Assembly: GCF_003258295.1 (NCBI RefSeq)
Contig: NZ_QKYN01000097.1
Span: 1-56,966, forward strand
Direction: 5' to 3'
Source: Streptacidiphilus pinicola
Lineage (GTDB): Bacteria; Actinomycetota; Actinomycetes; Streptomycetales; Streptomycetaceae
Length of the DNA stretch: 56,966 bases
How positions within the stretch are numbered: the stretch's first letter is position 1; every line of letters begins with the position of its first letter. The notes under the pieces were generated by a model, which saw only the letters and a program-made list of their open reading frames with translations, was not told the origin of the DNA and did no database searches. Positions 1 through 56,966 of the stretch are shown one piece after another. A program made the translations under genes and the position numbers.

Positions 1-178
1 CGCGCCGAGCGCGCCCAGCGCCTTCGCCGACGATCCGGACGACGACGACATGCCGCCGCCCCCTTTCGACCCGGAGGAGGACATCCCGGAGCAGGACACC
101 ACCTCCGTCTCCGGCCACGACCTGATCATCCGCGAGCTCGGCGCGACGGTGATCCAGGAGACCCAGCACGATCGCTGA
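1..178 (+). CDS. dnaX: DNA polymerase III gamma/tau subunit, C-terminal end (partial)
   Basis: The open frame enters from the left edge and stops at 176-178, leaving 58 residues. It is a Pro/Asp-rich tail (run DDPDDDD) followed by a short conserved end, DLIIRELGATVIQE. Actinobacterial DnaX proteins carry a long disordered Pro/Ala-rich tail with this kind of ending, and dnaX normally lies just upstream of ybaB and recR, as here. The AAA+ clamp-loader domain lies outside the window, so the call rests on the tail and on synteny. The role would be the clamp-loader subunit of the replicative polymerase in the cytoplasm. Confidence 0.75.
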   Translation, partial: APSAPSAFADDPDDDDMPPPPFDPEEDIPEQDTTSVSGHDLIIRELGATVIQETQHDR

Positions 179-339
179 CGCCACGCACGAACCCGCGCAC
201 GACCCGCGCACGAACCCGCGCGAGAACCCGCGCACCGATGGCGAACTGACGGCGATCCGACGCGCCCAGCACGTAGGCTCACCCCAGGAGCGCACCCGCT
301 CCGCGAATGCCACGACGAACAGGCAGGACAGGAGCACCC

Positions 340-681
340 ATGTTCCCCGGCGGCCAGCCCGATATGCAGGCCCTGCTCCAGCAGGCACAGCAGATGCAGC
401 AGCAGCTCGCCCAGGCGCAGGCGGAGCTCGCCGCCGCCGAGATCGAGGGCAGTTCCGGCGGCGGCCTGGTCAAGGCCACCGTCACCGGCGCCGGTGAGCT
501 GCGGGCCCTCGTCATCGACCCGAAGGCGGTCGACCCCGAGGACACCGAGACCCTCTCGGACCTGGTCCTCGCCGCGGTCCGCGACGCGACGGCCGGCGCG
601 CAGCGCCTGGCGGCCGAGCGCCTCGGCCCGCTGGCCCAGGGCCTGGGCGGCGGGGGCGGCATCCCCGGCCTGCCGTTCTGA
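340..681 (+). CDS. ybaB: YbaB/EbfC family nucleoid-associated protein
   Basis: This is a 113-residue protein of the small DNA-binding YbaB/EbfC family, usually encoded between dnaX and recR. A Gln-rich N-terminal helix ([19 protein letters not shown]) is followed by the family core with [13 protein letters not shown] and [14 protein letters not shown], and a Gly-rich tail. The ATG at 340 is preferred over the in-frame ATG at 307 because AGGAG precedes it by a few bases and family proteins start at MFPGG. It probably binds DNA as a dimer and may assist RecR-linked repair; the exact role in actinobacteria is not settled. Confidence 0.93.
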
Positions 682-848
682 CCCTGCCGGTTCCGCCGCG
701 GAACCTGGACGGCTCCCCACGCGTAAGTGGGTGTGTCGGGGAGCTGTGACTGCGCGCCCGTCCGGAGGATGATGGGCCCGAATAGGTAGAAACCCACCGC
801 AGAACACCGCAGAGCACCAGAGAACACCAGAGAGACAGGTAACGCAGC

Positions 849-1448
849 GTGTACGAGGGCGTGGTCCAGGACCTCATCGACGAGTTGGGCAGGCTGCCCG
901 GCGTCGGGCCCAAGAGCGCGCAGCGGATCGCCTTCCACATCCTGCAGGCCGATCCGACGGACGTGCGCCGGCTGGCGCACGCCCTGACGGAGGTCAAGGA
1001 GAAGGTGCGGTTCTGCACCGTCTGCGGCAACGTCTCCGAGGCGGACCTGTGCCGGGTCTGTCAGGACGCGCGCCGCGATCCGAGCCTGATCTGCGTCGTC
1101 GAGGAGCCGAAGGACGTCGTCGCGGTCGAGCGCACCCGCGAGTTCCGCGGCCGTTACCACGTGCTCGGTGGGGCGATCAGCCCGATCGAGGGCGTCGGCC
1201 CGGACGATCTGCGGATCCGCGAGCTGATGCAGCGGCTGGCGGACGGCACGGTCACCGAGCTGATCCTCGCCACCGACCCGAACCTCGAGGGCGAGGCCAC
1301 CGCCACCTACCTGGCCCGGCTGCTCAAGCCGATGGGCCTGAAGGTCACCCGCCTGGCCAGCGGCCTGCCCGTCGGGGGAGACCTGGAGTACGCCGACGAG
1401 GTCACCCTCGGCCGGGCCTTCGAAGGGAGACGACTTCTCGATGTCTGA
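849..1448 (+). CDS. recR: Recombination mediator protein RecR
   Basis: The 199-residue protein has the full RecR layout: an N-terminal helix-hairpin-helix ([20 protein letters not shown], about 12-31), a four-cysteine zinc finger (CTVCGN and CRVCQD, about 57-75), and a TOPRIM domain with VVEEPKD and [16 protein letters not shown]. With RecO it loads RecA on gapped DNA in the RecF pathway. It starts at GTG 849 with a weak ribosome site. The end overlaps the next gene by 8 bases, so the two are probably translationally coupled. Confidence 0.97.
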
Positions 1449-2130
1449 CACGCCCACCACGACCCAAGCAGCCCCCGACGCGCCCAGCATCGGTGTGCAC
1501 GGCGACGGCACGCCGGACGAGTTCGCCGTGCAGATCGCCGACTCGGTGCAGAGCTTCCTGCTCTCCGTGCCGGAGATCGCCAAGGGCGACGAGCCGGGCA
1601 GCGCGATCAGCCTGCTGCTGCTGGAGGTCTCCCAGCTGCTGCTGACCGGCGGCCGTCTGGGCGCCATCGAGGACATCGTGCCCGACGACCGCTACGAGGC
1701 CGACACCGGTCCGGACGCGGACGAGGACGAGATGCGCGGCCAGCTGGCCGAGCTGCTCGCGCCGATCGACGTCTACCACGAGGTCTTCGACCCGTACGGG
1801 CCGCCGGACAAGCCGCTGCCGTGCCGGATCTCGGACGACGTGGCCGAGGTGGTCACCGAGCTGCGGCACGGCATGGCGCACTACCGCGAGGGCCGGATCT
1901 CCGAGGCGCTGTGGTGGTGGCAGTACTCCTACCTGGCCAACTGGGGCTCGACGGCGACGAGCGTGCTGCGCGCGCTGCAGTCGCTGGTGGCGCACGTGCG
2001 GATGGACAGCCCGATCTCCGCGCCGGTCGACGGCACCGACACCGACCACGACGGGCTGACCGACGAGCAGTTGGAGCAGCAGGCCGGCGACCTGATGGTC
2101 GCCGAGCTCGCCACCGAGCTGGGCATCTGA
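1441..2130 (+). CDS. DUF5063 domain-containing protein
   Basis: This 229-residue acidic cytoplasmic protein is found next to recR in many actinobacteria and matches the DUF5063 type as I remember it. Recognisable stretches are [19 protein letters not shown] near residue 30, a mid-region ending in [19 protein letters not shown], and a Trp-rich segment ([15 protein letters not shown], about 155-170). No enzyme motif, signal peptide or membrane segment is visible. It overlaps the recR end by 8 bases. The function is unknown, and the link to RecR is only positional. Confidence 0.85.
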
Positions 2131-2438
2131 TCGGGCCTCGGGGCAACGCGGCACAGGACGACGGCAGGGGCGTTCACCGGATGTGGCGAAGGACACACGG
2201 TGGGCGCCCCTCGCCGTCCGGCCCGCAAATCCGCCCCCCGCGCCGACCGGCTCCGGCAAATCTTCCGTCCACCCCCTTCCCGTCCCCGGACGACCGATGA
2301 TCAAATCCTGATACGCCCGTCTCGTCCCTCGGACGCCACCCGCCGGGACAAGGCCGATCGCTAGACTGGCCAGCGACCACAGGCCTGCCGGACACCCACA
2401 CCTCCGAAGGCCAGGACCACCAGAGTCGAGGAGCGCAC
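2131..2438. other. Intergenic region upstream of lysC
   Basis: The stretch is 308 bases without a credible gene. It should hold the lysC-asd promoter. A TAGACT hexamer at 2362-2367 could be a -10 element, but no well-spaced -35 is visible. No riboswitch-like fold or strong inverted repeat was recognised. A GAGGAG ribosome site lies just before the GTG at 2439. Confidence 0.4.
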
Positions 2439-3721
<1,283 letters not shown>

Positions 3722-3725
<4 letters not shown>

Positions 3726-4867
3726 CCTTCCCGGGGGGCGAGCACCCCGTCACACCCGCGTCGGCCAAGCGACAGGTGGCGGCCAGGCCCACCCTGGCCG
3801 TCGTCGGAGCCACCGGAGCCGTGGGCCGGGTGCTGGTGGAGCTGCTCGCCACCCGCGCGGACGTGTGGGGCGAGGTCCGGCTCTTCGCCGGGCCCGAGGG
3901 CGTCGGCTCCGAGGTGCCGGTGCTGGGCCGGACGGAGATCGTCCGCGCCCTGGAGCCGGGCTGCTTCGAGGGCACGGACATCGTGCTGTTCGAGGCCCCC
4001 GAGGACGTCGTGCTGGAGTGGGCGCCGCTCGCCGTCGCGTCGGGCGCGGTCGCGGTGGACGGCTCCGCCGCGTTCCGGCTGCACCGGGACGTGCCGCTGG
4101 TGGTCCCCGAGATCAACCCGGCGGCGGCGCGGATGCGCCGGATCGGGATCATCGCCGCGCCACGCTGCGCGACGCTGGTGCTGACCGTCGCGCTGGCCGC
4201 GCTGCACGCCGAGTTCGGGCTGAGCCGGCTGGTGGTCACCGCCGCGCTGGCCGCCTCCGGGCGCGGCCGGATCGGCGTCGACGCGCTGCGCCGGCAGACC
4301 GCGGAGGTCGCGGGCGACCCGACCGTCGGCACCCGCACCGGCGACCTGCGCCGGGCCGTCTCCGAGCACGACGACGACCCGTTCGAGGCGCCGCTCGCCT
4401 ACAACCTGCTGCCCTGGGCCGGGGACAGCGTCGAGGACGGCTGGTCGAGCGAGGAGCTGGGTCTGCGCAACGAGACCCGCAAGATCCTCGGCCTGCCCGA
4501 GCTGCCGATCTCCGCGACCTGCCTGCGCGTGCCGGTCGTCAGCGGCCACTCGCTGACCGTCCACGCCGAGTTCGAGCGCGAGCCGGACGTGCACCGGGTC
4601 CGCGAGATCCTCGACTCATCGGCCGGCGTGATCGTCTACGACGACCCGGACAAGGGCGAGTTCCCCACCCCGGCGGACGTGGTCGGCTCCGACCCGACCT
4701 GGGTCGGCCGGGTGCGGCGCTCCTTGGACGACCCCGGTGGTCTCGAGCTGTTCCTGTGCGGGGACAATCTACGCAAGGGCGCGGCCCTGAACTGCGTGCA
4801 GATCGCCGAACTGGTCGCCGCGGAGCAACCCCCGGCAGCGGCCGGAACGGATTCGGGAGAGGTTTAA
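3722..4867 (+). CDS. asd: Aspartate-semialdehyde dehydrogenase homologue with altered active site
   Basis: The 381-residue protein has the Asd fold: [17 protein letters not shown] (about 25-41), [30 protein letters not shown] with GHS, and C-terminal [18 protein letters not shown]. Asd reduces aspartyl phosphate to the semialdehyde with NADPH. The catalytic segment, normally NPNCTT, reads APRCAT: the cysteine is kept but the asparagine is lost. The usual QAVSGAG reads LAASGRG, so the glutamine acid/base appears to be leucine, and DNSSAFR reads DGSAAFR. It overlaps lysC by 4 bases and is surely co-translated. It may be a weak, non-catalytic or repurposed paralogue, with a canonical asd elsewhere. 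Confidence 0.8.
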
Positions 4868-4959
4868 GGGGAGTTGGTGCAGACGCCGGATTCGGCTTCC
4901 GTGCTGCTGGGCGGGCCCGTACCGTAGTGCCCCTGAACACGGTGTCACGGAGGGGCCAG

Positions 4960-5028
4960 GTGACGTACAACCCTCGAGGCGGGTCATGCGTCCAACTGGC
5001 GTGCCACCAAGCTCGGTGCTCGTCATGA
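4960..5028 (+). CDS. Possible 22-residue Cys-containing leader peptide
   Basis: A GTG at 4960, after a strong GGAGGGG ribosome site (4949-4955), opens a 22-codon frame with three cysteines (at GSC, LAC and ARC). It closes with TGA at 5026-5028, overlapping the sigma-factor ATG at 5025 as ATGA. The arrangement resembles a coupled leader that controls translation of the sigma gene. This is inferred from ribosome-site strength and overlap; there is no homology support. Confidence 0.4.
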   Translation: MTYNPRGGSCVQLACHQARCSS

Positions 5029-5765
5029 CAGCACCCTTCACCGCGGCGGATACGTCCCGTTCCCATGCGCCGGCCTCGCAGACCGCCGGTCAGGCCCCCC
5101 AGGCCGCGCCGAGCGTCGCCGTGGGCGCGAGCGTCGACCACCTCACCGAGACGTACCAGGCCCACTACTCCTCACTGCTGCGCCTGGCCGCACTGCTGCT
5201 GGACGACACCGCCTCCTGCGAGGACGTGGTCCAGGAGGCCTTCATCCGGGTCCACTCCGCGCGGCGCCGGCTACGCGATCCCGACAAAACGCTCGCCTAC
5301 CTGCGGCAGACGGTGGTCAACCTGTCCCGTTCGACGCTGCGCCGCCGCATCATGGGCCTGCGCCTGCTGCAGAAGCCGATGCCGGACGCGGCCAGCGCGG
5401 AGGAGGGCGCGTACGACGCGCTGGAGCGCGACGAGCTGATCGTGGCCCTGCGGGGCCTGCAGCGGCGTCAGCGCGAGGTGCTGGTGCTGCGCTACTTCTC
5501 CGATATGACGGAGGCTCAGGTCGCGGACACGCTGGGGATTTCCGTAGGCTCGGTCAAGGCCTACGGCTCGCGCGGGCTCGCCTCGCTGCGGAGCACCATG
5601 GACGGCGGCGCACCCGACGCCGATTCCGGCGGAACCGGATCGGGCTCGGCCGCGTCGGAGTCACGCAACGAGGCACGGAACGGCGAGACACGGACCAGCG
5701 AGGCGCGGACACCGTCACGGACCGACTCACGCACTGAGTCACGGACAGAGGGGAGGCAGCGGTGA
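5025..5765 (+). CDS. SigE-family (ECF) RNA polymerase sigma factor
   Basis: About 246 residues. Sigma region 2 is visible as YQAHYSSLLRLAALLLDD and DVVQEAFIRVHS (about 35-80). Region 4 is RQREVLVLRYFSDMTEAQVA followed by LGISVGSVKAYGSRGLASLR (about 150-190). A low-complexity Ser/Arg/Thr/Glu tail of some 50 residues follows. The ATG at 5025 is chosen because it overlaps the stop of a short upstream frame with a strong ribosome site; an in-frame ATG at 4986 after GAGG is the alternative. The stop overlaps the next gene by 4 bases (GTGA), implying co-translation with a membrane partner. Confidence 0.9.
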   Translation: MTAPFTAADTSRSHAPASQTAGQAPQAAPSVAVGASVDHLTETYQAHYSSLLRLAALLLDDTASCEDVVQEAFIRVHSARRRLRDPDKTLAYLRQTVVNLSRSTLRRRIMGLRLLQKPMPDAASAEEGAYDALERDELIVALRGLQRRQREVLVLRYFSDMTEAQVADTLGISVGSVKAYGSRGLASLRSTMDGGAPDADSGGTGSGSAASESRNEARNGETRTSEARTPSRTDSRTESRTEGRQR

Positions 5766-7114
5766 GCGCGGAGCGGCGCTCGCGCTACCTGCGCGTGGTG
5801 CGACCGGGATCGGGTGCCGGTTCCGATGCCGCCATGACGCCGCCGCTTCCCGTCGAACCGCCGCTCACCCCGCCGCTCTGGCTCGACCCGCCCGCTGCCT
5901 TCGGCCGCGAGGTGCCATCGGTCACCGCGCCCGCGCACGGCGCGATCCCGGTGCAGTCGGCCCCGCTCGGCGCGGTCGGTCCGGTCGGCGCCACCTTCAC
6001 CTCCGACGGCGACGACGAGGACCCGATGAGCGCGGCCCTGCGCGCACGCCTGCACCAGGCGGTCGGCGGGGTGCGCCCCGCCCCCGACTCCCTCCCCCGG
6101 CTCCGCCGCGCCGTGCCGCAGCGCCGAACCCTGCGTCGCCGCGCCTACGGCGGCGCGGCCGTCGCCGCCTCGCTCGCCCTGTTCGGCCTCACCGCCCTGC
6201 ACTCGCTCGGCCCCGACGCCTCCAGCAGCGCCGAGACGGGGCCCGCGGGCCAGTTGCTGCCCGGTGCCCACCCGTCCGCGACCGGCCACGGCCAGGGCGG
6301 CACGGCCAGCACGCCCACCTCCCCGGGCGACGCGACCGCGGACAGCTCCGCCTACGCGAGGCGCACCCACCAGCCCGGCACGGTGCTGTTCCCGCTGCCC
6401 TCCGGCGGCCTGACCACGCTCGCCGCGGGCCCCACGCACGCCCTCGGCACCGGCGCGCTCGCCGAGTGCAGCCGCGGCCAGCTCGGCAACGGCGCGGCGG
6501 GGGTCGCCCCGGCGGACGCCTCGGGCATCGTCTACGGCTCGTTCGCGATCAGCAACGTCTCGTCCTCGCCGTGCAAGGTCAGCGGCTCGGGCGCGATCGA
6601 CGTGCAGTCGCCCGTCGGTACGCAGGCCTCGCGCTTCACGGTCACCCCGCACACGGCCGGTGACCCGGCCGCCGCGCTGCCCACGCCCGACCCGACGCAC
6701 CCGCCCGTGGAGCTCGGCCCCGGCCAGACGTACGTGGTCGACTTCGCCTACGTCCCCGGCGCGTGCCCGAGCGGCAGCTCGGCCGGCCCGACCGGCACCG
6801 CCAGCGCGACCACGGCCTCGCCCGGCGCCAGCTCCACCGGCAGCACCAGCGGGACGGCGGCGACCGCCGGGACCAACGACGGCTCCACCGGCGGCTCGCC
6901 CGGCTCCCCGAGCGCGTCACCCGGCTCCTCCGGCGGCTCGGGCACCTCCGGCGGCACGGGCGGCACCGGCAACCCGACCACCCCGGGCTCCCCGAGCGTC
7001 CAGCTCGCCACCGTCCCGGCCTCGGGCGGCAGTCCGGCCGCCACCACCACCCTCCCCAACGCCTGCGGCGGCACCATCTACCGCACGGACCCGCTCCCGG
7101 CCGCTTCGCACTGA
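5762..7114 (+). CDS. Putative sigma-factor partner: membrane-anchored Ser/Gly/Thr-rich protein
   Basis: This 450-residue protein has a Pro-rich cytoplasmic N-terminus, then ALRARLHQAVGGVRPAPDSL (about 85-105), a basic patch (RRTLRRRAYGG) and one membrane segment (AAVAASLALFGLTALHSLG, about 135-155). Outside the membrane lies a domain with two cysteines (LAECSRGQLG and SSSPCKVSG) and a third in PGACPSG. A long Ser/Gly/Thr/Pro-rich stretch precedes NACGGTIYRTDPL. The GTGA overlap with the sigma gene and the cytoplasm-TM-outside topology suggest an anti-sigma or sensor role, but no classical zinc anti-sigma motif is seen. Confidence 0.75.
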   Translation: MSAERRSRYLRVVRPGSGAGSDAAMTPPLPVEPPLTPPLWLDPPAAFGREVPSVTAPAHGAIPVQSAPLGAVGPVGATFTSDGDDEDPMSAALRARLHQAVGGVRPAPDSLPRLRRAVPQRRTLRRRAYGGAAVAASLALFGLTALHSLGPDASSSAETGPAGQLLPGAHPSATGHGQGGTASTPTSPGDATADSSAYARRTHQPGTVLFPLPSGGLTTLAAGPTHALGTGALAECSRGQLGNGAAGVAPADASGIVYGSFAISNVSSSPCKVSGSGAIDVQSPVGTQASRFTVTPHTAGDPAAALPTPDPTHPPVELGPGQTYVVDFAYVPGACPSGSSAGPTGTASATTASPGASSTGSTSGTAATAGTNDGSTGGSPGSPSASPGSSGGSGTSGGTGGTGNPTTPGSPSVQLATVPASGGSPAATTTLPNACGGTIYRTDPLPAASH

Positions 7115-7183
7115 CCGCCCCGGACGAAGGCCGGTGGTGGGCCCGGCGGTGGGGTGCGGGGAGGGTTTGGTTACCGTGGTGGG

Positions 7184-7978
7184 GTGTACCGGACCCTTTT
7201 GACCCCGCGCTGGCTGGCACTGCACCTGCTGGCGCTGGTCGCCGTCCCGGTCTGCATCATCCTCGGGCTGTGGCAGCTGAGCCGCTTCGAGCTGCACAGT
7301 CACGCCCAGAAGCAGCAGGCGGCGCACGCCTCCACCGACGCCGCGCCGACCTCGCTCGCGCAGCTGCTCGGCGGGGCCGACAAGGACGGCGTCAACAACG
7401 ACGACGGACGCCGCGTCTCCTTCTCCGGCAGCTACGACGCGAAGCACCAGCTGCTCGTGCCGCAGCGCACGCTGAACGGCCGGACCGGCAGCCTGGTCGT
7501 CACCCCGCTGCGGCTCGACGGCAGCGGCACCTACCTCGCCGTGGTCCGCGGCTGGCTGCCGGGTGCCCCGGCCACCGTGCCGGCACCGCCGGGGGGCGAC
7601 GTCGCCGTGACCGCGCGCCTGCGCGCGGCGGAGACGCCCGACACCCCGGGCGCGATCTCCTCCGGCACCCTCCCGAGCGGCCAGCTCGGAATGATCTCAC
7701 CGGTCACCCTGGTCAACGCCCTGCCGTACAGCGTCTGGAACGGCTACGCCTCGCTCGACCCCGGCACCCTCGGCACCTCCGGCCTGACCCCCGTGCCCTA
7801 CACCGCCGCCTCGGCCGCGGACTCCTCAGGCGGCGGGATGAGCCTGCAGGCGATCCAGAACCTGGGCTACGTGGGGCAGTGGTTCGTCTTCGCCGGGTTC
7901 GTGGTCTTCATGTGGTTCCGCTTCGTCCGCCGTGAGGTCGAGACCCAGCGCGACCGGGAGCTGGGTCTCGAAGCCTGA
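7184..7978 (+). CDS. SURF1 family cytochrome oxidase biogenesis protein
   Basis: About 264 residues. The N-terminus YRTLLTPRWLALHLLALVAV leads into a membrane helix ending in GLWQLSRFE, the SURF1 signature. A periplasmic-side domain with VSFSGSYDAKHQLLVPQRTL and VVRGWLPG follows. A C-terminal membrane helix (WFVFAGFVVFMWFRFVRR) closes the protein. SURF1 proteins help insert haem a into cytochrome aa3 oxidase. The GTG at 7184 is chosen because family members start at M/V-YR; an in-frame GTG at 7154 is the other option. The gene converges on the peptidase gene with only 12 bases between the stops. Confidence 0.9.
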   Translation: MYRTLLTPRWLALHLLALVAVPVCIILGLWQLSRFELHSHAQKQQAAHASTDAAPTSLAQLLGGADKDGVNNDDGRRVSFSGSYDAKHQLLVPQRTLNGRTGSLVVTPLRLDGSGTYLAVVRGWLPGAPATVPAPPGGDVAVTARLRAAETPDTPGAISSGTLPSGQLGMISPVTLVNALPYSVWNGYASLDPGTLGTSGLTPVPYTAASAADSSGGGMSLQAIQNLGYVGQWFVFAGFVVFMWFRFVRREVETQRDRELGLEA

Positions 7979-7990
7979 GGGCGGCGCCGG

Positions 7991-9844
7991 TCAGAGGTGG
8001 CGGGAGACGAAGTCCAGTTCCAGGCGCAGCTGCTTGATCCGCTCCTCCACCACCAGCGAGCCGTGGCCGGCGTCGTAGCGGTAGACCTCGTGGGCCTTGC
8101 CCAGGCGGGCCAGCTCGCCGACGTAGTTGTCGATCTGGCGGATCGGGCAGCGGGGGTCGTTGACGCCCGCGCTGATGTAGACCGAGGCCGCGAGCGACTC
8201 CACGTACGTCAGCGGCGACGAGGCCGCGTAGCGGTCGGGGACCTCCTCCGGCGTGCCGCCGACGAGGGTGCGGTCCATCGCCTTCAGGGCCTCCATCTCG
8301 TCGTGATAGGCCGTCACGTAGTCCGCGACCGGGACCGCCGCCAGGCCGAGCGCCCAGGAGTCCGGCTGGGTGCCGAGGCCGAGCAGGGTCAGGTAGCCGC
8401 CCCAGGAGCCGCCGGAGAGCACGATCCGCTCGGGGTCGGCGAGGCCGCTGGCGACCGCCCAGTCCCGCACGGCGGCGATGTCCTCCAGCTCGATCAGGCC
8501 GACGCGGTGCCGCAGCGCGTCCGTCCAGGCGCGGCCGTAGCCGGTCGAGCCGCGGTAGTTGACCCGGACGACGGCGAAGCCGTGGTCGACCCAGGCGGCG
8601 GGGCCCGCGGCGAAGGAGTCGGAGTCGTGCCAGGTGGGGCCGCCGTGGATGTCGAAGACGCACGGCAGCGGGCCGTCGCCCGCGTCCGCGGGGCGCTGGA
8701 CGAGGGCGTGGACGACGCCGCCGGGGCCCTCGACCCAGACGTCCTCGACCGGGACGGACGGCGGCGCCTGCGGGCCGGGTGCGGCGAGCACGACCGCACC
8801 GGAGGTGGAGCGGACGGCCGGCGGCTGCTCGGCGGAGGACCAGAGGAACTCGACGCTGCCGTCGGGCCGCGCGGAGGCGCCGGAGACGGTGCCGGTCGGG
8901 GTGTCGAGGCGGCTGAGCTGGCCGCTCTCCAGGTCGTAGCGGTAGAGCTCGCTGCGCGCGCGGAAGCCGTGCTCGATGAGCAGCGCCGTGGCGTCCGGGT
9001 ACCACTCGGCGGTGACGTCGCCGGGCAGGTCGAGCACGATCTCGTGCTCGGTGCCGGTCGCGGTGTCCCAGATCAGCGGCTCCCAGCGGCCGCGCCGCTG
9101 GTGCGCGACGAGCATCCGGGTGTCGCCGGCCAGCGGCGCGAAGCCGAGGCAGGAGAGGCCGAGCGGCTCCTCCCGTCCGGTCGCGTCGTCGAGCTCGGCG
9201 ACGGCGCTGACGACGTCGCCGTCGACCCGGAGCACGCGCAGCGCGCTGTGCATGGCGTCGCCGTGCTCGGTGTGGTCGACCGCGATCAGGGTGCCGTCGT
9301 GGGAGAGGTCGCCGACGCCGGCCGACTCGCGGTGGCGGTAGATCTCCAACGGCTCGCCCAGACCGGGGCGGACCAGGTGCAGCGTGGAGCCGTCCTCGTC
9401 GGTGGAGCGGCCGACGACGGCCTCGCCGTGGCGGCCGAGGGCCAGCCCGGCGGGATAGGAGGGCGCGAGCCCGGGCACCGCCTCGGGGTCGGCGCCGTCA
9501 CCGTCGCCCGCGAAGGACTGGCGCCGCCAGACGCCGAACTCGTCGCCGTCGGTGTCGTCGAACCACCAGATCCACTCGCCGTCGGGGGTGAGCGTCCCCT
9601 CCGTGGTGCCGTTGGGGCGGTCGGTGACCCGGCGTCGGCCACCGCTGGCGCGGTCCCAGGCGTAGATCTCGTACGTGCCGGTCGCGTTGGAGACGAACAG
9701 GGACCGGTCCGGTGCGTCCTCGGCCCACTCGGGCAGGCTGACCCGGGCGGCGCGGAAGCGCCGTTCCCAGGCGGGGAGGGCGTCGAAGACCTCGGTCAGG
9801 GTCTCGGTCTGCTGCCGCGTCGTCTCGCTTGGCTGGCTGGTCAT
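7991..9844 (-). CDS. S9 (prolyl oligopeptidase) family serine peptidase
   Basis: The 617-residue protein has an N-terminal beta-propeller-like half (repeated DGTL/DGEW motifs, about 30-360) and a C-terminal alpha/beta hydrolase half. The hydrolase half shows FDIHGGPTWHDSD (oxyanion region), nucleophile serine in GGSWGGYLTLLG, aspartate in AGVNDPRCP and histidine in AGHGSLVVEER. No signal peptide is visible, so it is probably cytoplasmic and acts on peptides or acylated peptides. The start at 9844 (MTSQPSETT) has a weak ribosome site; a GTG six codons upstream is possible. Substrate specificity cannot be read from sequence. Confidence 0.93.
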   Translation of the reverse strand: MTSQPSETTRQQTETLTEVFDALPAWERRFRAARVSLPEWAEDAPDRSLFVSNATGTYEIYAWDRASGGRRRVTDRPNGTTEGTLTPDGEWIWWFDDTDGDEFGVWRRQSFAGDGDGADPEAVPGLAPSYPAGLALGRHGEAVVGRSTDEDGSTLHLVRPGLGEPLEIYRHRESAGVGDLSHDGTLIAVDHTEHGDAMHSALRVLRVDGDVVSAVAELDDATGREEPLGLSCLGFAPLAGDTRMLVAHQRRGRWEPLIWDTATGTEHEIVLDLPGDVTAEWYPDATALLIEHGFRARSELYRYDLESGQLSRLDTPTGTVSGASARPDGSVEFLWSSAEQPPAVRSTSGAVVLAAPGPQAPPSVPVEDVWVEGPGGVVHALVQRPADAGDGPLPCVFDIHGGPTWHDSDSFAAGPAAWVDHGFAVVRVNYRGSTGYGRAWTDALRHRVGLIELEDIAAVRDWAVASGLADPERIVLSGGSWGGYLTLLGLGTQPDSWALGLAAVPVADYVTAYHDEMEALKAMDRTLVGGTPEEVPDRYAASSPLTYVESLAASVYISAGVNDPRCPIRQIDNYVGELARLGKAHEVYRYDAGHGSLVVEERIKQLRLELDFVSRHL

Positions 9845-9903
9845 GGGACCATCATCGGTCACGCCGCCGACAGCCCGGCAGTCGGCCTTGCGAGCACAAC
9901 GGA

Positions 9904-9943
9904 ACCGCCCCGCCGTCCGGAGTGGTCCGGTCGACGGGGCGGT
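9904..9943 (-). terminator. Hairpin downstream of the sedolisin gene
   Basis: Arms at 9904-9912 and 9935-9943 pair over 9 bases (ACCGCCCCG / CGGGGCGGT). Between them, further CCGGA/TCCGG pairing is possible. It lies 17 bases past the stop of the sedolisin gene and before the peptidase gene start, as expected for a terminator without a U-tract. Confidence 0.6.
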
Positions 9944-9960
9944 GGGTGGGTGAGGCGGAC

Positions 9961-12951
9961 TCAGCTGAAGTAGCCCTGCACGTCGACCTGGAGCCGGGTG
10001 CCGGTGGAGCTGTAGACGCTCAGCTGGCCGTTGCTGTTGAGCGGGACCAGCGCCTCGTTGGAGGTGGTCTGCCCGGTCAGCCAGTACCAGTCGGCCATCC
10101 AGGCGTGGCTGCCGCCGGTCGCGTAGGCGAGGCCGGAGCCCGAGGCGGAGGCCGAGGCCGAGGTGAGCGAGACCAGCGCGTACTCGGCGCCCGCTGGGAT
10201 GCCGGCGTGGCCGGTCACCGGGACCGGGGTGGTGCTGCCGGCAGCGACCTGGCTGTTCAGCAGGCGGGTCGACGTGACGGGCGTGAACTGCGCGGCCGCA
10301 CCGCTGCCGTAGTAGCCCTGCACGTCGGCGACGACGTGGCTGGTGCCGGTGACGTAGATGCTGACCGTGCCGTTGGCGGAGACCGGGACGACCGCCGTGT
10401 TCGCCACGTAGGGACCGCCGCTCATCCACGACAGGTTGGTCGTGCCCGGCCGGGAGGCGCCGCCCGCGTAGGCGGTGAAGTAGCCCGCGCCGGTGGAGTT
10501 GACCGAGCCGAGGTTCAGCATGACCGCCGAGACGCCGGTGGCGGGCACCCCGCCGCGGCCCGCGACCTGGAAGGTCACCGTGTTGTTGGTGACGATCGTC
10601 TTGGTGCCGACGCCCACCGCGTTGCGGGTGTCGAGCACGCGGCTCGCGGTCGGGAGGACGCTGAGCTTCGCGCCGCCGGTGGCGCCGGAGTAGTAGCCCA
10701 TCACGTCGACGGTCATGTGGACCGTCGCGTTGGAGTACAGGTCGACGACACCGTCGGCGGGCACCGGCACGGTGACCTGCACGCTGATCCGACGGTTGGC
10801 GCCGGGCCAGGACAGCTGCGGGGTACCGGGCTTGGCGGCGCGGTCCGGGTAGACGGTCAGCTGACCGCCGCCGCTCAGCGACGCGATGGTCACGTCGAGC
10901 ACGACGGAGGTGACACCGCTGCTGGGCACGCCGTGCTGGCCGGTGATCCTCACCGGCTGGGTGCCGTAGGCGGGCAGCGGACGGCTGGTGCTGGTGCCGC
11001 TGACGCCCTGGCCGTAGCCGGTGTAGGTGTTGAGAAACCGGGTCGGCGCGGTCAGCGTGTGGTAGGTGCCGGGGCCGGTGGCCGCGGTTCCCTTGGCGCC
11101 GCACAGCGAGTTGACCAGGCCGCTGAGCTTCGGCGTGCCGAGACCGGAGGCGAGGTCGTAGTTCGGGTAGGCGCCGTAGGACGTCTGCCCGAGGTTGCGC
11201 AGGCCGTTGTCACCGGTGCGGATGTCGTAGTACGCGCCGCCGTAGTTGGCCCGGGCGGCGTCGTACAGCGACGGGTTGAGGTAGCCGACCTGGCCGTTGG
11301 TCTGGCAGCCCGCGCTGGTGTTGGCCTGGGCGACGAGCGCGGCCCACAGCGGCGCGGCGCCGCTGGTGCCGCCGACGATCTTCCAGGTCGGGTTGGACTG
11401 GCTGCCGAGGACCAGCAGGTAGCCGGAGTACGGGTCGGCGACCGCGGAGACGTCCGGGACGCTGCGGGTGCCCTGGCCGGTGATGCCGCCCTGGAAGGCG
11501 GGCGCGGGCCACTTGCTGGACGCGCCGCCGCCACCGCCGGCGACCTGGTTGTGGCCGTCGGTGGTGTTGTTCCACACCCGCTGCGCGAGCAAGCTGCCGG
11601 AGCCGTTCATCCAGGTGCCGCCGACGCCGGTGACGTAGGGCTGGCTGGCCGGGTCGTCCACGCCGAGGCTCGTGGTGGAGCCGTCGGCGCCGTAGCAGTC
11701 CGAGGAGCCGGAGTCGCCGGCCGCGGCCACGACGGTCTGCCCCTGGGCGGCGGCCTCGGCGAAGATGTTGGCCTCGGCGTTGCGGAACGCGTCCGGGGTG
11801 TAGCCCTCGCACAGGCCCCAGCTGGTCGACAGGACCTGGGCCTTGTCGTCGGTCACCATCTGCTGGTAGACGTCGAGTTGGTTCTGCGGCAGCGAGGAGT
11901 TGCTGCCGTCCTGACCCTCGTAGTCGACGACCCCGGCGGCGCCGGGGGCCAGCCCCATGATGTTCTCGATGTCGAGCACCGACTCCACACCGACCGTGGA
12001 GTTGTTCGGCGGGGTGTTGCCGGAGGTGTTGCCCACCGGGACGATCGAGAAGGGCACGTTGGTGCCCATGCAGCTCTGGTACGTCGCGATGCTGGTGGAG
12101 TCGACCGACTCCAGCTCCATGACCGCGATGGTCTGGCCGGCGCCCGCGGTCGCCGAGGTGCTCAGCCCGTAGGCGGAGGCCAGCTGGGCGGGGCTGTAGT
12201 AGTTCCGGGTGTCGACCATCCCGTTGGTCGCGAGGCTGGAGCCGATGCTCGGGCAGCTCGCCAGACCGGTCGCGTGCGCCGTCGTCAGTCGCGGGGCGCT
12301 GGTGCGGGCGATCGGCTTGGCCTTGCCGTGCTTGCCGCTGTTGCGGACGTGCGAGGCGGCGGGGGCGAGGTCGGCCAGACCGGTCACACCGGAGACGACC
12401 GGAGCGATGACCGCGGGGAGCAGGGGCGCCTGGGTGTTGGCGACGGTGGTGCGGCCGTCGGCCAGCTTGACCGAGTTGATCCCGGTGCCGAACGCTTTCG
12501 ACGCCTGCGCCACGGTCGCGGCCACCGGGATGGTCAGTCCGTCCGGGCTGACGTGACCGGGGGTGAGGCCTTGGGCCCGCAGCGCGGCGCTGACCTGGTC
12601 GATCGTGGCCTGGGTCGGGCCGAACTCGCGGCCGAACTGACCCTTGGCCAGGTAGTGGTGGTAGAGCGGACTGCCGGGCGTGGTGACGGCCTGGATGAAG
12701 GCCTTCAGCGCCTGCGGGTCACGGGGCTGCAGGTTGACGCCGAGCTGGAGCTGCTGCCCGGCGGGGGCGCTGCCGGTGGTGTGCGCGCTCGCGGGCAGGT
12801 GCGGGGCGGTGCCCACACGCGTCGGGGACGCGCCCGCCGTGGCGTCGCCGCCACCGGCGGACGCGGACGCGTAGGCGAGGCTGCCGGTGACGCACACGGC
12901 CGCGGCCAGGCCTGCGGATATGAGCCCGACCCGTTTGGCCCTTCTGGCCAT
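9961..12951 (-). CDS. Secreted sedolisin (S53) serine-carboxyl protease with C-terminal repeats
   Basis: The 996-residue pre-proprotein has a signal peptide (RRAKRVGLISAGLAAAVCV to about 33) and a pro-kumamolisin activation domain (LQPRDPQALKAFIQAV, YHHYLAKGQFGREFGP, about 70-210). The S53 catalytic domain carries Glu and Asp in ESVLDIE, oxyanion Asp in AAAGDSGSSDC, and Ser in GGTSGAAPLWAAL. Three C-terminal repeats of about 120 residues (about 640-996) each run from a RFLNT/RVLDTR/RLLNS motif to DVMGYYSG/DVQGYYGS/DVQGYFS. S53 enzymes usually work at acid pH. An AGGAG ribosome site precedes 12951. The repeats may bind a surface or polymer. Confidence 0.94.
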   Translation of the reverse strand: MARRAKRVGLISAGLAAAVCVTGSLAYASASAGGGDATAGASPTRVGTAPHLPASAHTTGSAPAGQQLQLGVNLQPRDPQALKAFIQAVTTPGSPLYHHYLAKGQFGREFGPTQATIDQVSAALRAQGLTPGHVSPDGLTIPVAATVAQASKAFGTGINSVKLADGRTTVANTQAPLLPAVIAPVVSGVTGLADLAPAASHVRNSGKHGKAKPIARTSAPRLTTAHATGLASCPSIGSSLATNGMVDTRNYYSPAQLASAYGLSTSATAGAGQTIAVMELESVDSTSIATYQSCMGTNVPFSIVPVGNTSGNTPPNNSTVGVESVLDIENIMGLAPGAAGVVDYEGQDGSNSSLPQNQLDVYQQMVTDDKAQVLSTSWGLCEGYTPDAFRNAEANIFAEAAAQGQTVVAAAGDSGSSDCYGADGSTTSLGVDDPASQPYVTGVGGTWMNGSGSLLAQRVWNNTTDGHNQVAGGGGGASSKWPAPAFQGGITGQGTRSVPDVSAVADPYSGYLLVLGSQSNPTWKIVGGTSGAAPLWAALVAQANTSAGCQTNGQVGYLNPSLYDAARANYGGAYYDIRTGDNGLRNLGQTSYGAYPNYDLASGLGTPKLSGLVNSLCGAKGTAATGPGTYHTLTAPTRFLNTYTGYGQGVSGTSTSRPLPAYGTQPVRITGQHGVPSSGVTSVVLDVTIASLSGGGQLTVYPDRAAKPGTPQLSWPGANRRISVQVTVPVPADGVVDLYSNATVHMTVDVMGYYSGATGGAKLSVLPTASRVLDTRNAVGVGTKTIVTNNTVTFQVAGRGGVPATGVSAVMLNLGSVNSTGAGYFTAYAGGASRPGTTNLSWMSGGPYVANTAVVPVSANGTVSIYVTGTSHVVADVQGYYGSGAAAQFTPVTSTRLLNSQVAAGSTTPVPVTGHAGIPAGAEYALVSLTSASASASGSGLAYATGGSHAWMADWYWLTGQTTSNEALVPLNSNGQLSVYSSTGTRLQVDVQGYFS

Positions 12952-13124
12952 GCTGGATCTCCTAAGACATGGTGACGCCGCGTCGACCGGACAGGGCGGG
13001 ACGCGGCGGCATGGCGGAGCGCCTGAGAGGCGGTCCGACGACTCCCCGAACAGTGAAATAGGGAGTCTTTCTATCAGCTTCGATCAACAGCGAAAACGGG
13101 GGGTGCCCGGCTTGGACGCGAACG

Positions 13125-14528
13125 TTACGACAACGAAGCCCGGCGGCCCGGAACCATCAGCAGCACGCAGGCCAGCAGGGCCCCGACGACCGCCCGTTCG
13201 CCCGAAATGCCCGGTCCGAGCTGCAGGATCAGCGTCACCGCGGCGACGCCCAGCGCGGTGCCGAGGCCGCGGCCCATATTGACCATTCCGCCGCCCGTTC
13301 CGGCCGATTCGGTCGGAAATGCGCGCATCACCATCGTGTTGTTGGCCGGGGTGAAAACACCCAGCCCGCAGCCCAGCAGACCGAGGACGAACGGCAGTGC
13401 CGTCACACTGAGCGGCAGCACCAGCATCAGCGCGAGCGCGAGCAGACAGAGCAGGGATCCGGCGCCGGCCCGTGCGCGGTCGGAGAGAGAGGCCGGGAGC
13501 AGCCGGTCCGCGGTCGTGGCGGCGAGCGCGAAGCCGAGCGGCAGCGCGGTCAGCACCAGGCCCGAGGTCACCAGCCCCACGCCCTGGCGGGTGAGCACCA
13601 CCGGTACCAGCACCAGCGGCCCGAACAGCACCAGGTAGCCGCTCATCCCCGCCAGCAGCCCGCGCCCGTGCGAGCGCAGCAGCCGCGGGTCGAGCAGCGG
13701 CCGGCTCGCCTCGGCCTGACGGCGCATCAGCGTCCACCCGGCGACGACGCAGACCACGGCGAGCACGGCCGCCGTCCACAGCGGCCAGCCGAGCCCGGAG
13801 AGGACCGAGAGCGCGAGCAGCAGTCCCGTCGTGGTCAGCGCCAGCAGCGCGACGTCGCGCGGGTCCACAGCGCGGCCGGCGCAGCGGCGCCGGGTGCGCG
13901 GCAGCAGGTAGTGCCCGGCGACGAGCGAGATCAGCCCGACGGGGACGTTGACCAGGAAGACCCAGCGCCAGCCCAGTGTCGCCACGATCGCCCCGCCGAC
14001 GGTCGGCCCGAGCGCGAGCCCGACGGCCTGGCCGGCGGCCTGCATCCCGAGCGCGGTCCGCATCCGGCCCGCGGGGGCGGAGGTGGTCACCAGCGCGACG
14101 CTGTTGGCCTGCATCAGCGCGGCGCCCAGCGCCTGCACCACCCGGAACACGACCAGCACGGCCAGGCCCGGCGCGAGCCCGCAGGCCGCGGAGGCGACGG
14201 TGAAGACGCCGAAGCCGTAGAGGTACATCAGCTTGCGCCCGTGCGCGTCGGAGAACCGCCCGACCGGGACGAGCAGCGCGACCAGGGTCAGCAGGTAGGC
14301 GAGCGAGACCCACTCGACGGCGGCGGGCGAGGCGTGGAAGCCCCGGCCGAGCGCCTGGTAGGTGAGTGTCACGATGCTTGCGTCGAGCTGACCCATGAAC
14401 GCGCCGAAGCACACCGTCGCCACGGCGAGCCGCCACGCCCAGCTGCGCCGGCGGATCGCGTCGGGCCGGGGCCGCTCCGTCGTGAGGAGGTCCCGGCCGC
14501 GGGGTATCGGGGCGTCGCTGAGGGTCAC
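13125..14528 (-). CDS. MFS drug exporter, DHA2 (14-TM) family
   Basis: This 467-residue integral membrane protein has MFS motifs GRFSDAHGRKLMYLYGF (motif A, about 95-111) and GPTVGGAIVATLGWRWVFLV (motif C, about 175-194), and about 14 hydrophobic segments, as in EmrB/QacA proton antiporters. Motif D-like FMGQLDASIV sits in helix 1. The substrate is unknown. No repressor is adjacent; the upstream neighbours are a small secreted-peptide gene running the other way and the sedolisin gene downstream. It might serve export of a toxic compound, but nothing ties it to the biosynthetic block 4 kb away. Confidence 0.92.
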   Translation of the reverse strand: MTLSDAPIPRGRDLLTTERPRPDAIRRRSWAWRLAVATVCFGAFMGQLDASIVTLTYQALGRGFHASPAAVEWVSLAYLLTLVALLVPVGRFSDAHGRKLMYLYGFGVFTVASAACGLAPGLAVLVVFRVVQALGAALMQANSVALVTTSAPAGRMRTALGMQAAGQAVGLALGPTVGGAIVATLGWRWVFLVNVPVGLISLVAGHYLLPRTRRRCAGRAVDPRDVALLALTTTGLLLALSVLSGLGWPLWTAAVLAVVCVVAGWTLMRRQAEASRPLLDPRLLRSHGRGLLAGMSGYLVLFGPLVLVPVVLTRQGVGLVTSGLVLTALPLGFALAATTADRLLPASLSDRARAGAGSLLCLLALALMLVLPLSVTALPFVLGLLGCGLGVFTPANNTMVMRAFPTESAGTGGGMVNMGRGLGTALGVAAVTLILQLGPGISGERAVVGALLACVLLMVPGRRASLS

Positions 14529-14668
14529 GTGGCCCAGTTTATCTCTGCCACCGACATAATCGGAAGGGGAGCATGTCGGTCAACGATGATCAAGACCGCG
14601 CGGGGGCGTAGCGAAGCTGTGACTCGCGGTGCACGGAACCCATAGGTCCGCGCGGGAGCCTTGACGGC

Positions 14669-14875
14669 ATGGAGCCCCGCACCCGCGCCCACGCCCTGAC
14701 CGTCGCCGCCGTCGCCCTCACGGCCGGGTTCACCCTCGGCACCACCCTGCTGCCGAGCTCGGCGCACGCCGCGGAGCACGCGCGGGGCGCATCCACGAGC
14801 CGGGTCACGACTACCCCCACGAACGTGATTTCGAGCGACCCGACCCGATCCCCGGTCTCCGCCGCCGGAGCCTGA
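14669..14875 (+). CDS. Small secreted peptide (hypothetical)
   Basis: This is a 68-residue frame with a convincing signal peptide: basic start (MEPRTRAH), hydrophobic core (ALTVAAVALTAGFTLGTTLL) and cleavage-like SAHAAEHA near residue 36. It leaves a mature Ser/Thr-rich peptide of about 33 residues without cysteine. A GGGAG run lies about 10 bases before the ATG. No homologue is recognised. It could be a real small exported peptide or a chance frame, though the signal-peptide layout favours a gene. Confidence 0.5.
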   Translation: MEPRTRAHALTVAAVALTAGFTLGTTLLPSSAHAAEHARGASTSRVTTTPTNVISSDPTRSPVSAAGA

Positions 14876-14950
14876 CCCCAAGGCCGGACAAAGCGCTCCG
14901 CACCCGGCCGGATCGGCACGTCGCCCAGCCATACACGGTAGGCTCTCCGT

Positions 14951-15247
14951 GTGATCTTCAAGCGAATCGGAAACGGGCGGCCGTATCCCGACCACGGCCG
15001 GGTCAGCACCCGTGAGTGGGCGGACGTCGCGCCGCGCCCGGTCCGCCTCGATCAGCTCGTGACGACCAAGGGCCAGCTCGACCTGGAGACCCTGCTCGCC
15101 GAGGACTCGACCTTCTACGGGGACCTCTTCGCCCACGTGGTGAAGTGGCAGGGCGACCTCTACCTCGAGGACGGCCTGCACCGCGCGGTCCGTGCCGCGC
15201 TCCAGCAGCGCCAGGTGCTGCACGCGCGCGTCCTCGAACTGGACTGA
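14951..15247 (+). CDS. Conserved small protein, VapB-antitoxin-like annotation in relatives
   Basis: The 98-residue protein begins VIFKRIGNGRPYPDHGR and ends HRAVRAALQQRQVLHARVLEL. It matches a very conserved Streptomyces protein that is often labelled a VapB-type antitoxin, from memory. No toxin gene lies next to it, so the toxin-antitoxin label is doubtful. A repeated motif GDLFAHVVKWQGDLYLEDG is visible near residues 55-75. The GTG at 14951 has no ribosome site, and TAGGCT at 14939-14944 lies where a -10 box would give a leaderless mRNA. Confidence 0.75.
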   Translation: MIFKRIGNGRPYPDHGRVSTREWADVAPRPVRLDQLVTTKGQLDLETLLAEDSTFYGDLFAHVVKWQGDLYLEDGLHRAVRAALQQRQVLHARVLELD

Positions 15248-15415
15248 ACGGGTTCACTGATCATCCGTTAGTACGCCTGGAGGGGCGCGCAGCTGGTCGT
15301 CGGCGCTACTGTGAGCAACGACACCCGAACCATGGCCGTCCTTCGGCGCTGTACTCCGGCGTACAGGACTTTCCGTCAGGCGGCGGCCGCCCAGCGCACA
15401 AGGGGGCAACCCGCG

Positions 15416-16147
15416 GTGAGCATGCTGACTCCCCCCGGCCTCAAGGGAAAGCAGTACCGCATCAGCGGCAAGGCGTATCCGCGTCTGGCCCGCCCAGGAC
15501 AGAAACGCCGTCGGGTCTTCCAGGTGCTCGGCGCCGTCGTCGCGCTGGCGCTGATCGGCTGGGGCACCGTGCAACTGGTGAGCGTCTTCGGCTCGAAGAA
15601 GAAGCCGGTCGCCGCCGCCGGCCACTGCGTCCGCCCGGCCACCGCCGCGGCCGGTGACGCGGCGAAGTCCTCCGCGAGCCCGCACGCCTCGGCCTCCGGC
15701 TCGGCCGCTCCCGGCGCCTCGGCGTCCGCGTCGGCGGGCGCGTCCGCCGGTGCGAGCCTGCCGCCGCTGCCGGCCGGCGTACCGCAGCCGTCCACCTTCA
15801 CGGTGAACGTCTACAACGCCACCAACCACCCCGGCCTGGCCGGTCAGACGGCGAAGCTGCTGGCCCAGCGCGGCTTCAAGATCGGCAAGATCGCCAACGC
15901 CCCGGCGCCGCTGGAGGGCAAGGTCACCGGCACCGCGCAGGTCATGGGCGCGATCGCCAGCAAGGCGGCGATGCAGCTGGTCGGCTCGGAGGTCACCGGC
16001 TCCACGGCCACCAACGACACCCGCACCGACGGCAGCGTCGACTTGGTGATCGGCAACGGCTTCAGCGCGCTGCAGAGCCCGGCGCAGGCCGCGCAGGCGC
16101 TGGCTCTGGCCGTGTCCCCCTCCCCGGTGGCCGGCGCGCACTGCTGA
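15416..16147 (+). CDS. LytR C-terminal domain membrane protein
   Basis: The 243-residue protein has a short cytoplasmic basic N-terminus (KRRRVFQ), one membrane helix (VLGAVVALALIGWGTVQLV, about 40-58), an Ala/Ser-rich linker, and an external LytR_C domain. The domain shows FTVNVYNATNHPGLAGQTAKL and GFKIGKIANAP and ends in VDLVIGNGF. LytR_C domains are linked with cell-wall polymer attachment proteins, but the LytR-Cps2A-Psr catalytic domain is missing. The GTG at 15416 is chosen for its AGGGGG ribosome site 9 bases upstream, and because relatives start with V-S-MLTPPG; an in-frame start at 15311 is less likely. Confidence 0.88.
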   Translation: MSMLTPPGLKGKQYRISGKAYPRLARPGQKRRRVFQVLGAVVALALIGWGTVQLVSVFGSKKKPVAAAGHCVRPATAAAGDAAKSSASPHASASGSAAPGASASASAGASAGASLPPLPAGVPQPSTFTVNVYNATNHPGLAGQTAKLLAQRGFKIGKIANAPAPLEGKVTGTAQVMGAIASKAAMQLVGSEVTGSTATNDTRTDGSVDLVIGNGFSALQSPAQAAQALALAVSPSPVAGAHC

Positions 16148-16159
16148 CGCACCCGCAGG

Positions 16160-16196
16160 ACCGCCGGGGACGGAGCCGTTTTCAGTCCCCGGCGGT
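16160..16196. terminator. Hairpin between convergent LytR_C gene and upp
   Basis: Arms ACCGCCGGGGA (16160-16170) and TCCCCGGCGGT (16186-16196) pair perfectly over 11 bases, with a 15-base loop containing TTTT. The right arm lies inside the last codons of upp, so the hairpin may serve the plus-strand transcript mainly. Confidence 0.5.
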
Positions 16197-16820
16197 GCCG
16201 TAGAGGCGGTCGCCCGCGTCGCCGAGGCCCGGGACGATGTAGCCGTGCTCGTTCAGGTGGTCGTCCACCGCGGCGGTGACGATGGTGACCGGCATCCCGG
16301 CCAGCTCCTTCTCCAGCACCGCGACGCCCTCGGGCGCGGCCAGCAGGCAGATCGCGGTGACATCGGTCGCGCCGCGCTCGATCAGCAGGCGGATCGCGGC
16401 GACCAGGGTGCCGCCGGTGGCGAGCATCGGGTCGAGCACGTAGACCTGGCGACCGGACAGGTCCTCCGGCATCCGGGTGGCGTAGGTGGACGCCTCCAGC
16501 GTCTGCTCGTTGCGGACCATGCCGAGGAAGCCGACCTCGGCGGTCGGCAGCAGCCGGGTCATGCCGTCCAGCATGCCGAGGCCGGCGCGCAGGATCGGCA
16601 CCACCAGCGGACGCGGGTAGCTGAGCTTGACGCCTGTGGTGACCGCGACCGGGGTGGTGATCTCCACCTGCTCGGTCCGCACGTCCCGGGTGGCCTCGTA
16701 GGCCAGGAGCGTCACCAGCTCGTCCGTCAGGCGACGGAAGGTCGGGGAGTCGGTGCGCTCGTCACGCAGGGTGGTCAGCTTGTGAGCGACCAGGGGGTGG
16801 TCCAGGACATGAATCCGCAT
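16182..16820 (-). CDS. upp: Uracil phosphoribosyltransferase
   Basis: The 212-residue enzyme forms UMP from uracil and PRPP in pyrimidine salvage. The PRPP-binding loop appears as [17 protein letters not shown] (about 125-141), the uracil-binding end as [16 protein letters not shown], and the start [20 protein letters not shown] is typical. It lies in the conserved Streptomyces order upp - small gene - tadA-associated gene - tadA - tRNA-Ser, but on the opposite strand. Confidence 0.97.
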
Positions 16821-16952
16821 GGGACGACATTAACCGAGCGAAACCGGCCCCAACCCCAATCGTGCGGCCCACTGGTGCCCCGCGCGGGCGAGAGGGAGAG
16901 TGGGGGAACGGACACGCGACCCGGACACGCGACCCCCAGGGGTGACCGCCGA

Positions 16953-17198
16953 ATGCCGAAGCCGAAGCGGCGCACCCAGCGCGCCGACGACGAACCCGCC
17001 GCGACGAGCCCCGCCGAGGGCTCCGCCGACGGACCCGACGCGGACCTGACCGAGGATCCCGCCGAGCGTCGTCGCCGCCGTGCCGTCTTCCTCCGCGAGC
17101 TCGCGGAGGCCCGTGCGCTGCGCGAGCGGGTCCAGCCACGCCGCACCAAGGCCTTGCGGCTGCGCCAGGCCGCACGGATGCGCACCTTCCGCTTCTGA
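16953..17198 (+). CDS. Small conserved basic protein (hypothetical)
   Basis: The 81-residue protein starts MPKPKRRTQRADDEP, has an acidic middle, and a very basic C-terminal half (ERRRRRAVFLRELAEARAL, then RTKALRLRQAARMRTFRF) predicted to be helical. Similar small proteins occur beside upp and tadA in Streptomyces. A GGGGTG run lies upstream, but the ribosome site is not strong. The charge pattern would suit nucleic-acid binding; this is speculation. Confidence 0.65.
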   Translation: MPKPKRRTQRADDEPAATSPAEGSADGPDADLTEDPAERRRRRAVFLRELAEARALRERVQPRRTKALRLRQAARMRTFRF

Positions 17199-17417
17199 CC
17201 GGCTGCGGATCGCCACGGAACCGCCCAAAGATCCGCCGCAGGCCGGTCCCGGGAGTTGTCGATCTCGCCAACTCCTCAACACGAGCTGGGAAGACGCGCG
17301 CCGGAACACTCCCCGGAGTGCACTGCTTTCTGTCACGATGCCGATGGGGCGTCCATCGGTGGAGGCCCTGGACCGCACCGACCGGTCCTGACGGCCGAAG
17401 ACCTGGGAGAGTCGCTG

Positions 17418-17984
17418 GTGGCGTACTTCGCTGCATTGCTCGCTCGCACCGAGGACGGGTGGGACGTGAGCGAGACCGATCTCGACGACGTCGAAACCCT
17501 CGCCGACCTGGCCGACCTGGCGCGCGAGGCCGCAGAGGACGAGGAGACCGTCCTCGTCTTCATCGAACAGGAGGACGCCTGGTTCGCCGTCGTCCGCGTG
17601 GACGGGGAGGACGACCCGCGCGTCTTCGTCTCCGACGCGGCCGCGGCCTCCCGCAGCTCCTACGGCGAGCTGGTGCTCACCGACGAGCTGCTGGGCCGCG
17701 AGGGTGACGACGAGCTCGGTGATCTTGATCACCTCGTCGCCGAGCTGGACGAGGAGGACGCCGAGGACTCCGCCGACGCGGCGGACGACGAGGACGGCTC
17801 CGACGGCGACGACGAGCACGGCATCCCGTCGGGCCCGCTGGGCGACGCCGGGCTGCTGATCGAGTTCGGTTTCGGCGCCAAGGAACTGATGGACCTGGCC
17901 GCCGAGGGCTCCGTCCCCGGCGACGCGCTGAGCGAGATCGCGGAGTCGCTCGGCTGCGGCGAGGTCCTGGAGGCGGTCCGGTAG
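17418..17984 (+). CDS. tRNA adenosine deaminase-associated protein
   Basis: The 188-residue, very acidic protein starts VAYFAALLARTEDGWD and carries LADLADLAREAAEDEETVLVFIE and a C-terminal LLIEFGFGAKELMDLA. It is regularly found directly upstream of tadA in actinobacteria and is named for that position. The GTG at 17418 follows a GGGAG site 8 bases upstream; longer in-frame starts lack that support. An Asp/Glu-rich insertion lies near residues 105-135. The function is not established; an accessory role for TadA is a guess from gene order. Confidence 0.85.
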   Translation: MAYFAALLARTEDGWDVSETDLDDVETLADLADLAREAAEDEETVLVFIEQEDAWFAVVRVDGEDDPRVFVSDAAAASRSSYGELVLTDELLGREGDDELGDLDHLVAELDEEDAEDSADAADDEDGSDGDDEHGIPSGPLGDAGLLIEFGFGAKELMDLAAEGSVPGDALSEIAESLGCGEVLEAVR

Positions 17985-18021
17985 GACGGACCAGGTTCGG
18001 GGTTCGGTCAGACTGGTCCCC

Positions 18022-18516
18022 ATGACCGGTCTGCCCGCCCCGACCCGCCCCGACCCTGTCCGCGCCCGCTGGGAGCCGGCGATGCGCCTCGCCCTCGCCG
18101 AGGCCGCGCTGGCCCCCGCGCGCGGCGACGTCCCGGTGGGCGCCCTGGTCCTCGGCCCGGACGGCGCGATCATCGGCCGCGGCCACAACGAACGCGAGGC
18201 CGTCGGCGACCCGACGGCCCACGCGGAGGTCCTCGCCATCCGCGAGGCGGCGGATGTCATCGGAGAATGGCGGCTGTCGGGCTGCACGCTCGTGGTGACG
18301 CTGGAGCCCTGCACCATGTGCGCGGGGGCGATCGTCCTCTCCCGCCTGGACCGCGTCGTCTACGGCGCCGCCGACCCCAAGGCCGGTGCGGCCGGCTCCC
18401 TCTGGGACGTCATCCGCGACCGGCGCCTCAACCACCGCCCCGAGGTCGTCTCCGACGTCCTCGCCGAGGACTGCACGGCCCAGCTCCAGGCCTTCTTCGA
18501 CGGCCATCGGGAGTGA
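18022..18516 (+). CDS. tadA: tRNA-specific adenosine deaminase
   Basis: This 164-residue zinc deaminase converts A34 to inosine in tRNA-Arg(ACG). The zinc site is present: HAEVLAIREAA (His ligand and catalytic Glu, about 65) and PCTMCAGAIVLSRL (two Cys ligands, about 95-98). YGAADPKAGAAGSLWDVI and the C-terminal helix (CTAQLQAFF) fit TadA rather than cytidine deaminase. It follows the associated acidic gene by 37 bases, and tRNA-Ser lies 62 bases downstream. Confidence 0.96.
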   Translation: MTGLPAPTRPDPVRARWEPAMRLALAEAALAPARGDVPVGALVLGPDGAIIGRGHNEREAVGDPTAHAEVLAIREAADVIGEWRLSGCTLVVTLEPCTMCAGAIVLSRLDRVVYGAADPKAGAAGSLWDVIRDRRLNHRPEVVSDVLAEDCTAQLQAFFDGHRE

Positions 18517-18578
18517 CGGCGCTCACCTCGCCGAAACCCGTTTAGGAGCACACGCCGACGTCCGGTAGGCTGTCCGAC

Positions 18579-18665
18579 GGTAGCGTGTCCGAGCGGCCAA
18601 AGGAGCACGCCTCGAAAGCGTGTGTGGGGGCAACTCCACCGTGGGTTCGAATCCCACCGCTACCG
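18579..18665 (+). tRNA. tRNA-Ser (anticodon CGA)
   Basis: The acceptor arms GGTAGCG (18579-18585) and CGCTACC (18658-18664) pair perfectly, with discriminator G at 18665. The anticodon loop reads CTCGAAA, giving anticodon CGA, which reads UCG. A long variable arm (GTGGGGGCAACTCCAC region) marks a class II serine tRNA, and the T loop is GTTCGAATC. No CCA is encoded. The accessory biosynthetic block begins about 280 bases downstream. Confidence 0.97.
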
Positions 18666-18681
18666 CTCTGAGCAGGACCAC

Positions 18682-18716
18682 CGAAGGGCCCCGACCGTCA
18701 CGGTCGGGGCCCTTCG
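18682..18716 (+). terminator. Strong hairpin terminator after tRNA-Ser
   Basis: A perfect 16-base stem (18682-18697 with 18701-18716, CGAAGGGCCCCGACCG against its complement) with a 3-base loop. It lies 17 bases past the tRNA and separates core genes from the accessory block. Confidence 0.85.
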
Positions 18717-18943
18717 TCGTGTCCGGGCGGCGCGGGGCAGTTGACGGAGTATCGGGCCGACTTCCGCAGGCCCGGGTGAACCGGCGGAAATAGGCGGGGC
18801 ACTTTTCGACAGAGTGGTCCGGTGGTGAATTCAAATGGGCCGCCCGAGGACCTGACGAAGTGGAAATTCCGCCGTTGACCCTCTCCTTTGTCGCTGTCGA
18901 GACTTTCGCGCAGGCCAAGAATTCGCGAGCACGGAGGTTCTAT
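18717..18943 (+). promoter_or_regulatory. Promoter region of the DAHP synthase - PhzE operon
   Basis: This gene-free region is less GC-rich than its neighbours. TTGACC at about 18875 could be a -35 element. An inverted repeat CGGGCC / GGCCCG spans 18753-18774 around a 10-base loop. No copy of the AAACC-N8-GGT operator-like motif found elsewhere in the block was seen here, so control by the TetR regulators may be indirect. A GGAGG ribosome site precedes the ATG at 18944. Confidence 0.4.
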
Positions 18944-20134
18944 ATGATCACCGACGCGACCATGCCACCGCCGGCCGTCGGCGACTGGAAAACCCTGCCC
19001 GCAAAACAGCAGCCGGCTTGGGAGGATCTCGGGCTGCTGTCGGAGACCGCTGCGGAGCTGGAGACCCGGCCGGGACTGGTCGACTGGAGCGAGGTCGCCG
19101 AACTGCGGGCGCTCCTCGCCGAGGTGGCCGGCGGGAGGCTCCAGGTCGTGCAGGCGGGCGACTGCGCCGAGGATCCCACCGAGTGCGAGCCCGGGTACGT
19201 GGCGCGCAAGGTCGCGCTGCTGGACGCCCTGGCGGGTGTCATGTCGTTGCGTTCCCCGCGTCCGGTGGTCCGGATCGGCCGGATGGCCGGGCAGTTCGGC
19301 AAGCCCCGGTCCCGGCCGACCGAGACGGTCGGCGGCGTCGAGCTGCCGGTGTTCCGCGGACACCTGGTGAACAGCCCCGAGCCCGACCCCGAGCTGCGCC
19401 GGCCGGACCCGCGCCGCCTGCTGGCCGGCTACGACGCGGCGGCCGCGGCCATGGACGGCCTGCGGCTGCTCGCCGTGGCCACACCGGTCCCCGGCACGCC
19501 CGTGTGGACCAGCCACGAGGCGCTGCTGCTGGACTACGAGGGCCCGCTGCTGCGCTGCAACGACGCGGGCCTGAGCTACCTGGCCTCGACCCACTTCCCG
19601 TGGATCGGGGAGCGCACCCGGCAGCCCGAGGGGGCGCACGTCGCGCTGCTCGCGACCGTCGCCAACCCGATCGCCTGCAAGGTCGGGCCGACCATGACGG
19701 CGGACGAACTGCTGCGGCTCTGCGCCCTGCTCGATCCGCGGCGCGAGGCGGGCCGGCTCACGCTGATCGCCCGCATGGGCGCCGACGCGGTGTCAGAGCG
19801 GCTGCCCGCCCTGGTGACCGCCGTCCGCGAGGCCGGGCACCCCGTCATCTGGCTCACCGACCCGATGCACGGCAACACCGTGGCGGGGCCGGACGGGCTG
19901 AAGACCCGGCTGGTGGAGACCGTCGTCCGTGAGGTCGAGGGCTTCCAGGAGGCACTCGCGTCCGTGGGCGCGGTGGCCGGTGGAATTCACCTGGAAACCA
20001 CCCCGGACGAGGTGACGGAATGCGCTCACGACGCGACGCAGATTTCGCGGGTGAGTGAGAAGTACACGAGTTTCTGCGACCCGCGTCTCAACCCGTCACA
20101 GGCGCTGCGGGTCGCCTCGGTCTGGCGCGGCTGA
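18944..20134 (+). CDS. Class II 3-deoxy-D-arabino-heptulosonate 7-phosphate synthase
   Basis: The 396-residue enzyme condenses PEP and erythrose 4-phosphate, the entry to the shikimate pathway. Class II markers are seen: QAGDCAED with the metal cysteine near 74, GRMAGQFGKPRS (PEP/E4P binding, about 107-118), DPMHGN (His ligand), GGIHLE (Glu ligand) and FCDPRLN (Asp ligand). It is shorter than the housekeeping AroG type (about 450-460), like DAHP synthases of secondary-metabolite clusters. The ATG at 18944 has a GGAGG site; an in-frame GTG at 18860 is less likely. It heads a four-gene operon and probably boosts chorismate supply. Confidence 0.94.
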   Translation: MITDATMPPPAVGDWKTLPAKQQPAWEDLGLLSETAAELETRPGLVDWSEVAELRALLAEVAGGRLQVVQAGDCAEDPTECEPGYVARKVALLDALAGVMSLRSPRPVVRIGRMAGQFGKPRSRPTETVGGVELPVFRGHLVNSPEPDPELRRPDPRRLLAGYDAAAAAMDGLRLLAVATPVPGTPVWTSHEALLLDYEGPLLRCNDAGLSYLASTHFPWIGERTRQPEGAHVALLATVANPIACKVGPTMTADELLRLCALLDPRREAGRLTLIARMGADAVSERLPALVTAVREAGHPVIWLTDPMHGNTVAGPDGLKTRLVETVVREVEGFQEALASVGAVAGGIHLETTPDEVTECAHDATQISRVSEKYTSFCDPRLNPSQALRVASVWRG

Positions 20135-20186
20135 TTTCCCCGCCGCACAGAATTCGTTTTGATCACCCTCCAGAGCTGGGGTCGCC

Positions 20187-20978
20187 ATGAACGGGATGGA
20201 GAACAAGGTCGCGCTGGTCACCGGAGCCGCCGGCGGGATCGGTGAGGCCGTGGTCAGGGCGCTCGCCGGGCTGGGCGTCGCGGTGGCGCTGGTCGACCGG
20301 AACCGGGAGCGGCTGGAGGTCCTGGCCAAGGACCTGCGCCGGGACGGCAGACGGGCCGAGCCCCTCCCCGCCGACGTCACGGACAGCGCGGAGGTCGAAG
20401 CCGCGGTCTCCGAGGCGGAGCGGCGGCTCGGCGGCCTCGACTACCTGGTGAACGCGGCCGGGGTGCTGCGCACCGGGGAGGCCAGGGAGCTGAGCGACAG
20501 CGACTGGTCGGCCACCTTCGCGGTGAACACCACCGGGGTGTTCTTCGTCTCCCGGGCCGTGGTCAACCGCATGGTGGCCCGCGGTTCCGGCGGGGTGATC
20601 GTGACGGTGGCCTCGAACGCGGCCGGCACCGCCCGGATGGAGATGTCCGCGTACGCGGCCTCCAAGGCCGCGGCCACCATGTTCACCAAGTGCCTCGGGC
20701 TGGAGGTCGCCAGGTTCGGCATCCGCTGCAACGTGGTGGCCCCGGGCTCGACCGACACGCCGATGCTCACCGCCCTGTGGGAGGACGGCGGGGACGACGA
20801 CGCCCTGCGCGCCTCCATCGACGGGGTCGCCTCGGCCTACCGGGTCGGGATCCCGCTGGGCCGGATCGCCCGGCCCGAGCACATCGCGGACGCGGTGCTG
20901 TTCCTGCTCTCGGAGCAGGCCGCACACATCACCATGCACGACCTCACCGTCGACGGCGGCGCCGCACTGGGTCACTGA
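20187..20978 (+). CDS. EntA/DhbA-like short-chain dehydrogenase (probable DHHA dehydrogenase)
   Basis: This 263-residue classical SDR has the cofactor motif TGAAGGIG (12-19), NAAG near 87, and catalytic Tyr156 and Lys160 in YAASK. The EntA/DhbA hallmark [13 protein letters not shown] follows. EntA enzymes oxidise 2,3-dihydro-2,3-dihydroxybenzoate. Placed before PhzD- and PhzE-like genes, the likely substrate is the amino analogue trans-2,3-dihydro-3-hydroxyanthranilate, giving 3-hydroxyanthranilate with NADH. The gene lies 52 bases after the DAHP synthase gene and 65 before the isochorismatase gene. The alternative is true 2,3-DHB formation, which the PhzE-type partner makes unlikely. Confidence 0.88.
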
Positions 20979-21043
20979 CCGGCAGACGCGGGCCCGCGCC
21001 GTCGGGCCCGCGTCGACCACCGAAACCCAAGAGGAGAACTCGC

Positions 21044-21679
21044 ATGGCCATCCCCGAGATCGCCCCGTACCCGATGCCCGAGCAGGGCGACTTCCCCGAG
21101 TCCGTCGCGCAGTGGACGGTCGACCCCGACCGCGCGGTGCTGCTCGTCCACGACATGCAGAAGTACTTCCTGGCCCCGTTCCCGGCCGGTGAGTCCCCCG
21201 TGACGGACCTGGTCCGGAACGCCACCCTGCTGCGCGAGCGGTGCGCCGAGCTCGGCGTCCCGGTCGCCTACACCGCGCAGCCGGGCGGCATGACGCCCGA
21301 GCAGCGGGGGCTGCTCAAGGACTTCTGGGGTCCCGGGATGACCGTCTCCCCCGAGCACCGCCAGGTGGTCGACCCGATCCGGCCGACCGAGGGCGACCTG
21401 GTCCTCACCAAGTGGCGGTACAGCGCCTTCCACCGCAGCCCGCTGCGGGAGTTCATGGCGGACCGGGGCCGCGACCAGCTCGTCGTCTGCGGCGTGTACG
21501 CCCATGTGGGTGTGCTGATGACCGCCTGCGACGCGTTCTCCCTGGACATCCAGCCCTTCCTGGTCGCCGACGCCGTCGCGGACTTCTCCCTCGAGTACCA
21601 CCACTCGGCGCTGCGGTACGCGGCGGAGCGCTGCGCGATGACGGTGACCACCAAGACCGTTCTGAACCAACTCGGTTGA
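21044..21679 (+). CDS. phzD: PhzD-like isochorismatase (ADIC hydrolase)
   Basis: The 211-residue protein follows PhzD closely: [10 protein letters not shown] start, [11 protein letters not shown] with catalytic Asp37, [13 protein letters not shown] with Lys123, and [16 protein letters not shown] followed by [15 protein letters not shown]. PhzD cleaves pyruvate from 2-amino-2-deoxyisochorismate to give trans-2,3-dihydro-3-hydroxyanthranilate (DHHA). There is no aryl-carrier domain, so it is not an EntB-type siderophore fusion. GAGGAG precedes the ATG at 21044. It lies 37 bases upstream of the PhzE-like gene, which makes its substrate. Confidence 0.93.
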
Positions 21680-21716
21680 CGACCGTGCCGGACCGACTCA
21701 CAAGGAGGGAAAGGAC

Positions 21717-23690
21717 ATGACGGACAGTCCGGAACACGCACGGGGCGCTCTGCTGGAGCGGATCCTGGCCGGCTCCTGGGACCAGGTGCCCGCCTTCGCC
21801 CTGCTCCACCGTCCGGAGACGGGCCGGGCGGACACGGTCGACCTGCTCGTCGGCGAGGTGGCCGAGGTGGCCGCGCTGTCCGACATCCCGCTGCGGACGG
21901 ACGGGGCGGACAAGGCGGCGGGGACCGGCAGGGTCGAGCACGAGGTGCTGGCGCTGATCCCCTACCGGCAGATCGCCGAGCGCGGCTTCGCGGCCACGGA
22001 CGACGGCTCGCCGCTGCTGGCCCTGTCCGTGCACGCGCAGGAGACGCTCCCGCTGCCCTGGCTGCTGGACCACCTGCCGCAGGCGCAGATCGCGCTCTCC
22101 GGCGGCGACTTCGACGTGGCCGACACCGACTACGCCGAGACCGTCCGGCAGATCATCCGCGAGGAGATCGGCCGGGGCGAGGGCGCCAACTTCGTGATCC
22201 GGCGCTCGTTCGTCGCCGACATCACCAACTGGTCGGTCGCGGCGGCCCTCACGTTCTTCCGCCGACTGCTCGAACACGAGCGCGGCGCCTACTGGACCTT
22301 CGTGGTGCACACCGGTGACCGGACCTTCGTCGGCGCGACGCCGGAGCGGCACGTCAGCCTCGCCGAAGGCGTGGCCGTGATGAACCCGATCAGCGGCACC
22401 TACCGCTACCCGGTCACCGGACCGACCCTGTGGGGCGTGCTCTCCTTCCTCGCCGACCCGAAGGAGGCGGGTGAGCTCTACATGGTCGTCGACGAGGAGC
22501 TCAAGATGATGGCCCGGATCAGCCCCGCCGGGGTGCGCGTCCGGGGTCCGCACCTGATGCAGATGGCGCGGCTGGCCCACACCGAGTACTTCATCGAGGG
22601 TGAGACGACGCGCGACGTCCGCGACATCCTGCGCGAGACGCTGTTCGCCCCGACCGTCACCGGCAGCCCGCTCGAGAGCGCGGCCAAGGTGATCCGCCGT
22701 CACGAGCCGCAGGGCCGTGGCTACTACAGCGGAGTGATGGCGCTCATCGGCCGCGACGCCGAGGGCGGGCGCACCCTCGACTCGTCCATCCTGATCCGGA
22801 CGGCCGACATCGACGCCACCGGCCGGGTCCGCATCGGCGTCGGCGCGACGCTGGTGCGCGACTCGGATCCGGACTCGGAGGTGGCCGAGACGCGGGCCAA
22901 GGCGGCCGGGCTGCTCGCCGCCCTCCGGGGCGGCGGCGCGTACCTCGAGGCACCCGGGCTGCCGACGGAGGCGGAGCGCGCCGCGGCGCAGGCCCCGGAT
23001 CTGTCCGAACACCCCGAGGTGCTGCGGGCGTTGGCGGCGCGGAACGACGCGCTCGCACCGTTCTGGCTGGAGTCCGCCCAGGAGCGCCGGCGTCCGCTGC
23101 CGCTGCTGGAGGGCCGGCGGGTGCTGATCGTCGACGCCGAGGACACGTTCACGGCGATGTGGGACCAGCAACTGCGGTCGCTCGGGCTCGACGTGACGGT
23201 CCGGCGCTTCGACGAGGAGTACTGGCCCAACGGCTACGACCTGGTGGTGCTGGGCCCGGGTCCGGGTGACCCGCAGGAGCTGGACCACCCCAAGATCGCG
23301 CACCTGCGGGGCGTCACGCGCCGGCTGCTGAGGACCGGGACGCCGTTCCTGTCGGTCTGCCTCAGCCACCAGGTGCTCTGCACCGTGCTCGGCTTCGACC
23401 TGGTCCGCCGCGAGCGGCCCAACCAGGGCGTGCAGAAGAAGATCGATCTCTTCGGCCGCACCCAGCTCGTCGGCTTCTACAACACCTTCGCCGGGCGCAG
23501 CGACGCCGACGTGGTGGAGACGGACGGCCCGGCGGGCACCGTCCGGGTGTGCCGCGACCCGGAGACCGGGCAGATCCACGCGCTGCGCGGAGAGGGATTC
23601 CGCTCCGTGCAGTTCCACCCCGAATCGGTGCTGAGCCAGGACGGCCTGAGCATCATCACCGACATGCTGACCTGTCTCCTGGGTGGCTGA
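21717..23690 (+). CDS. phzE: PhzE-like 2-amino-2-deoxyisochorismate synthase
   Basis: A 657-residue fusion. The chorismate-utilising domain (about 100-420) shows GATPERHVSL, MNPISGTYRYP and EELKMMARISP, and is followed by a class I glutamine amidotransferase domain (about 460-655). The amidotransferase has nucleophile Cys548 in VCLSHQ and His/Glu in QFHPESVLS. QKKIDLFGR is typical of PhzE rather than TrpE/G. The enzyme makes ADIC from chorismate using glutamine ammonia. Phenazine genes phzF, phzA/B and phzG are absent, so DHHA must go elsewhere. AAGGAGG precedes the start, and a perfect hairpin follows the stop. Confidence 0.93.
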   Translation: MTDSPEHARGALLERILAGSWDQVPAFALLHRPETGRADTVDLLVGEVAEVAALSDIPLRTDGADKAAGTGRVEHEVLALIPYRQIAERGFAATDDGSPLLALSVHAQETLPLPWLLDHLPQAQIALSGGDFDVADTDYAETVRQIIREEIGRGEGANFVIRRSFVADITNWSVAAALTFFRRLLEHERGAYWTFVVHTGDRTFVGATPERHVSLAEGVAVMNPISGTYRYPVTGPTLWGVLSFLADPKEAGELYMVVDEELKMMARISPAGVRVRGPHLMQMARLAHTEYFIEGETTRDVRDILRETLFAPTVTGSPLESAAKVIRRHEPQGRGYYSGVMALIGRDAEGGRTLDSSILIRTADIDATGRVRIGVGATLVRDSDPDSEVAETRAKAAGLLAALRGGGAYLEAPGLPTEAERAAAQAPDLSEHPEVLRALAARNDALAPFWLESAQERRRPLPLLEGRRVLIVDAEDTFTAMWDQQLRSLGLDVTVRRFDEEYWPNGYDLVVLGPGPGDPQELDHPKIAHLRGVTRRLLRTGTPFLSVCLSHQVLCTVLGFDLVRRERPNQGVQKKIDLFGRTQLVGFYNTFAGRSDADVVETDGPAGTVRVCRDPETGQIHALRGEGFRSVQFHPESVLSQDGLSIITDMLTCLLGG

Positions 23691-23710
23691 CCTCCCCGCA
23701 GCCGCCCCCC

Positions 23711-23749
23711 GCGGGCGCGGACCGTTCTCCCCAGCCGGTCCGCGCCCGC
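23711..23749. terminator. Bidirectional hairpin between phzE-like and tetR genes
   Basis: A perfect 14-base stem (23711-23724 with 23736-23749, GCGGGCGCGGACCG and its complement) with an 11-base loop lies 20 bases past the PhzE-like stop. It ends both convergent transcripts. Confidence 0.8.
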
Positions 23750-23782
23750 CCGTTCAGGACGTTCCGCTCAGGACGCCGCGGT

Positions 23783-24427
23783 TCAGGACGCCGGTCGCGC
23801 GGCGGTCCTGGCGGCCACCCGGGACGAGCCGCCGGGGTCGAGCGTCAGCAACCGCTCCGGGGTCACCAGGCCGGGCAGCAGCAGCTTCCACCACGCGGTG
23901 ATGCGCTCCAGCAGGTCGGCCCGGCCGGCCAGCACCTGCGAGGTGAGCTGGATTCCGGTGAACGACGCGGTGACGACCGCCGCCGCCTGGTCCAGGTCCA
24001 GGCCGGGGAGCAGGTCGCCGGCCTCCTCGGCACGCTGCAGCAGCTGTCGGGCCATGTCGATGAAGACCCGCCAGGGCTCCACGTCCGGCGCCTCGAAGGC
24101 GCCGTGCTCGATGACGAGGCGGACCGTGGCCCGGATGAAGGGATCGTCCAGCAGCGCCCGCGCGTAGGCCACGCTGACGTCGATCACCGCCTGGAACCCC
24201 GGCGCCGACCAGTCCACCTGCTCGGCCCAGGTCGACTGCTCCGCAATGACGGCGTGGGCCAACTCCTCCTTGGAGGCGAAGTGGAAGTACACCGCCCCCT
24301 TGGTCAGCCCCGCGACCGAGAGGATCTCCGACATCGTCGCGGCCGCGAAGCCGCGCCGGTCGAACACCTCGGCCGCTGCGCGAAGCACCTCCTGACGAGT
24401 GCGGACTGCCCGCTCCTGCCTGGCCAT
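23783..24427 (-). CDS. TetR-family gamma-butyrolactone receptor homologue (ArpA/ScbR type)
   Basis: The 214-residue regulator has an N-terminal HTH: RQEVLRAAAEVFDRRGFAAA, SEILSVAGLTKGAVYFHF and SKEELAHAVI (about 8-60). That is the motif set of A-factor receptor proteins. The ligand domain contains EPWRVF, possibly the tryptophan that contacts the ligand in this family. The start at 24427 (MARQERAVRTRQ) follows GGGGCGA; a longer frame from 24496 would run over the operator. It is transcribed divergently from the AfsA-like gene, with an operator-like site about 35 bases upstream. It probably represses itself and the synthase until butyrolactone binds. Confidence 0.9.
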   Translation of the reverse strand: MARQERAVRTRQEVLRAAAEVFDRRGFAAATMSEILSVAGLTKGAVYFHFASKEELAHAVIAEQSTWAEQVDWSAPGFQAVIDVSVAYARALLDDPFIRATVRLVIEHGAFEAPDVEPWRVFIDMARQLLQRAEEAGDLLPGLDLDQAAAVVTASFTGIQLTSQVLAGRADLLERITAWWKLLLPGLVTPERLLTLDPGGSSRVAARTAARPAS

Positions 24428-24461
24428 TGATCGCCCCATGTTCCCTGTCGTGCCCCTGGAA

Positions 24462-24481
24462 AAAAACCGACCGGGTGGTAC
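24462..24481. promoter_or_regulatory. Operator-like site 1 (ARE type) between tetR and afsA homologues
   Basis: AAAAACCGACCGGGTGGTAC (24462-24481) has an imperfect dyad and the core AAACC-N8-GGT. It resembles autoregulatory elements bound by butyrolactone receptors (ArpA/ScbR/FarA type). It lies about 35 bases upstream of the TetR gene start and 161 upstream of the AfsA-like start. Confidence 0.6.
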
Positions 24482-24597
24482 TCTACCCTGGCTCACGTTG
24501 AATTGGTGCGCGATGCGAGTGACGCCGAGGTCAGGGAGAACCTACGGCGAGGCACTGCTCTTCACCGGCTGGTTTCTTCCCGGCCACCGAACGCATC

Positions 24598-24618
24598 CCG
24601 GGCCGTCCGACGGCCCGG
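24598..24618. repeat. Perfect 10-base inverted repeat in the afsA-like leader
   Basis: Arms 24598-24607 and 24609-24618 (CCGGGCCGTC and GACGGCCCGG) are perfectly complementary around one central base. The repeat sits 23 bases before the AfsA-like ATG, close to the ribosome site. It could be a second operator or an mRNA structure; the 1-base centre favours a protein site. Confidence 0.55.
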
Positions 24619-24641
24619 ACAACACTGCTTCTGGGGGAAAA

Positions 24642-25619
24642 ATGAGCACATTGCTAGACAGCCCCTTGCGCCCAACCCCGGTCCAGCTCGTCGAGGACGG
24701 CCCGGACCCGGACCTCCACCAGCAAACCGTGCCCCGGCGGCTGGTTCACCGCGCCTCCGTGTCGGAGGTGCTCATCACCGGCTGGCGCCGGGTCGGGGCC
24801 GACCGGTTCCTGGTCGGCGCCCAGTGGCCGCGCGGCCACAGCTTCTACGCCCCGGTCGAGGAGGTGCACGACCCGCTGATCGTCGCGGAGACCCTGCGCC
24901 AGGCGGCCCTCCTCCTCTCGCACGTGGCCTACGAGATCCCGCTGGACCACGCGTTCCTGATGCAGGACATGTCCTTCCAGGTCGACCCCGGCAAACTGGG
25001 CGTCGGCGCGGGACCGACCGACGTGACGATCGGCATCACCGGCCGCGACATCCGCCGCCGCCGCTCGGTCGTCTCCGCCATGCGCTACGACTTCGCCTTC
25101 TACCGGGGACACGAGCACGTGGGCGGCGGGGGCGGCGCCTTCGAGAGCGTCTCCCCCCAGGCCTACGCCCGGCTGCGCGGCGACGCCTTCGAACGGCACG
25201 TCATGAGCGCGCCCCTGCAGTACGACGGACGGCTCGGCCACCGGGTCCGGGACTCCGTCCTGGCGCCCACGGCCACCCGGTACCGCTGGGTGATCGAGGC
25301 CGACCGCCGGCACCCGGTGCTCTTCGACCACCCCGTCGACCACCTGCCCGGCATGGTGCTGGTGGAGGCGATGCGTCAGGCGGCGAAGGTCGTCACCGGC
25401 CGCCGGCTCGACGGCCCCTTCGGCCTCGACGTCTCCTTCGCCAAGTACGCAGAGCTCGACCGGCCCGTCTTCGTCCAGGCCACCCCCGGGCAGCCGCGCG
25501 AGAACGGCGACCGCGTGGTGCGCGTCGAGGTCGAGCAGGACGGCGAGACCGTCGCCCAAGGCGTGCTGGACATCCGGGCGCTGCCCGGAGCGGCCGAGCC
25601 AAGAGGCCAGGAGCGATGA
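24642..25619 (+). CDS. afsA: AfsA-family gamma-butyrolactone synthase
   Basis: The 325-residue protein has two hot-dog-like AfsA repeats. The first carries RQAALLLSHVAYEIP and FLMQDMSF (about 85-115). The second carries VDHLPGMVLVEAMRQAAK (about 230-248) with the late FGLDVSFAKYAELD. AfsA enzymes join glycerone phosphate with a beta-ketoacyl chain to start butyrolactone signal synthesis. The ATG at 24642 follows GGGGGAAA. The stop overlaps the SDR gene as ATGA. The divergent tetR gene and operator-like site make a standard signal/receptor pair. The acyl group cannot be predicted, and gamma-butenolide or methylenomycin-furan signals are also possible for AfsA homologues. Confidence 0.93.
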   Translation: MSTLLDSPLRPTPVQLVEDGPDPDLHQQTVPRRLVHRASVSEVLITGWRRVGADRFLVGAQWPRGHSFYAPVEEVHDPLIVAETLRQAALLLSHVAYEIPLDHAFLMQDMSFQVDPGKLGVGAGPTDVTIGITGRDIRRRRSVVSAMRYDFAFYRGHEHVGGGGGAFESVSPQAYARLRGDAFERHVMSAPLQYDGRLGHRVRDSVLAPTATRYRWVIEADRRHPVLFDHPVDHLPGMVLVEAMRQAAKVVTGRRLDGPFGLDVSFAKYAELDRPVFVQATPGQPRENGDRVVRVEVEQDGETVAQGVLDIRALPGAAEPRGQER

Positions 25620-26632
25620 GCTCCCGGATCCTGCTGACGGGCGGCTCCGGTTTCGTGGGCAGCCATGTGTTAGGCCTTCTGCAAGCGGGCGGCGACCGGG
25701 TACGGGTCCTGCGCCACCGGCGCGGACTCCCCGGTGCCGCTCGCACCGGCCTCTTAGAGGTCGTCACCGGCGACCTTCGTGACGCCGGCTCCCTGCACGG
25801 CGTCTGCGACGGTGTCGGCACCGTGCTCCACCTCGCCGTCCAGATCGGCGGGGCCCCGGAAACCTGCCGGCAGGTCAACGAGTTGGGCACCGCCGCACTG
25901 CTGGCGGAGGCCCGGCGCGCGGGGGTGCGGCGGTTCGTGGCGCTCAGCACCACGGCGGTGTACCGGGACGGCGTCCACCGCGGCGCCGGCGAAAACCTGC
26001 TCCCCCTCGACCCCCACTCGGCCACCAGCAGGACCCGACTGGCCGCCGAGCGACGGGTGGTGGCGGCGGACGGGATCGTGCTCCGCCCCCACCTGGTCTA
26101 CGGGACAGGCGACCGCTGGGTGATCCCCGCGCTCGTCGAGCTCCTGAGCCACGTCCCGCGCTGGGTCGGCGGCGGCCGGGCCCGCGTCTCGGTGATCGCC
26201 GTGGAGGACCTGGCCCGCCACCTGGTGGCTCTGGCCCGAACTCCCTGGGATCCGACGCCCGGTGGCGAGATCTACCACGCCTGCGAGCCCGAACCCGTCC
26301 GGATCCGGTATCTGGCGAGGCTGGTGGCGGCGGAGTTGGGCCTCGCGCTGCCGGCGGGGGAGATCACGGCGGCCGACGCGCTCGCCCTGCTGCCGGACGA
26401 CGAGGCCGAGTTGTGGCAGCGGCGGCTCAGTCTGCTCGGCGTGGACCACTGGTACGACGGCAGGCGGCTGTGGCAGCGGACCGGCGTGCCGCCGAGCCCG
26501 GCCACGGCCGAACGGTTCAACCGGCACGCGGCTTGGTACCGAGGGCAGTTGGGATGTTCGGGCGCGGTGCCGCAGCGCGCCGGGCCCGCGGTTCAGCCGC
26601 CCCTGGAGGGTCGGCTGGGCTCGGCGGCGTGA
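25616..26632 (+). CDS. NAD-dependent epimerase/dehydratase (extended SDR) with two TTA codons
   Basis: The 338-residue protein shows extended-SDR features: LLTGGSGFVGSHVLGLL (5-21), GDLRD near 51, LHLAVQ near 72, ALSTTAVY near 115, LRPHLVYGTGD near 160. The usual YxxxK active site aligns with TSRTR, so Tyr and Lys seem replaced by Thr and Arg. The ATGA overlap with the AfsA-like gene implies a shared role in signal maturation, as seen for SDR partners of AfsA. Codons 19 (25670-25672) and 47 (25754-25756) are TTA, so translation should need the bldA leucyl-tRNA. The 3' end overlaps the convergent tetR gene by 40 bases. Confidence 0.87.
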   Translation: MSSRILLTGGSGFVGSHVLGLLQAGGDRVRVLRHRRGLPGAARTGLLEVVTGDLRDAGSLHGVCDGVGTVLHLAVQIGGAPETCRQVNELGTAALLAEARRAGVRRFVALSTTAVYRDGVHRGAGENLLPLDPHSATSRTRLAAERRVVAADGIVLRPHLVYGTGDRWVIPALVELLSHVPRWVGGGRARVSVIAVEDLARHLVALARTPWDPTPGGEIYHACEPEPVRIRYLARLVAAELGLALPAGEITAADALALLPDDEAELWQRRLSLLGVDHWYDGRRLWQRTGVPPSPATAERFNRHAAWYRGQLGCSGAVPQRAGPAVQPPLEGRLGSAA

Positions 26633-27354
26633 GCCGCCCGCGCAAGCCGGCCCTGGCCGGGCAGCAGCGACGCGACACCGCTGCTGCCCGGCCTTCCGTG
26701 TGCCTGGAGGTCGGACACCCGCTCGGCGGGGACCAGCGCGGGCAGGACGGCCTGCCAGACCTGCTCCAGGCGACGCCCGCTGAGCCAGACCCGGTCCTGT
26801 CGGGCGAGGACCTCGAAGCCGGTGGTGGCGCCCGCGAGCACCGACGCCACCTCGTCGACCGGTACGCCGGGCCGCAGTTCGCCGGCGGCGGCGGCCAGGG
26901 CCAGCTGCCGGTGGACCAGCCGCGCCCAGGCCGGACGGGGCGAGCGGCTCCACACCTCGTCCGACGCCGTACCGGACTGCGTCTCAACGAGGAGCGACGC
27001 GCCCGGACGCCGCTCCTCGGTGAGACGCAGTCCGGCCCGGAAGACCAGGTCCTCGTCCAGCCGCCGGGCCAGCCCGTGACACAGGTCGATCAGGTACTGG
27101 ACGGCCGGCCCGCCGGGCTGCCGCGCGGCGCGCACGACCTGGCGCAGGCGCTCCCGGGACTCGGCCATGACGGCGGCCGCGAGCTGCTCCTTCGAGTCGA
27201 AGTGGAAATAGAGCGCCCCCTTGGAGACCCCGGCGAGCTGCGTGATGACGACCAGGCTCGCGTCCGCGAACCCGACGTCGTCGAAGCAGGCCGCGGCCGC
27301 CTCCACGAGGAGCAGCCGGGTGCGCTCGGCCCGGTCTTGGCGATGGTGCGTCAT
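26593..27354 (-). CDS. Second TetR-family butyrolactone receptor-like regulator
   Basis: The 253-residue protein has an HTH of the ArpA type: RTRLLLVEAAAACFDDVGFA, ITQLAGVSKGALYFHFDSKEQLAAAVM (about 12-58 in two adjoining stretches). The C-terminal domain has PAWARLVHRQLALAAAAGEL and ends in a Ser/Arg/Gly-rich tail. The start at 27354 (MTHHRQDRAERTR) follows GGGAGAAG. Two operator-like sites lie upstream, shared with the divergent transposase-like gene. It may be a pseudo-receptor that responds to other ligands, or the second true receptor; sequence alone does not decide. It converges on and overlaps the SDR gene. Confidence 0.88.
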   Translation of the reverse strand: MTHHRQDRAERTRLLLVEAAAACFDDVGFADASLVVITQLAGVSKGALYFHFDSKEQLAAAVMAESRERLRQVVRAARQPGGPAVQYLIDLCHGLARRLDEDLVFRAGLRLTEERRPGASLLVETQSGTASDEVWSRSPRPAWARLVHRQLALAAAAGELRPGVPVDEVASVLAGATTGFEVLARQDRVWLSGRRLEQVWQAVLPALVPAERVSDLQAHGRPGSSGVASLLPGQGRLARAAHAAEPSRPSRGG

Positions 27355-27443
27355 CACTTCTCCCATGTATCGAGGCAACACCGCTGTGTAGCGAGGCCAC
27401 ATGGAGGCTGCCTTGAGACGGAGTGGAGGCGAGCATCAGTTTA

Positions 27444-27463
27444 ACAAACCAACCAAGCGGTTT
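27444..27463. promoter_or_regulatory. Operator-like site 2 (ARE type)
   Basis: ACAAACCAACCAAGCGGTTT (27444-27463) contains AAACC-N8-GGTTT, five-base perfect arms 8 bases apart. It closely fits the published style of butyrolactone-receptor boxes as I recall it. It lies about 90 bases upstream of the second tetR gene, within the 257-base divergent region. Confidence 0.65.
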
Positions 27464-27537
27464 AAGGCAAGCGCTGGTGACGGGGACACCCGCAGGTCCC
27501 GGGGAACGACCAGGTCATATTCGAACTGACAGAGTAT

Positions 27538-27557
27538 AGAAACCAGGCGGTCGGTTT
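27538..27557. promoter_or_regulatory. Operator-like site 3 (ARE type) before the transposase-like gene
   Basis: AGAAACCAGGCGGTCGGTTT (27538-27557) again has AAACC-N8-GGTTT with perfect five-base arms. It lies about 55 bases upstream of the transposase-like ATG, where a bound repressor would cover the promoter. It is 94 bases from site 2. Confidence 0.65.
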
Positions 27558-27611
27558 TGTATCCTGCAAGGTGTCCGCAAGGTCGGCGACGCAGAAGGGG
27601 GATGGAAGACC

Positions 27612-28829
27612 ATGGAGGGTGTCGTTGGGAGAGGCGCCGCTGAGCAGAGCTGGGGCGACGTCGCGGACGACTTCGTGACCGAGTTCTCCCAGCGCATGCT
27701 GGCCCCGCTGCGGCGACGGGACCAAAGGGCGAGGGGCGAGTGGTATATCTCCGGCCTGTTGTCGGTGCCGGGCCGCAAGTCCATGCGGGCGCTCGCGGTC
27801 GTCGCCGGCCACGGTGCGGCCGAGCAGAGTCTGCATCACTTCATCAGTGATTCCTCCTGGCGCTGGGAGCCGGTCCGGCAGACGCTCGCGCGTCACCTGG
27901 ACCGAGTGCTGCTCCCCCAGGCCTGGGTGCTCGACTCGATCGCCATTCCGAAGGCCGGGGAGCACTCCGTCGGGGTCGAGGAGTCGTTCCGCAGCGCCCT
28001 GGGGCGCGTCGTCAAGAGCCAACAGGCGTACGGCGTGTGGCTGGCCACCGAGAACATGAGCGTGCCGGTCAACTGGCGCCTGGTGCTGCCGCCGGACTGG
28101 CTCACCGACGACGCGCGACGGCGACGGGCCAAGATCCCCGACGACGTCGCGCTCACCAGCAAGGAGGCCAGCGCGGTCGACGCGGCCGTCGAGATCACCG
28201 GTGCCGAGTGGGGACTGCGCCGGCGACCCGTCGTGATGGACGCCCGCGAGGCCAACGTCCCGGCCTTGGTGCAGGAGTTCAACCGGCACCAGATCCCGTT
28301 CGTGCTGCGCGTCGACGGCGGCACCCGCCTGGTCGGCTACGACCCGAGCCTGCCGGGACGCGGCGAACGCCTTTTCCAGGCCCAGCAGTTGATCGAGTGG
28401 GCCAAGCGCTGGTCGCGCCCGGTGGGGTGGGTCGACCCGGACTACTCCATCACTCGCAGCATCTTGGTCAGCGGTACCAAGGCCGCGCTGCCGGGAACCC
28501 GCCGGCCCGGCCCGGACGGGGCGCCCCAGGACCTTCCCCTCGCCCTGGTCGGGGGCTGGTCCGGCACCCGCGGACGGCCGGTCGAGCTCTGGCTGTCCAA
28601 CATGGCCGAGGTGCCGCCGGTGGCCCTGCTGCGCCTGGGCAAGCTCACCCGCCGGGTGGCCAAGGACTTCACCGAGATCAGCAGCAAGGTCGGCATGCGG
28701 GACTTCGAGGGCCGCTCCTTCGCCGGATGGCACCGGCACACGACGCTGTGCTGCGTGGCGCACGCGATCACCGTGCTCTCCTGCGCCCGGCGTCAGGGCC
28801 TGGAGGGCCCGGGCGAGCACAGCGCCTGA
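27612..28829 (+). CDS. IS701-family DDE transposase-like protein, probably domesticated
   Basis: The 405-residue protein resembles IS701/DDE_5 transposases: YISGLLSVPGRKSMRAL (about 48-64), VLDSIAIPKAGEHSVGV (first Asp), PVVMDAREANVPALV (second Asp), and DFEGRSFAGWHRHTTLCCVA near the end. The motif before FEGR, normally ELGLDH, reads KVGMRD, so the expected catalytic Glu seems replaced by Lys. The usual DDTG reads DSIA. No terminal inverted repeats or target duplication were seen. It has its own operator-like site and a long terminator, as a regulated host gene would. It could be an active-site-dead DNA-binding protein. Confidence 0.75.
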   Translation: MEGVVGRGAAEQSWGDVADDFVTEFSQRMLAPLRRRDQRARGEWYISGLLSVPGRKSMRALAVVAGHGAAEQSLHHFISDSSWRWEPVRQTLARHLDRVLLPQAWVLDSIAIPKAGEHSVGVEESFRSALGRVVKSQQAYGVWLATENMSVPVNWRLVLPPDWLTDDARRRRAKIPDDVALTSKEASAVDAAVEITGAEWGLRRRPVVMDAREANVPALVQEFNRHQIPFVLRVDGGTRLVGYDPSLPGRGERLFQAQQLIEWAKRWSRPVGWVDPDYSITRSILVSGTKAALPGTRRPGPDGAPQDLPLALVGGWSGTRGRPVELWLSNMAEVPPVALLRLGKLTRRVAKDFTEISSKVGMRDFEGRSFAGWHRHTTLCCVAHAITVLSCARRQGLEGPGEHSA

Positions 28830-28851
28830 ACCCGGCAGTGGAAACGACCGC

Positions 28852-28903
28852 GGCACCGCTCGTCGTACCGCCCGAACCGTCGGGCGGTGCGACGAGCGGT
28901 GCC
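28852..28903. terminator. Very long bidirectional hairpin
   Basis: Arms 28852-28875 and 28880-28903 pair over 24 bases with one T-G wobble and a 4-base loop. It sits between the convergent transposase-like and aroE-like genes, 22 and 11 bases from their stops. Confidence 0.85.
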
Positions 28904-28914
28904 GGCTCCGGCGG

Positions 28915-29799
28915 TCAGGCGGCGCGGCGGGCCAACTCCGCCTGGCCGGCCGCGCGCAGGACCTCGACCGACACGTCGCCGCGGCCCGTCATCAGCTCGA
29001 CCTGGCGCACCGCCTGGTGCACCAGCAGCGCGAGGCCGTCCACGACCGTGCTGCCCGCGAACCCGGCCGCCTTGACCAGACGCGTCGGCCAGGCACCGTA
29101 GGCCACGTCGAAGACGGCGGCGCCGGAGTACATCACCGCGGCGGCGTACCGGTCCGCGTCCTTCGCCGGGAGGGTGGAGATCACCAGCCGGGTGCCGGGG
29201 AGCAGCCGGTCGAGCTCGCGGAAGGTGCGCACCTCCACGGCGACCCCGAGCCGCCCCGCCGCGGTGTCCGCCTCCGAGGCCCGGCCCCGCTCCCGCACCA
29301 CCAGGGTGCTCTCGCGCACGCCCAACTCCCGCAGCGCGGCCAGCGCGGAGCAGGCGGTCGCACCGCCGCCCAGCACCACCGCGGGGCTCGGGGCCTCGAC
29401 GCCCGCCTCCCGCAGGGCGGCCACCATCGCGGCGACGTCCGTGTTGTCGCCGAAGCTGCGGCCGTCGCGGAACACCACCGTGTTCGCGCCGCCGACGTCG
29501 AGCGCGAGATCCGAGACCTCGTCCAGCAACGGCAGCGCCGCGCGCTTGAGCGGCTCGGTCAGCGAGAGCCCGCCCCAGGACGGGTCCAGCGTGCCGAGCA
29601 GGGCCGCCAGCCCGAGCCCGTCGCACTCCACCGCCTCGTACGACCAGTCCAGACCGAGCGCGGCGTAGGCGGCCCGGTGCAGCGTCGGACAGAGCGAGTG
29701 CCGGACCGGCGAGCCCAGCACGGCCGCGCGCCGCGACACCGGCACCCCGCGCTCGGGCGTGAGGACCCCTCGGCCAGGACGTGGCTGCTCCAGGTTCAT
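28915..29799 (-). CDS. aroE: Shikimate dehydrogenase-like protein (AroE paralogue)
   Basis: The 294-residue AroE-fold protein keeps catalytic Lys in LTEPLK, Asn in GGANT, Asp in DNTDV and Gln in LLVHQAV. Its NADP loop is VLGGGATA. Two substrate-binding positions differ from classic AroE: SxS in the HSxSP motif reads HSLCP, and the NVT motif reads SLT. It may therefore prefer quinate, aminoshikimate or another substrate, or simply raise shikimate flux with the DAHP synthase. The start at 29799 has AAAGGAG upstream. It is divergent from the quinone-reductase operon, about 280 bases away. Confidence 0.85.
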   Translation of the reverse strand: MNLEQPRPGRGVLTPERGVPVSRRAAVLGSPVRHSLCPTLHRAAYAALGLDWSYEAVECDGLGLAALLGTLDPSWGGLSLTEPLKRAALPLLDEVSDLALDVGGANTVVFRDGRSFGDNTDVAAMVAALREAGVEAPSPAVVLGGGATACSALAALRELGVRESTLVVRERGRASEADTAAGRLGVAVEVRTFRELDRLLPGTRLVISTLPAKDADRYAAAVMYSGAAVFDVAYGAWPTRLVKAAGFAGSTVVDGLALLVHQAVRQVELMTGRGDVSVEVLRAAGQAELARRAA

Positions 29800-30079
29800 G
29801 GTCGGTGCTCCTTTCGCCGGAAAGACGGAACTCTCGGTACGGAACAGCTTAGACAGAACGTCACCACGGCGGCCCAACCAGTTCGCACAGCGTCATATCG
29901 GTGAGCGACCTGACACAGTTCCGCCGGCACTTCGTCGGGAGCCCCGCCCGACGGTCCGTCAAAGGTGATGAAGTGCAGGACGGTTGATTGCCGCTGGAGT
30001 CCGGCCGGAGTGACAGTCCTGGTGGGCGGTGTCGGGCCGGGCCCGAACAATCTGACACATCCGAATGGGAGTTGCTCAC
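29800..30079. other. Divergent intergenic region between aroE-like and wrbA-like genes
   Basis: This gene-free region should hold both promoters. A perfect palindrome TCGGGCC-G-GGCCCGA (30032-30046) lies 34 bases before the WrbA-like start and resembles the GC palindrome in the AfsA-like leader. A weaker hairpin from GGGAGCCCCGCCCGACGGTCC lies near 29937-29957. No AAACC-N8-GGT site was found. Confidence 0.4.
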
Positions 30080-30694
30080 GTGACGAACGTCGCCGTCATC
30101 TACTACTCGTCCACCGGGAACACCCACAAGCTGGCCGTCGAAGCCGCCGAGGCCGCCGTCAAGGCCGACGCCGAGGTTCGTCTGCGCCGCGTGGCGGAGC
30201 TCGCCCCGGCGGAGGCCATCGCCGCCAAGCCCGGCTGGGCCGAACATCTGGCGGAGACCTCGGATGTCCCCGAGGCGAGCCTCGACGACCTGGACTGGGC
30301 CGACGTCCTGCTCTTCGGCACTCCCACCCGGTTCGGCCTGCCGTCCGCCCAGCTCAAGCAGTTCATCGACACCACCGGTGGTCTGTGGCACCAGGGCAAG
30401 CTGGTGAACAAGGTCGTCTCCTCGTTCACCTCCACCGGGACCACCCACGGCGGCCAGGAGAGCACCCTGCTGGCGCTCAACAACACCTTCTACCACTGGA
30501 GCGCCATCATCGTGGCCCCCGGCTACGCGGACCCGATCCAGTTCGCGCCGACCAACGGCAACCCCTACGGCACGAGCCACGTCTCGAGCCAGAGCGACTC
30601 GCCCGGTGAGGAGAACCTCAGCGCGATCGGTTACCAGACCCGTCGCGCGGTCGAGATCGCCACGGCGCTGAAAGTCGGTTTCGCGAACATCTGA
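30080..30694 (+). CDS. WrbA-like NAD(P)H:quinone oxidoreductase
   Basis: The 204-residue flavodoxin-like protein has the FMN loop YYSSTGNTHKLA (about 8-19), the WrbA signature GTPTRFGLPSAQLKQFID with TTGGLW (about 82-105), and FTSTGTTHGGQEST. WrbA enzymes reduce quinones to hydroquinones by two electrons, limiting redox cycling. The GTG at 30080 follows GGGAG at 8 bases; an in-frame ATG at 30065 is possible. It leads the operon that continues with the aromatic hydroxylase, so it probably keeps a pathway intermediate reduced or protects the cell. Confidence 0.9.
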   Translation: MTNVAVIYYSSTGNTHKLAVEAAEAAVKADAEVRLRRVAELAPAEAIAAKPGWAEHLAETSDVPEASLDDLDWADVLLFGTPTRFGLPSAQLKQFIDTTGGLWHQGKLVNKVVSSFTSTGTTHGGQESTLLALNNTFYHWSAIIVAPGYADPIQFAPTNGNPYGTSHVSSQSDSPGEENLSAIGYQTRRAVEIATALKVGFANI

Positions 30695-30721
30695 ACGACG
30701 TCGCGCCGAATTCCTCCACAC

Positions 30722-30755
30722 CCGCAGGAGATTCCACCCACGGAATGCCCTGCGG
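30722..30755. repeat. Interrupted palindrome between wrbA-like and hydroxylase genes
   Basis: Outer arms CCGCAGG/CCTGCGG (30722-30728, 30749-30755) and inner arms ATTCC/GGAAT (30731-30735, 30742-30746) nest around a 6-base loop. It may be an operator or an mRNA hairpin that separates expression of the first gene from the next three. Confidence 0.5.
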
Positions 30756-30813
30756 CGTTCTGACGAAATTGCTCGACCGGCCTGAGCGACCAACTCCTGA
30801 CGAAAGGACCGAC

Positions 30814-32004
30814 ATGGCACGGATACTGATCGCCGGTGGCGGGATCGGCGGGCTGGCCGCGGCACTGAGCGTCTCCCGGTCGGGGCACCACGTGGTGGTC
30901 CTGGAGAGCCGGGACACCTTCACCGAACTGGGCGCCGGCATCCAGCTGGCCCCGAACGCCTTCCACGCCCTCGACCGGCTCGGCGTCGGCGAGGAGGTGC
31001 GCCGCCGTGCCGTCCACATCGACGAACTGCGGTTCATGGACGGCACCACCGGCGAGCGCGTCGCGGTGATGCCGCTGACCGGCGCGTACCGCGCGCGGTT
31101 CGGCAACCCGTACACGGTGGTGCACCGGATCGACCTGTACGCGCCGCTGCTGGCAGCCTGTCAGGCCGAGGACGGGATCGAGCTGCGCACCGGCGCCCAC
31201 GTGGAGCGCTACACCCAGGACCGCGCGGGCGTCACCGTCCGCCTGGCCTCGGGCGAGCAGGTGCACGGCGCCGCCCTGATCGGCGCCGACGGCATCAACT
31301 CCCGGGTGCGCCGCCAGCTCGTGGGCGACGGCCCGCCGAAGGTCTCCGGCCACACCATCTACCGCACCGTGGTGCCGATGGACCAGGTGCCCGCGGAGCT
31401 GCGCTGGAACACCGTGACGCTCTGGGCGGGACCCAAGTGGCACTTCGTCCACTACCCCATCGGCGGCGGAAGGTTCCTCAACCTCGCCGCCACCAGGGAC
31501 GACGACGCCACCGTGGCGGTGACCGGGGTGCCGGTGGAGCGGGCGCACGTGCTGGGCGAGTTCCCGGGGCTCGGTGAAATCCCGCGCCGCCTGCTGGAAC
31601 TGGGCCGGGAGTGGCGGTCCTGGGTGCTGTGCGACCGGGACCCGGTGCGGACCTGGTGCGACGGCCGGGTGGTGCTCCTCGGCGACGCCGCCCACCCGAT
31701 GCTGCAGTACGCCGCGCAGGGCGCCTGCCAGGCGGTCGAGGACGCGGTGGTGCTCGGTGAGCTGATCGGCGCCGACGAGCCGGAGTTCGAGCAGCGCTTC
31801 GAGAAGTTCACCGCGGAACGCCGCGACCGGACCGACGCCACCCAGCTGCTGGCCCGGGAGATGGGCCGACAGCTCTACCACCCGGCCGGTGAGCGCGCCG
31901 TGGAACGCAACGCGATGCTGGCGGCGCTGTCCGCCGAGGAGATGTACGACAAGGTCGAGTGGCTGCACGGGACGCGCGTGGGCGCTGTCCCGGCCGCGCG
32001 ATGA
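30814..32004 (+). CDS. FAD-dependent aromatic hydroxylase (salicylate / 3-hydroxybenzoate hydroxylase type)
   Basis: The 396-residue group A flavoprotein monooxygenase has GGGIGGLAAALSVSRSG (8-24), the substrate-side ELGAGIQLAPNAFHAL, the DG motif LIGADGINSRVR (about 158-169), and the GD motif LLGDAAHPMLQYAAQGAC (about 288-305). This subgroup hydroxylates phenolic acids with NAD(P)H and O2, either para to an existing OH or with loss of the carboxylate. If 3-hydroxyanthranilate is the substrate, the product would be an amino-hydroquinone or amino-resorcinol. GAAAGGA precedes the ATG at 30814. It is co-transcribed with the next two genes. Confidence 0.9.
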   Translation: MARILIAGGGIGGLAAALSVSRSGHHVVVLESRDTFTELGAGIQLAPNAFHALDRLGVGEEVRRRAVHIDELRFMDGTTGERVAVMPLTGAYRARFGNPYTVVHRIDLYAPLLAACQAEDGIELRTGAHVERYTQDRAGVTVRLASGEQVHGAALIGADGINSRVRRQLVGDGPPKVSGHTIYRTVVPMDQVPAELRWNTVTLWAGPKWHFVHYPIGGGRFLNLAATRDDDATVAVTGVPVERAHVLGEFPGLGEIPRRLLELGREWRSWVLCDRDPVRTWCDGRVVLLGDAAHPMLQYAAQGACQAVEDAVVLGELIGADEPEFEQRFEKFTAERRDRTDATQLLAREMGRQLYHPAGERAVERNAMLAALSAEEMYDKVEWLHGTRVGAVPAAR

Positions 32005-32032
32005 CTCAGCCCTGAGAGGGGTTCACACCACC

Positions 32033-33124
32033 ATGCAGTTCGGAATCTTCACCGTCGGCGACCTCACCCCGGAGCCCGGGTCGAAGACCCCGCCGACCGA
32101 GCAGGCACGCCTGAAGGCCACGGCTGCCATGGCCGTCCGCGCGGAGCAGGCCGGTCTCGACGTGTTCGCCACCGGCGAGCACCACAACCCGCCCTTCGTG
32201 AGCTCCTCGCCGACGACGCTGCTCGGCTACGTCGCGGCGCGCACCGAGCGGATCATCCTGTCCACCTCGACGACGCTGATCACCACCAACGACCCGGTGA
32301 AGATCGCCGAGGACTTCGCGGTGCTGCAGCACCTGGCGGACGGCCGGGTCGACCTGATGCTCGGGCGCGGCAACACCGGGCCGGTGTACCCGTGGTTCGG
32401 CAAGGACATCCGCCAGGGCATCCCGCTCGCGGTCGAGAACTACGCGCTGCTGCACCGGCTCTGGCGCGAGGAGAACGTCGACTGGCAGGGCCGCTTCCGC
32501 ACGCCGCTGCAGGGGTTCACCTCGGTGCCCCGTCCACTGGACGGCGTGCCGCCCTTCGTCTGGCACGGCTCGATCCGCAGCCCCGAGATCGCCGAACAGG
32601 CGGCGTTCTACGGGGACGGCTTCTTCGCCAACCACATCTTCTGGCCGAAGGGGCACTTCCAGCGCCTGGTGGAGCTGTACCGCACCCGGTACGCCCACTA
32701 CGGCCACGGCACCCCCGAGCAGGCCTACGTGGGGCTCGGCGGGCAGGTCTACCTGCACCGCAACTCGCAGGAGGCGGTGCGCCGCTACCGTCCCTACTTC
32801 GACAACTTCGGGATCTACCAGGGCGGTCCGCCGCTGGAGGAGGTCATGGAGGAGACCCCGCTGACGGTCGGCAGCCCGCAGCAGGTCATCGACAAGACCC
32901 TGAGCTTCGCCGAGACGTTCGGCGACTACCAGCGCCAGCTCTTCCTGGTGGACTCCGGCGGGATGTCGCTGTCCGAGGCGCTGGAGCAGATCGACCTCCT
33001 CGGCGAGGAGGTCCTGCCGGTGCTCCGCAAGGAGTTCGCGAACCGCCGCGCGGCCGGCGTGCCGGACGGTCCCACCCATGCGGCCCGCGCCGCCCAGGCG
33101 TCCGAGGGGGGCGTGCCCGCATGA
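32033..33124 (+). CDS. Luciferase-like (LLM) flavin-dependent oxidoreductase
   Basis: The 363-residue bacterial-luciferase-fold protein has FATGEHHNPPFVSSSPTTLL (about 44-63), STSTTLITTNDPVKIAED, and RVDLMLGRGNTGPVYPWFG (about 104-122), followed by a long helical end (MSLSEALEQIDLLGEEVLP). Such enzymes use reduced FMN or F420 for oxygenation or hydride transfer. There is no dedicated flavin reductase in the block, though the WrbA-like protein could supply reduced flavin. It lies 28 bases after the FAD hydroxylase gene and overlaps the GST gene (ATGA). It could do a second ring oxidation or an epoxidation; this is inference. Confidence 0.9.
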   Translation: MQFGIFTVGDLTPEPGSKTPPTEQARLKATAAMAVRAEQAGLDVFATGEHHNPPFVSSSPTTLLGYVAARTERIILSTSTTLITTNDPVKIAEDFAVLQHLADGRVDLMLGRGNTGPVYPWFGKDIRQGIPLAVENYALLHRLWREENVDWQGRFRTPLQGFTSVPRPLDGVPPFVWHGSIRSPEIAEQAAFYGDGFFANHIFWPKGHFQRLVELYRTRYAHYGHGTPEQAYVGLGGQVYLHRNSQEAVRRYRPYFDNFGIYQGGPPLEEVMEETPLTVGSPQQVIDKTLSFAETFGDYQRQLFLVDSGGMSLSEALEQIDLLGEEVLPVLRKEFANRRAAGVPDGPTHAARAAQASEGGVPA

Positions 33125-34113
33125 GCGTCCAGCAGCGCGAGCGCAAGGAACACAAGCGGGCTCCCCTGCACTTCCGGACCCGGATCACCGCGGACGGCCG
33201 CGAGGGCCTGCCGGTCGAGGCGGGACGCTACCGGCTCGTCGTCAGCCTGGCCTGCCCCTGGGCCAACCGGCTGCTGATCGCCCGCCGCCTCTTCGGGCTG
33301 GAGCAGGCGATCCCCGTGGCCGTCACCGACCCGGTGCAGGAGATGATCGAGGGCGACTACCACTGGGTCTTCTCCGAGGCGAACGGCGACCCCGACGGAC
33401 GAGACCGGGTCCTCGGCATCCACGCACTGCGCGAGGCCTACCTGGCCGCGGAGCCGGACTACACCGGCGGGGTCAGCGTCCCGGCCGTGGTGGACACCAC
33501 CACCGGCCACCTGGTGAGCAACGACTTCCCCAACCTGACCCTGGACCTCGGCTCCGAGTGGCGGGCGCTGCACCGCCCCGGTGCGCCCGACCTCTACCCC
33601 GCGCACCTGCGCGAGGAGATCGACACCGTGGCCGAGGAGGTCTACCAGGAGGTCAACTGCGGGGTCTACCACGCCGGTTTCGCGCAGAGCCAGGAGGTCT
33701 ACGACCGCGCGGTGACCAAGCTGTTCCGCCGGCTGGACCTGCTGGAGCAGCGCCTCAGCACCCGCCGCTACCTGGTCGGCGACCGGCTGACCGAGGCCGA
33801 CGTCCGGCTGTGGGTCACGCTGATCCGCTTCGACCCGGTCTACCACGGCCACTTCAAGTGCAACATCCGCAAGCTCGCCGAGTACCCGGCGCTCTGGGGC
33901 TACACCCGGGACCTCTTCCAGACCCCGGGGTTCGGCGACACCATCGACTTCGAGCACATCCAGCGGCACTACTACGCCACCCACGACATGATCAACCCCA
34001 CCCGGATCGTGGCCCACGGCCCGGACCCGGCGCTGCTGCTCACCCCGCACGGCCGCGAGGCGCTCGGCGGCAGCCCCTTCGGCCCGGACGCCACCGCGCC
34101 GGACCCGGTCTGA
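33121..34113 (+). CDS. Glutathionyl-hydroquinone reductase-like GST (YqjG/PcpF/ECM4 family)
   Basis: The 330-residue protein has the family's catalytic Cys45 in ACPWANR, then VPAVVDTTTGHLVSNDFPNL and YLVGDRLTEADVRLWVTLIR (C-terminal GST domain, about 215-234). HYYATHDMINPTRIV lies near the end. In proteobacteria these enzymes reduce glutathionyl-hydroquinones. Actinobacteria make mycothiol rather than glutathione, so the thiol partner here is open. Position in an operon with an aromatic hydroxylase and a quinone reductase strongly suggests a (hydro)quinone intermediate or product. It is translationally coupled to the LLM gene. Confidence 0.9.
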   Translation: MSVQQRERKEHKRAPLHFRTRITADGREGLPVEAGRYRLVVSLACPWANRLLIARRLFGLEQAIPVAVTDPVQEMIEGDYHWVFSEANGDPDGRDRVLGIHALREAYLAAEPDYTGGVSVPAVVDTTTGHLVSNDFPNLTLDLGSEWRALHRPGAPDLYPAHLREEIDTVAEEVYQEVNCGVYHAGFAQSQEVYDRAVTKLFRRLDLLEQRLSTRRYLVGDRLTEADVRLWVTLIRFDPVYHGHFKCNIRKLAEYPALWGYTRDLFQTPGFGDTIDFEHIQRHYYATHDMINPTRIVAHGPDPALLLTPHGREALGGSPFGPDATAPDPV

Positions 34114-34120
34114 CCGCGGC

Positions 34121-34150
34121 GCCGGTCCGCCCGCGAGAGCGCGGACCGGC
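34121..34150 (+). terminator. Hairpin terminating the quinone operon
   Basis: Perfect 10-base arms GCCGGTCCGC (34121-34130) and GCGGACCGGC (34141-34150) around a 10-base loop, 8 bases past the GST stop. Confidence 0.75.
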
Positions 34151-34209
34151 CGACGTCCCGAACTGTGAGACTTGGGTTTCTTCGGCCCCGGACCTGCGGT
34201 GTCGTGCGT

Positions 34210-34235
34210 AAAGCCCAGGTCCGGCCGGGCTTTTT
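34210..34235. terminator. Classical intrinsic terminator with A and T tracts
   Basis: TAAAGCCC and GGGCTTTTT pair across 34210-34235 with a 10-base loop, with a T run after the right arm. It could act on either strand and insulates lysA from the quinone operon. Confidence 0.7.
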
Positions 34236-34415
34236 CCCGCCCCGCCCCGGCCCGGTCGCAGGATCTGCGCCCGGGCCGGCGGCAGCGAGGGGACGCGGCG
34301 AGGGGGCGTCCGTTTTGCGCAGTAGCGTCGGAGACCCGCGCCGTGCGCGAGGGCCCCGCGGCCCCGTGTGCTGCCAGACCCGCGTGCTGCCAGACTCGTG
34401 AGACAAGGATCCGCC

Positions 34416-35681
34416 GTGACGCGCCTGCCCGCCCCGTTCCCCGGCGCACTCGACGGACCCCGGATCGCCGGGCTCACCGAGCGGTACGGGACGCCGCTGT
34501 GGGCCTACGACGCCGCCACGATCCGCACCCAGATCGCCCGGCTGCGCCGGTTCGACACGATCCGGTACGCGCAGAAGGCGTCGTCCAACACCCACCTGCT
34601 GCGCCTGATGCGCGCCGAGGGCGTGCACGTGGACGCCGTGTCGCTCGGCGAGATCGAGCGCGCGCTCGTCGCCGGGTACGACGTGACCGGGGAGCACGAG
34701 CCCGTCGTCTTCACCGCGGACCTGCTGGACCGGGCCACCCTGCACCGCGTCGTCGAGCTGGGCGTGCCCGTCAACGCCGGGTCGCCGCAGATGCTGGAGC
34801 AGATCGGCGCGGCCTCGCCCGGCCACAAGGTGTGGATCCGGATCAACCCCGGCTTCGGACACGGGCACAGCCGCAAGACCAACACCGGCGGCGAGCACAG
34901 CAAGCACGGCATCTGGCACGAGCACCTCGCCGAGAGCCTGGAGATCGTCCGGCGCCGCGGGCTCGACCTGGTCGGCTTCCACATGCACATCGGCTCGGGC
35001 GTGGACTACGGCCACCTGGAAGCCGTCTGCGAGACCATGGTCAAGCAGGTGCGCCTGGCCGGTCAGGACGTGCGGGCGATCTCCGCGGGGGGCGGGCTCT
35101 CCGTCCCCTACGCGCCCGGCGATCCGGAGATCGACACCGACCGGTACTTCGACCTGTGGGACGCCGCCCGGCAGGAGCTGGTCGCCGAGCTGGGGCACCC
35201 GGTGCGCCTGGAGATCGAGCCCGGCCGCTTCCTGGTCGCCGGTTCGGGGGTGCTGGTCAGCGAGGTGCGCGCGGCCAAGCCCGTCGGCAGCAACGACTTC
35301 GTGCTGGTCGACGCCGGCTTCAACGACCTGATGCGGCCCGCGATGTACGGCGCGGAACACCGGGCGACGCTGCTCTCCCCGCAGGGCGAGCCGCGCACCG
35401 GCCATGTCCTGGACACCGTGCTGGCGGGCCCGCTGTGCGAGTCCGGCGACGTCTTCACCCAGGGCGCCGGCGGCGAGGTCCACGCCGTGCCGCTGCCGCA
35501 GCCGGAGATCGGCGACCTGCTCGTCTTCCACGACGCCGGCGCCTACGGCGCGAGCATGTCCTCGACCTACAACTCCCGTCCGCTGATCCCCGAGGTCCTC
35601 GTCGACGGCGCCACGACCCGGCTGATCCGCCGCCGGCAGACGGTCGCCGAGCTGCTCGCGCTGGAGGAGACCGGCGCGTGA
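34416..35681 (+). CDS. lysA: Diaminopimelate decarboxylase, enteric-like type
   Basis: This 421-residue fold III PLP enzyme makes L-lysine from meso-DAP. Seen are the PLP lysine in RYAQKASSN (about 50), VDAVSLGEIERAL, NPGFGHGHSRKTNTGG, GFHMHIGSGVDYGHLE, ISAGGGLSVPY, EIEPGRFLVAGSGVL, GPLCESGDVF (catalytic Cys) and GAYGASMSSTYNSRPL. By memory the motifs and spacing follow E. coli LysA very closely, more than the longer actinobacterial LysA. It may be a second, transferred copy. The GTG at 34416 follows AAGGA. It sits just outside the quinone operon. Confidence 0.93.
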   Translation: MTRLPAPFPGALDGPRIAGLTERYGTPLWAYDAATIRTQIARLRRFDTIRYAQKASSNTHLLRLMRAEGVHVDAVSLGEIERALVAGYDVTGEHEPVVFTADLLDRATLHRVVELGVPVNAGSPQMLEQIGAASPGHKVWIRINPGFGHGHSRKTNTGGEHSKHGIWHEHLAESLEIVRRRGLDLVGFHMHIGSGVDYGHLEAVCETMVKQVRLAGQDVRAISAGGGLSVPYAPGDPEIDTDRYFDLWDAARQELVAELGHPVRLEIEPGRFLVAGSGVLVSEVRAAKPVGSNDFVLVDAGFNDLMRPAMYGAEHRATLLSPQGEPRTGHVLDTVLAGPLCESGDVFTQGAGGEVHAVPLPQPEIGDLLVFHDAGAYGASMSSTYNSRPLIPEVLVDGATTRLIRRRQTVAELLALEETGA

Positions 35682-35688
35682 GAGGTCC

Positions 35689-35722
35689 TGGTCGGGCCCG
35701 CCCCCTCGTACGGGCCCGACCA
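35689..35722. terminator. Bidirectional hairpin between lysA and the sigma partner gene
   Basis: Perfect 12-base arms TGGTCGGGCCCG (35689-35700) and CGGGCCCGACCA (35711-35722) with a 10-base loop between convergent genes. Confidence 0.8.
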
Positions 35723-35738
35723 AGAGGAGGGGGCGGGG

Positions 35739-36983
35739 TCAGGGAACCAGCCGCCACTGCGGGTTCCGCGCGATCGCCGCGCACTGGGCCGGCGTCAGCA
35801 CAGGCGTCGGCCGGGTCCTCGGGCCGGCCAGGTCCACGCTGTCGAGCGCGACGATCTGGATCCGCAGCTCGCCGTGCAGCAGCACGGCCCAGTTCTGGCC
35901 CGGCTTCTGGAACGTGACCAGCCAGTCCCCGTCGCTCAAATTCACCGCGCCCGGATACTGGTGCCGGAACTGGCCGAGCAGCGTCGACGCCGGGTCGCCC
36001 TCCGTCTCGGCCTGAGCGAACACGCTGCCCTTGCCCTGATTGTCCGTCAGCACCGTGGTGACGCCCATCATGACGTTGTGGGCCATCATCACGGGCGTCT
36101 TGGCGAAGCCGGCGGGGATGGACGCGGCCAGCACCGTGTTCACGCCGGGCACGTTCATCACGATCTTCGTCTGCTTCGGCACCGCCGCGAGGATCGGCTG
36201 CCACACCGGGGCGGTGGCGGCCGCCCGCAGTTGCGCCAAGGTCAGCGGCGGGTCCTGCCGGGTGGGCGGACCGGCGTTCGGGACGGTCGCGTTCACCGCC
36301 CGCAGGGAGAGCATGCCACCCGAGGGAAGGAACAGCTCCGCGTCCCACTGCCGGACGGGGTTCCGGAGGTCCATCAGGATCAGCTGCACCAGTCGCAGCA
36401 CCCCGCCCCCCGGCAGGGCGACGCTGTGGCAGTGCTCGACCTGGGAGTCCGAGTCGCAGCCCTGGGGCATCCCCGAGCTGTCCGGCCCGTCCCAGCGGTC
36501 CGCGACGACGTCGACCCAGCCCGCACCGTGGCCGTCGTCGTAGATCAGGCCGGCGTTCGCCACGTACGCGCCGGTGCTGGGCACCCCTGGAGCGGCCTGG
36601 TTGCCCAGCCCCTCACCCTTGGCGGCGCTCACCCTGCCACCCGGCGGAAGCACGCTCTGCAGCGCGGCGACCATCCGCTGCGCGTCGACCTGTTGGACGG
36701 TCAGCTTCTGCTGCTGCTTGCCGTGGTGGCCGTGGTCCGCCGGGCCGGGCGACGCGGACAGCAGCCGCGGTACGGCGACACCCCCCGCGGCCAGCACGGC
36801 CAGGGCCAGCGCTCCCACCAGGCCGGCCCGGGACCGGCGCTTGCGGCGGACCCGGCCGACGAGGTGGTCGAGGTCCAGCGGCGGGGCGGCGGCCCGCTCG
36901 GCGGCGTGGTGGAGCGCGGAGGAGAGCTCCGGCCGGTCCGCCTCCGGCATGCCCGGCGTGTGCGACGTCTGCTGTGCGGTCAC
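35739..36983 (-). CDS. Membrane-anchored partner of an ECF sigma factor (putative anti-sigma)
   Basis: The 414-residue protein has a short cytoplasmic part (ALHHAAERAAAPPLDLDHLV), a basic patch (RVRRKRRSR), one membrane helix (AGLVGALALAVLAAGGVAV, about 54-72) and a large external domain. The external domain shows VVADRWDGPDSSGMPQGCDS and MNVPGVNTVLAASIPAGFAK and ends PAQCAAIARNPQWRL. The start GTG at 36983 overlaps the sigma gene stop by 4 bases. The layout mirrors the pair at 5025-7114. No zinc anti-sigma motif is visible, so the regulatory role is inferred from overlap and topology. Confidence 0.75.
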   Translation of the reverse strand: MTAQQTSHTPGMPEADRPELSSALHHAAERAAAPPLDLDHLVGRVRRKRRSRAGLVGALALAVLAAGGVAVPRLLSASPGPADHGHHGKQQQKLTVQQVDAQRMVAALQSVLPPGGRVSAAKGEGLGNQAAPGVPSTGAYVANAGLIYDDGHGAGWVDVVADRWDGPDSSGMPQGCDSDSQVEHCHSVALPGGGVLRLVQLILMDLRNPVRQWDAELFLPSGGMLSLRAVNATVPNAGPPTRQDPPLTLAQLRAAATAPVWQPILAAVPKQTKIVMNVPGVNTVLAASIPAGFAKTPVMMAHNVMMGVTTVLTDNQGKGSVFAQAETEGDPASTLLGQFRHQYPGAVNLSDGDWLVTFQKPGQNWAVLLHGELRIQIVALDSVDLAGPRTRPTPVLTPAQCAAIARNPQWRLVP

Positions 36984-37543
36984 CGCGCGTTCCCCTCTCC
37001 CACCGTGCGGCCCGCGCCGACCCGTTGTTCGTCCGGCCCCGCCCCCGCGTCCGCCCAGGGCGGGTCCACGGCGCCCGACATCCGCGCGAGCGCCTCGCTC
37101 AGGTAGCGCTTGACCGCGCCCTGGCTGAGGCCGATCCGGTCGGCGACACCCGCCACCGGCAGGTCCTCGTAGTAGCGCAGCACCACGCAGGCGCGCTGGC
37201 GCGGCGACAGTGTGCCCAGCGCCTCGACCACGTCCAGGCGGCGCACCGCGCCCCCGCTGTGGTCGGGCGCGCTGTCGGGCGAGGACAGGCGCGGCAGCAG
37301 CCGGGTGAACCGTTCGCTGCGACGCCGCCGGTCCAGGAAGTCGTTGAGCATGGTCCGGCGCACATAGCCCTCCACGTCCCCCAGCGACCACGAGCGGCGC
37401 GGCCGGGCGAACACGCGGACCAGCGCCTCCTGGACGAGGTCCGCCCCCTCCGTCGCGTCGCCGCAGAGCAGATAGCCGTATCTGCTCAGCTCCGCGCCTC
37501 TGGCCCGCACCAGTTGTGCGAGCTGATCCGACCACTCGGTCAC
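36980..37543 (-). CDS. SigE-family ECF RNA polymerase sigma factor
   Basis: The 187-residue protein has sigma region 2 (YGYLLCGDATEGADLVQEAL, VEGYVRRTMLNDFLDRRRR, about 22-75) and region 4 (LSPRQRACVVLRYYEDLPVA, IGLSQGAVKRYLSEALARM, about 112-155). The GTG start at 37543 has a strong AGGAGG site. It is co-translated with the membrane partner through a GTGA overlap. The short C-terminal tail is Gly/Ala-rich. Confidence 0.93.
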   Translation of the reverse strand: MTEWSDQLAQLVRARGAELSRYGYLLCGDATEGADLVQEALVRVFARPRRSWSLGDVEGYVRRTMLNDFLDRRRRSERFTRLLPRLSSPDSAPDHSGGAVRRLDVVEALGTLSPRQRACVVLRYYEDLPVAGVADRIGLSQGAVKRYLSEALARMSGAVDPPWADAGAGPDEQRVGAGRTVGEGNAR

Positions 37544-37628
37544 ATGCGCCTCCTGCCGTCACCAAGTAACACGAACAGCTGTCGCGTTTCGTTGGGGGTG
37601 TCGGCGGGGGTTTCGGCGAAGGAGCAGC

Positions 37629-38864
37629 TCAGAGCGCTGCCAACCGGCGTCGCAGGTGGCCCTGTTCGGCGGGGTTGCGGGTGCGGGCGAGGGCGCGCCC
37701 CAGGGCGTCGGCCGCCTCGGGACGGCGGTCCAGGCGGATCAACAGGTCAGCGCGGAGCGCGTGCAGCAGGTAGTAGGCGTCCAACTGCGGGGCCAGCGCG
37801 TCGACTTCCGGCAGGGCCACGGCCGGACCCGCCACCTGCGCGAGGGCGACCGCGCGGTGGAGCGCGACCACCGGTGTGGGTGCCACGGCGAGGTGCTGGT
37901 CGTAGAGCCGCAGGATCTGCCCCCAGTCGGTCGCCTCGGCCGTCGGCGCGTCGCTGTGGACGGCGTTGACCGCGGCCTGGATCTGGTACGGCCCCGGCCG
38001 GTCACGGCGCAGGCAGCGGCGGACCAGCGCCTGGCCCTCGGCGATCAGCTCCGCGTCCCAGCGGCCTCGGTCCTGGTCGGCGAGGAGTACCAGCTCGCCC
38101 TCCGGCCCGAAGCGGGCAGGGCGACGGGACTGGATCAGCAGCATCAGAGCCAGCAGGCCCAGCGCCTCCGGCTCGTCCGGCATCAGCGCCGCCAGCAGCC
38201 GGCCGAGGCGGATCGCCTCCGTGCACAACTCCTCACGAGCGGGGTCGCCGTCGGCGCCCTCCGCGGAGAGGTAGCCCTCGTTGAAGATCAGGTAGATCAC
38301 CGCGAGCACCGGGCGCAGCCGGTCGGGCAGGTCGGCCTCGGCGGGGACCCGGTAGGGGATGCGGGCATCGCGGATCTTGCCCTTGGCCCGCACCAGGCGC
38401 TGCGCCATCGTCGACTCGCTCACCAGGAACCCCCGGGCGATCTCGGCGGTGCCGAGGCCGCCGAGCAGGCGCAGCGTCAGGGCCACCTGGGCGGGTTCGG
38501 CCAGCGCCGGGTGGCAGCAGGTGAAGATCAGGCGCAGCCGGTCGTCGGGCACGGGATCCTCCTCCTCCGCGTCCGGGCCTTCGCTCCGCTCCGGCGCGTG
38601 CAGCAGGGCCGACTCGGCCTGCCGCGCCTCCCGGGTGGCCTCCCGGCGGGCCCGGTCGATGGCCTTGTGACGGGCCGTGGTGATGATCCAGCCGGCCGGG
38701 CTGGGCGGCAGCCCGGCCGTCGGCCACCGCTCGGCGGCCACCGTGAAGGCCTCCTGGACCGCGTCCTCGGCGAGGTCGATGTCACCGAGGACTCGGACCA
38801 GGACGGCCACGGCCCGCCCGTACTCCGCCCGGAAGACGCGCGCGATCTCCTCGGGCGCAACCAT
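37629..38864 (-). CDS. ECF42-type sigma factor with long C-terminal extension (DUF6596/TPR-like)
   Basis: The 411-residue protein opens with an ECF core: [37 protein letters not shown] and [18 protein letters not shown] (about 10-70), then [20 protein letters not shown] (region 4, about 135-155). A long helical extension follows, with [49 protein letters not shown] and [16 protein letters not shown]. This architecture plus an upstream YCII gene defines the ECF42 group, which lacks a classical anti-sigma. It starts 5 bases after the YCII stop. Confidence 0.92.
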
Positions 38865-38869
38865 CGGGG

Positions 38870-39226
38870 TCAGCCCTCGACCTCGCCGTAGAACGGGCGC
38901 ACCTCGATCGGCAGGCCGGTCACCTCCGAGTACCGGCGGCCCCAGGCGAGCGCGGCGTCCAGGTCCTCCACCGCGATGATGGTGACGCCGCCCAGGTACT
39001 CCTTGCCCTCGGTGAACGGCCCGTCGGTGACCAGCACCTCGCCGTCCTTGGGTCGCAGCACCGTCGCCGTGCTCGGATCGTGCAGTCCGTTGCCGAACAC
39101 CCACGAGTTCGTCGACTCCAGCTCGGCCCTGATCCGGCCGAGTTCCGCCATCACCTTGGCCAGGAACTCCGCGTCCGGGATCGGGCCCTGCGGCTGGTAC
39201 ATGCTGAGCAGGTACTGCTTCTTCAT
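38870..39226 (-). CDS. YCII-related (DGPF) domain protein, ECF42 partner
   Basis: The 118-residue protein contains the DGPF motif ([18 protein letters not shown], about 64-81), an N-terminal [14 protein letters not shown] and [17 protein letters not shown] proteins are regularly co-encoded with ECF42 sigma factors and are thought to supply or sense the input signal. GGAGG lies before the ATG at 39226. It forms a two-gene operon with the sigma gene. Confidence 0.93.
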
Positions 39227-39321
39227 GGTGGCGCCTCCCTTGAGCTTCTCTCACCGTCTCTCACCCTCTATACGAGCGGGGTGGGGCGGAATCGACAGCG
39301 GCGACGCGCGGATTCGGAACG

Positions 39322-40140
39322 TCAGTCCGTCCAGTGGCCGGGGCGGGTCAGCGCCTCGGGCAGGCGCGTGGCGGCGTCGCCGAGGGCCGCGCCCAGCTGG
39401 GCCTGGGTGAGGAAGAGCGCCCCGGTCAGGTCCGCGCCGCGCAGATCCGTGCCGCGCAGGTCCGCGCCGATGACGTCCGCCCCGCGCAGATCGGCGTCGC
39501 GCAGGTCCGCACCGATGAGGTAGGCGCCGCGCAGGTTCGCCCCGCGCAGGTCGGCCCGCCGCAGCTTGGCGCCGATCAGGTCCGCGCCCCGGTGGTTCCG
39601 CCGCCGGCCCGGCAGCCCAGCGCGGGCGAGCTCGCTCGCCTCCAGCAGCAGCTCGCTCACCCCGGCGCGCACCCCGGCCACGTCCAGCCCGGCGAGCGTC
39701 TCGGCGTCGCCGCGCGTCATCGCGTCCACGTCCTGCCGCGCGCGGCTCAGCCGCGGGGCCAGCGGTGCGGCGGCGGGGAGGTCGAGGGCCTCGTTCAGGT
39801 ACCAGAGCAGTTCGTGCAGCTGCCGCATCACCGGGAACGCCGCGAACATCGCCGGCGCGGAGCCGGGCTCACGCCTCCAGTCGACGCCGCCGAAGGTCAG
39901 CTGGGAGACCTTCTGTCCCGCCCCGAAGCAGTCGAACACGGTGCAACCGGTGTAGCCGGAGTCCCGCAGCCGCGAGTGGATCCCGCACCGGAAGTCGTCC
40001 CGCAGGTTCCGGCACGGCGTCCCGCCGGCCTTGTCCTGCGCGAAGTCGGCGGACTTGGCGAAGGGCAGCGCCACGCAGCACAGGCCGAAGCAGCTGCCGC
40101 AGTCGGAGACGAGGGAGAGATCGGCGGGCATGCGCACCAT
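39322..40140 (-). CDS. Cys-rich (YkgJ-like) plus pentapeptide-repeat protein
   Basis: The 272-residue protein joins two parts. The first 80 residues hold a cysteine cluster ([31 protein letters not shown]) similar to the CxxCxxxCC metal-binding style of YkgJ proteins. After a helical middle, residues about 185-245 form a pentapeptide repeat ([18 protein letters not shown] and similar), which folds as a right-handed beta helix. The first ATG (40140) and another at 40131 are both possible. The function is unknown; the cysteines suggest zinc or iron-sulfur binding. Confidence 0.85.
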
Positions 40141-40144
40141 TCTC

Positions 40145-40813
40145 TCAGGCCCGCTGCGGCAGCCCCCGCAGCCGGGCGCGGTACAGGGCCGCGACCGTGA
40201 AGGAGTCCGTGATCCGGCCGTCGCGGACCAGGTCCTCGGCCTCGTCGAAGCCGAGCACGACCGCGCGCCGGATCCCTTCCTCCTCCTCCAGCCGCCCCCA
40301 GGCGTCGATCCGCGCCGCGAACAACTCGACCCGCCCGCCGATCAGTCCGGTGTCCGCGTGCAGGGGACCGATCGGCAGCAGCTCGCGGACCTCCGCGCCC
40401 AGCTCCTCGCGCAGCTCGCGCGCCGCGCAGGCCGCCGAGGTCTCGCCCACCTCGCCCACGCCGCGCGGGGCCTCCAGATGCCAGGCGCGCGTGGCGTGCC
40501 GGTAGTGCTCGAGGAGCACCACCCGGGTCGGCCCCTCGCCCCCCAGCAGCGGCAGGACCACCGCGCCGGGCGTGCCCGCGTGCACGACGCGCAGGTAGCC
40601 GCCGAGCGCGCCGCCGGGGAACCGGACCGGGTCGCGGACCACGGTCACGAACCGGTCCGCGTAGACGACGCCGAAGCCGCCCGCCAGCGTCGCGACCGCC
40701 GCGGCGCCCTCGGGCCCGTGGAGGATCTCGATCCCGCCGGGGTCGTTGCGGAACAGCTCGGGGTGGTCCCTGCGCAGGGCCTCGTACGCGTCCGTCCCGG
40801 TCCGCGACTCCAC
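40145..40813 (-). CDS. NUDIX hydrolase
   Basis: The 222-residue protein has a complete Nudix box, G-x5-E-x7-REL-REELGA, at PRGVGEVGE followed by [12 protein letters not shown] (about 112-135). The N-terminal part ([20 protein letters not shown]) is an unusual extension of about 60 residues. It would hydrolyse a nucleoside diphosphate linked to another group; [21 protein letters not shown] before the box resembles ADP-ribose pyrophosphatases. It lies 31 bases after a large unknown gene and 4 bases before the stop of the Cys-rich gene, so three genes may share a transcript. Confidence 0.9.
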
Positions 40814-40844
40814 GCAGGTCCCCTCTCGTCGGCAGGGCCGTCGC

Positions 40845-42347
40845 TCAGACGACGGCCACCTGCTGGTCGGCCATGCGCACCCCGAACTCCGGCGTCGGAG
40901 CCTGCGCCATGGATCGACCGTACGCCCCGAGCAGCTCCTCCCACTGCTTTCGCATGTTCTTCAGCCGGAAGGAGACGAGTGTGACGCTGTGGTCGAGGTT
41001 GTTCAGTCCGGCCTTGCGCCGGCCGTGCTCCTCCATCACCAGCCGGACCACCAGCACACCCGCCTTCGCGGCGACGTCGGCCGCCATCCCGTGCAGCGTG
41101 TGTCCGGCCGAGTCCAGGACCAGGACGAGCGAGCCGGGGCTCTCGATCACCAGGGAGGTGCCGAGGCGCTTCATGGCCCCCGCCATGTTCCGGTCCGGCG
41201 CGACCAGGCGCCGGGCGACGCGCAGCATCTTCGCGTGCTCGGTGGAGACCGCCCGGGCGTAGCCGCTCAGCAGGTCGGCGTCGGGCACGCCCTGCGGGCC
41301 GAAGGGCAGCCGCTCGATCCGCTTCAGCGCGTCCTGGTAGTCCTTCCACGCCTCCTCCTGGCGCAACCGGAGGAGCGTGGGCAGGCTCAGCGCACCGTAG
41401 GAGTTCGGGCCGTCGACCTGGCGCACCACCGTGTCCACGGCGATGCCGCGCAGCATCCTGCCCAGGGCCTCCAGGTCCGGTTCGTCGGCGGCGTCCTGCA
41501 GCGCGCTGCGCGGTGGGGAGGCGGGCGGCGTGAGCCCGACCAGATCGGCCACCTTGGGCAGCAGCATGTTGTACTGCAGGTCGACCAGCTGCTTGAGCGG
41601 CACGACGAACTGGCCCTCCCGCAGCCTGCGCTCGTGCACGCCGGTGTCGGGGACCGTGATGAAGCGGTTGTAGACGGCGTTGCGGGTGATCGGACCGTGG
41701 CTGTCGTCGTCGACCCAGTCCGCGAGGGTGGTCAGCACCCCGCGCTTGAACTCCTCCGCCTCGGAGCGGCCGATGCCGAGGTCCTTGGCCAGCTGGTGCG
41801 GCTCCATCTCCTTGAGCCCGAGCATGCCGTTGCCGAAGCCGCCGAACAGCTCCGCCACGCGTTCGGCGTTCCGCTCCCGGTCCCAGGAGAAGCGCACACA
41901 GCTCAGCTCCGGGAGCTCCGTCAGCAGGTTCCGCCAGGCGATCCGGACGTCGGCGGCGATGTCGAAGCCGGGGTCCTGCGCCGGATGCTCCTCGTGCAGC
42001 AGGAAGGGGACGATCACCTCCTGGCGCAGCAGCTCGACGAAGGCGCGGCGCTCCTCGTGCGGGGCGTCCGGCAGGAAGTGGCGGTAGACCGCCTCGTTGT
42101 TCAGCAGGTAGGCGCGGTTGACGATGAGGGTGTCGCCGTTGACGAGCGCGCGGTTGAACTCCGCCCCGACGACGGCCCTGCGCTCGCCGGCACCGGGCTG
42201 CCGACGCGAGGTGTCCAGCAGCGCGGGCGGCAGCCACTGGTTGTCGAGGGCCTGCGCGACCACGGGACCGCGGTCCCGCAGACCGTCGAAGTCCAGGCGT
42301 CTGCCGGTCCACTCCGGCAGGTCGTTCTCCACGCCCGCGCTGTTCAT
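40845..42347 (-). CDS. Unknown 500-residue protein
   Basis: I do not recognise this gene. The protein begins MNSAGVENDLPEWTGRRLDF and has no signal peptide or membrane helix. Notable stretches are VNGDTLIVNRAYLLNNEAVY (about 68-87), GFGNGMLGLKEMEPHQLAKD (about 172-191), QFVVPLKQLVDLQYNMLLPK (about 258-277), and SLVIESPGSLVLVLDSAGHT (about 398-417). The N-terminus is strongly coupled to GGGAGGGG at the ribosome site. The downstream Nudix gene is 31 bases away, suggesting an operon. It resembles proteins that defend or sense, but no motif supports a specific role. Confidence 0.7.
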   Translation of the reverse strand: MNSAGVENDLPEWTGRRLDFDGLRDRGPVVAQALDNQWLPPALLDTSRRQPGAGERRAVVGAEFNRALVNGDTLIVNRAYLLNNEAVYRHFLPDAPHEERRAFVELLRQEVIVPFLLHEEHPAQDPGFDIAADVRIAWRNLLTELPELSCVRFSWDRERNAERVAELFGGFGNGMLGLKEMEPHQLAKDLGIGRSEAEEFKRGVLTTLADWVDDDSHGPITRNAVYNRFITVPDTGVHERRLREGQFVVPLKQLVDLQYNMLLPKVADLVGLTPPASPPRSALQDAADEPDLEALGRMLRGIAVDTVVRQVDGPNSYGALSLPTLLRLRQEEAWKDYQDALKRIERLPFGPQGVPDADLLSGYARAVSTEHAKMLRVARRLVAPDRNMAGAMKRLGTSLVIESPGSLVLVLDSAGHTLHGMAADVAAKAGVLVVRLVMEEHGRRKAGLNNLDHSVTLVSFRLKNMRKQWEELLGAYGRSMAQAPTPEFGVRMADQQVAVV

Positions 42348-42429
42348 TGCGTCCCCTCCCCGACATGACCAACTGCGTTCGAACTCTTGCATGTTCAAGG
42401 GGAAGCCGGGCCGAGAACGGCGAAAGGCC

Positions 42430-42471
42430 CCGCTCCCGGCGCGGACCACCCTGCCATGGCGCCGGAAGCGG
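42430..42471. terminator. Hairpin upstream of the unknown 500-residue gene
   Basis: Arms CCGCTCCCGGCGC (42430-42442) and GCGCCGGAAGCGG (42459-42471) pair over 13 bases with one mismatch and a 16-base loop. Confidence 0.5.
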
Positions 42472-42593
42472 GACTCTCACACGGAGGGGGAGCGGCGATG
42501 GGGGGACTTCGCCACTCCCCCGCGGAGTTCCCCATCGGCGACGCGTTCGGGGGAGAGCGCGTCACCGATCCCACAGCGGGATCTCCGGATCCT

Positions 42594-42614
42594 CCCCCAG
42601 CCTTCGGCCGGGGG
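42594..42614. repeat. GC-rich palindromic element of Streptomyces type
   Basis: CCCCCAGCC-TTC-GGCCGGGGG forms a 9-base stem with one mismatch. Very similar short palindromes recur between genes in Streptomyces, from memory. It may be a repeat-family member or a terminator remnant. Confidence 0.55.
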
Positions 42615-42881
42615 TGCCCCCAGCACCGGGCGGTTCCTGCCAGACCTGCTCGGTACGTCTTCCACTCTGCCGCCCGGCGCCGCTCCGCGCAGGCGGCGTT
42701 GGGCTCCTCGTGGGAGGACCTTGGTCCTTTTGCCTTGACGCAGCGCTCACACGGGCCGGGGGCAGCGGGTTAGGCTTCGCCCGTACGGGTGAGAGTCCGC
42801 ACGGGTGAATGACCGTCAACCGGACGACCCGTCAGCGGCAGGGACGGCACAGACGGCACAGGCACGCGGGAGGTGCACGGG

Positions 42882-43046
42882 ATGGGGCAGGCCAGGAGGA
42901 TCGCGACCTGGGCCGTCGTGATCTTCGTGCTGTACACGATCATCACCTCGCCGGTCCGGGCGGCCGACCTGGTGCAGGTCGGATTCACCGGGATCTCCCA
43001 CGCCGCGAAGGCCGTCGGCACGTTCATGAGCAACCTGATCAAGTAA
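42882..43046 (+). CDS. Small membrane protein (54 residues)
   Basis: The ATG at 42882 follows GGGAGG and opens a 54-codon frame too short for usual cutoffs. It has a basic start (MGQARRIATW), one strongly hydrophobic segment (AVVIFVLYTIITSPV, about 11-25), and an amphipathic tail (GFTGISHAAKAVGTFMSNLI). A similar small protein is common in Streptomyces, as far as I recall. Location is probably the membrane with the tail inside or outside unresolved. The Dabb gene follows after 51 bases. Confidence 0.75.
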   Translation: MGQARRIATWAVVIFVLYTIITSPVRAADLVQVGFTGISHAAKAVGTFMSNLIK

Positions 43047-43097
43047 TCCCGCAGGTGAAGTACCCTCGGGGCACTCGACCCCCCAAGGAGTGCCCTC

Positions 43098-43391
43098 ATG
43101 ATCCGCCACCTGGTCCTTTTCAAGCTGAACGACGGCGTCAGCAAGGACGACCCCCGCATCCCCGCCGCCGTCGCGGCCTTCGAGAAGGTCGGCACGGCCG
43201 TGCCGCAGCTGCGTGAGTGGCAGATCGGCTGGAACATCACCGACCGCGACATCGCCTACGACTTCGCGATCAACAGCCTGGTCGAGGACCGCGAGGCGCT
43301 CCAGTCCTACCTGACCCACCCCGAGCACGTGGCCGCCGCCCAGCTGTGGCGCGAGTTCGCGACCTGGGTGATCGCCGACTTCGAGGTCTGA
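43098..43391 (+). CDS. Dabb family stress-responsive A/B-barrel protein
   Basis: The 97-residue protein has the Dabb pattern: MIRHLVLFKLNDGV start, a mid helix, DFAINSLVEDREALQSYLTH (about 57-76) and PEHVAAAQLWREFATWVIADF. Dabb proteins are dimeric alpha+beta barrels, linked with stress response and in some cases polyketide cyclisation. AAGGAGTG lies before the ATG. It probably follows the small membrane gene on one transcript. Confidence 0.93.
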   Translation: MIRHLVLFKLNDGVSKDDPRIPAAVAAFEKVGTAVPQLREWQIGWNITDRDIAYDFAINSLVEDREALQSYLTHPEHVAAAQLWREFATWVIADFEV

Positions 43392-43557
43392 GCAGTCATC
43401 CCGAATCCGGCAACCGGAAGACAGGATTCCACCAACACGCGTAAAGCCGGTGCTTGCCCGCCTCCCGGCCGACTTGTGATGCTATGACCAGTTTTGCCAG
43501 ATATGCCGACCGGCAAACGATCTGGCTCGCAGGGACATCACGAGGGGCGGCGCGGCG

Positions 43558-44472
43558 ATGCAGGCACCGGGCGAGGCACCCGGCGGCACGGGCGAGACGG
43601 CCCCGCCGGCCCAACCGGCCGGGCCGCCCGGCCCTGCCGCGCCGAGCGAGCAGACCGAGCCGGCAGAGCCGGCAGAGCCGGCCGAGCCGCTCTCCGCCGC
43701 GATCGCGGAGTCGCGGGTGGACGTCCGCGCTCTCACCCGGGTGCTCTTCGAGCGCCTGGCCGAACTTCCTGTCGGCAGCCCCGAACACGAACGGGTGCGC
43801 GCCGCGCTGATCGAGGTCAACCTGCCGCTGGTCCGCTACGCGGCCGCGCGCTTCCGCGGCCGCAACGAGCCGATGGAGGACGTCGTCCAGGTCGGGACGA
43901 TCGGCCTGATCAACGCGATCGACCGGTTCGACCTCAGCCGCGGCGTCCAGTTCCCCACCTACGCGCTGCCGACCATCCTGGGCGAGATCAAGCGCTACTT
44001 CCGCGACAACGTCCGCACCATGCACGTGCCCCGCCGGCTCCAGGAGCTGTGGGTCCAGGTCAGCAGTGCGATGGAGGAACTGACGGTCACTCACGGCCGC
44101 CAGCCCAAGGTCCCCGAGATCGCCGCGTCGCTGCGCATCCCGGAGGAGGACGTCCGCGCCTGCCTGGATGCCGGTCGCGCCTACAACGCGACTTCACTCG
44201 AGGCCCAGCAGGAGCACGACGGAGGCCTGGCTTTGCTGGACCGGCTCGGCTACGAGGACTCCGCACTCACCCATGTGGAGCATCGGGACATGGTCCGTCA
44301 CCTGCTCGTGCAACTGCCGGACCGGGAGCGACAGATTGTGATGCTCCGGTTCTTCGGCAACCTGACGCAGTCCCAGATCTCCACCGAGCTCGGCATGTCG
44401 CAGATGCACGTGTCACGCCTGCTCGCACGGATCTTCGCACGGCTGCGCAGCGGCAACCACTGGGAGAACTGA
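43558..44472 (+). CDS. SigB/SigF-type RNA polymerase sigma factor (first of tandem pair)
   Basis: The 304-residue protein has a Pro/Ala/Glu-rich N-terminus. Sigma-70 regions 2-4 then show [20 protein letters not shown] (about 82-101), [52 protein letters not shown] (region 3), and [20 protein letters not shown] plus [20 protein letters not shown] (region 4). This is the stress/developmental SigB-SigF group. No RsbW-type anti-sigma is adjacent. GAGGGG precedes the ATG. A closely related paralogue lies 238 bases downstream. Confidence 0.95.
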
Positions 44473-44619
44473 GGCCTGCGCGGGCGCACGCGCCCACGCC
44501 TCACGCCGATCGCTCTGCGTAGTCGAGCGTCCGTCATATGCCGTAATCGTCCTACTGATCAACCGACGAAAACGCTCCTGACACCACGTTTCCACGACGT
44601 GACATCTGGCCCTCTCGTG

Positions 44620-44645
44620 GTTTGCCGGGGATCCTGTGCCGGTAT
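44620..44645 (+). promoter_or_regulatory. SigB-type promoter before the second sigma gene
   Basis: GTTT at 44620-44623, 16 bases, then CGGTAT at 44640-44645 fits the GTTT-N14-16-GGGTAT pattern of SigB/SigF promoters with one mismatch. It would start a transcript near 44652, about 60 bases before the sigma gene, and suggests autoregulation or control by the neighbour. Confidence 0.5.
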
Positions 44646-44710
44646 CCCAGTGGAGGTACGGAGTCGTCGGCATGTCGACTCATCGATGGCTGAGTTGAAG
44701 GGGGTTGCAG

Positions 44711-45646
44711 GTGTCCGAGGCTCTGGTGCATGAGGCTCACGGCGCACACGACGCTCTCGCCCACGGCGCCGTGGTTCTTCCCGCCCAGCGGGCGACCGCG
44801 CCCGAAGGCATGTCGGAGGTCTCGCCGGAGGTCGCCCCCGCGGTCGACCCGGCAGATGTCCCAGCAGTCGCCCCGGAGGTGGACGGGCTCGACACCCGCA
44901 CCCTCTCCAGGTCGCTCTTTCTGCGGTTCGCGCAGCTCACGCCGGACCACCCGGACCACGCCTACGTGCGGAACACCCTGATCGAGCTCAACCTGCCGCT
45001 GGTCCGCTACGCGGCCGCGCGCTTCCGCAGCCGCAACGAGCCGATGGAGGACATCGTCCAGGTCGGCACGATCGGCCTGATCAAGGCGATCGACCGGTTC
45101 GACCACGACCGCGGCGTGGAGTTCCCCACCTTCGCGATGCCGACGATCATCGGCGAGATCAAGCGCTTCTTCCGCGACACCAGCTGGTCGGTCCGCGTCC
45201 CGCGCCGCCTGCAGGAGCTGCGCCTGGCCCTCACCAAGGCCGGCGACGACCTCAGCCAGCGCCTCGACCGCAGCCCCACCGTCCCGGAGCTGGCCGCGTG
45301 CCTCGGCGTCACCGAGGAGGAGGTCGTCGAGGGCCTCGCCGTCGGCAACGCCTACACGGCCTCCTCCCTCGACAGCACCCCGTCCGAGGAGGACGGCGAC
45401 GGCCCCCTCGCGGAGCGCCTCGGCTACGAGGACGCGGCCATGGAGGGCGTCGAGTACCGGGAGGCTCTCAAGCCGCTGCTGGCACGGCTGCCGGCCCGCG
45501 AGCGACGGATCATCATGCTGCGGTTCTTCGGCAACATGACGCAGTCGCAAATCGGCGAGGAGATCGGCATCTCCCAGATGCACGTCTCCCGCCTCCTGAC
45601 GCGCACGCTGGCCACCCTCCGCGAAGGCCTGATCGCCGAGGGGTAG
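44711..45646 (+). CDS. SigB/SigF-type RNA polymerase sigma factor (second of tandem pair)
   Basis: The 311-residue paralogue of the upstream gene matches it through regions 2-4: [80 protein letters not shown], and RERRIIMLRFFGNMTQSQIG plus [19 protein letters not shown]. Only the N-terminal 60 residues and the end differ clearly. The GTG at 44711 follows GAAGGGGG; a TTG two codons upstream is possible. A SigB-like promoter precedes it. The pair looks like a tandem duplication that has diverged in its N-termini. Confidence 0.94.
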   Translation: MSEALVHEAHGAHDALAHGAVVLPAQRATAPEGMSEVSPEVAPAVDPADVPAVAPEVDGLDTRTLSRSLFLRFAQLTPDHPDHAYVRNTLIELNLPLVRYAAARFRSRNEPMEDIVQVGTIGLIKAIDRFDHDRGVEFPTFAMPTIIGEIKRFFRDTSWSVRVPRRLQELRLALTKAGDDLSQRLDRSPTVPELAACLGVTEEEVVEGLAVGNAYTASSLDSTPSEEDGDGPLAERLGYEDAAMEGVEYREALKPLLARLPARERRIIMLRFFGNMTQSQIGEEIGISQMHVSRLLTRTLATLREGLIAEG

Positions 45647-45659
45647 TTGCACTGCCTAG

Positions 45660-45734
45660 GGGCGCGGGGAACTGCGCGAGAAACCACCGAGGTGCGGATG
45701 GCCCTGCGCGTTGAGGACATCCGCACGTCGGTGG
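45660..45734. terminator. Repeat-family sequence and hairpin between sigma and phosphatase genes
   Basis: GGGGCGCGGGGAACTGCGCG just after the sigma stop is a sequence that recurs between genes in Streptomyces, from memory. It is followed by arms 45684-45700 and 45718-45734 (CCACCGAGGTGCGGATG and its near complement, one mismatch) with a 17-base loop. It probably terminates both convergent genes. Confidence 0.7.
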
Positions 45735-45741
45735 CTTGCTG

Positions 45742-46584
45742 CTAGGCGAGCAGGTTCTTCCTCAGGGCTTCGAGGTCGGCGGGCGTCAGGCCGAGGCCGT
45801 CGTGGAGGAACGCTTCGAAGCTCGGCCAACCGGCATCCACCGCGGCGAACGCCGCGTCGAGGTAGGCGCGCTCCGCGCGCATGACTGGGCGCATCAGCTC
45901 GGGCTCGCGCATGACGCCCTGGGTGCCCAGGTGGTCGAGGATGCGGGCGATCAGCCCGTCCGTGCGCTCGTTGGTGAGCAGGTAGTCCGCGTAGACGGTC
46001 TCGCGGTCCACCCCGAGCGCAGTGAGGACGATCGCCGCCGTCCAGCCGGTGCGGTCCTTGCCGGCCGTGCAGTGGAAGTAGAGCGGCAACCGCTCCGCCC
46101 GGGTCAGCGCCTTGACCGTCTCCGCGAAGCGCCCGCGGATGCCGGGGTCGGTGACGAACCACCCGTACATCGAGACCATCATCCGCTCCGCGCCACCGTC
46201 GCCCAGCAGCGCGCGCTGCGCCTCGGCGTCCTGCGCGGCGAGGGTGTCGCGCAGCGAGGCGTAGATGTCGTGGTCCGTGGCGAAGACGGGCTGGGCCTCC
46301 AGCGCCACGCCGGGGGGCAGCACGTCCTCACCGTTCTCGGCGACCTCGTTCAGGCCGCGCAGGTCGATCACGTGACGCAGGCCGAGACCCTCCAGCACGG
46401 CGAGGTCCTCGTCCGAGGACCGGTGCAGCGCGTCACCGCGCAGCGCGACGCCGAAACGGACCGTCCGCCCGTCCGCGGTACGGTAACCGCCCAGGTCACG
46501 GGCGTTCACGGCACCCTGCAGGCCGAGGCTGCGCCCCGGGGCACGGTCGGCGGGGGCGTCGACGGCGCGGTCCTGCTGGGTCAC
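45742..46584 (-). CDS. Tyrosine-protein phosphatase (PtpB-like)
   Basis: The 280-residue protein has the P-loop HCTAGKDRTGWTAAIVLTAL (about 157-176), the signature of the lipid/tyrosine phosphatases with an added Lys-Asp, and the N-terminal NARDLGGYRTADGRTVRFGV typical of mycobacterial PtpB. FHC and GKDR fit Cys-nucleophile chemistry. The GTG at 46584 follows GAGGAG; a longer in-frame start has no such site. It is cytoplasmic by sequence. Targets are unknown. Confidence 0.92.
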   Translation of the reverse strand: MTQQDRAVDAPADRAPGRSLGLQGAVNARDLGGYRTADGRTVRFGVALRGDALHRSSDEDLAVLEGLGLRHVIDLRGLNEVAENGEDVLPPGVALEAQPVFATDHDIYASLRDTLAAQDAEAQRALLGDGGAERMMVSMYGWFVTDPGIRGRFAETVKALTRAERLPLYFHCTAGKDRTGWTAAIVLTALGVDRETVYADYLLTNERTDGLIARILDHLGTQGVMREPELMRPVMRAERAYLDAAFAAVDAGWPSFEAFLHDGLGLTPADLEALRKNLLA

Positions 46585-46728
46585 GGCGGCTCCTCGGTTC
46601 GGCAAAACGTTTCGTCGTGCAATCATTCGCCAGTGTAGGCAGGGCCCGATGGCGCGCCGAAGAGCCTTCCTGATCTGATGACCCATCAGTAAACTGGCGC
46701 CTCCGAAGCGGGCGGGAGGCGATCGACG

Positions 46729-47496
46729 GTGACGCGTTCCACGACGAGGCTGATCATCGGCGGGGTGTTGAGCGCGACCGTGGTGGGCGCCACGACGCTG
46801 ACCCTGGCGGGCTGCGCCAGCGACCGGGGCAGTTCCGTCGCCATCGGCGACAGCGCCCCGGCTCGGGCCCTCACCACGCCCGCCAACAGCGGCGTGGTCT
46901 TCGTGCCCCTGGACTCACCGGCTCCGACACCGGCAACGGGCGGCTCGACCACGCCGAGTGCGCCGACCACGTCGGGGGGCTCGGGCGGCTCAGGCGGCTC
47001 GACGGGCAGCGGCGGCGGTTCCGGGTCCGTGGGCGGCACCACCGGCGGCACGGCCGGCGGCGGAGGCACTCCGGCCGGCAGCACGCCCCCGCACAACAGC
47101 AGCGGCGGAACCGGAGGCAAAGGCGGAGGCACCGGCACCGCAGGTGGCGGCGGCTCGACCGGTGCAGCATCCGGCGGGACCGGCGCGCCGCAGACGCCCG
47201 CCCATCTCACGGTGACCGCGCTGCACACCACCGACACCGCGCAACGCTGGTGCCAGCGGGTCACGCTCACGCTCGTCAACAGCGGCGACCGCGCCGCGAC
47301 CAGCGGCACGGTGACCTTCGCCACACATGTCATCGGCGCACTCGGCATCGACTGGTGGACGTACCAGACGAGCCAGTCGCTGACCGGTCCGGTGGCCGGT
47401 CACGCGACCGCGGACGAGAGCTGGACCGTCTGCCTGGACGCGTGGCGCGTTCCCCTTGGGATGCACCTGGAGACGCGGGCGGCGACCCTCGGCTGA
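46729..47496 (+). CDS. Lipoprotein with Gly/Ser-rich linker
   Basis: The 255-residue protein has a lipoprotein signal (RLIIGGVLSATVVGATTL, lipobox TLAGC, Cys near 29). A 110-residue Gly/Ser/Thr/Pro-rich linker follows, then a C-terminal domain of about 95 residues with two cysteines (QRWCQRVTLTLVNSGDRAAT and ESWTVCLDAWR) and IDWWTYQTSQ. The domain looks like a beta-sandwich of the binding-module kind, but I cannot name it. It is anchored outside the membrane. GGGAGG lies upstream of the GTG start. Confidence 0.75.
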   Translation: MTRSTTRLIIGGVLSATVVGATTLTLAGCASDRGSSVAIGDSAPARALTTPANSGVVFVPLDSPAPTPATGGSTTPSAPTTSGGSGGSGGSTGSGGGSGSVGGTTGGTAGGGGTPAGSTPPHNSSGGTGGKGGGTGTAGGGGSTGAASGGTGAPQTPAHLTVTALHTTDTAQRWCQRVTLTLVNSGDRAATSGTVTFATHVIGALGIDWWTYQTSQSLTGPVAGHATADESWTVCLDAWRVPLGMHLETRAATLG

Positions 47497-47513
47497 GACC
47501 CTCGGCTGAAGGC

Positions 47514-47711
47514 CTACTTGAACGCGAGGTAGACGACGCCGATCACGACGACCAGGCCGATGATCACCGCGGCGGCGATGACGCCGGTGTGGCGCGACTC
47601 GCTCGGCGCGGTCGCCGGCGTGGCGGCGGGCTCCTCGACGAAGGCGCGGAACATCTGGGTGCTCGCCGCGGTGTCGTCGTTGGAGGGCTGGTAGTTCTGG
47701 TAGTTCGACAT
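47514..47711 (-). CDS. Small tail-anchored membrane protein
   Basis: The 65-residue protein has a polar Asn/Gln/Thr-rich N-terminus (MSNYQNYQPSNDDTAAS), then FRAFVEEP, and one C-terminal membrane helix (GVIAAAVIIGLVVVIGVVYL) ending in AFK. The gene converges on the lipoprotein gene, 17 bases between stops. A ribosome site is present only weakly. The function is unknown. Confidence 0.7.
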   Translation of the reverse strand: MSNYQNYQPSNDDTAASTQMFRAFVEEPAATPATAPSESRHTGVIAAAVIIGLVVVIGVVYLAFK

Positions 47712-47852
47712 GGGCCCTGACTCTAGCCAATGCGGAGCGGAAGCTGGAGGCCGGAATGTCGCAGCTCTGTGACAGAAACCCGGTATTTAGCGTGGAGAAG
47801 TCGTGCGGCGTGTCGGGGAACACGTCGTCCCGGCGATCTCGTTGATCCCGGC

Positions 47853-48806
47853 ATGACCTCCTCCGCACGTGTGCTTCTCGGCAACTCCGATCTCTCCGTC
47901 TTCCCGCTCAACCTCGGCGGCAACGTCTTCGGCTGGTCTGCCGACCGCGACCAGTCCTTCGCCGTCCTGGACGCCTACACCGCCGCCGGCGGCAACTTCG
48001 TCGACACCGCCGACGTCTACTCGGCCTGGATCCCCGGCAACAGCGGCGGCGAGTCGGAGACGATCATCGGGGCCTGGACTGCGGCCCGGGACAACCGGGA
48101 CGACGTCGTGATCGCCACCAAGGTCGGCGCACACCCGGACTTCAAGGGACTCAAGGCGGAGAACATCGCCGCGGCCACCGAGGCCTCGCTGAAGCGGCTC
48201 GGCACCGACCGGATCGACCTGCTCTACACGCACTTCGACGACGAGTCGACGCCGGTCGAGGAGATCATGACCGCGCTGGACGAGCTGGTCCGGGCCGGCA
48301 AGGTCCGCCAGATCGCCGCCTCCAACATCTCCCCGGCCCGCCTGCGCGCGTCCCTGCAGTTCGCGCGCCGCGAGGGCCTGGCCGAGTACGTGGCCCTGCA
48401 GCCGCACTACAACCTCGGCTACCGGAACGCGTACGAGGGTGAGCCGGCCGCCGTGGCGGCCGAGTTCGGCCTTTCCTGCGTCCCCTACTACGCGCTGGCC
48501 GGGGGCTTCCTGACCGGCAAGTACCGCGCGGGCGGCCCGGCCGTCGACAGCGTGCGGGCGGGCGCGGCCGAGAAGCTCGCCGCCGGCGAGCAGGGTCAGC
48601 GGGTCCTCGCGGCCCTGGACGCGGTCGCGGAGGCGCACGACGTCGCCGTGGCCACCGTCGCGCTGGCGTGGCTGGCCGCGCAGCCGACCGTCGCCGCGCC
48701 GATCGCCTCCGCCCGCACCGTGGAGCAGCTGGCCGCGCTGGTCGCCTTCCCCGAGCTCACGCTCACCCAGGCCGAGCTGGACGCGCTGACCGCGGCCTCC
48801 GCCTGA
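47853..48806 (+). CDS. Aldo/keto reductase
   Basis: The 317-residue (beta/alpha)8 oxidoreductase has catalytic residues in NFVDTADVYSAW (Asp and Tyr), VIATKVG (Lys) and LLYTHFDD (His), plus ALQPHYNLGYR and the cofactor end APIASARTVEQL. It reduces aldehydes or ketones with NADPH; substrate unknown. The ATG at 47853 is taken over a longer frame that starts inside the upstream region. The stop shares one base with the kinase-like gene start (TGATG), so the pair is coupled. Confidence 0.93.
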   Translation: MTSSARVLLGNSDLSVFPLNLGGNVFGWSADRDQSFAVLDAYTAAGGNFVDTADVYSAWIPGNSGGESETIIGAWTAARDNRDDVVIATKVGAHPDFKGLKAENIAAATEASLKRLGTDRIDLLYTHFDDESTPVEEIMTALDELVRAGKVRQIAASNISPARLRASLQFARREGLAEYVALQPHYNLGYRNAYEGEPAAVAAEFGLSCVPYYALAGGFLTGKYRAGGPAVDSVRAGAAEKLAAGEQGQRVLAALDAVAEAHDVAVATVALAWLAAQPTVAAPIASARTVEQLAALVAFPELTLTQAELDALTAASA

Positions 48807-49453
48807 TGCCGGTCCAGGTCCGGCCGCTAACCCCGGAGCTCCTGGCCGAGGAGCTCGCGGAGCGGATCAGCCGGCTGGCCGGGGAGGACGGCCGGACCTG
48901 GACCAGGGTCGCCGTGGACGGCGCGGAGGCCGCCCGTCCCGGCGACCTGGCGGACGCGCTCGTGGAGCCGCTGCGCCTGCGCGGCCGCCCGGTGCGGCGC
49001 GTCCGCGCACGTGACTTCCTGCGCCCCGCGTCACTGCGCTTCGAGTTCGGCCACCACGACCCGGACGCCTACCTGGACGGCTGGCTGGACACGGGCGCGC
49101 TCTTCCGCGAGGTCTTCGACCCGCTCGAGCCGGGAGGTTCCGGCCTGGTCCTGCCCACGCTCTGGGACCCCGCCACCGACCGCGCGACCCGCGCGCAGCG
49201 CGTCCCCCTGCCGCCCGGCGGCGTCCTCGTCCTCGACGGTCCGCTACTGCTGGGCCGCTGGTTCCCGCTGGATCTCACCGTCCACCTGCGGCTCACCCGG
49301 GCGGCGCTGGAACGCCGCACCCCCGATTCCGAGCGCTGGACCCTCCCGGCCCTCGCCCGCTACGAGGCGGAGACCCGCCCGGAGGAGTCCGCGGACATGA
49401 CCGTGCGGGCCGACGATCCTCGTCGGCCCGCACTGGTCGTCGTCAGCGACTGA
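48806..49453 (+). CDS. Uridine kinase-like protein without a clear P-loop
   Basis: The 215-residue protein resembles the nucleoside-kinase-like proteins annotated as uridine kinase in actinobacteria: TRVAVDGAEAARPGDLADAL (about 32-51), RRVRARDFLRPASLRFEFGH, YLDGWLDTGALFREVF and LVLDGPLLLGRW. The Walker A motif expected where GAEAARPGD stands (normally GxxGxGKT) is missing its Lys. It could be inactive, or use another nucleotide site. It is translationally coupled to the reductase gene. Confidence 0.75.
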   Translation: MPVQVRPLTPELLAEELAERISRLAGEDGRTWTRVAVDGAEAARPGDLADALVEPLRLRGRPVRRVRARDFLRPASLRFEFGHHDPDAYLDGWLDTGALFREVFDPLEPGGSGLVLPTLWDPATDRATRAQRVPLPPGGVLVLDGPLLLGRWFPLDLTVHLRLTRAALERRTPDSERWTLPALARYEAETRPEESADMTVRADDPRRPALVVVSD

Positions 49454-49456
49454 CGA

Positions 49457-49885
49457 CTACTGCCTCGGCACGGTGGCGAACTCGGGCTGTACCGACGCCG
49501 TGCAGAACGCGCAGCGGCTGGCGGCGGCCGGGATGGAGCTCAGGCACTCCGGGCAGTCCTTCTTCGGCGCGTCCACGTCCGCCTTGGTGGCGAACCGGGC
49601 GCTCAGCTTGGTGACCGGCAGCACCACGCAGAAGTAGACGACCGCAGCGGTGATCAGAAAGGTGATCACCGTGTTGAGAAAGTCGCCATAGGCGAAGTGC
49701 TGGCCGTGGACCATCTGGACCTGGCTGCTGAGGTCGTTGTTCTTGCCGACGAACAGACCGATCAGCGGGGTCAGGAAGTCCCCGGTGAAGCCCTTCACGA
49801 CGGACGTGAACGCGGCACCGATGACGACACCGACAGCCAGGTCAACGACATTGCCGCGGAGCAGAAACTTCCGGAATCCCTTCAT
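49457..49885 (-). CDS. mscL: Large-conductance mechanosensitive channel
   Basis: The 142-residue protein has the MscL start (MKGFRKFLLRGNVVDLAVGV) with the first membrane helix AVGVVIGAAFTSVVKGFTGD, then the second helix TVITFLITAAVVYFCVVLPV (about 70-89). The C-terminal end, with cysteines (CPECLSSIPAAASRCAFCTA), is a zinc-ribbon-like tail common in actinobacterial MscL. It opens under membrane tension during osmotic downshock. It converges on the kinase-like gene. Confidence 0.96.
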   Translation of the reverse strand: MKGFRKFLLRGNVVDLAVGVVIGAAFTSVVKGFTGDFLTPLIGLFVGKNNDLSSQVQMVHGQHFAYGDFLNTVITFLITAAVVYFCVVLPVTKLSARFATKADVDAPKKDCPECLSSIPAAASRCAFCTASVQPEFATVPRQ

Positions 49886-49921
49886 GGCGGGTCACCGTAT
49901 CACCCGTAGGGGTGACCCGAG

Positions 49922-51589
49922 TTACGCCGACTTGTCCGCTTCCGCCGCTGCCTGGGCCTGGATGCCGGAAACCTTGCGCAGCGGAACCTCCTTGATGACC
50001 AGTGAGAGGACGAAAGCCGCCGCGGCCACGCACGAGGCGATCAGGAACACCAGGTGCATCGAGTCGGCGAAGCCGACCTTGAAGGGGGCCGCCAGGGCGT
50101 CCGGCAGCTGCTGGATGAAGGAGGAGTCGCTCAGCACGGACGAGGAGTTCGCGCCGGACAGGGCCTTCGGGTTCTGCGCGACGGCCTGCTGGAACGCCGG
50201 GGTGTGCGAGGCGGCGGTGACGGCCTTGGTGATGTTGTCCTTCACCGTGCTGAACAGCACCGACAGGAAGATCGCGGTACCGGCCGTGGCGCCCAGCTGA
50301 CGGAAGAAGGTCGCCGAGGCGGTGGCGACGCCCATGTCCTGCGGGGGGACCGCGTTCTGCACGGACAGCGTCAGCGTCTGCATGGTGAGGCCGAGGCCGA
50401 CGCCGAAGAGGGCCATGTAGCCCATGGTCTCCGGCAGCGGGGTGTTCCACTCCACCCGGAAGTGGAAGAGCAGCATGGCGCCGATCATCACCGCGGTGCC
50501 GATCACCGGGTAGATCTTGTAGTGGCCGGTCCGGGCTATCAGGCGGCCGACGACGATCGACGTGACCATCATGCCGAGCATCAGCGGCAGCATCATCAGA
50601 CCGGACTTGGTCGGGCTGGCGCCCTTCACGATCTGCAGGTACTGCGGAATCATCATCATTCCGCCGAACATCGCCATCCCTATCAAAACGGACAGGACGC
50701 TCGTCTGACTGAAGACCTTGTTGGAGAACAGGCGCATCGGGATCAGCGCGGCGTCGCCCATGCGGCGCTCGACGAACAGCCAGACGACGATGCCGACGAC
50801 GCCGATCGCGTAGCAGCTCAGCGAACGTGGCGAAGTCCAGCCCCAGCTCTGGCCCTGCTCGGCGACCAGCAGCAGCGGCACCACGCCCAGGGCGATGGTG
50901 ACGGCACCCCACCAGTCGATCCGCTGCTCACGGCGGGTGTGCGGGACGTTCAGCACCTTGGCGACGACGACCAGCGCGATCATGCCGATCGGCACGTTGA
51001 CCAGGAAGACCCAGCGCCAGCCGGCGATGCCCAGGATCATGCTCTGGCCGGCCAGGAAGCCGCCGACCAGCGGGCCGAGCACGCTGGAGGTGGCGAAGAC
51101 GGAGAGGATGTAGCCCTGGTAGCGGGCCCGCTCACGCGGCGGCACGATGTCGCCGATGATCGCCAGCGCGAGGGACATCAGGCCACCGGCGCCGATGCCC
51201 TGGAACGCGCGGAACCCGGCCAGCTCGATCATCGAGGTGGAGAAGGTGCAGGCGACCGAGCCGACGACGAAGATGCTGATCGCGGCGAGGAAGAACGGCT
51301 TGCGGCCGTAGATGTCGGAGAGCTTGCCGTAGAGCGGCGTGGCGATCGTCGAGGTGATCAGGTAGGCCGTCGTGGTCCAGGCCTGCTCGCTCAGGCCGTG
51401 CAGGTCGTCGGCGATGGTCCGGATCGCGGTCGAGACGATGGTCTGGTCGAGCGAGGCCAGGAACATGCCCATCATCAGGCCGGACAGGATCGTCAGGATC
51501 TGGCGATGGCTCAGGCCGGCCTGGGCCGAGGCGTCGGATATGCCCGGCGCCGCGGCGGTGGCCGCTCCCCCGTGGCTGTTGCTACTCAC
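49922..51589 (-). CDS. MFS drug exporter, DHA2 (EmrB/QacA) family
   Basis: The 555-residue protein has about 14 membrane helices, motif A PLYGKLSDIYGRKPFFLAAI (about 79-98), LASLDQTIVSTAI in helix 1 (the D/Q motif), and motif C PLVGGFLAGQSMILGIAGWR (about 158-177). It is a proton-driven multidrug or toxin exporter. The ATG at 51589 overlaps the MarR gene end by 4 bases, so repressor and pump are one transcript. The inducer is unknown. Confidence 0.95.
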   Translation of the reverse strand: MSSNSHGGAATAAAPGISDASAQAGLSHRQILTILSGLMMGMFLASLDQTIVSTAIRTIADDLHGLSEQAWTTTAYLITSTIATPLYGKLSDIYGRKPFFLAAISIFVVGSVACTFSTSMIELAGFRAFQGIGAGGLMSLALAIIGDIVPPRERARYQGYILSVFATSSVLGPLVGGFLAGQSMILGIAGWRWVFLVNVPIGMIALVVVAKVLNVPHTRREQRIDWWGAVTIALGVVPLLLVAEQGQSWGWTSPRSLSCYAIGVVGIVVWLFVERRMGDAALIPMRLFSNKVFSQTSVLSVLIGMAMFGGMMMIPQYLQIVKGASPTKSGLMMLPLMLGMMVTSIVVGRLIARTGHYKIYPVIGTAVMIGAMLLFHFRVEWNTPLPETMGYMALFGVGLGLTMQTLTLSVQNAVPPQDMGVATASATFFRQLGATAGTAIFLSVLFSTVKDNITKAVTAASHTPAFQQAVAQNPKALSGANSSSVLSDSSFIQQLPDALAAPFKVGFADSMHLVFLIASCVAAAAFVLSLVIKEVPLRKVSGIQAQAAAEADKSA

Positions 51590-52074
51590 TTGGCTGCTCC
51601 CTGCTCGGCGGTGTGTTGCCGGGCGAATTCGTCGTTCAGGCGGGCCAGAAGGCGGACCAGCTGCTGCCGGTCCTCCCCGGTCCAGTTCTCCAGGAGGGCG
51701 CTGAGCTCCCGGTTGCGTTGCTCGCGGAACGCGTCGAAGGCGGCCAGGCCGCTCGGCGAGACCGAGAGCAGCGCACCGCGCCGGTCCTCCGGGTCGGGTG
51801 TCCGCTCGACCAGGCCGCGCTCGATCAGCGAGCGGATCTGCCGGCTGACCGTGGACAGGTCCAGGTGCGCGACGACGGCGAGATCCGTCGCGCGCTTCGG
51901 TCCGAAGCGGACCAGGGCCGCGAGCAGGGCGCGGTCGCCGCCCCCGTGCTCGTCGCGCGAGCGCTGCTTGCGCGCCTGCAGCAGCCGGAAGAAGCGGACC
52001 AGCTCCTCACCGAGCTCGGCCGCGACCGGATCGGCCGCCTCGTCGCCCTCTGTCATCTGCGCCGTCTGCTCCAC
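51586..52074 (-). CDS. MarR-family transcriptional regulator
   Basis: The 162-residue protein has the MarR winged helix: GDRALLAALVRFGPKRATDL, AVVAHLDLSTVSRQIRSLIE and RGLVERTPDPEDRRGALLSV with the DxR wing (about 50-110), and a C-terminal dimer helix. It is translated ahead of the MFS exporter through an ATGA overlap. A clear palindrome lies 21 bases upstream of its start, so autorepression and ligand-released export are likely. Confidence 0.95.
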   Translation of the reverse strand: MEQTAQMTEGDEAADPVAAELGEELVRFFRLLQARKQRSRDEHGGGDRALLAALVRFGPKRATDLAVVAHLDLSTVSRQIRSLIERGLVERTPDPEDRRGALLSVSPSGLAAFDAFREQRNRELSALLENWTGEDRQQLVRLLARLNDEFARQHTAEQGAAK

Positions 52075-52094
52075 CCCGGCGACCCCCTACTTAG

Positions 52095-52115
52095 TTGCTT
52101 GCTCCCAGCAAGTAA
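52095..52115. promoter_or_regulatory. Probable MarR operator palindrome
   Basis: TTGCTTGCT-CCC-AGCAAGTAA (52095-52115) is a 9-base inverted repeat with one mismatch. It lies 21 bases upstream of the marR ATG, where it would cover the promoter. Size and position suit a MarR dimer. Confidence 0.65.
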
Positions 52116-52340
52116 ATGTAGCGCACACCTGTGTGCGCAAAAACCATCTCAAGGATGAGCTCGAGCGAGGCTCAGGTCGTAGGCCCGGCCCTGGACCCGA
52201 GGGGTGGCACCACGCAGCGAGGGGGCAGCAGGTTGCGCTCCGGTCTCGGTCGTGTCCAAGGCGTAGTGCGAAGGTGCGGTCCGCCTCTAGCGTGAGCGCC
52301 GCACGAACCTGATCCCCTCACACCCTTCGGAGGGCTCTCT

Positions 52341-53852
52341 ATGGTTCCATCCATGCGTCGCCGGCTGCTGGCCGCAGTCGTGGGCGGCCTGACCCTGGTC
52401 GTGCCGAGCGCCGCGTTCAGCGCGAGCGCCGTCACCACCGCATCAGCAGCCACGTACCCGCAGGTCAGACCGACCGTCGCGGAGTACACGCAGCTGACGA
52501 CCTCCACCACCCCGCCGACCCAGGCCCAGTGCAGCTCGGCGGGCCGGCGCTGCTTCGACCCGCAGTCGGTGCAGTCCGCGTACAACCTCGCACCGCTGTA
52601 CGCCAACGGCGACAACGGCAAGGGCATGACCATCGCGATCGTGGACTCCTACGGCAGCGACACCATGGCCCACGACCTGCACGTCTTCGACCAGGCCTTC
52701 GGCATCGCGCCGCTCTGCGGCGAGGAGGGCGTCAGCTGCGCCCCCGGCATGCCGACCTTCAGCGAACTGCAGCTGCAGGGCGCCCCGGCCACCGTCGCGC
52801 CGCCGTCCACCAGCAAGGGCACCGGCCAGGAGAACAAGGCCGGTTGGGCGCTGGAGGTCTCCCTCGACGTGGAGACCGCCCACGCGATGGCGCCCGGCGC
52901 GAACATCCTGCTGGTCACCACGCCCACCGCGGAGACCCTCGGCGTGCAGGGCATGCCGCAGATGATGGCCGCCGAGGACTACGTGGTCCAGCACCACCTG
53001 GCCAATGTCATCTCGCAGTCCTTCGCCTCCGGCGAGGGCGCGTTCTCCAGCAGCCAGGCCATGCTGAACCTGCGCTACGCCTATCAGGACGCGGCCGCCA
53101 ACGGCGTCAGCGTCCTCGGCTCCTCCGGTGACAACGGCTCCGCGATCACCATCAAGACCCCGGTCAAGAACCCCACCACGCTGCCCGACCCGGGCGTCGA
53201 GTGGCCCGCGTCCGACCCGCTGGTCACCGGCGTCGGCGGCACCTACCTCTGCACGGACGCGACCGCGTCCGCGAGCAGCGCCCGGACCACCGACAGCAGC
53301 AGCAACCCGGCCAAGTGCCAGGCCAACGCCGGCCAGTCGGAAATCGGCTGGACCGACGGCGGCGGCGGTTACAGCTCCGTCTTCGCCCGCCCGTCCTACC
53401 AGAACACCCTGCCGACCGGCAGCACCGCGATCGGCGCGATGCGCGGCGTACCGGACATCTCCCTGCAGGCCAGCGCCGGCACCGGGATGCTCGTCTACCT
53501 CACGCTGCCGCCGGACGGCAACAGCGGCCTGATCTGCGGCGGGGCGCCCTGCAGCACCGGCTGGTACGACATCGGCGGCACCTCGCTCTCCTGCCCGCAG
53601 TGGGCCGGTCTGGTCGCCATCGCCGACCAGCTGAACGGCGGCGGCCTGGGCCTGATCAACCCGGCCCTCTACAAGGTGGCGGCGAACCCGGCGCAGTACG
53701 CGGCGGACTTCCACGACATCACCGTCGGCAACAACACGGCCGACCCGTCCGTCCCCGGCTACTCCGCGTCCCAGGGCTGGGACCCGGTCACCGGCCTCGG
53801 CACGCCGAACGCGGCGCTGCTCCTCCCGGACCTGGTGGCGGCCTCGCACTGA
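52341..53852 (+). CDS. Secreted sedolisin (S53) protease without the usual prodomain
   Basis: The 503-residue protein has a signal peptide (MRRRLLAAVVGGLTLVVPSA to about 30). The catalytic domain shows Glu and Asp in ALEVSLDVETAHAMAPGAN, oxyanion Asp in GSSGDNGS, and Ser in GGTSLSCPQWAGLVAI. Calcium-site-like DFHDITVGNN and ASQGWDPVTGLGTPN close it. The 150-200 residue pro-kumamolisin domain, present in the other S53 protein of this window, is missing. Disulfide cysteines (SSAGRRCFDP, APLCGEEGVSC, LICGGAPCSTG) are more numerous. Start at 52341 or 52353. Confidence 0.92.
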   Translation: MVPSMRRRLLAAVVGGLTLVVPSAAFSASAVTTASAATYPQVRPTVAEYTQLTTSTTPPTQAQCSSAGRRCFDPQSVQSAYNLAPLYANGDNGKGMTIAIVDSYGSDTMAHDLHVFDQAFGIAPLCGEEGVSCAPGMPTFSELQLQGAPATVAPPSTSKGTGQENKAGWALEVSLDVETAHAMAPGANILLVTTPTAETLGVQGMPQMMAAEDYVVQHHLANVISQSFASGEGAFSSSQAMLNLRYAYQDAAANGVSVLGSSGDNGSAITIKTPVKNPTTLPDPGVEWPASDPLVTGVGGTYLCTDATASASSARTTDSSSNPAKCQANAGQSEIGWTDGGGGYSSVFARPSYQNTLPTGSTAIGAMRGVPDISLQASAGTGMLVYLTLPPDGNSGLICGGAPCSTGWYDIGGTSLSCPQWAGLVAIADQLNGGGLGLINPALYKVAANPAQYAADFHDITVGNNTADPSVPGYSASQGWDPVTGLGTPNAALLLPDLVAASH

Positions 53853-53884
53853 CCGCTGAGCGCTGACCTCCGGTCACCTCTTGT

Positions 53885-53916
53885 CCTCTGCCCCGGCGTT
53901 CACGTCGGGGCAGAGG
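53885..53916. terminator. Hairpin after the second sedolisin gene
   Basis: Perfect 11-base arms CCTCTGCCCCG (53885-53895) and CGGGGCAGAGG (53906-53916) with a 10-base loop, 32 bases past the stop and before the convergent DUF4240 gene. Confidence 0.75.
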
Positions 53917-53954
53917 CGTGGGTGCGCTTGCGTGTGGTTGCGTGCGGTTGCGGT

Positions 53955-54503
53955 TCACACGGCGGGCTGGCCCTCGAACAGGGCGGCCAGGCGCGGAAGC
54001 CTGCGGCGCATCTCCGACATGTCGTCGAAGTCGAAGTTCCACGCCTGATCAAGCTCCGGGTAGCGGACGCGGAACGAACCCGCGGGGAGCTGCTCGCCCG
54101 TCGCGCGGCGATACGCCTCCCAGGCGATGGAGAGCGCCTCCTCGCCTTCGAGATCCAGGCCGCCCGCGACCGCCGCCCGCACCGCGTCGAGACCGGCCAG
54201 CGAGTCGGGATCGGCGACGACCCGTTCGAACGTCTCCCGCCCCTGCAGGATGAGCCAGCCGCGGAAGTAGTCGAAGCCGTCGTCCGAACAGCCGCCGTTG
54301 ATCAGGAAGGCGGCAGCCCACAGCGGACTGCGGTAGGACCGCGCCATCAGCGTCCACAGCGCCTGCTGCGCCGCGAGGATCTCCCCCGCCTCACGCCGCG
54401 CGAGCAGTGCGACCGCGGTGTGCGCGACCGCGCCGCCGGACGCCCCCCGTGCCTCCCCCACCAGCTGCCAGAACCGCTCGACACCGAGCTCCGTGCTGTC
54501 CAT
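53955..54503 (-). CDS. DUF4240 domain-containing protein
   Basis: The 182-residue protein starts MDSTELGVERFWQLVGEAR and has the DUF4240 core: LWTLMARSYRSPLWAAAFLI, GGCSDDGFDYFRGWLILQGR and DPDSLAGLDAVR, ending in FDFDDMSEMRRRLPRLAALF. The family has no fixed biochemical role; it is often found near defence or toxin genes but nothing like that is adjacent. The start is divergent from the methyltransferase gene, 75 bases away. Confidence 0.9.
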   Translation of the reverse strand: MDSTELGVERFWQLVGEARGASGGAVAHTAVALLARREAGEILAAQQALWTLMARSYRSPLWAAAFLINGGCSDDGFDYFRGWLILQGRETFERVVADPDSLAGLDAVRAAVAGGLDLEGEEALSIAWEAYRRATGEQLPAGSFRVRYPELDQAWNFDFDDMSEMRRRLPRLAALFEGQPAV

Positions 54504-54578
54504 GGCCCGAGCATGGCACCGACCACTGACAACTCCCGGAGCGTGGACTGGCCCCTGACCCGTCCGAGGCGGCGCAGA

Positions 54579-55178
54579 ATGAACGACGTGATCGAAGACT
54601 GGGAGCCCTTCTACACCGCCACCGCCGGCAGCCCCGTCCGCGCGCTCTGCCTGCTGGCGATCGATGCCGCCGGGGACCCGGGCGGGCGGCTGGCCGTCGA
54701 CCTGGGCGCCGGGGCCGGGCGGGAGAGCGCGGCGCTGCTGGCCGCCGGATGGCGCGTGCTCGCGCTGGACGGCGCGGCCGGCGCGCACCTGCGGATCGAG
54801 GCCTCGGTGCCGCCCGCGGACCGGAACCGCCTCAGCGTCGCCGAGCAGTCCTTCGCCGCGCTCGACGAGCTGCCGGAGGCGGGCCTGGTCTACGCCGGCT
54901 ACGCGCTGCCGTTCCAGCGGCCGGAGGTCTTCGCCCGCACCTGGTCGCTGATCCGTGGCGCGCTGCGTCCCGGCTCGGGGGCGATCCTGGCGGTGAACCT
55001 CTTCGGGCCCCGCGACACCTGGGCGGACGACCCGGAGCTCACCACCCACAGCCTGGAGGAGGCCCGCGCCCTGCTGGACGGCCTGCAGATCCTCGCCCTG
55101 CGCGAGCAGGAACGCGAGGGCGTGGCCGTCACCGGCCCGAAGCACTGGCACGAGCTCGACCTGCTCGCCCGGGCCTGA
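54579..55178 (+). CDS. Class I SAM-dependent methyltransferase
   Basis: The 199-residue protein has motif I VDLGAGAGRESAALLAAGW (about 38-56), motif II VLALDGAAGAH and a Rossmann-type layout with GAILAVNLFGPRDTW and the end TGPKHWHELDLLA. Small stand-alone methyltransferases of this kind act on small molecules or tellurite; the substrate is unknown. The ATG at 54579 (MNDVIEDWEPFY) is preferred over longer frames that overlap the divergent gene. A strong hairpin follows. Confidence 0.85.
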   Translation: MNDVIEDWEPFYTATAGSPVRALCLLAIDAAGDPGGRLAVDLGAGAGRESAALLAAGWRVLALDGAAGAHLRIEASVPPADRNRLSVAEQSFAALDELPEAGLVYAGYALPFQRPEVFARTWSLIRGALRPGSGAILAVNLFGPRDTWADDPELTTHSLEEARALLDGLQILALREQEREGVAVTGPKHWHELDLLARA

Positions 55179-55205
55179 AACCGCCCGACGCACCAGGACA
55201 TGCGT

Positions 55206-55237
55206 GGGGCGCCCGACCCCTGCGGGTCGGGCGCCCC
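55206..55237. terminator. Bidirectional hairpin before the cyclophilin gene
   Basis: Perfect 14-base arms GGGGCGCCCGACCC (55206-55219) and GGGTCGGGCGCCCC (55224-55237) with a 4-base loop between convergent genes. Confidence 0.8.
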
Positions 55238-55278
55238 ATCCGCCCAGGCGCGGATCAGTGATCCGCCGGACGCGTCTG

Positions 55279-55770
55279 TCAGATCGTGCCGGACTTGGCG
55301 ATGGTCACCTTGGCGCTGGGGGCGCCGGTGCGCGAGCCAAGGGACTCGATCTTCTTGACGACGTCCATGCCCTCGACGACCTCGCCGAAGACGACGTGCT
55401 TGCCGTCGAGCCAGTCGGTGACGATGGTGGTGACGAAGAACTGCGAGCCGTTGGTGCCGGGGCCGGCGTTGGCCATCGACAGCAGACCCGGCTTGTCGTG
55501 CTTCAGCTGGAAGTTCTCGTCAGCGAACTTCTCGCCGTAGATGGACTTGCCACCGGTGCCGTTGCCGGCGGTGAAGTCACCGCCCTGCAGCATGAAGGCG
55601 GGGATGACGCGGTGGAAGTGGGAACCCTCGTAGCCGAAACCGTGCTCGCCGGTCGCCAGCTCGCGGAAGTTACGGGCCGTCTTCGGGACGACCTCGTCGA
55701 ACAGGTGGAAGACGATCCGGCCGGCCGGCTCGTCGTTGACCGTGATGTCGAAGAAAACGTTGTCACTCAT
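55279..55770 (-). CDS. Peptidyl-prolyl cis-trans isomerase, cyclophilin type
   Basis: The 163-residue protein is a full-length cytoplasmic cyclophilin: [20 protein letters not shown] start, [15 protein letters not shown] (catalytic Arg, about 53-67), [18 protein letters not shown] (about 96-113) and [19 protein letters not shown]. Length and motifs are close to eukaryotic-like cyclophilin A, as usual in Streptomyces. It speeds proline isomerisation in folding. The start at 55770 is preferred over an upstream ATG that adds an unrelated 26 residues. Confidence 0.96.
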
Positions 55771-55857
55771 GGGCACCATCCTCACATCCCCGGCGCAGTG
55801 ATCGCTCCCGGTGGCGCCGGAATGACACCTTCCTGGCGGCTTCTCCACCCAGGACCG

Positions 55858-56391
55858 TCACGATCCCGGCCGGTGTCCCCACACCTCGACCCAGGTGCCC
55901 TTCCGCGTCAGCGGCCACAGCCGCGCCGCGTCCCGGACGGTCAGGTTGACGCACCCGTACGAGCCGGGGCCCTTGCCCAGGTCGCCGTAGACGCCGTGCA
56001 GCGCCTCGCCGCCGCTGAAGAACTGGGCGAAGGGCATGGGTGCGTTGTAGATGGACGACCAGTGGTGCTGGTGCCGCCAGTAGATGTGGAACTTCCCGGT
56101 CCTGGTCAGATGCCCGTGCCGTCCGGTGCGCACCGTCACCGGGCCGAAGACCACCGACGTGCCGCGCATCACCCACAGCCGCTGCGCGTTCTGATCCACG
56201 CAGACCACGGGCCTCGACCCGTCCGCCCGGCAGTGCTGCCGCTCGGCCGCCGTCGGGTAGACCACCCGCGCCTGCGCCTGCGCGGCGGGGGCGAACACGG
56301 CGCCGAGCGCCGTCACCAGGAACGCGAGCACCGCGGCGAGGGCGCTGCCGCGCCGAAGCCACCGAGGCGCTCCGAATGAACGATTCTCCAT
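55858..56391 (-). CDS. Secreted L,D-transpeptidase (YkuD domain)
   Basis: The 177-residue protein has a signal peptide (RRGSALAAVLAFLVTALGAV, about 13-32, then AQAQA). A YkuD domain follows with WVMRGTSVVFGPVTVRTGRH, GKFHIYWRHQHHWSS and the catalytic stretch LHGVYGDLGKGPGSYGCVNL, with His, Ser-x-Gly-Cys. It forms 3-3 cross-links in peptidoglycan, or anchors proteins. The start at 56391 has GAGGG upstream; a longer in-frame start is possible. It is too short to contain the Ig-like domain of mycobacterial Ldt. Confidence 0.92.
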   Translation of the reverse strand: MENRSFGAPRWLRRGSALAAVLAFLVTALGAVFAPAAQAQARVVYPTAAERQHCRADGSRPVVCVDQNAQRLWVMRGTSVVFGPVTVRTGRHGHLTRTGKFHIYWRHQHHWSSIYNAPMPFAQFFSGGEALHGVYGDLGKGPGSYGCVNLTVRDAARLWPLTRKGTWVEVWGHRPGS

Positions 56392-56474
56392 GACCCTCAA
56401 CGGTGGCTTCCGAGCACGGAACTGAACCACCGTCGGTCATATCTTCATCCCATCGGATCAGCATTCGATCCAGG

Positions 56475-56966
56475 TCAATCCCCCGGCCAGGCGTCACCGC
56501 GCACCCGTGCGTGCAGGTGCTCGTCGTGCCAGCCGTCCTCGTGCAGCAGCGCGCCGCGCATCGTCCCCTCCAGCACGAAGCCGGCCCGCTCGGCGATCCG
56601 GCAGGAGGCGGGGTTCTCCACCGAGTGCGTCAGCCGCAGCCGCTGCAGCCCCAGCTCGTCCACCGCCCACCGGCTGACGGCCACGAGCGCCGCCCCGACC
56701 AACCCGCTCCCGCGCCCCGCGGGCAGCAGCCAGTACAGGACCTCGGCGCTCCCGCCCGCGAGGTCGATGTCCCCCCACCCGATCAACCCCACCGGCCGCT
56801 CCTCCCCGGCCCGCAGCACGGCCCAGATCGCGGCCTCCTCGCTGCGCCACCGCTTCCGCCACCGCTCGATCCTCGCCGCGGCGTCGGCCTCGGTCACCCC
56901 CCGCCCGGGCCGGTTCCACCGCTGCACCGCCTCATCGGCGGCGGCCTCGACGAGCACCCCCTCATC
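56475..56966 (-). CDS. GNAT family N-acetyltransferase (partial, runs off the right edge)
   Basis: At least 163 residues of the C-terminal part are in the window; the reading frame continues past the right edge (DEGVLVEAAADEAVQRWN), so the true start is outside. The GNAT core shows GLIGWGDIDLAGGSAEVLYW, WLLPAGRGSGLVGAALVAVS (acetyl-CoA loop) and NPASCRIAERAGFVLEGTMR. It resembles RimJ/RimL-type acetyltransferases. The substrate is unknown. Confidence 0.9.
   Translation of the reverse strand, partial: DEGVLVEAAADEAVQRWNRPGRGVTEADAAARIERWRKRWRSEEAAIWAVLRAGEERPVGLIGWGDIDLAGGSAEVLYWLLPAGRGSGLVGAALVAVSRWAVDELGLQRLRLTHSVENPASCRIAERAGFVLEGTMRGALLHEDGWHDEHLHARVRGDAWPGD

Follow-up and report, generated by a model that had tools for sequence, protein, structure and literature searches.

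Ring A of paulomycin (Streptomyces paulus) has been proposed to come from enzymes of the DAHP synthase (DAHPS), EntA, PhzD, PhzE and 3-hydroxybenzoate 6-hydroxylase (3HB6H) types, encoded by pau21, 20, 19, 18 and 17, respectively (PMC4425429, PMC4802897), with the regiochemistry of Pau17 in print as a proposal only. In the limazepine and benzoxazole pathways (PMC5958127, PMC8097395), DAHPS, EntA-type, PhzD and PhzE enzymes lead to 3-hydroxyanthranilate, which then enters NRPS or benzoxazole assembly. Published biochemistry on homologues covers Lim6 with Lim5, and Pau20 with six further DHHA dehydrogenases. SfbR/SfbR2-type signalling systems (PMC7480387) combine an AfsA homologue, an acidic and a basic ScbR-type protein, and 18-nt operators.

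The window, by which we mean the whole stretch of 56,966 nucleotides from Streptacidiphilus pinicola that was analysed, contains an island with the features below. Gene identities come from Pfam, NCBIfam and PDB comparisons of called genes, and start codons from a GC-frame gene caller.

18579..18666, + strand: tRNA-Ser(CGA), marking the left edge of the insertion site
about 18722..34153: inserted segment of ~15.4 kb, measured against the empty site of a same-genus genome (L193)
18944..20134, + strand: class II DAHP synthase, short form; PF01474 (DAHP_synth_2), 435 bits
20187..20978, + strand: EntA/DhbA-type SDR, predicted DHHA dehydrogenase; TIGR04316, 334 bits (cut-off 300)
21044..21679, + strand: predicted PhzD-type isochorismatase (ADIC to DHHA); PDB matches and alignments
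21717..23690, + strand: predicted PhzE-type ADIC synthase with fused glutaminase; PDB 3r74, 675 bits, and tree
23783..24427, − strand: ScbR-family protein (scbR1), pI 5.3, receptor-like
24642..25619, + strand: predicted AfsA/ScbA-type butyrolactone synthase; 326 bits (cut-off 200)
25616..26632, + strand: NAD-dependent epimerase/reductase, probable butyrolactone tailoring; L047 homologue at 60%
26593..27381, − strand: second ScbR-family protein (scbR2), pI 9.56, pseudo-receptor-like
27446..27463: ARE-type palindrome 1, AAACC-N8-GGTTT, conserved in close relatives
27540..27557: ARE-type palindrome 2, conserved in close relatives
27612..28829, + strand: IS701-like pseudo-transposase, Tn5 transposase fold, triad incomplete, single copy
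28851..28904: inverted repeat of 25 nt, lying between convergent genes and probably a terminator hairpin
28915..29799, − strand: shikimate dehydrogenase AroE, predicted precursor supply; NF001311, 274 bits (cut-off 235); position conserved
30080..30694, + strand: WrbA-type NAD(P)H:quinone oxidoreductase; 162 bits (cut-off 141); position conserved
30814..32004, + strand: FAD hydroxylase (FMO) of 3HB6H type; PRK08163, 472 bits (cut-off 459)
32033..33124, + strand: luciferase-like monooxygenase (LLM), CE1758 family; TIGR04036, 651 bits (cut-off 479)
33121..34113, + strand: glutathionyl/mycothionyl-hydroquinone-reductase-like (GS-HQR-like) protein with CPWA motif; PDB 4pts, 394 bits

Both operons and the signalling genes are one inserted unit. 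A BLASTN match to L193, in which the site is empty and the flanks on both sides are conserved, stops near 18721 and picks up again near 34154. Of the 27 close FMO homologues in 150 sampled family genomes, 26 have PhzD within 30 kb (20 of 21 without the six from genomes also present as rows of the query alignment), the 27th belonging to a genome with PhzD on a different contig, and none of the four weaker FMO homologues is linked to PhzD. Given the single insertion and this linkage, the gene grouping goes beyond chance, and the single cluster across both operons proposed in the earlier note stands, as does every gene that it named in 18944-34113, each recovered by gene calls and Pfam, NCBIfam or PDB matches. 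Outside its account were the IS701-type DDE protein (27612-28829) and the shikimate dehydrogenase (28915-29799, complement). An integrase-type island was considered and rejected: the called genes of the island include no integrase, and 18561-18960 and 34051-34430 have no 12-mer in common. We consider the island to be horizontally acquired, butyrolactone-controlled and responsible for an aminohydroquinone or aminoquinone acid, with a probability of about 0.72.

Predicted genes for ADIC synthase, DHHA synthase and DHHA dehydrogenase are all present in the first operon, pointing to the DHHA route to 3-hydroxyanthranilate. The top PDB matches of PhzD were 3r77 and 1nf9 (271 bits), and the DAHP synthase scored under the TIGR01358 cut-off (403 versus 615 bits). 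A reading of PhzE as housekeeping anthranilate synthase was rejected, since the window copy accompanies PhzD and EntA and groups with the copies of other clusters (100/99 in a four-row set and 99/96 with five). In the PhzE tree, cluster and housekeeping copies separate with weak support (67/96), and we take this tree as supportive and not decisive because four rows labelled housekeeping (L011, L014, L019 and L020) were cut or mispicked and have very long branches, and because 3r74 falls among rows belonging to neither labelled set. The genome has a second PhzE-like gene (G000:C200, 58%), adjoining a class II DAHPS homologue. By analogy with published homologues, PhzE, PhzD and the EntA-like SDR would convert chorismate to 3-hydroxyanthranilate, and the dedicated DAHP synthase and AroE would increase chorismate supply. 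The clusters of some relatives also carry EPSP synthase, chorismate synthase, shikimate kinase and dehydroquinate synthase (families confirmed).

Likened by enzyme type, the island and the paulomycin cluster have five enzymes in common, for a quinone-like ring from chorismate. They differ in arrangement: pau17-21 are consecutive, whereas the FMO of the island lies ~7 kb from phzE, in the operon that also holds WrbA, LLM and GS-HQR. The paulomycin cluster includes a second FAD monooxygenase (Pau27) and genes for sugars and paulic acid; no Pau27-type second FAD monooxygenase, C-glycosyltransferase or sugar genes were found among the island's called genes, which, unlike paulomycin, include AroE, butyrolactone genes and the pseudo-transposase. 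In contrast to limazepine and the benzoxazoles, the predicted fate of 3-hydroxyanthranilate here is hydroxylation to a para-hydroquinone. The earlier claim that no described cluster has exactly this gene set held for the full set with GS-HQR, found at no other locus examined; its underlying logic is not new, as the five-gene core had already been proposed for paulomycin ring A, and the combination of DAHPS, EntA, PhzD, PhzE and 3HB6H is widespread among actinomycetes. Foxicin and sarubicin were discarded as known relatives, the available portions of their sources describing a PKS/NRPS cluster for the former and giving no gene cluster for the latter.

Among the island's called genes, PhzF, PhzA/B and PhzG of the phenazine pathway had no Pfam matches, and NRPS/PKS families were also absent, in agreement with the earlier note. 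Exporter, acyltransferase and glycosyltransferase families were not found among these genes either, and the final product may therefore need genes elsewhere. We think it unlikely, if well worth considering, that the island supplies only a precursor for a larger conjugate finished by genes elsewhere, as paulomycin and the benzoxazoles are from 3-hydroxyanthranilate units. The missing tailoring and export families fit that scenario, as do the KASIII, arylamine N-acetyltransferase, AMP-binding and LuxC/aldehyde-dehydrogenase-type genes of related clusters (families checked), but the Streptomyces scabiei version (L138/L058) is just as minimal, with none of those genes between DAHPS and FMO.

The ring chemistry of an aminoquinone acid would depend on the FAD hydroxylase, which probably starts at 30814, where an ATG is preceded by the ribosome-binding-site-like GAAAGGA. 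Its model score and the active-site residues His213 and Tyr217 suggest membership of the 3HB6H family; these two positions and that of Gln301, which we take to be a further active-site position of 3HB6H, are kept in the window protein and in its 80 best homologues, out of 395 loci matched at any level of relatedness. The pocket varies across the wider family, because in alignment A1, whose rows share 51-64% identity with the window protein, five of eight rows have His at the Gln position and one has Cys at the Tyr position. A 3HB6H-type enzyme would hydroxylate para to the 3-OH, giving 2-amino-3,6-dihydroxybenzoate, with subsequent oxidation to the quinone. Two steps put forward in the earlier note, chorismate to 3-hydroxyanthranilate (through the PhzE, PhzD and EntA-type matches) and a second ring hydroxyl from the FAD hydroxylase (in our reading most likely para to the 3-OH), are thus supported at the level of sequence. 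Neither dihydroxyanthranil nor aminohydroquinone appears in the papers among the matches listed. LL-C10037alpha, whose scaffold the earlier note considered plausibly related, is likewise mentioned in none of the papers among the matches listed. A product other than 3,6-dihydroxyanthranilate, arising if the FMO is a decarboxylating hydroxylase or if 3-hydroxyanthranilate dimerises to a phenoxazinone, is improbable: salicylate hydroxylases are close in sequence space and a multicopper oxidase adjoins WrbA in 4 of 10 close relatives (L050, L051, L053 and L054), but the FMO passes the 3HB6H model (472 versus 459 bits) and fails the salicylate model (TIGR03219, 126 versus 446), the three positions are retained in the 80 best homologues, and no multicopper oxidase is among the island's called genes.

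For the aminoquinone so formed, WrbA would act as the reductase and the GS-HQR-like enzyme would strip thiol adducts. The latter had no NCBIfam match; its relatives among solved structures and its CPWA motif, presumably the catalytic motif of GS-HQR enzymes, suggest a glutathionyl- or mycothionyl-hydroquinone reductase. The LLM is an additional copy of a common gene (paralogue at G000:C235); three of ten close relatives have it inside the cluster, and homologues lie outside the cluster in 11 of 13 genomes. The GS-HQR-like gene was seen inside the cluster in this island alone and at no locus of the two mapped sets (80 and 40 loci); homologues occur outside the cluster in 5 of 10 other genomes searched, two of the five at just 35-37% identity. 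We rejected the idea that LLM and GS-HQR are kept together as a pair, since no LLM neighbours the GS-HQR homologue in S. scabiei, S. ipomoeae or S. cyaneofuscatus (L127-L129; at L128 the gene caller missed the GS-HQR gene itself). The dedicated four-gene quinone operon of the earlier note is accordingly upheld in part, WrbA and FMO being conserved in the cluster and LLM and GS-HQR having the distribution given above. S. scabiei and Kitasatospora both keep the order DAHPS-EntA-PhzD-PhzE-(butyrolactone genes)-IS701-like-AroE-WrbA-FMO, interrupted here and there by additional genes. It is very improbable that a 3-hydroxyanthranilate operon merely neighbours an unrelated, general quinone-detoxification operon: the LLM and GS-HQR homologues outside the cluster would suit such a juxtaposition, but the single insertion, the FMO-PhzD linkage and the positions held by WrbA and AroE in relatives oppose it, and for FMO and WrbA it is already contradicted.

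With an AfsA-type synthase, a ScbR-type receptor and ARE operators, the island appears to encode a butyrolactone system. The two ScbR-type regulators score 173 and 178 bits (cut-off 150). Two perfect operator sites were found against 0.01 expected, and the published consensus with one mismatch gave two sites (four matches, both strands) against 0.11 expected; at three mismatches, 60 matches compare with 58 expected. A candidate third operator before scbR1 (24464-24481) was dropped, as it has two mismatches, a level at which seven matches against 3.75 expected are not above chance. AfsA and the epimerase would make a butyrolactone, and the two ScbR-type proteins would act at the pair of operators that separates scbR2 from the IS701-like gene. 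Sequence evidence likewise favours the earlier note on butyrolactone control (AfsA, ScbR-type genes, operators) and on quinone handling by the WrbA-like and GS-HQR-like enzymes. The island differs from SfbR/SfbR2-type systems, with which it has the AfsA homologue, the acidic and basic ScbR-type proteins and the 18-nt operators in common, in that its strongest operators lie beside the pseudo-transposase gene and no SARP family is among its called genes. At least one operator is kept upstream of the IS701-like gene in all eight closest homologous loci; of the 48 IS701-like genes in mapped loci, 38 have no operator in the 400 bp upstream, so operator control is mainly limited to one sub-lineage.

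The IS701-like protein has an incomplete catalytic triad in 22 of 22 homologues, the first motif being without its second D in all 22 and the third-motif E present in 7, on what we assume to be the correct assignment of catalytic motifs in IS701-like proteins. The three S. scabiei copies in this comparison are alike in the motif regions shown, and their full lengths are not identical. The least credible explanation is that the gene is a normal insertion sequence, which may have carried the island in. The protein scores above the NCBIfam IS701 cut-off (297 versus 150 bits) but differs from Tn5/IS701 transposases in its incomplete triad, its single copy in this genome and the absence of flanking inverted repeats, and its gene adjoins AroE in 8 of 10 close relatives. 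No operator with up to one mismatch was found upstream of the DAHPS or WrbA operons, and for this reason we infer that the IS701-like protein is the likely link between signal and biosynthesis. It may be a domesticated transposase serving as pathway regulator. Our more specific proposal, held tentatively and at a little under even odds, is that a triad-less transposase-fold protein was domesticated to regulate aminoquinone clusters as their pathway-specific DNA-binding protein, and that one sub-lineage has made it the direct butyrolactone target, in the position that a SARP activator usually occupies. A literature search of narrow scope on transposase-like regulators gave no report of such a regulator, and none linking IS701 and butyrolactone stood in the available portions of the matches listed.

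A close FMO occurs in 25 of the 150 sampled family genomes, always with PhzD, so that one enzyme pair could reveal many uncharacterised aminoquinone clusters. The ring-A chemistry so far associated with paulomycin seems to be a widely distributed module. If the IS701-like protein is the regulatory output of the hormone switch, 'transposase' annotations inside clusters would be reread.

Homology between the window and L193, a same-genus genome with an empty site, ends near 18721 and restarts near 34154, so the insert contains both biosynthetic operons and everything between them; as a single insert relative to this site, it bears out the earlier note's view of one cluster uniting the two operons. 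The gene preceding the cluster, tadA, was sought in 11 of 13 same-genus genomes and found in all 11; in the seven whose surroundings were fetched, tRNA-Ser(CGA) always adjoins tadA and the cluster is absent from the stretch fetched. A lysA-like gene directly follows this tRNA in L193, is separated from it by other genes in L192, L194 and L195, and was not seen in the fetched stretches of L196, L197 and L198. Because L192, L194 and L195 hold different genes there, the region behind tRNA-Ser(CGA) (18667-34415) appears to be a hot spot for insertions in the genus. No integrase was seen, nor any 12-mer common to the insert's two ends. Just beyond the island, a diaminopimelate-decarboxylase-type gene (34416-35681) has 91-92% identity to its counterpart in four of the seven same-genus stretches.

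Family models and comparisons with solved structures upheld every gene the earlier note had named. Operon 1 encodes a class II DAHP synthase (DAHPS), an EntA/DhbA-type SDR, PhzD and PhzE, and operon 2 encodes WrbA, an FAD hydroxylase (FMO), a CE1758-family luciferase-like monooxygenase (LLM) and a glutathionyl-hydroquinone reductase-like (GS-HQR-like) protein with a CPWA motif. Between them lies a butyrolactone cassette in which two ScbR-type proteins, the first with pI 5.3 and the second with pI 9.56, flank AfsA and an epimerase-type reductase; butyrolactone receptors are generally acidic and pseudo-receptors basic. Additional to that gene list are an IS701-type DDE protein and, convergent with its gene, a shikimate dehydrogenase, AroE. 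Three genes recur below:

26593-27381, minus strand, second ScbR-family gene (scbR2)
27612-28829, plus strand, IS701-like gene with a Tn5 transposase fold and an incomplete catalytic triad (pseudo-transposase)
30814-32004 (probable start), plus strand, FMO of 3-hydroxybenzoate 6-hydroxylase type

The window's own genome encodes a further LLM copy (G000:C235); 12 of 13 genomes searched have an LLM match, and 11 of the 13 have one outside the cluster. Elsewhere in this genome, another PhzE-like gene (G000:C200:69843-71732), possibly a housekeeping anthranilate synthase, adjoins a class II DAHP synthase homologue and has similar copies in many relatives.

Functional assignments were homology-based. 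The FMO scored above the cut-off of the 3-hydroxybenzoate 6-monooxygenase model (472 bits against 459) and below that of the salicylate model. By alignment, its H233, Y237 and Q321 (ORF read from 30745) occupy the positions of His213, Tyr217 and Gln301 of 3-hydroxybenzoate 6-hydroxylase, Gln301 being what we take to be the third active-site position. His213 and Tyr217 are active-site residues according to PMC5472690. All three positions are kept in the 80 best FMO homologues, for which the search pattern already required H or Q at the last; in A1, the eight-row FMO alignment used as the search query, the Gln position is His in five rows and the Tyr position Cys in one. Formation of 3-hydroxyanthranilate by PhzE, PhzD and an EntA-type enzyme is established in print, in vitro with Lim6 and Lim5 (PMC5958127) and with Pau20 and six further DHHA dehydrogenases (PMC8097395); for the island proteins it is predicted. 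For paulomycin, pau17-21 have been proposed to build the quinone-like ring A (PMC4425429, PMC4802897), and these genes encode the same five enzyme types as the island's DAHPS, EntA-type enzyme, PhzD, PhzE and FMO. Route homology, FMO type and residues, and this likeness point to 2-amino-3,6-dihydroxybenzoate and its quinone as the most likely product. WrbA would reduce the quinone, and thiol adducts may be stripped by the GS-HQR-like protein.

The FMO and PhzD are linked well beyond this genome. In a search of 150 sampled genomes of the family with A1 and with PhzD, the FMO hits (E 1e-100) formed two groups, 27 scoring at least 566 bits and four scoring 352-368 bits, the border being set after the gap was seen. 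For 26 of the 27 close matches (window counted), the contig that bears the FMO also carries PhzD no more than 30 kb away; in the other, G181, PhzD is on a different contig. None of the four weaker ones has PhzD so placed, and dropping six FMOs from genomes represented in A1 leaves 20 of 21. PhzD occurs in 25/25 genomes with a close FMO versus 47/125 others (Fisher p 8e-10, kinship ignored). In named genomes an FMO relative is encoded at 395 places, of which the best 80 were kept, with flanks of at most 10 kb, often ended by contig ends, and identity thresholds of 35-50%. Many contigs end close by, and the counts are therefore lower bounds: PhzE at least 54, PhzD 52, EntA-type 62, DAHPS 41, IS701-like 18, WrbA 11, AroE 8, AfsA 8 and LLM 4, with no GS-HQR-like gene in these flanks.

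The ten nearest loci (L047-L055 and L058), compared in detail, carry FMO (10/10), WrbA (9/10), AroE (8/10), IS701-like (8/10) and LLM (3/10) genes, and a GS-HQR-like gene in none. A PhzE copy 63-77% identical to the window's is present in all nine genomes searched, on the FMO-bearing contig in seven (judged from contig number and length), and within the fetched stretch itself at the tenth locus, L055. Streptomyces scabiei 87.22 (L138/L058) has the order DAHPS, EntA, PhzD, PhzE, HAD-like, SDR, AfsA, ScbR, ScbR, IS701-like, AroE, WrbA, FMO. Extra genes for EPSP synthase, chorismate synthase, shikimate kinase or dehydroquinate synthase occur in some Streptomyces and Kitasatospora versions (one protein each Pfam-checked), and L047 has one for a transaldolase, which fits a cluster boosting its own chorismate supply. 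Clusters at L049, L052, L053, L054 and L139 hold a LuxC/aldehyde-dehydrogenase-type gene and an AMP-binding gene (LuxE-like in our reading), accompanied in several by shikimate-pathway genes; the pair suggests that the aromatic acid is reduced there. A same-genus locus, L039 (G006:C4:1857000-1876900), holds FMO, PhzE, PhzD and EntA fragments, broken pieces of a related cluster in an assembly 76% complete, where gene decay and sequencing faults are indistinguishable.

Two perfect AAACC-N8-GGTTT palindromes (27446-27463 and 27540-27557; 0.01 expected) lie between scbR2 and the pseudo-transposase gene. Each is one mismatch from the 18-nt operator consensus AAACVGNNBVNNCSGTTT, as given in PMC7480387 (0.11 expected in the window), and the rest of the window has no further site within one mismatch of it. 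Across 120 fetched, partly overlapping loci (2.21 Mb, 48 IS701-like genes), 15 of 24 sites within one mismatch of AAACC-N8-GGTTT fall in the 400-bp upstream zones of IS701-like genes, which make up about 1% of the sequence surveyed. All eight loci whose IS701-like protein shares 60% or more identity with that of the window have at least one upstream operator, versus 2 of the other 40 genes. Operator conservation may be partly due to scbR2, since in the window the sites precede that gene too; in L049 and L052 the IS701-like gene stands away from scbR2 and retains an operator about 100 bp upstream. Given these upstream sites and their persistence apart from scbR2, our reading is that in this sub-lineage the butyrolactone switch probably acts directly on the pseudo-transposase gene.

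Members of the IS701-like family are found elsewhere as well: among the best 51 (strong) matches of a longer list, 27 lie within 30 kb of PhzD and 24 do not. Away from PhzD (L152-L171), it repeatedly adjoins a gene of about 600-680 aa. The two of these neighbours that were scanned, in L033 and L152, are regulators of GAF/PucR type; L152 additionally carries a chorismate-binding (PabAB-like) gene fused to a glutaminase.

Neither the DAHPS nor the WrbA operon is preceded by an operator, even with one mismatch allowed, and the butyrolactone signal would therefore have to reach both by another route. The pseudo-transposase would be the best candidate for carrying that signal to both biosynthetic operons.
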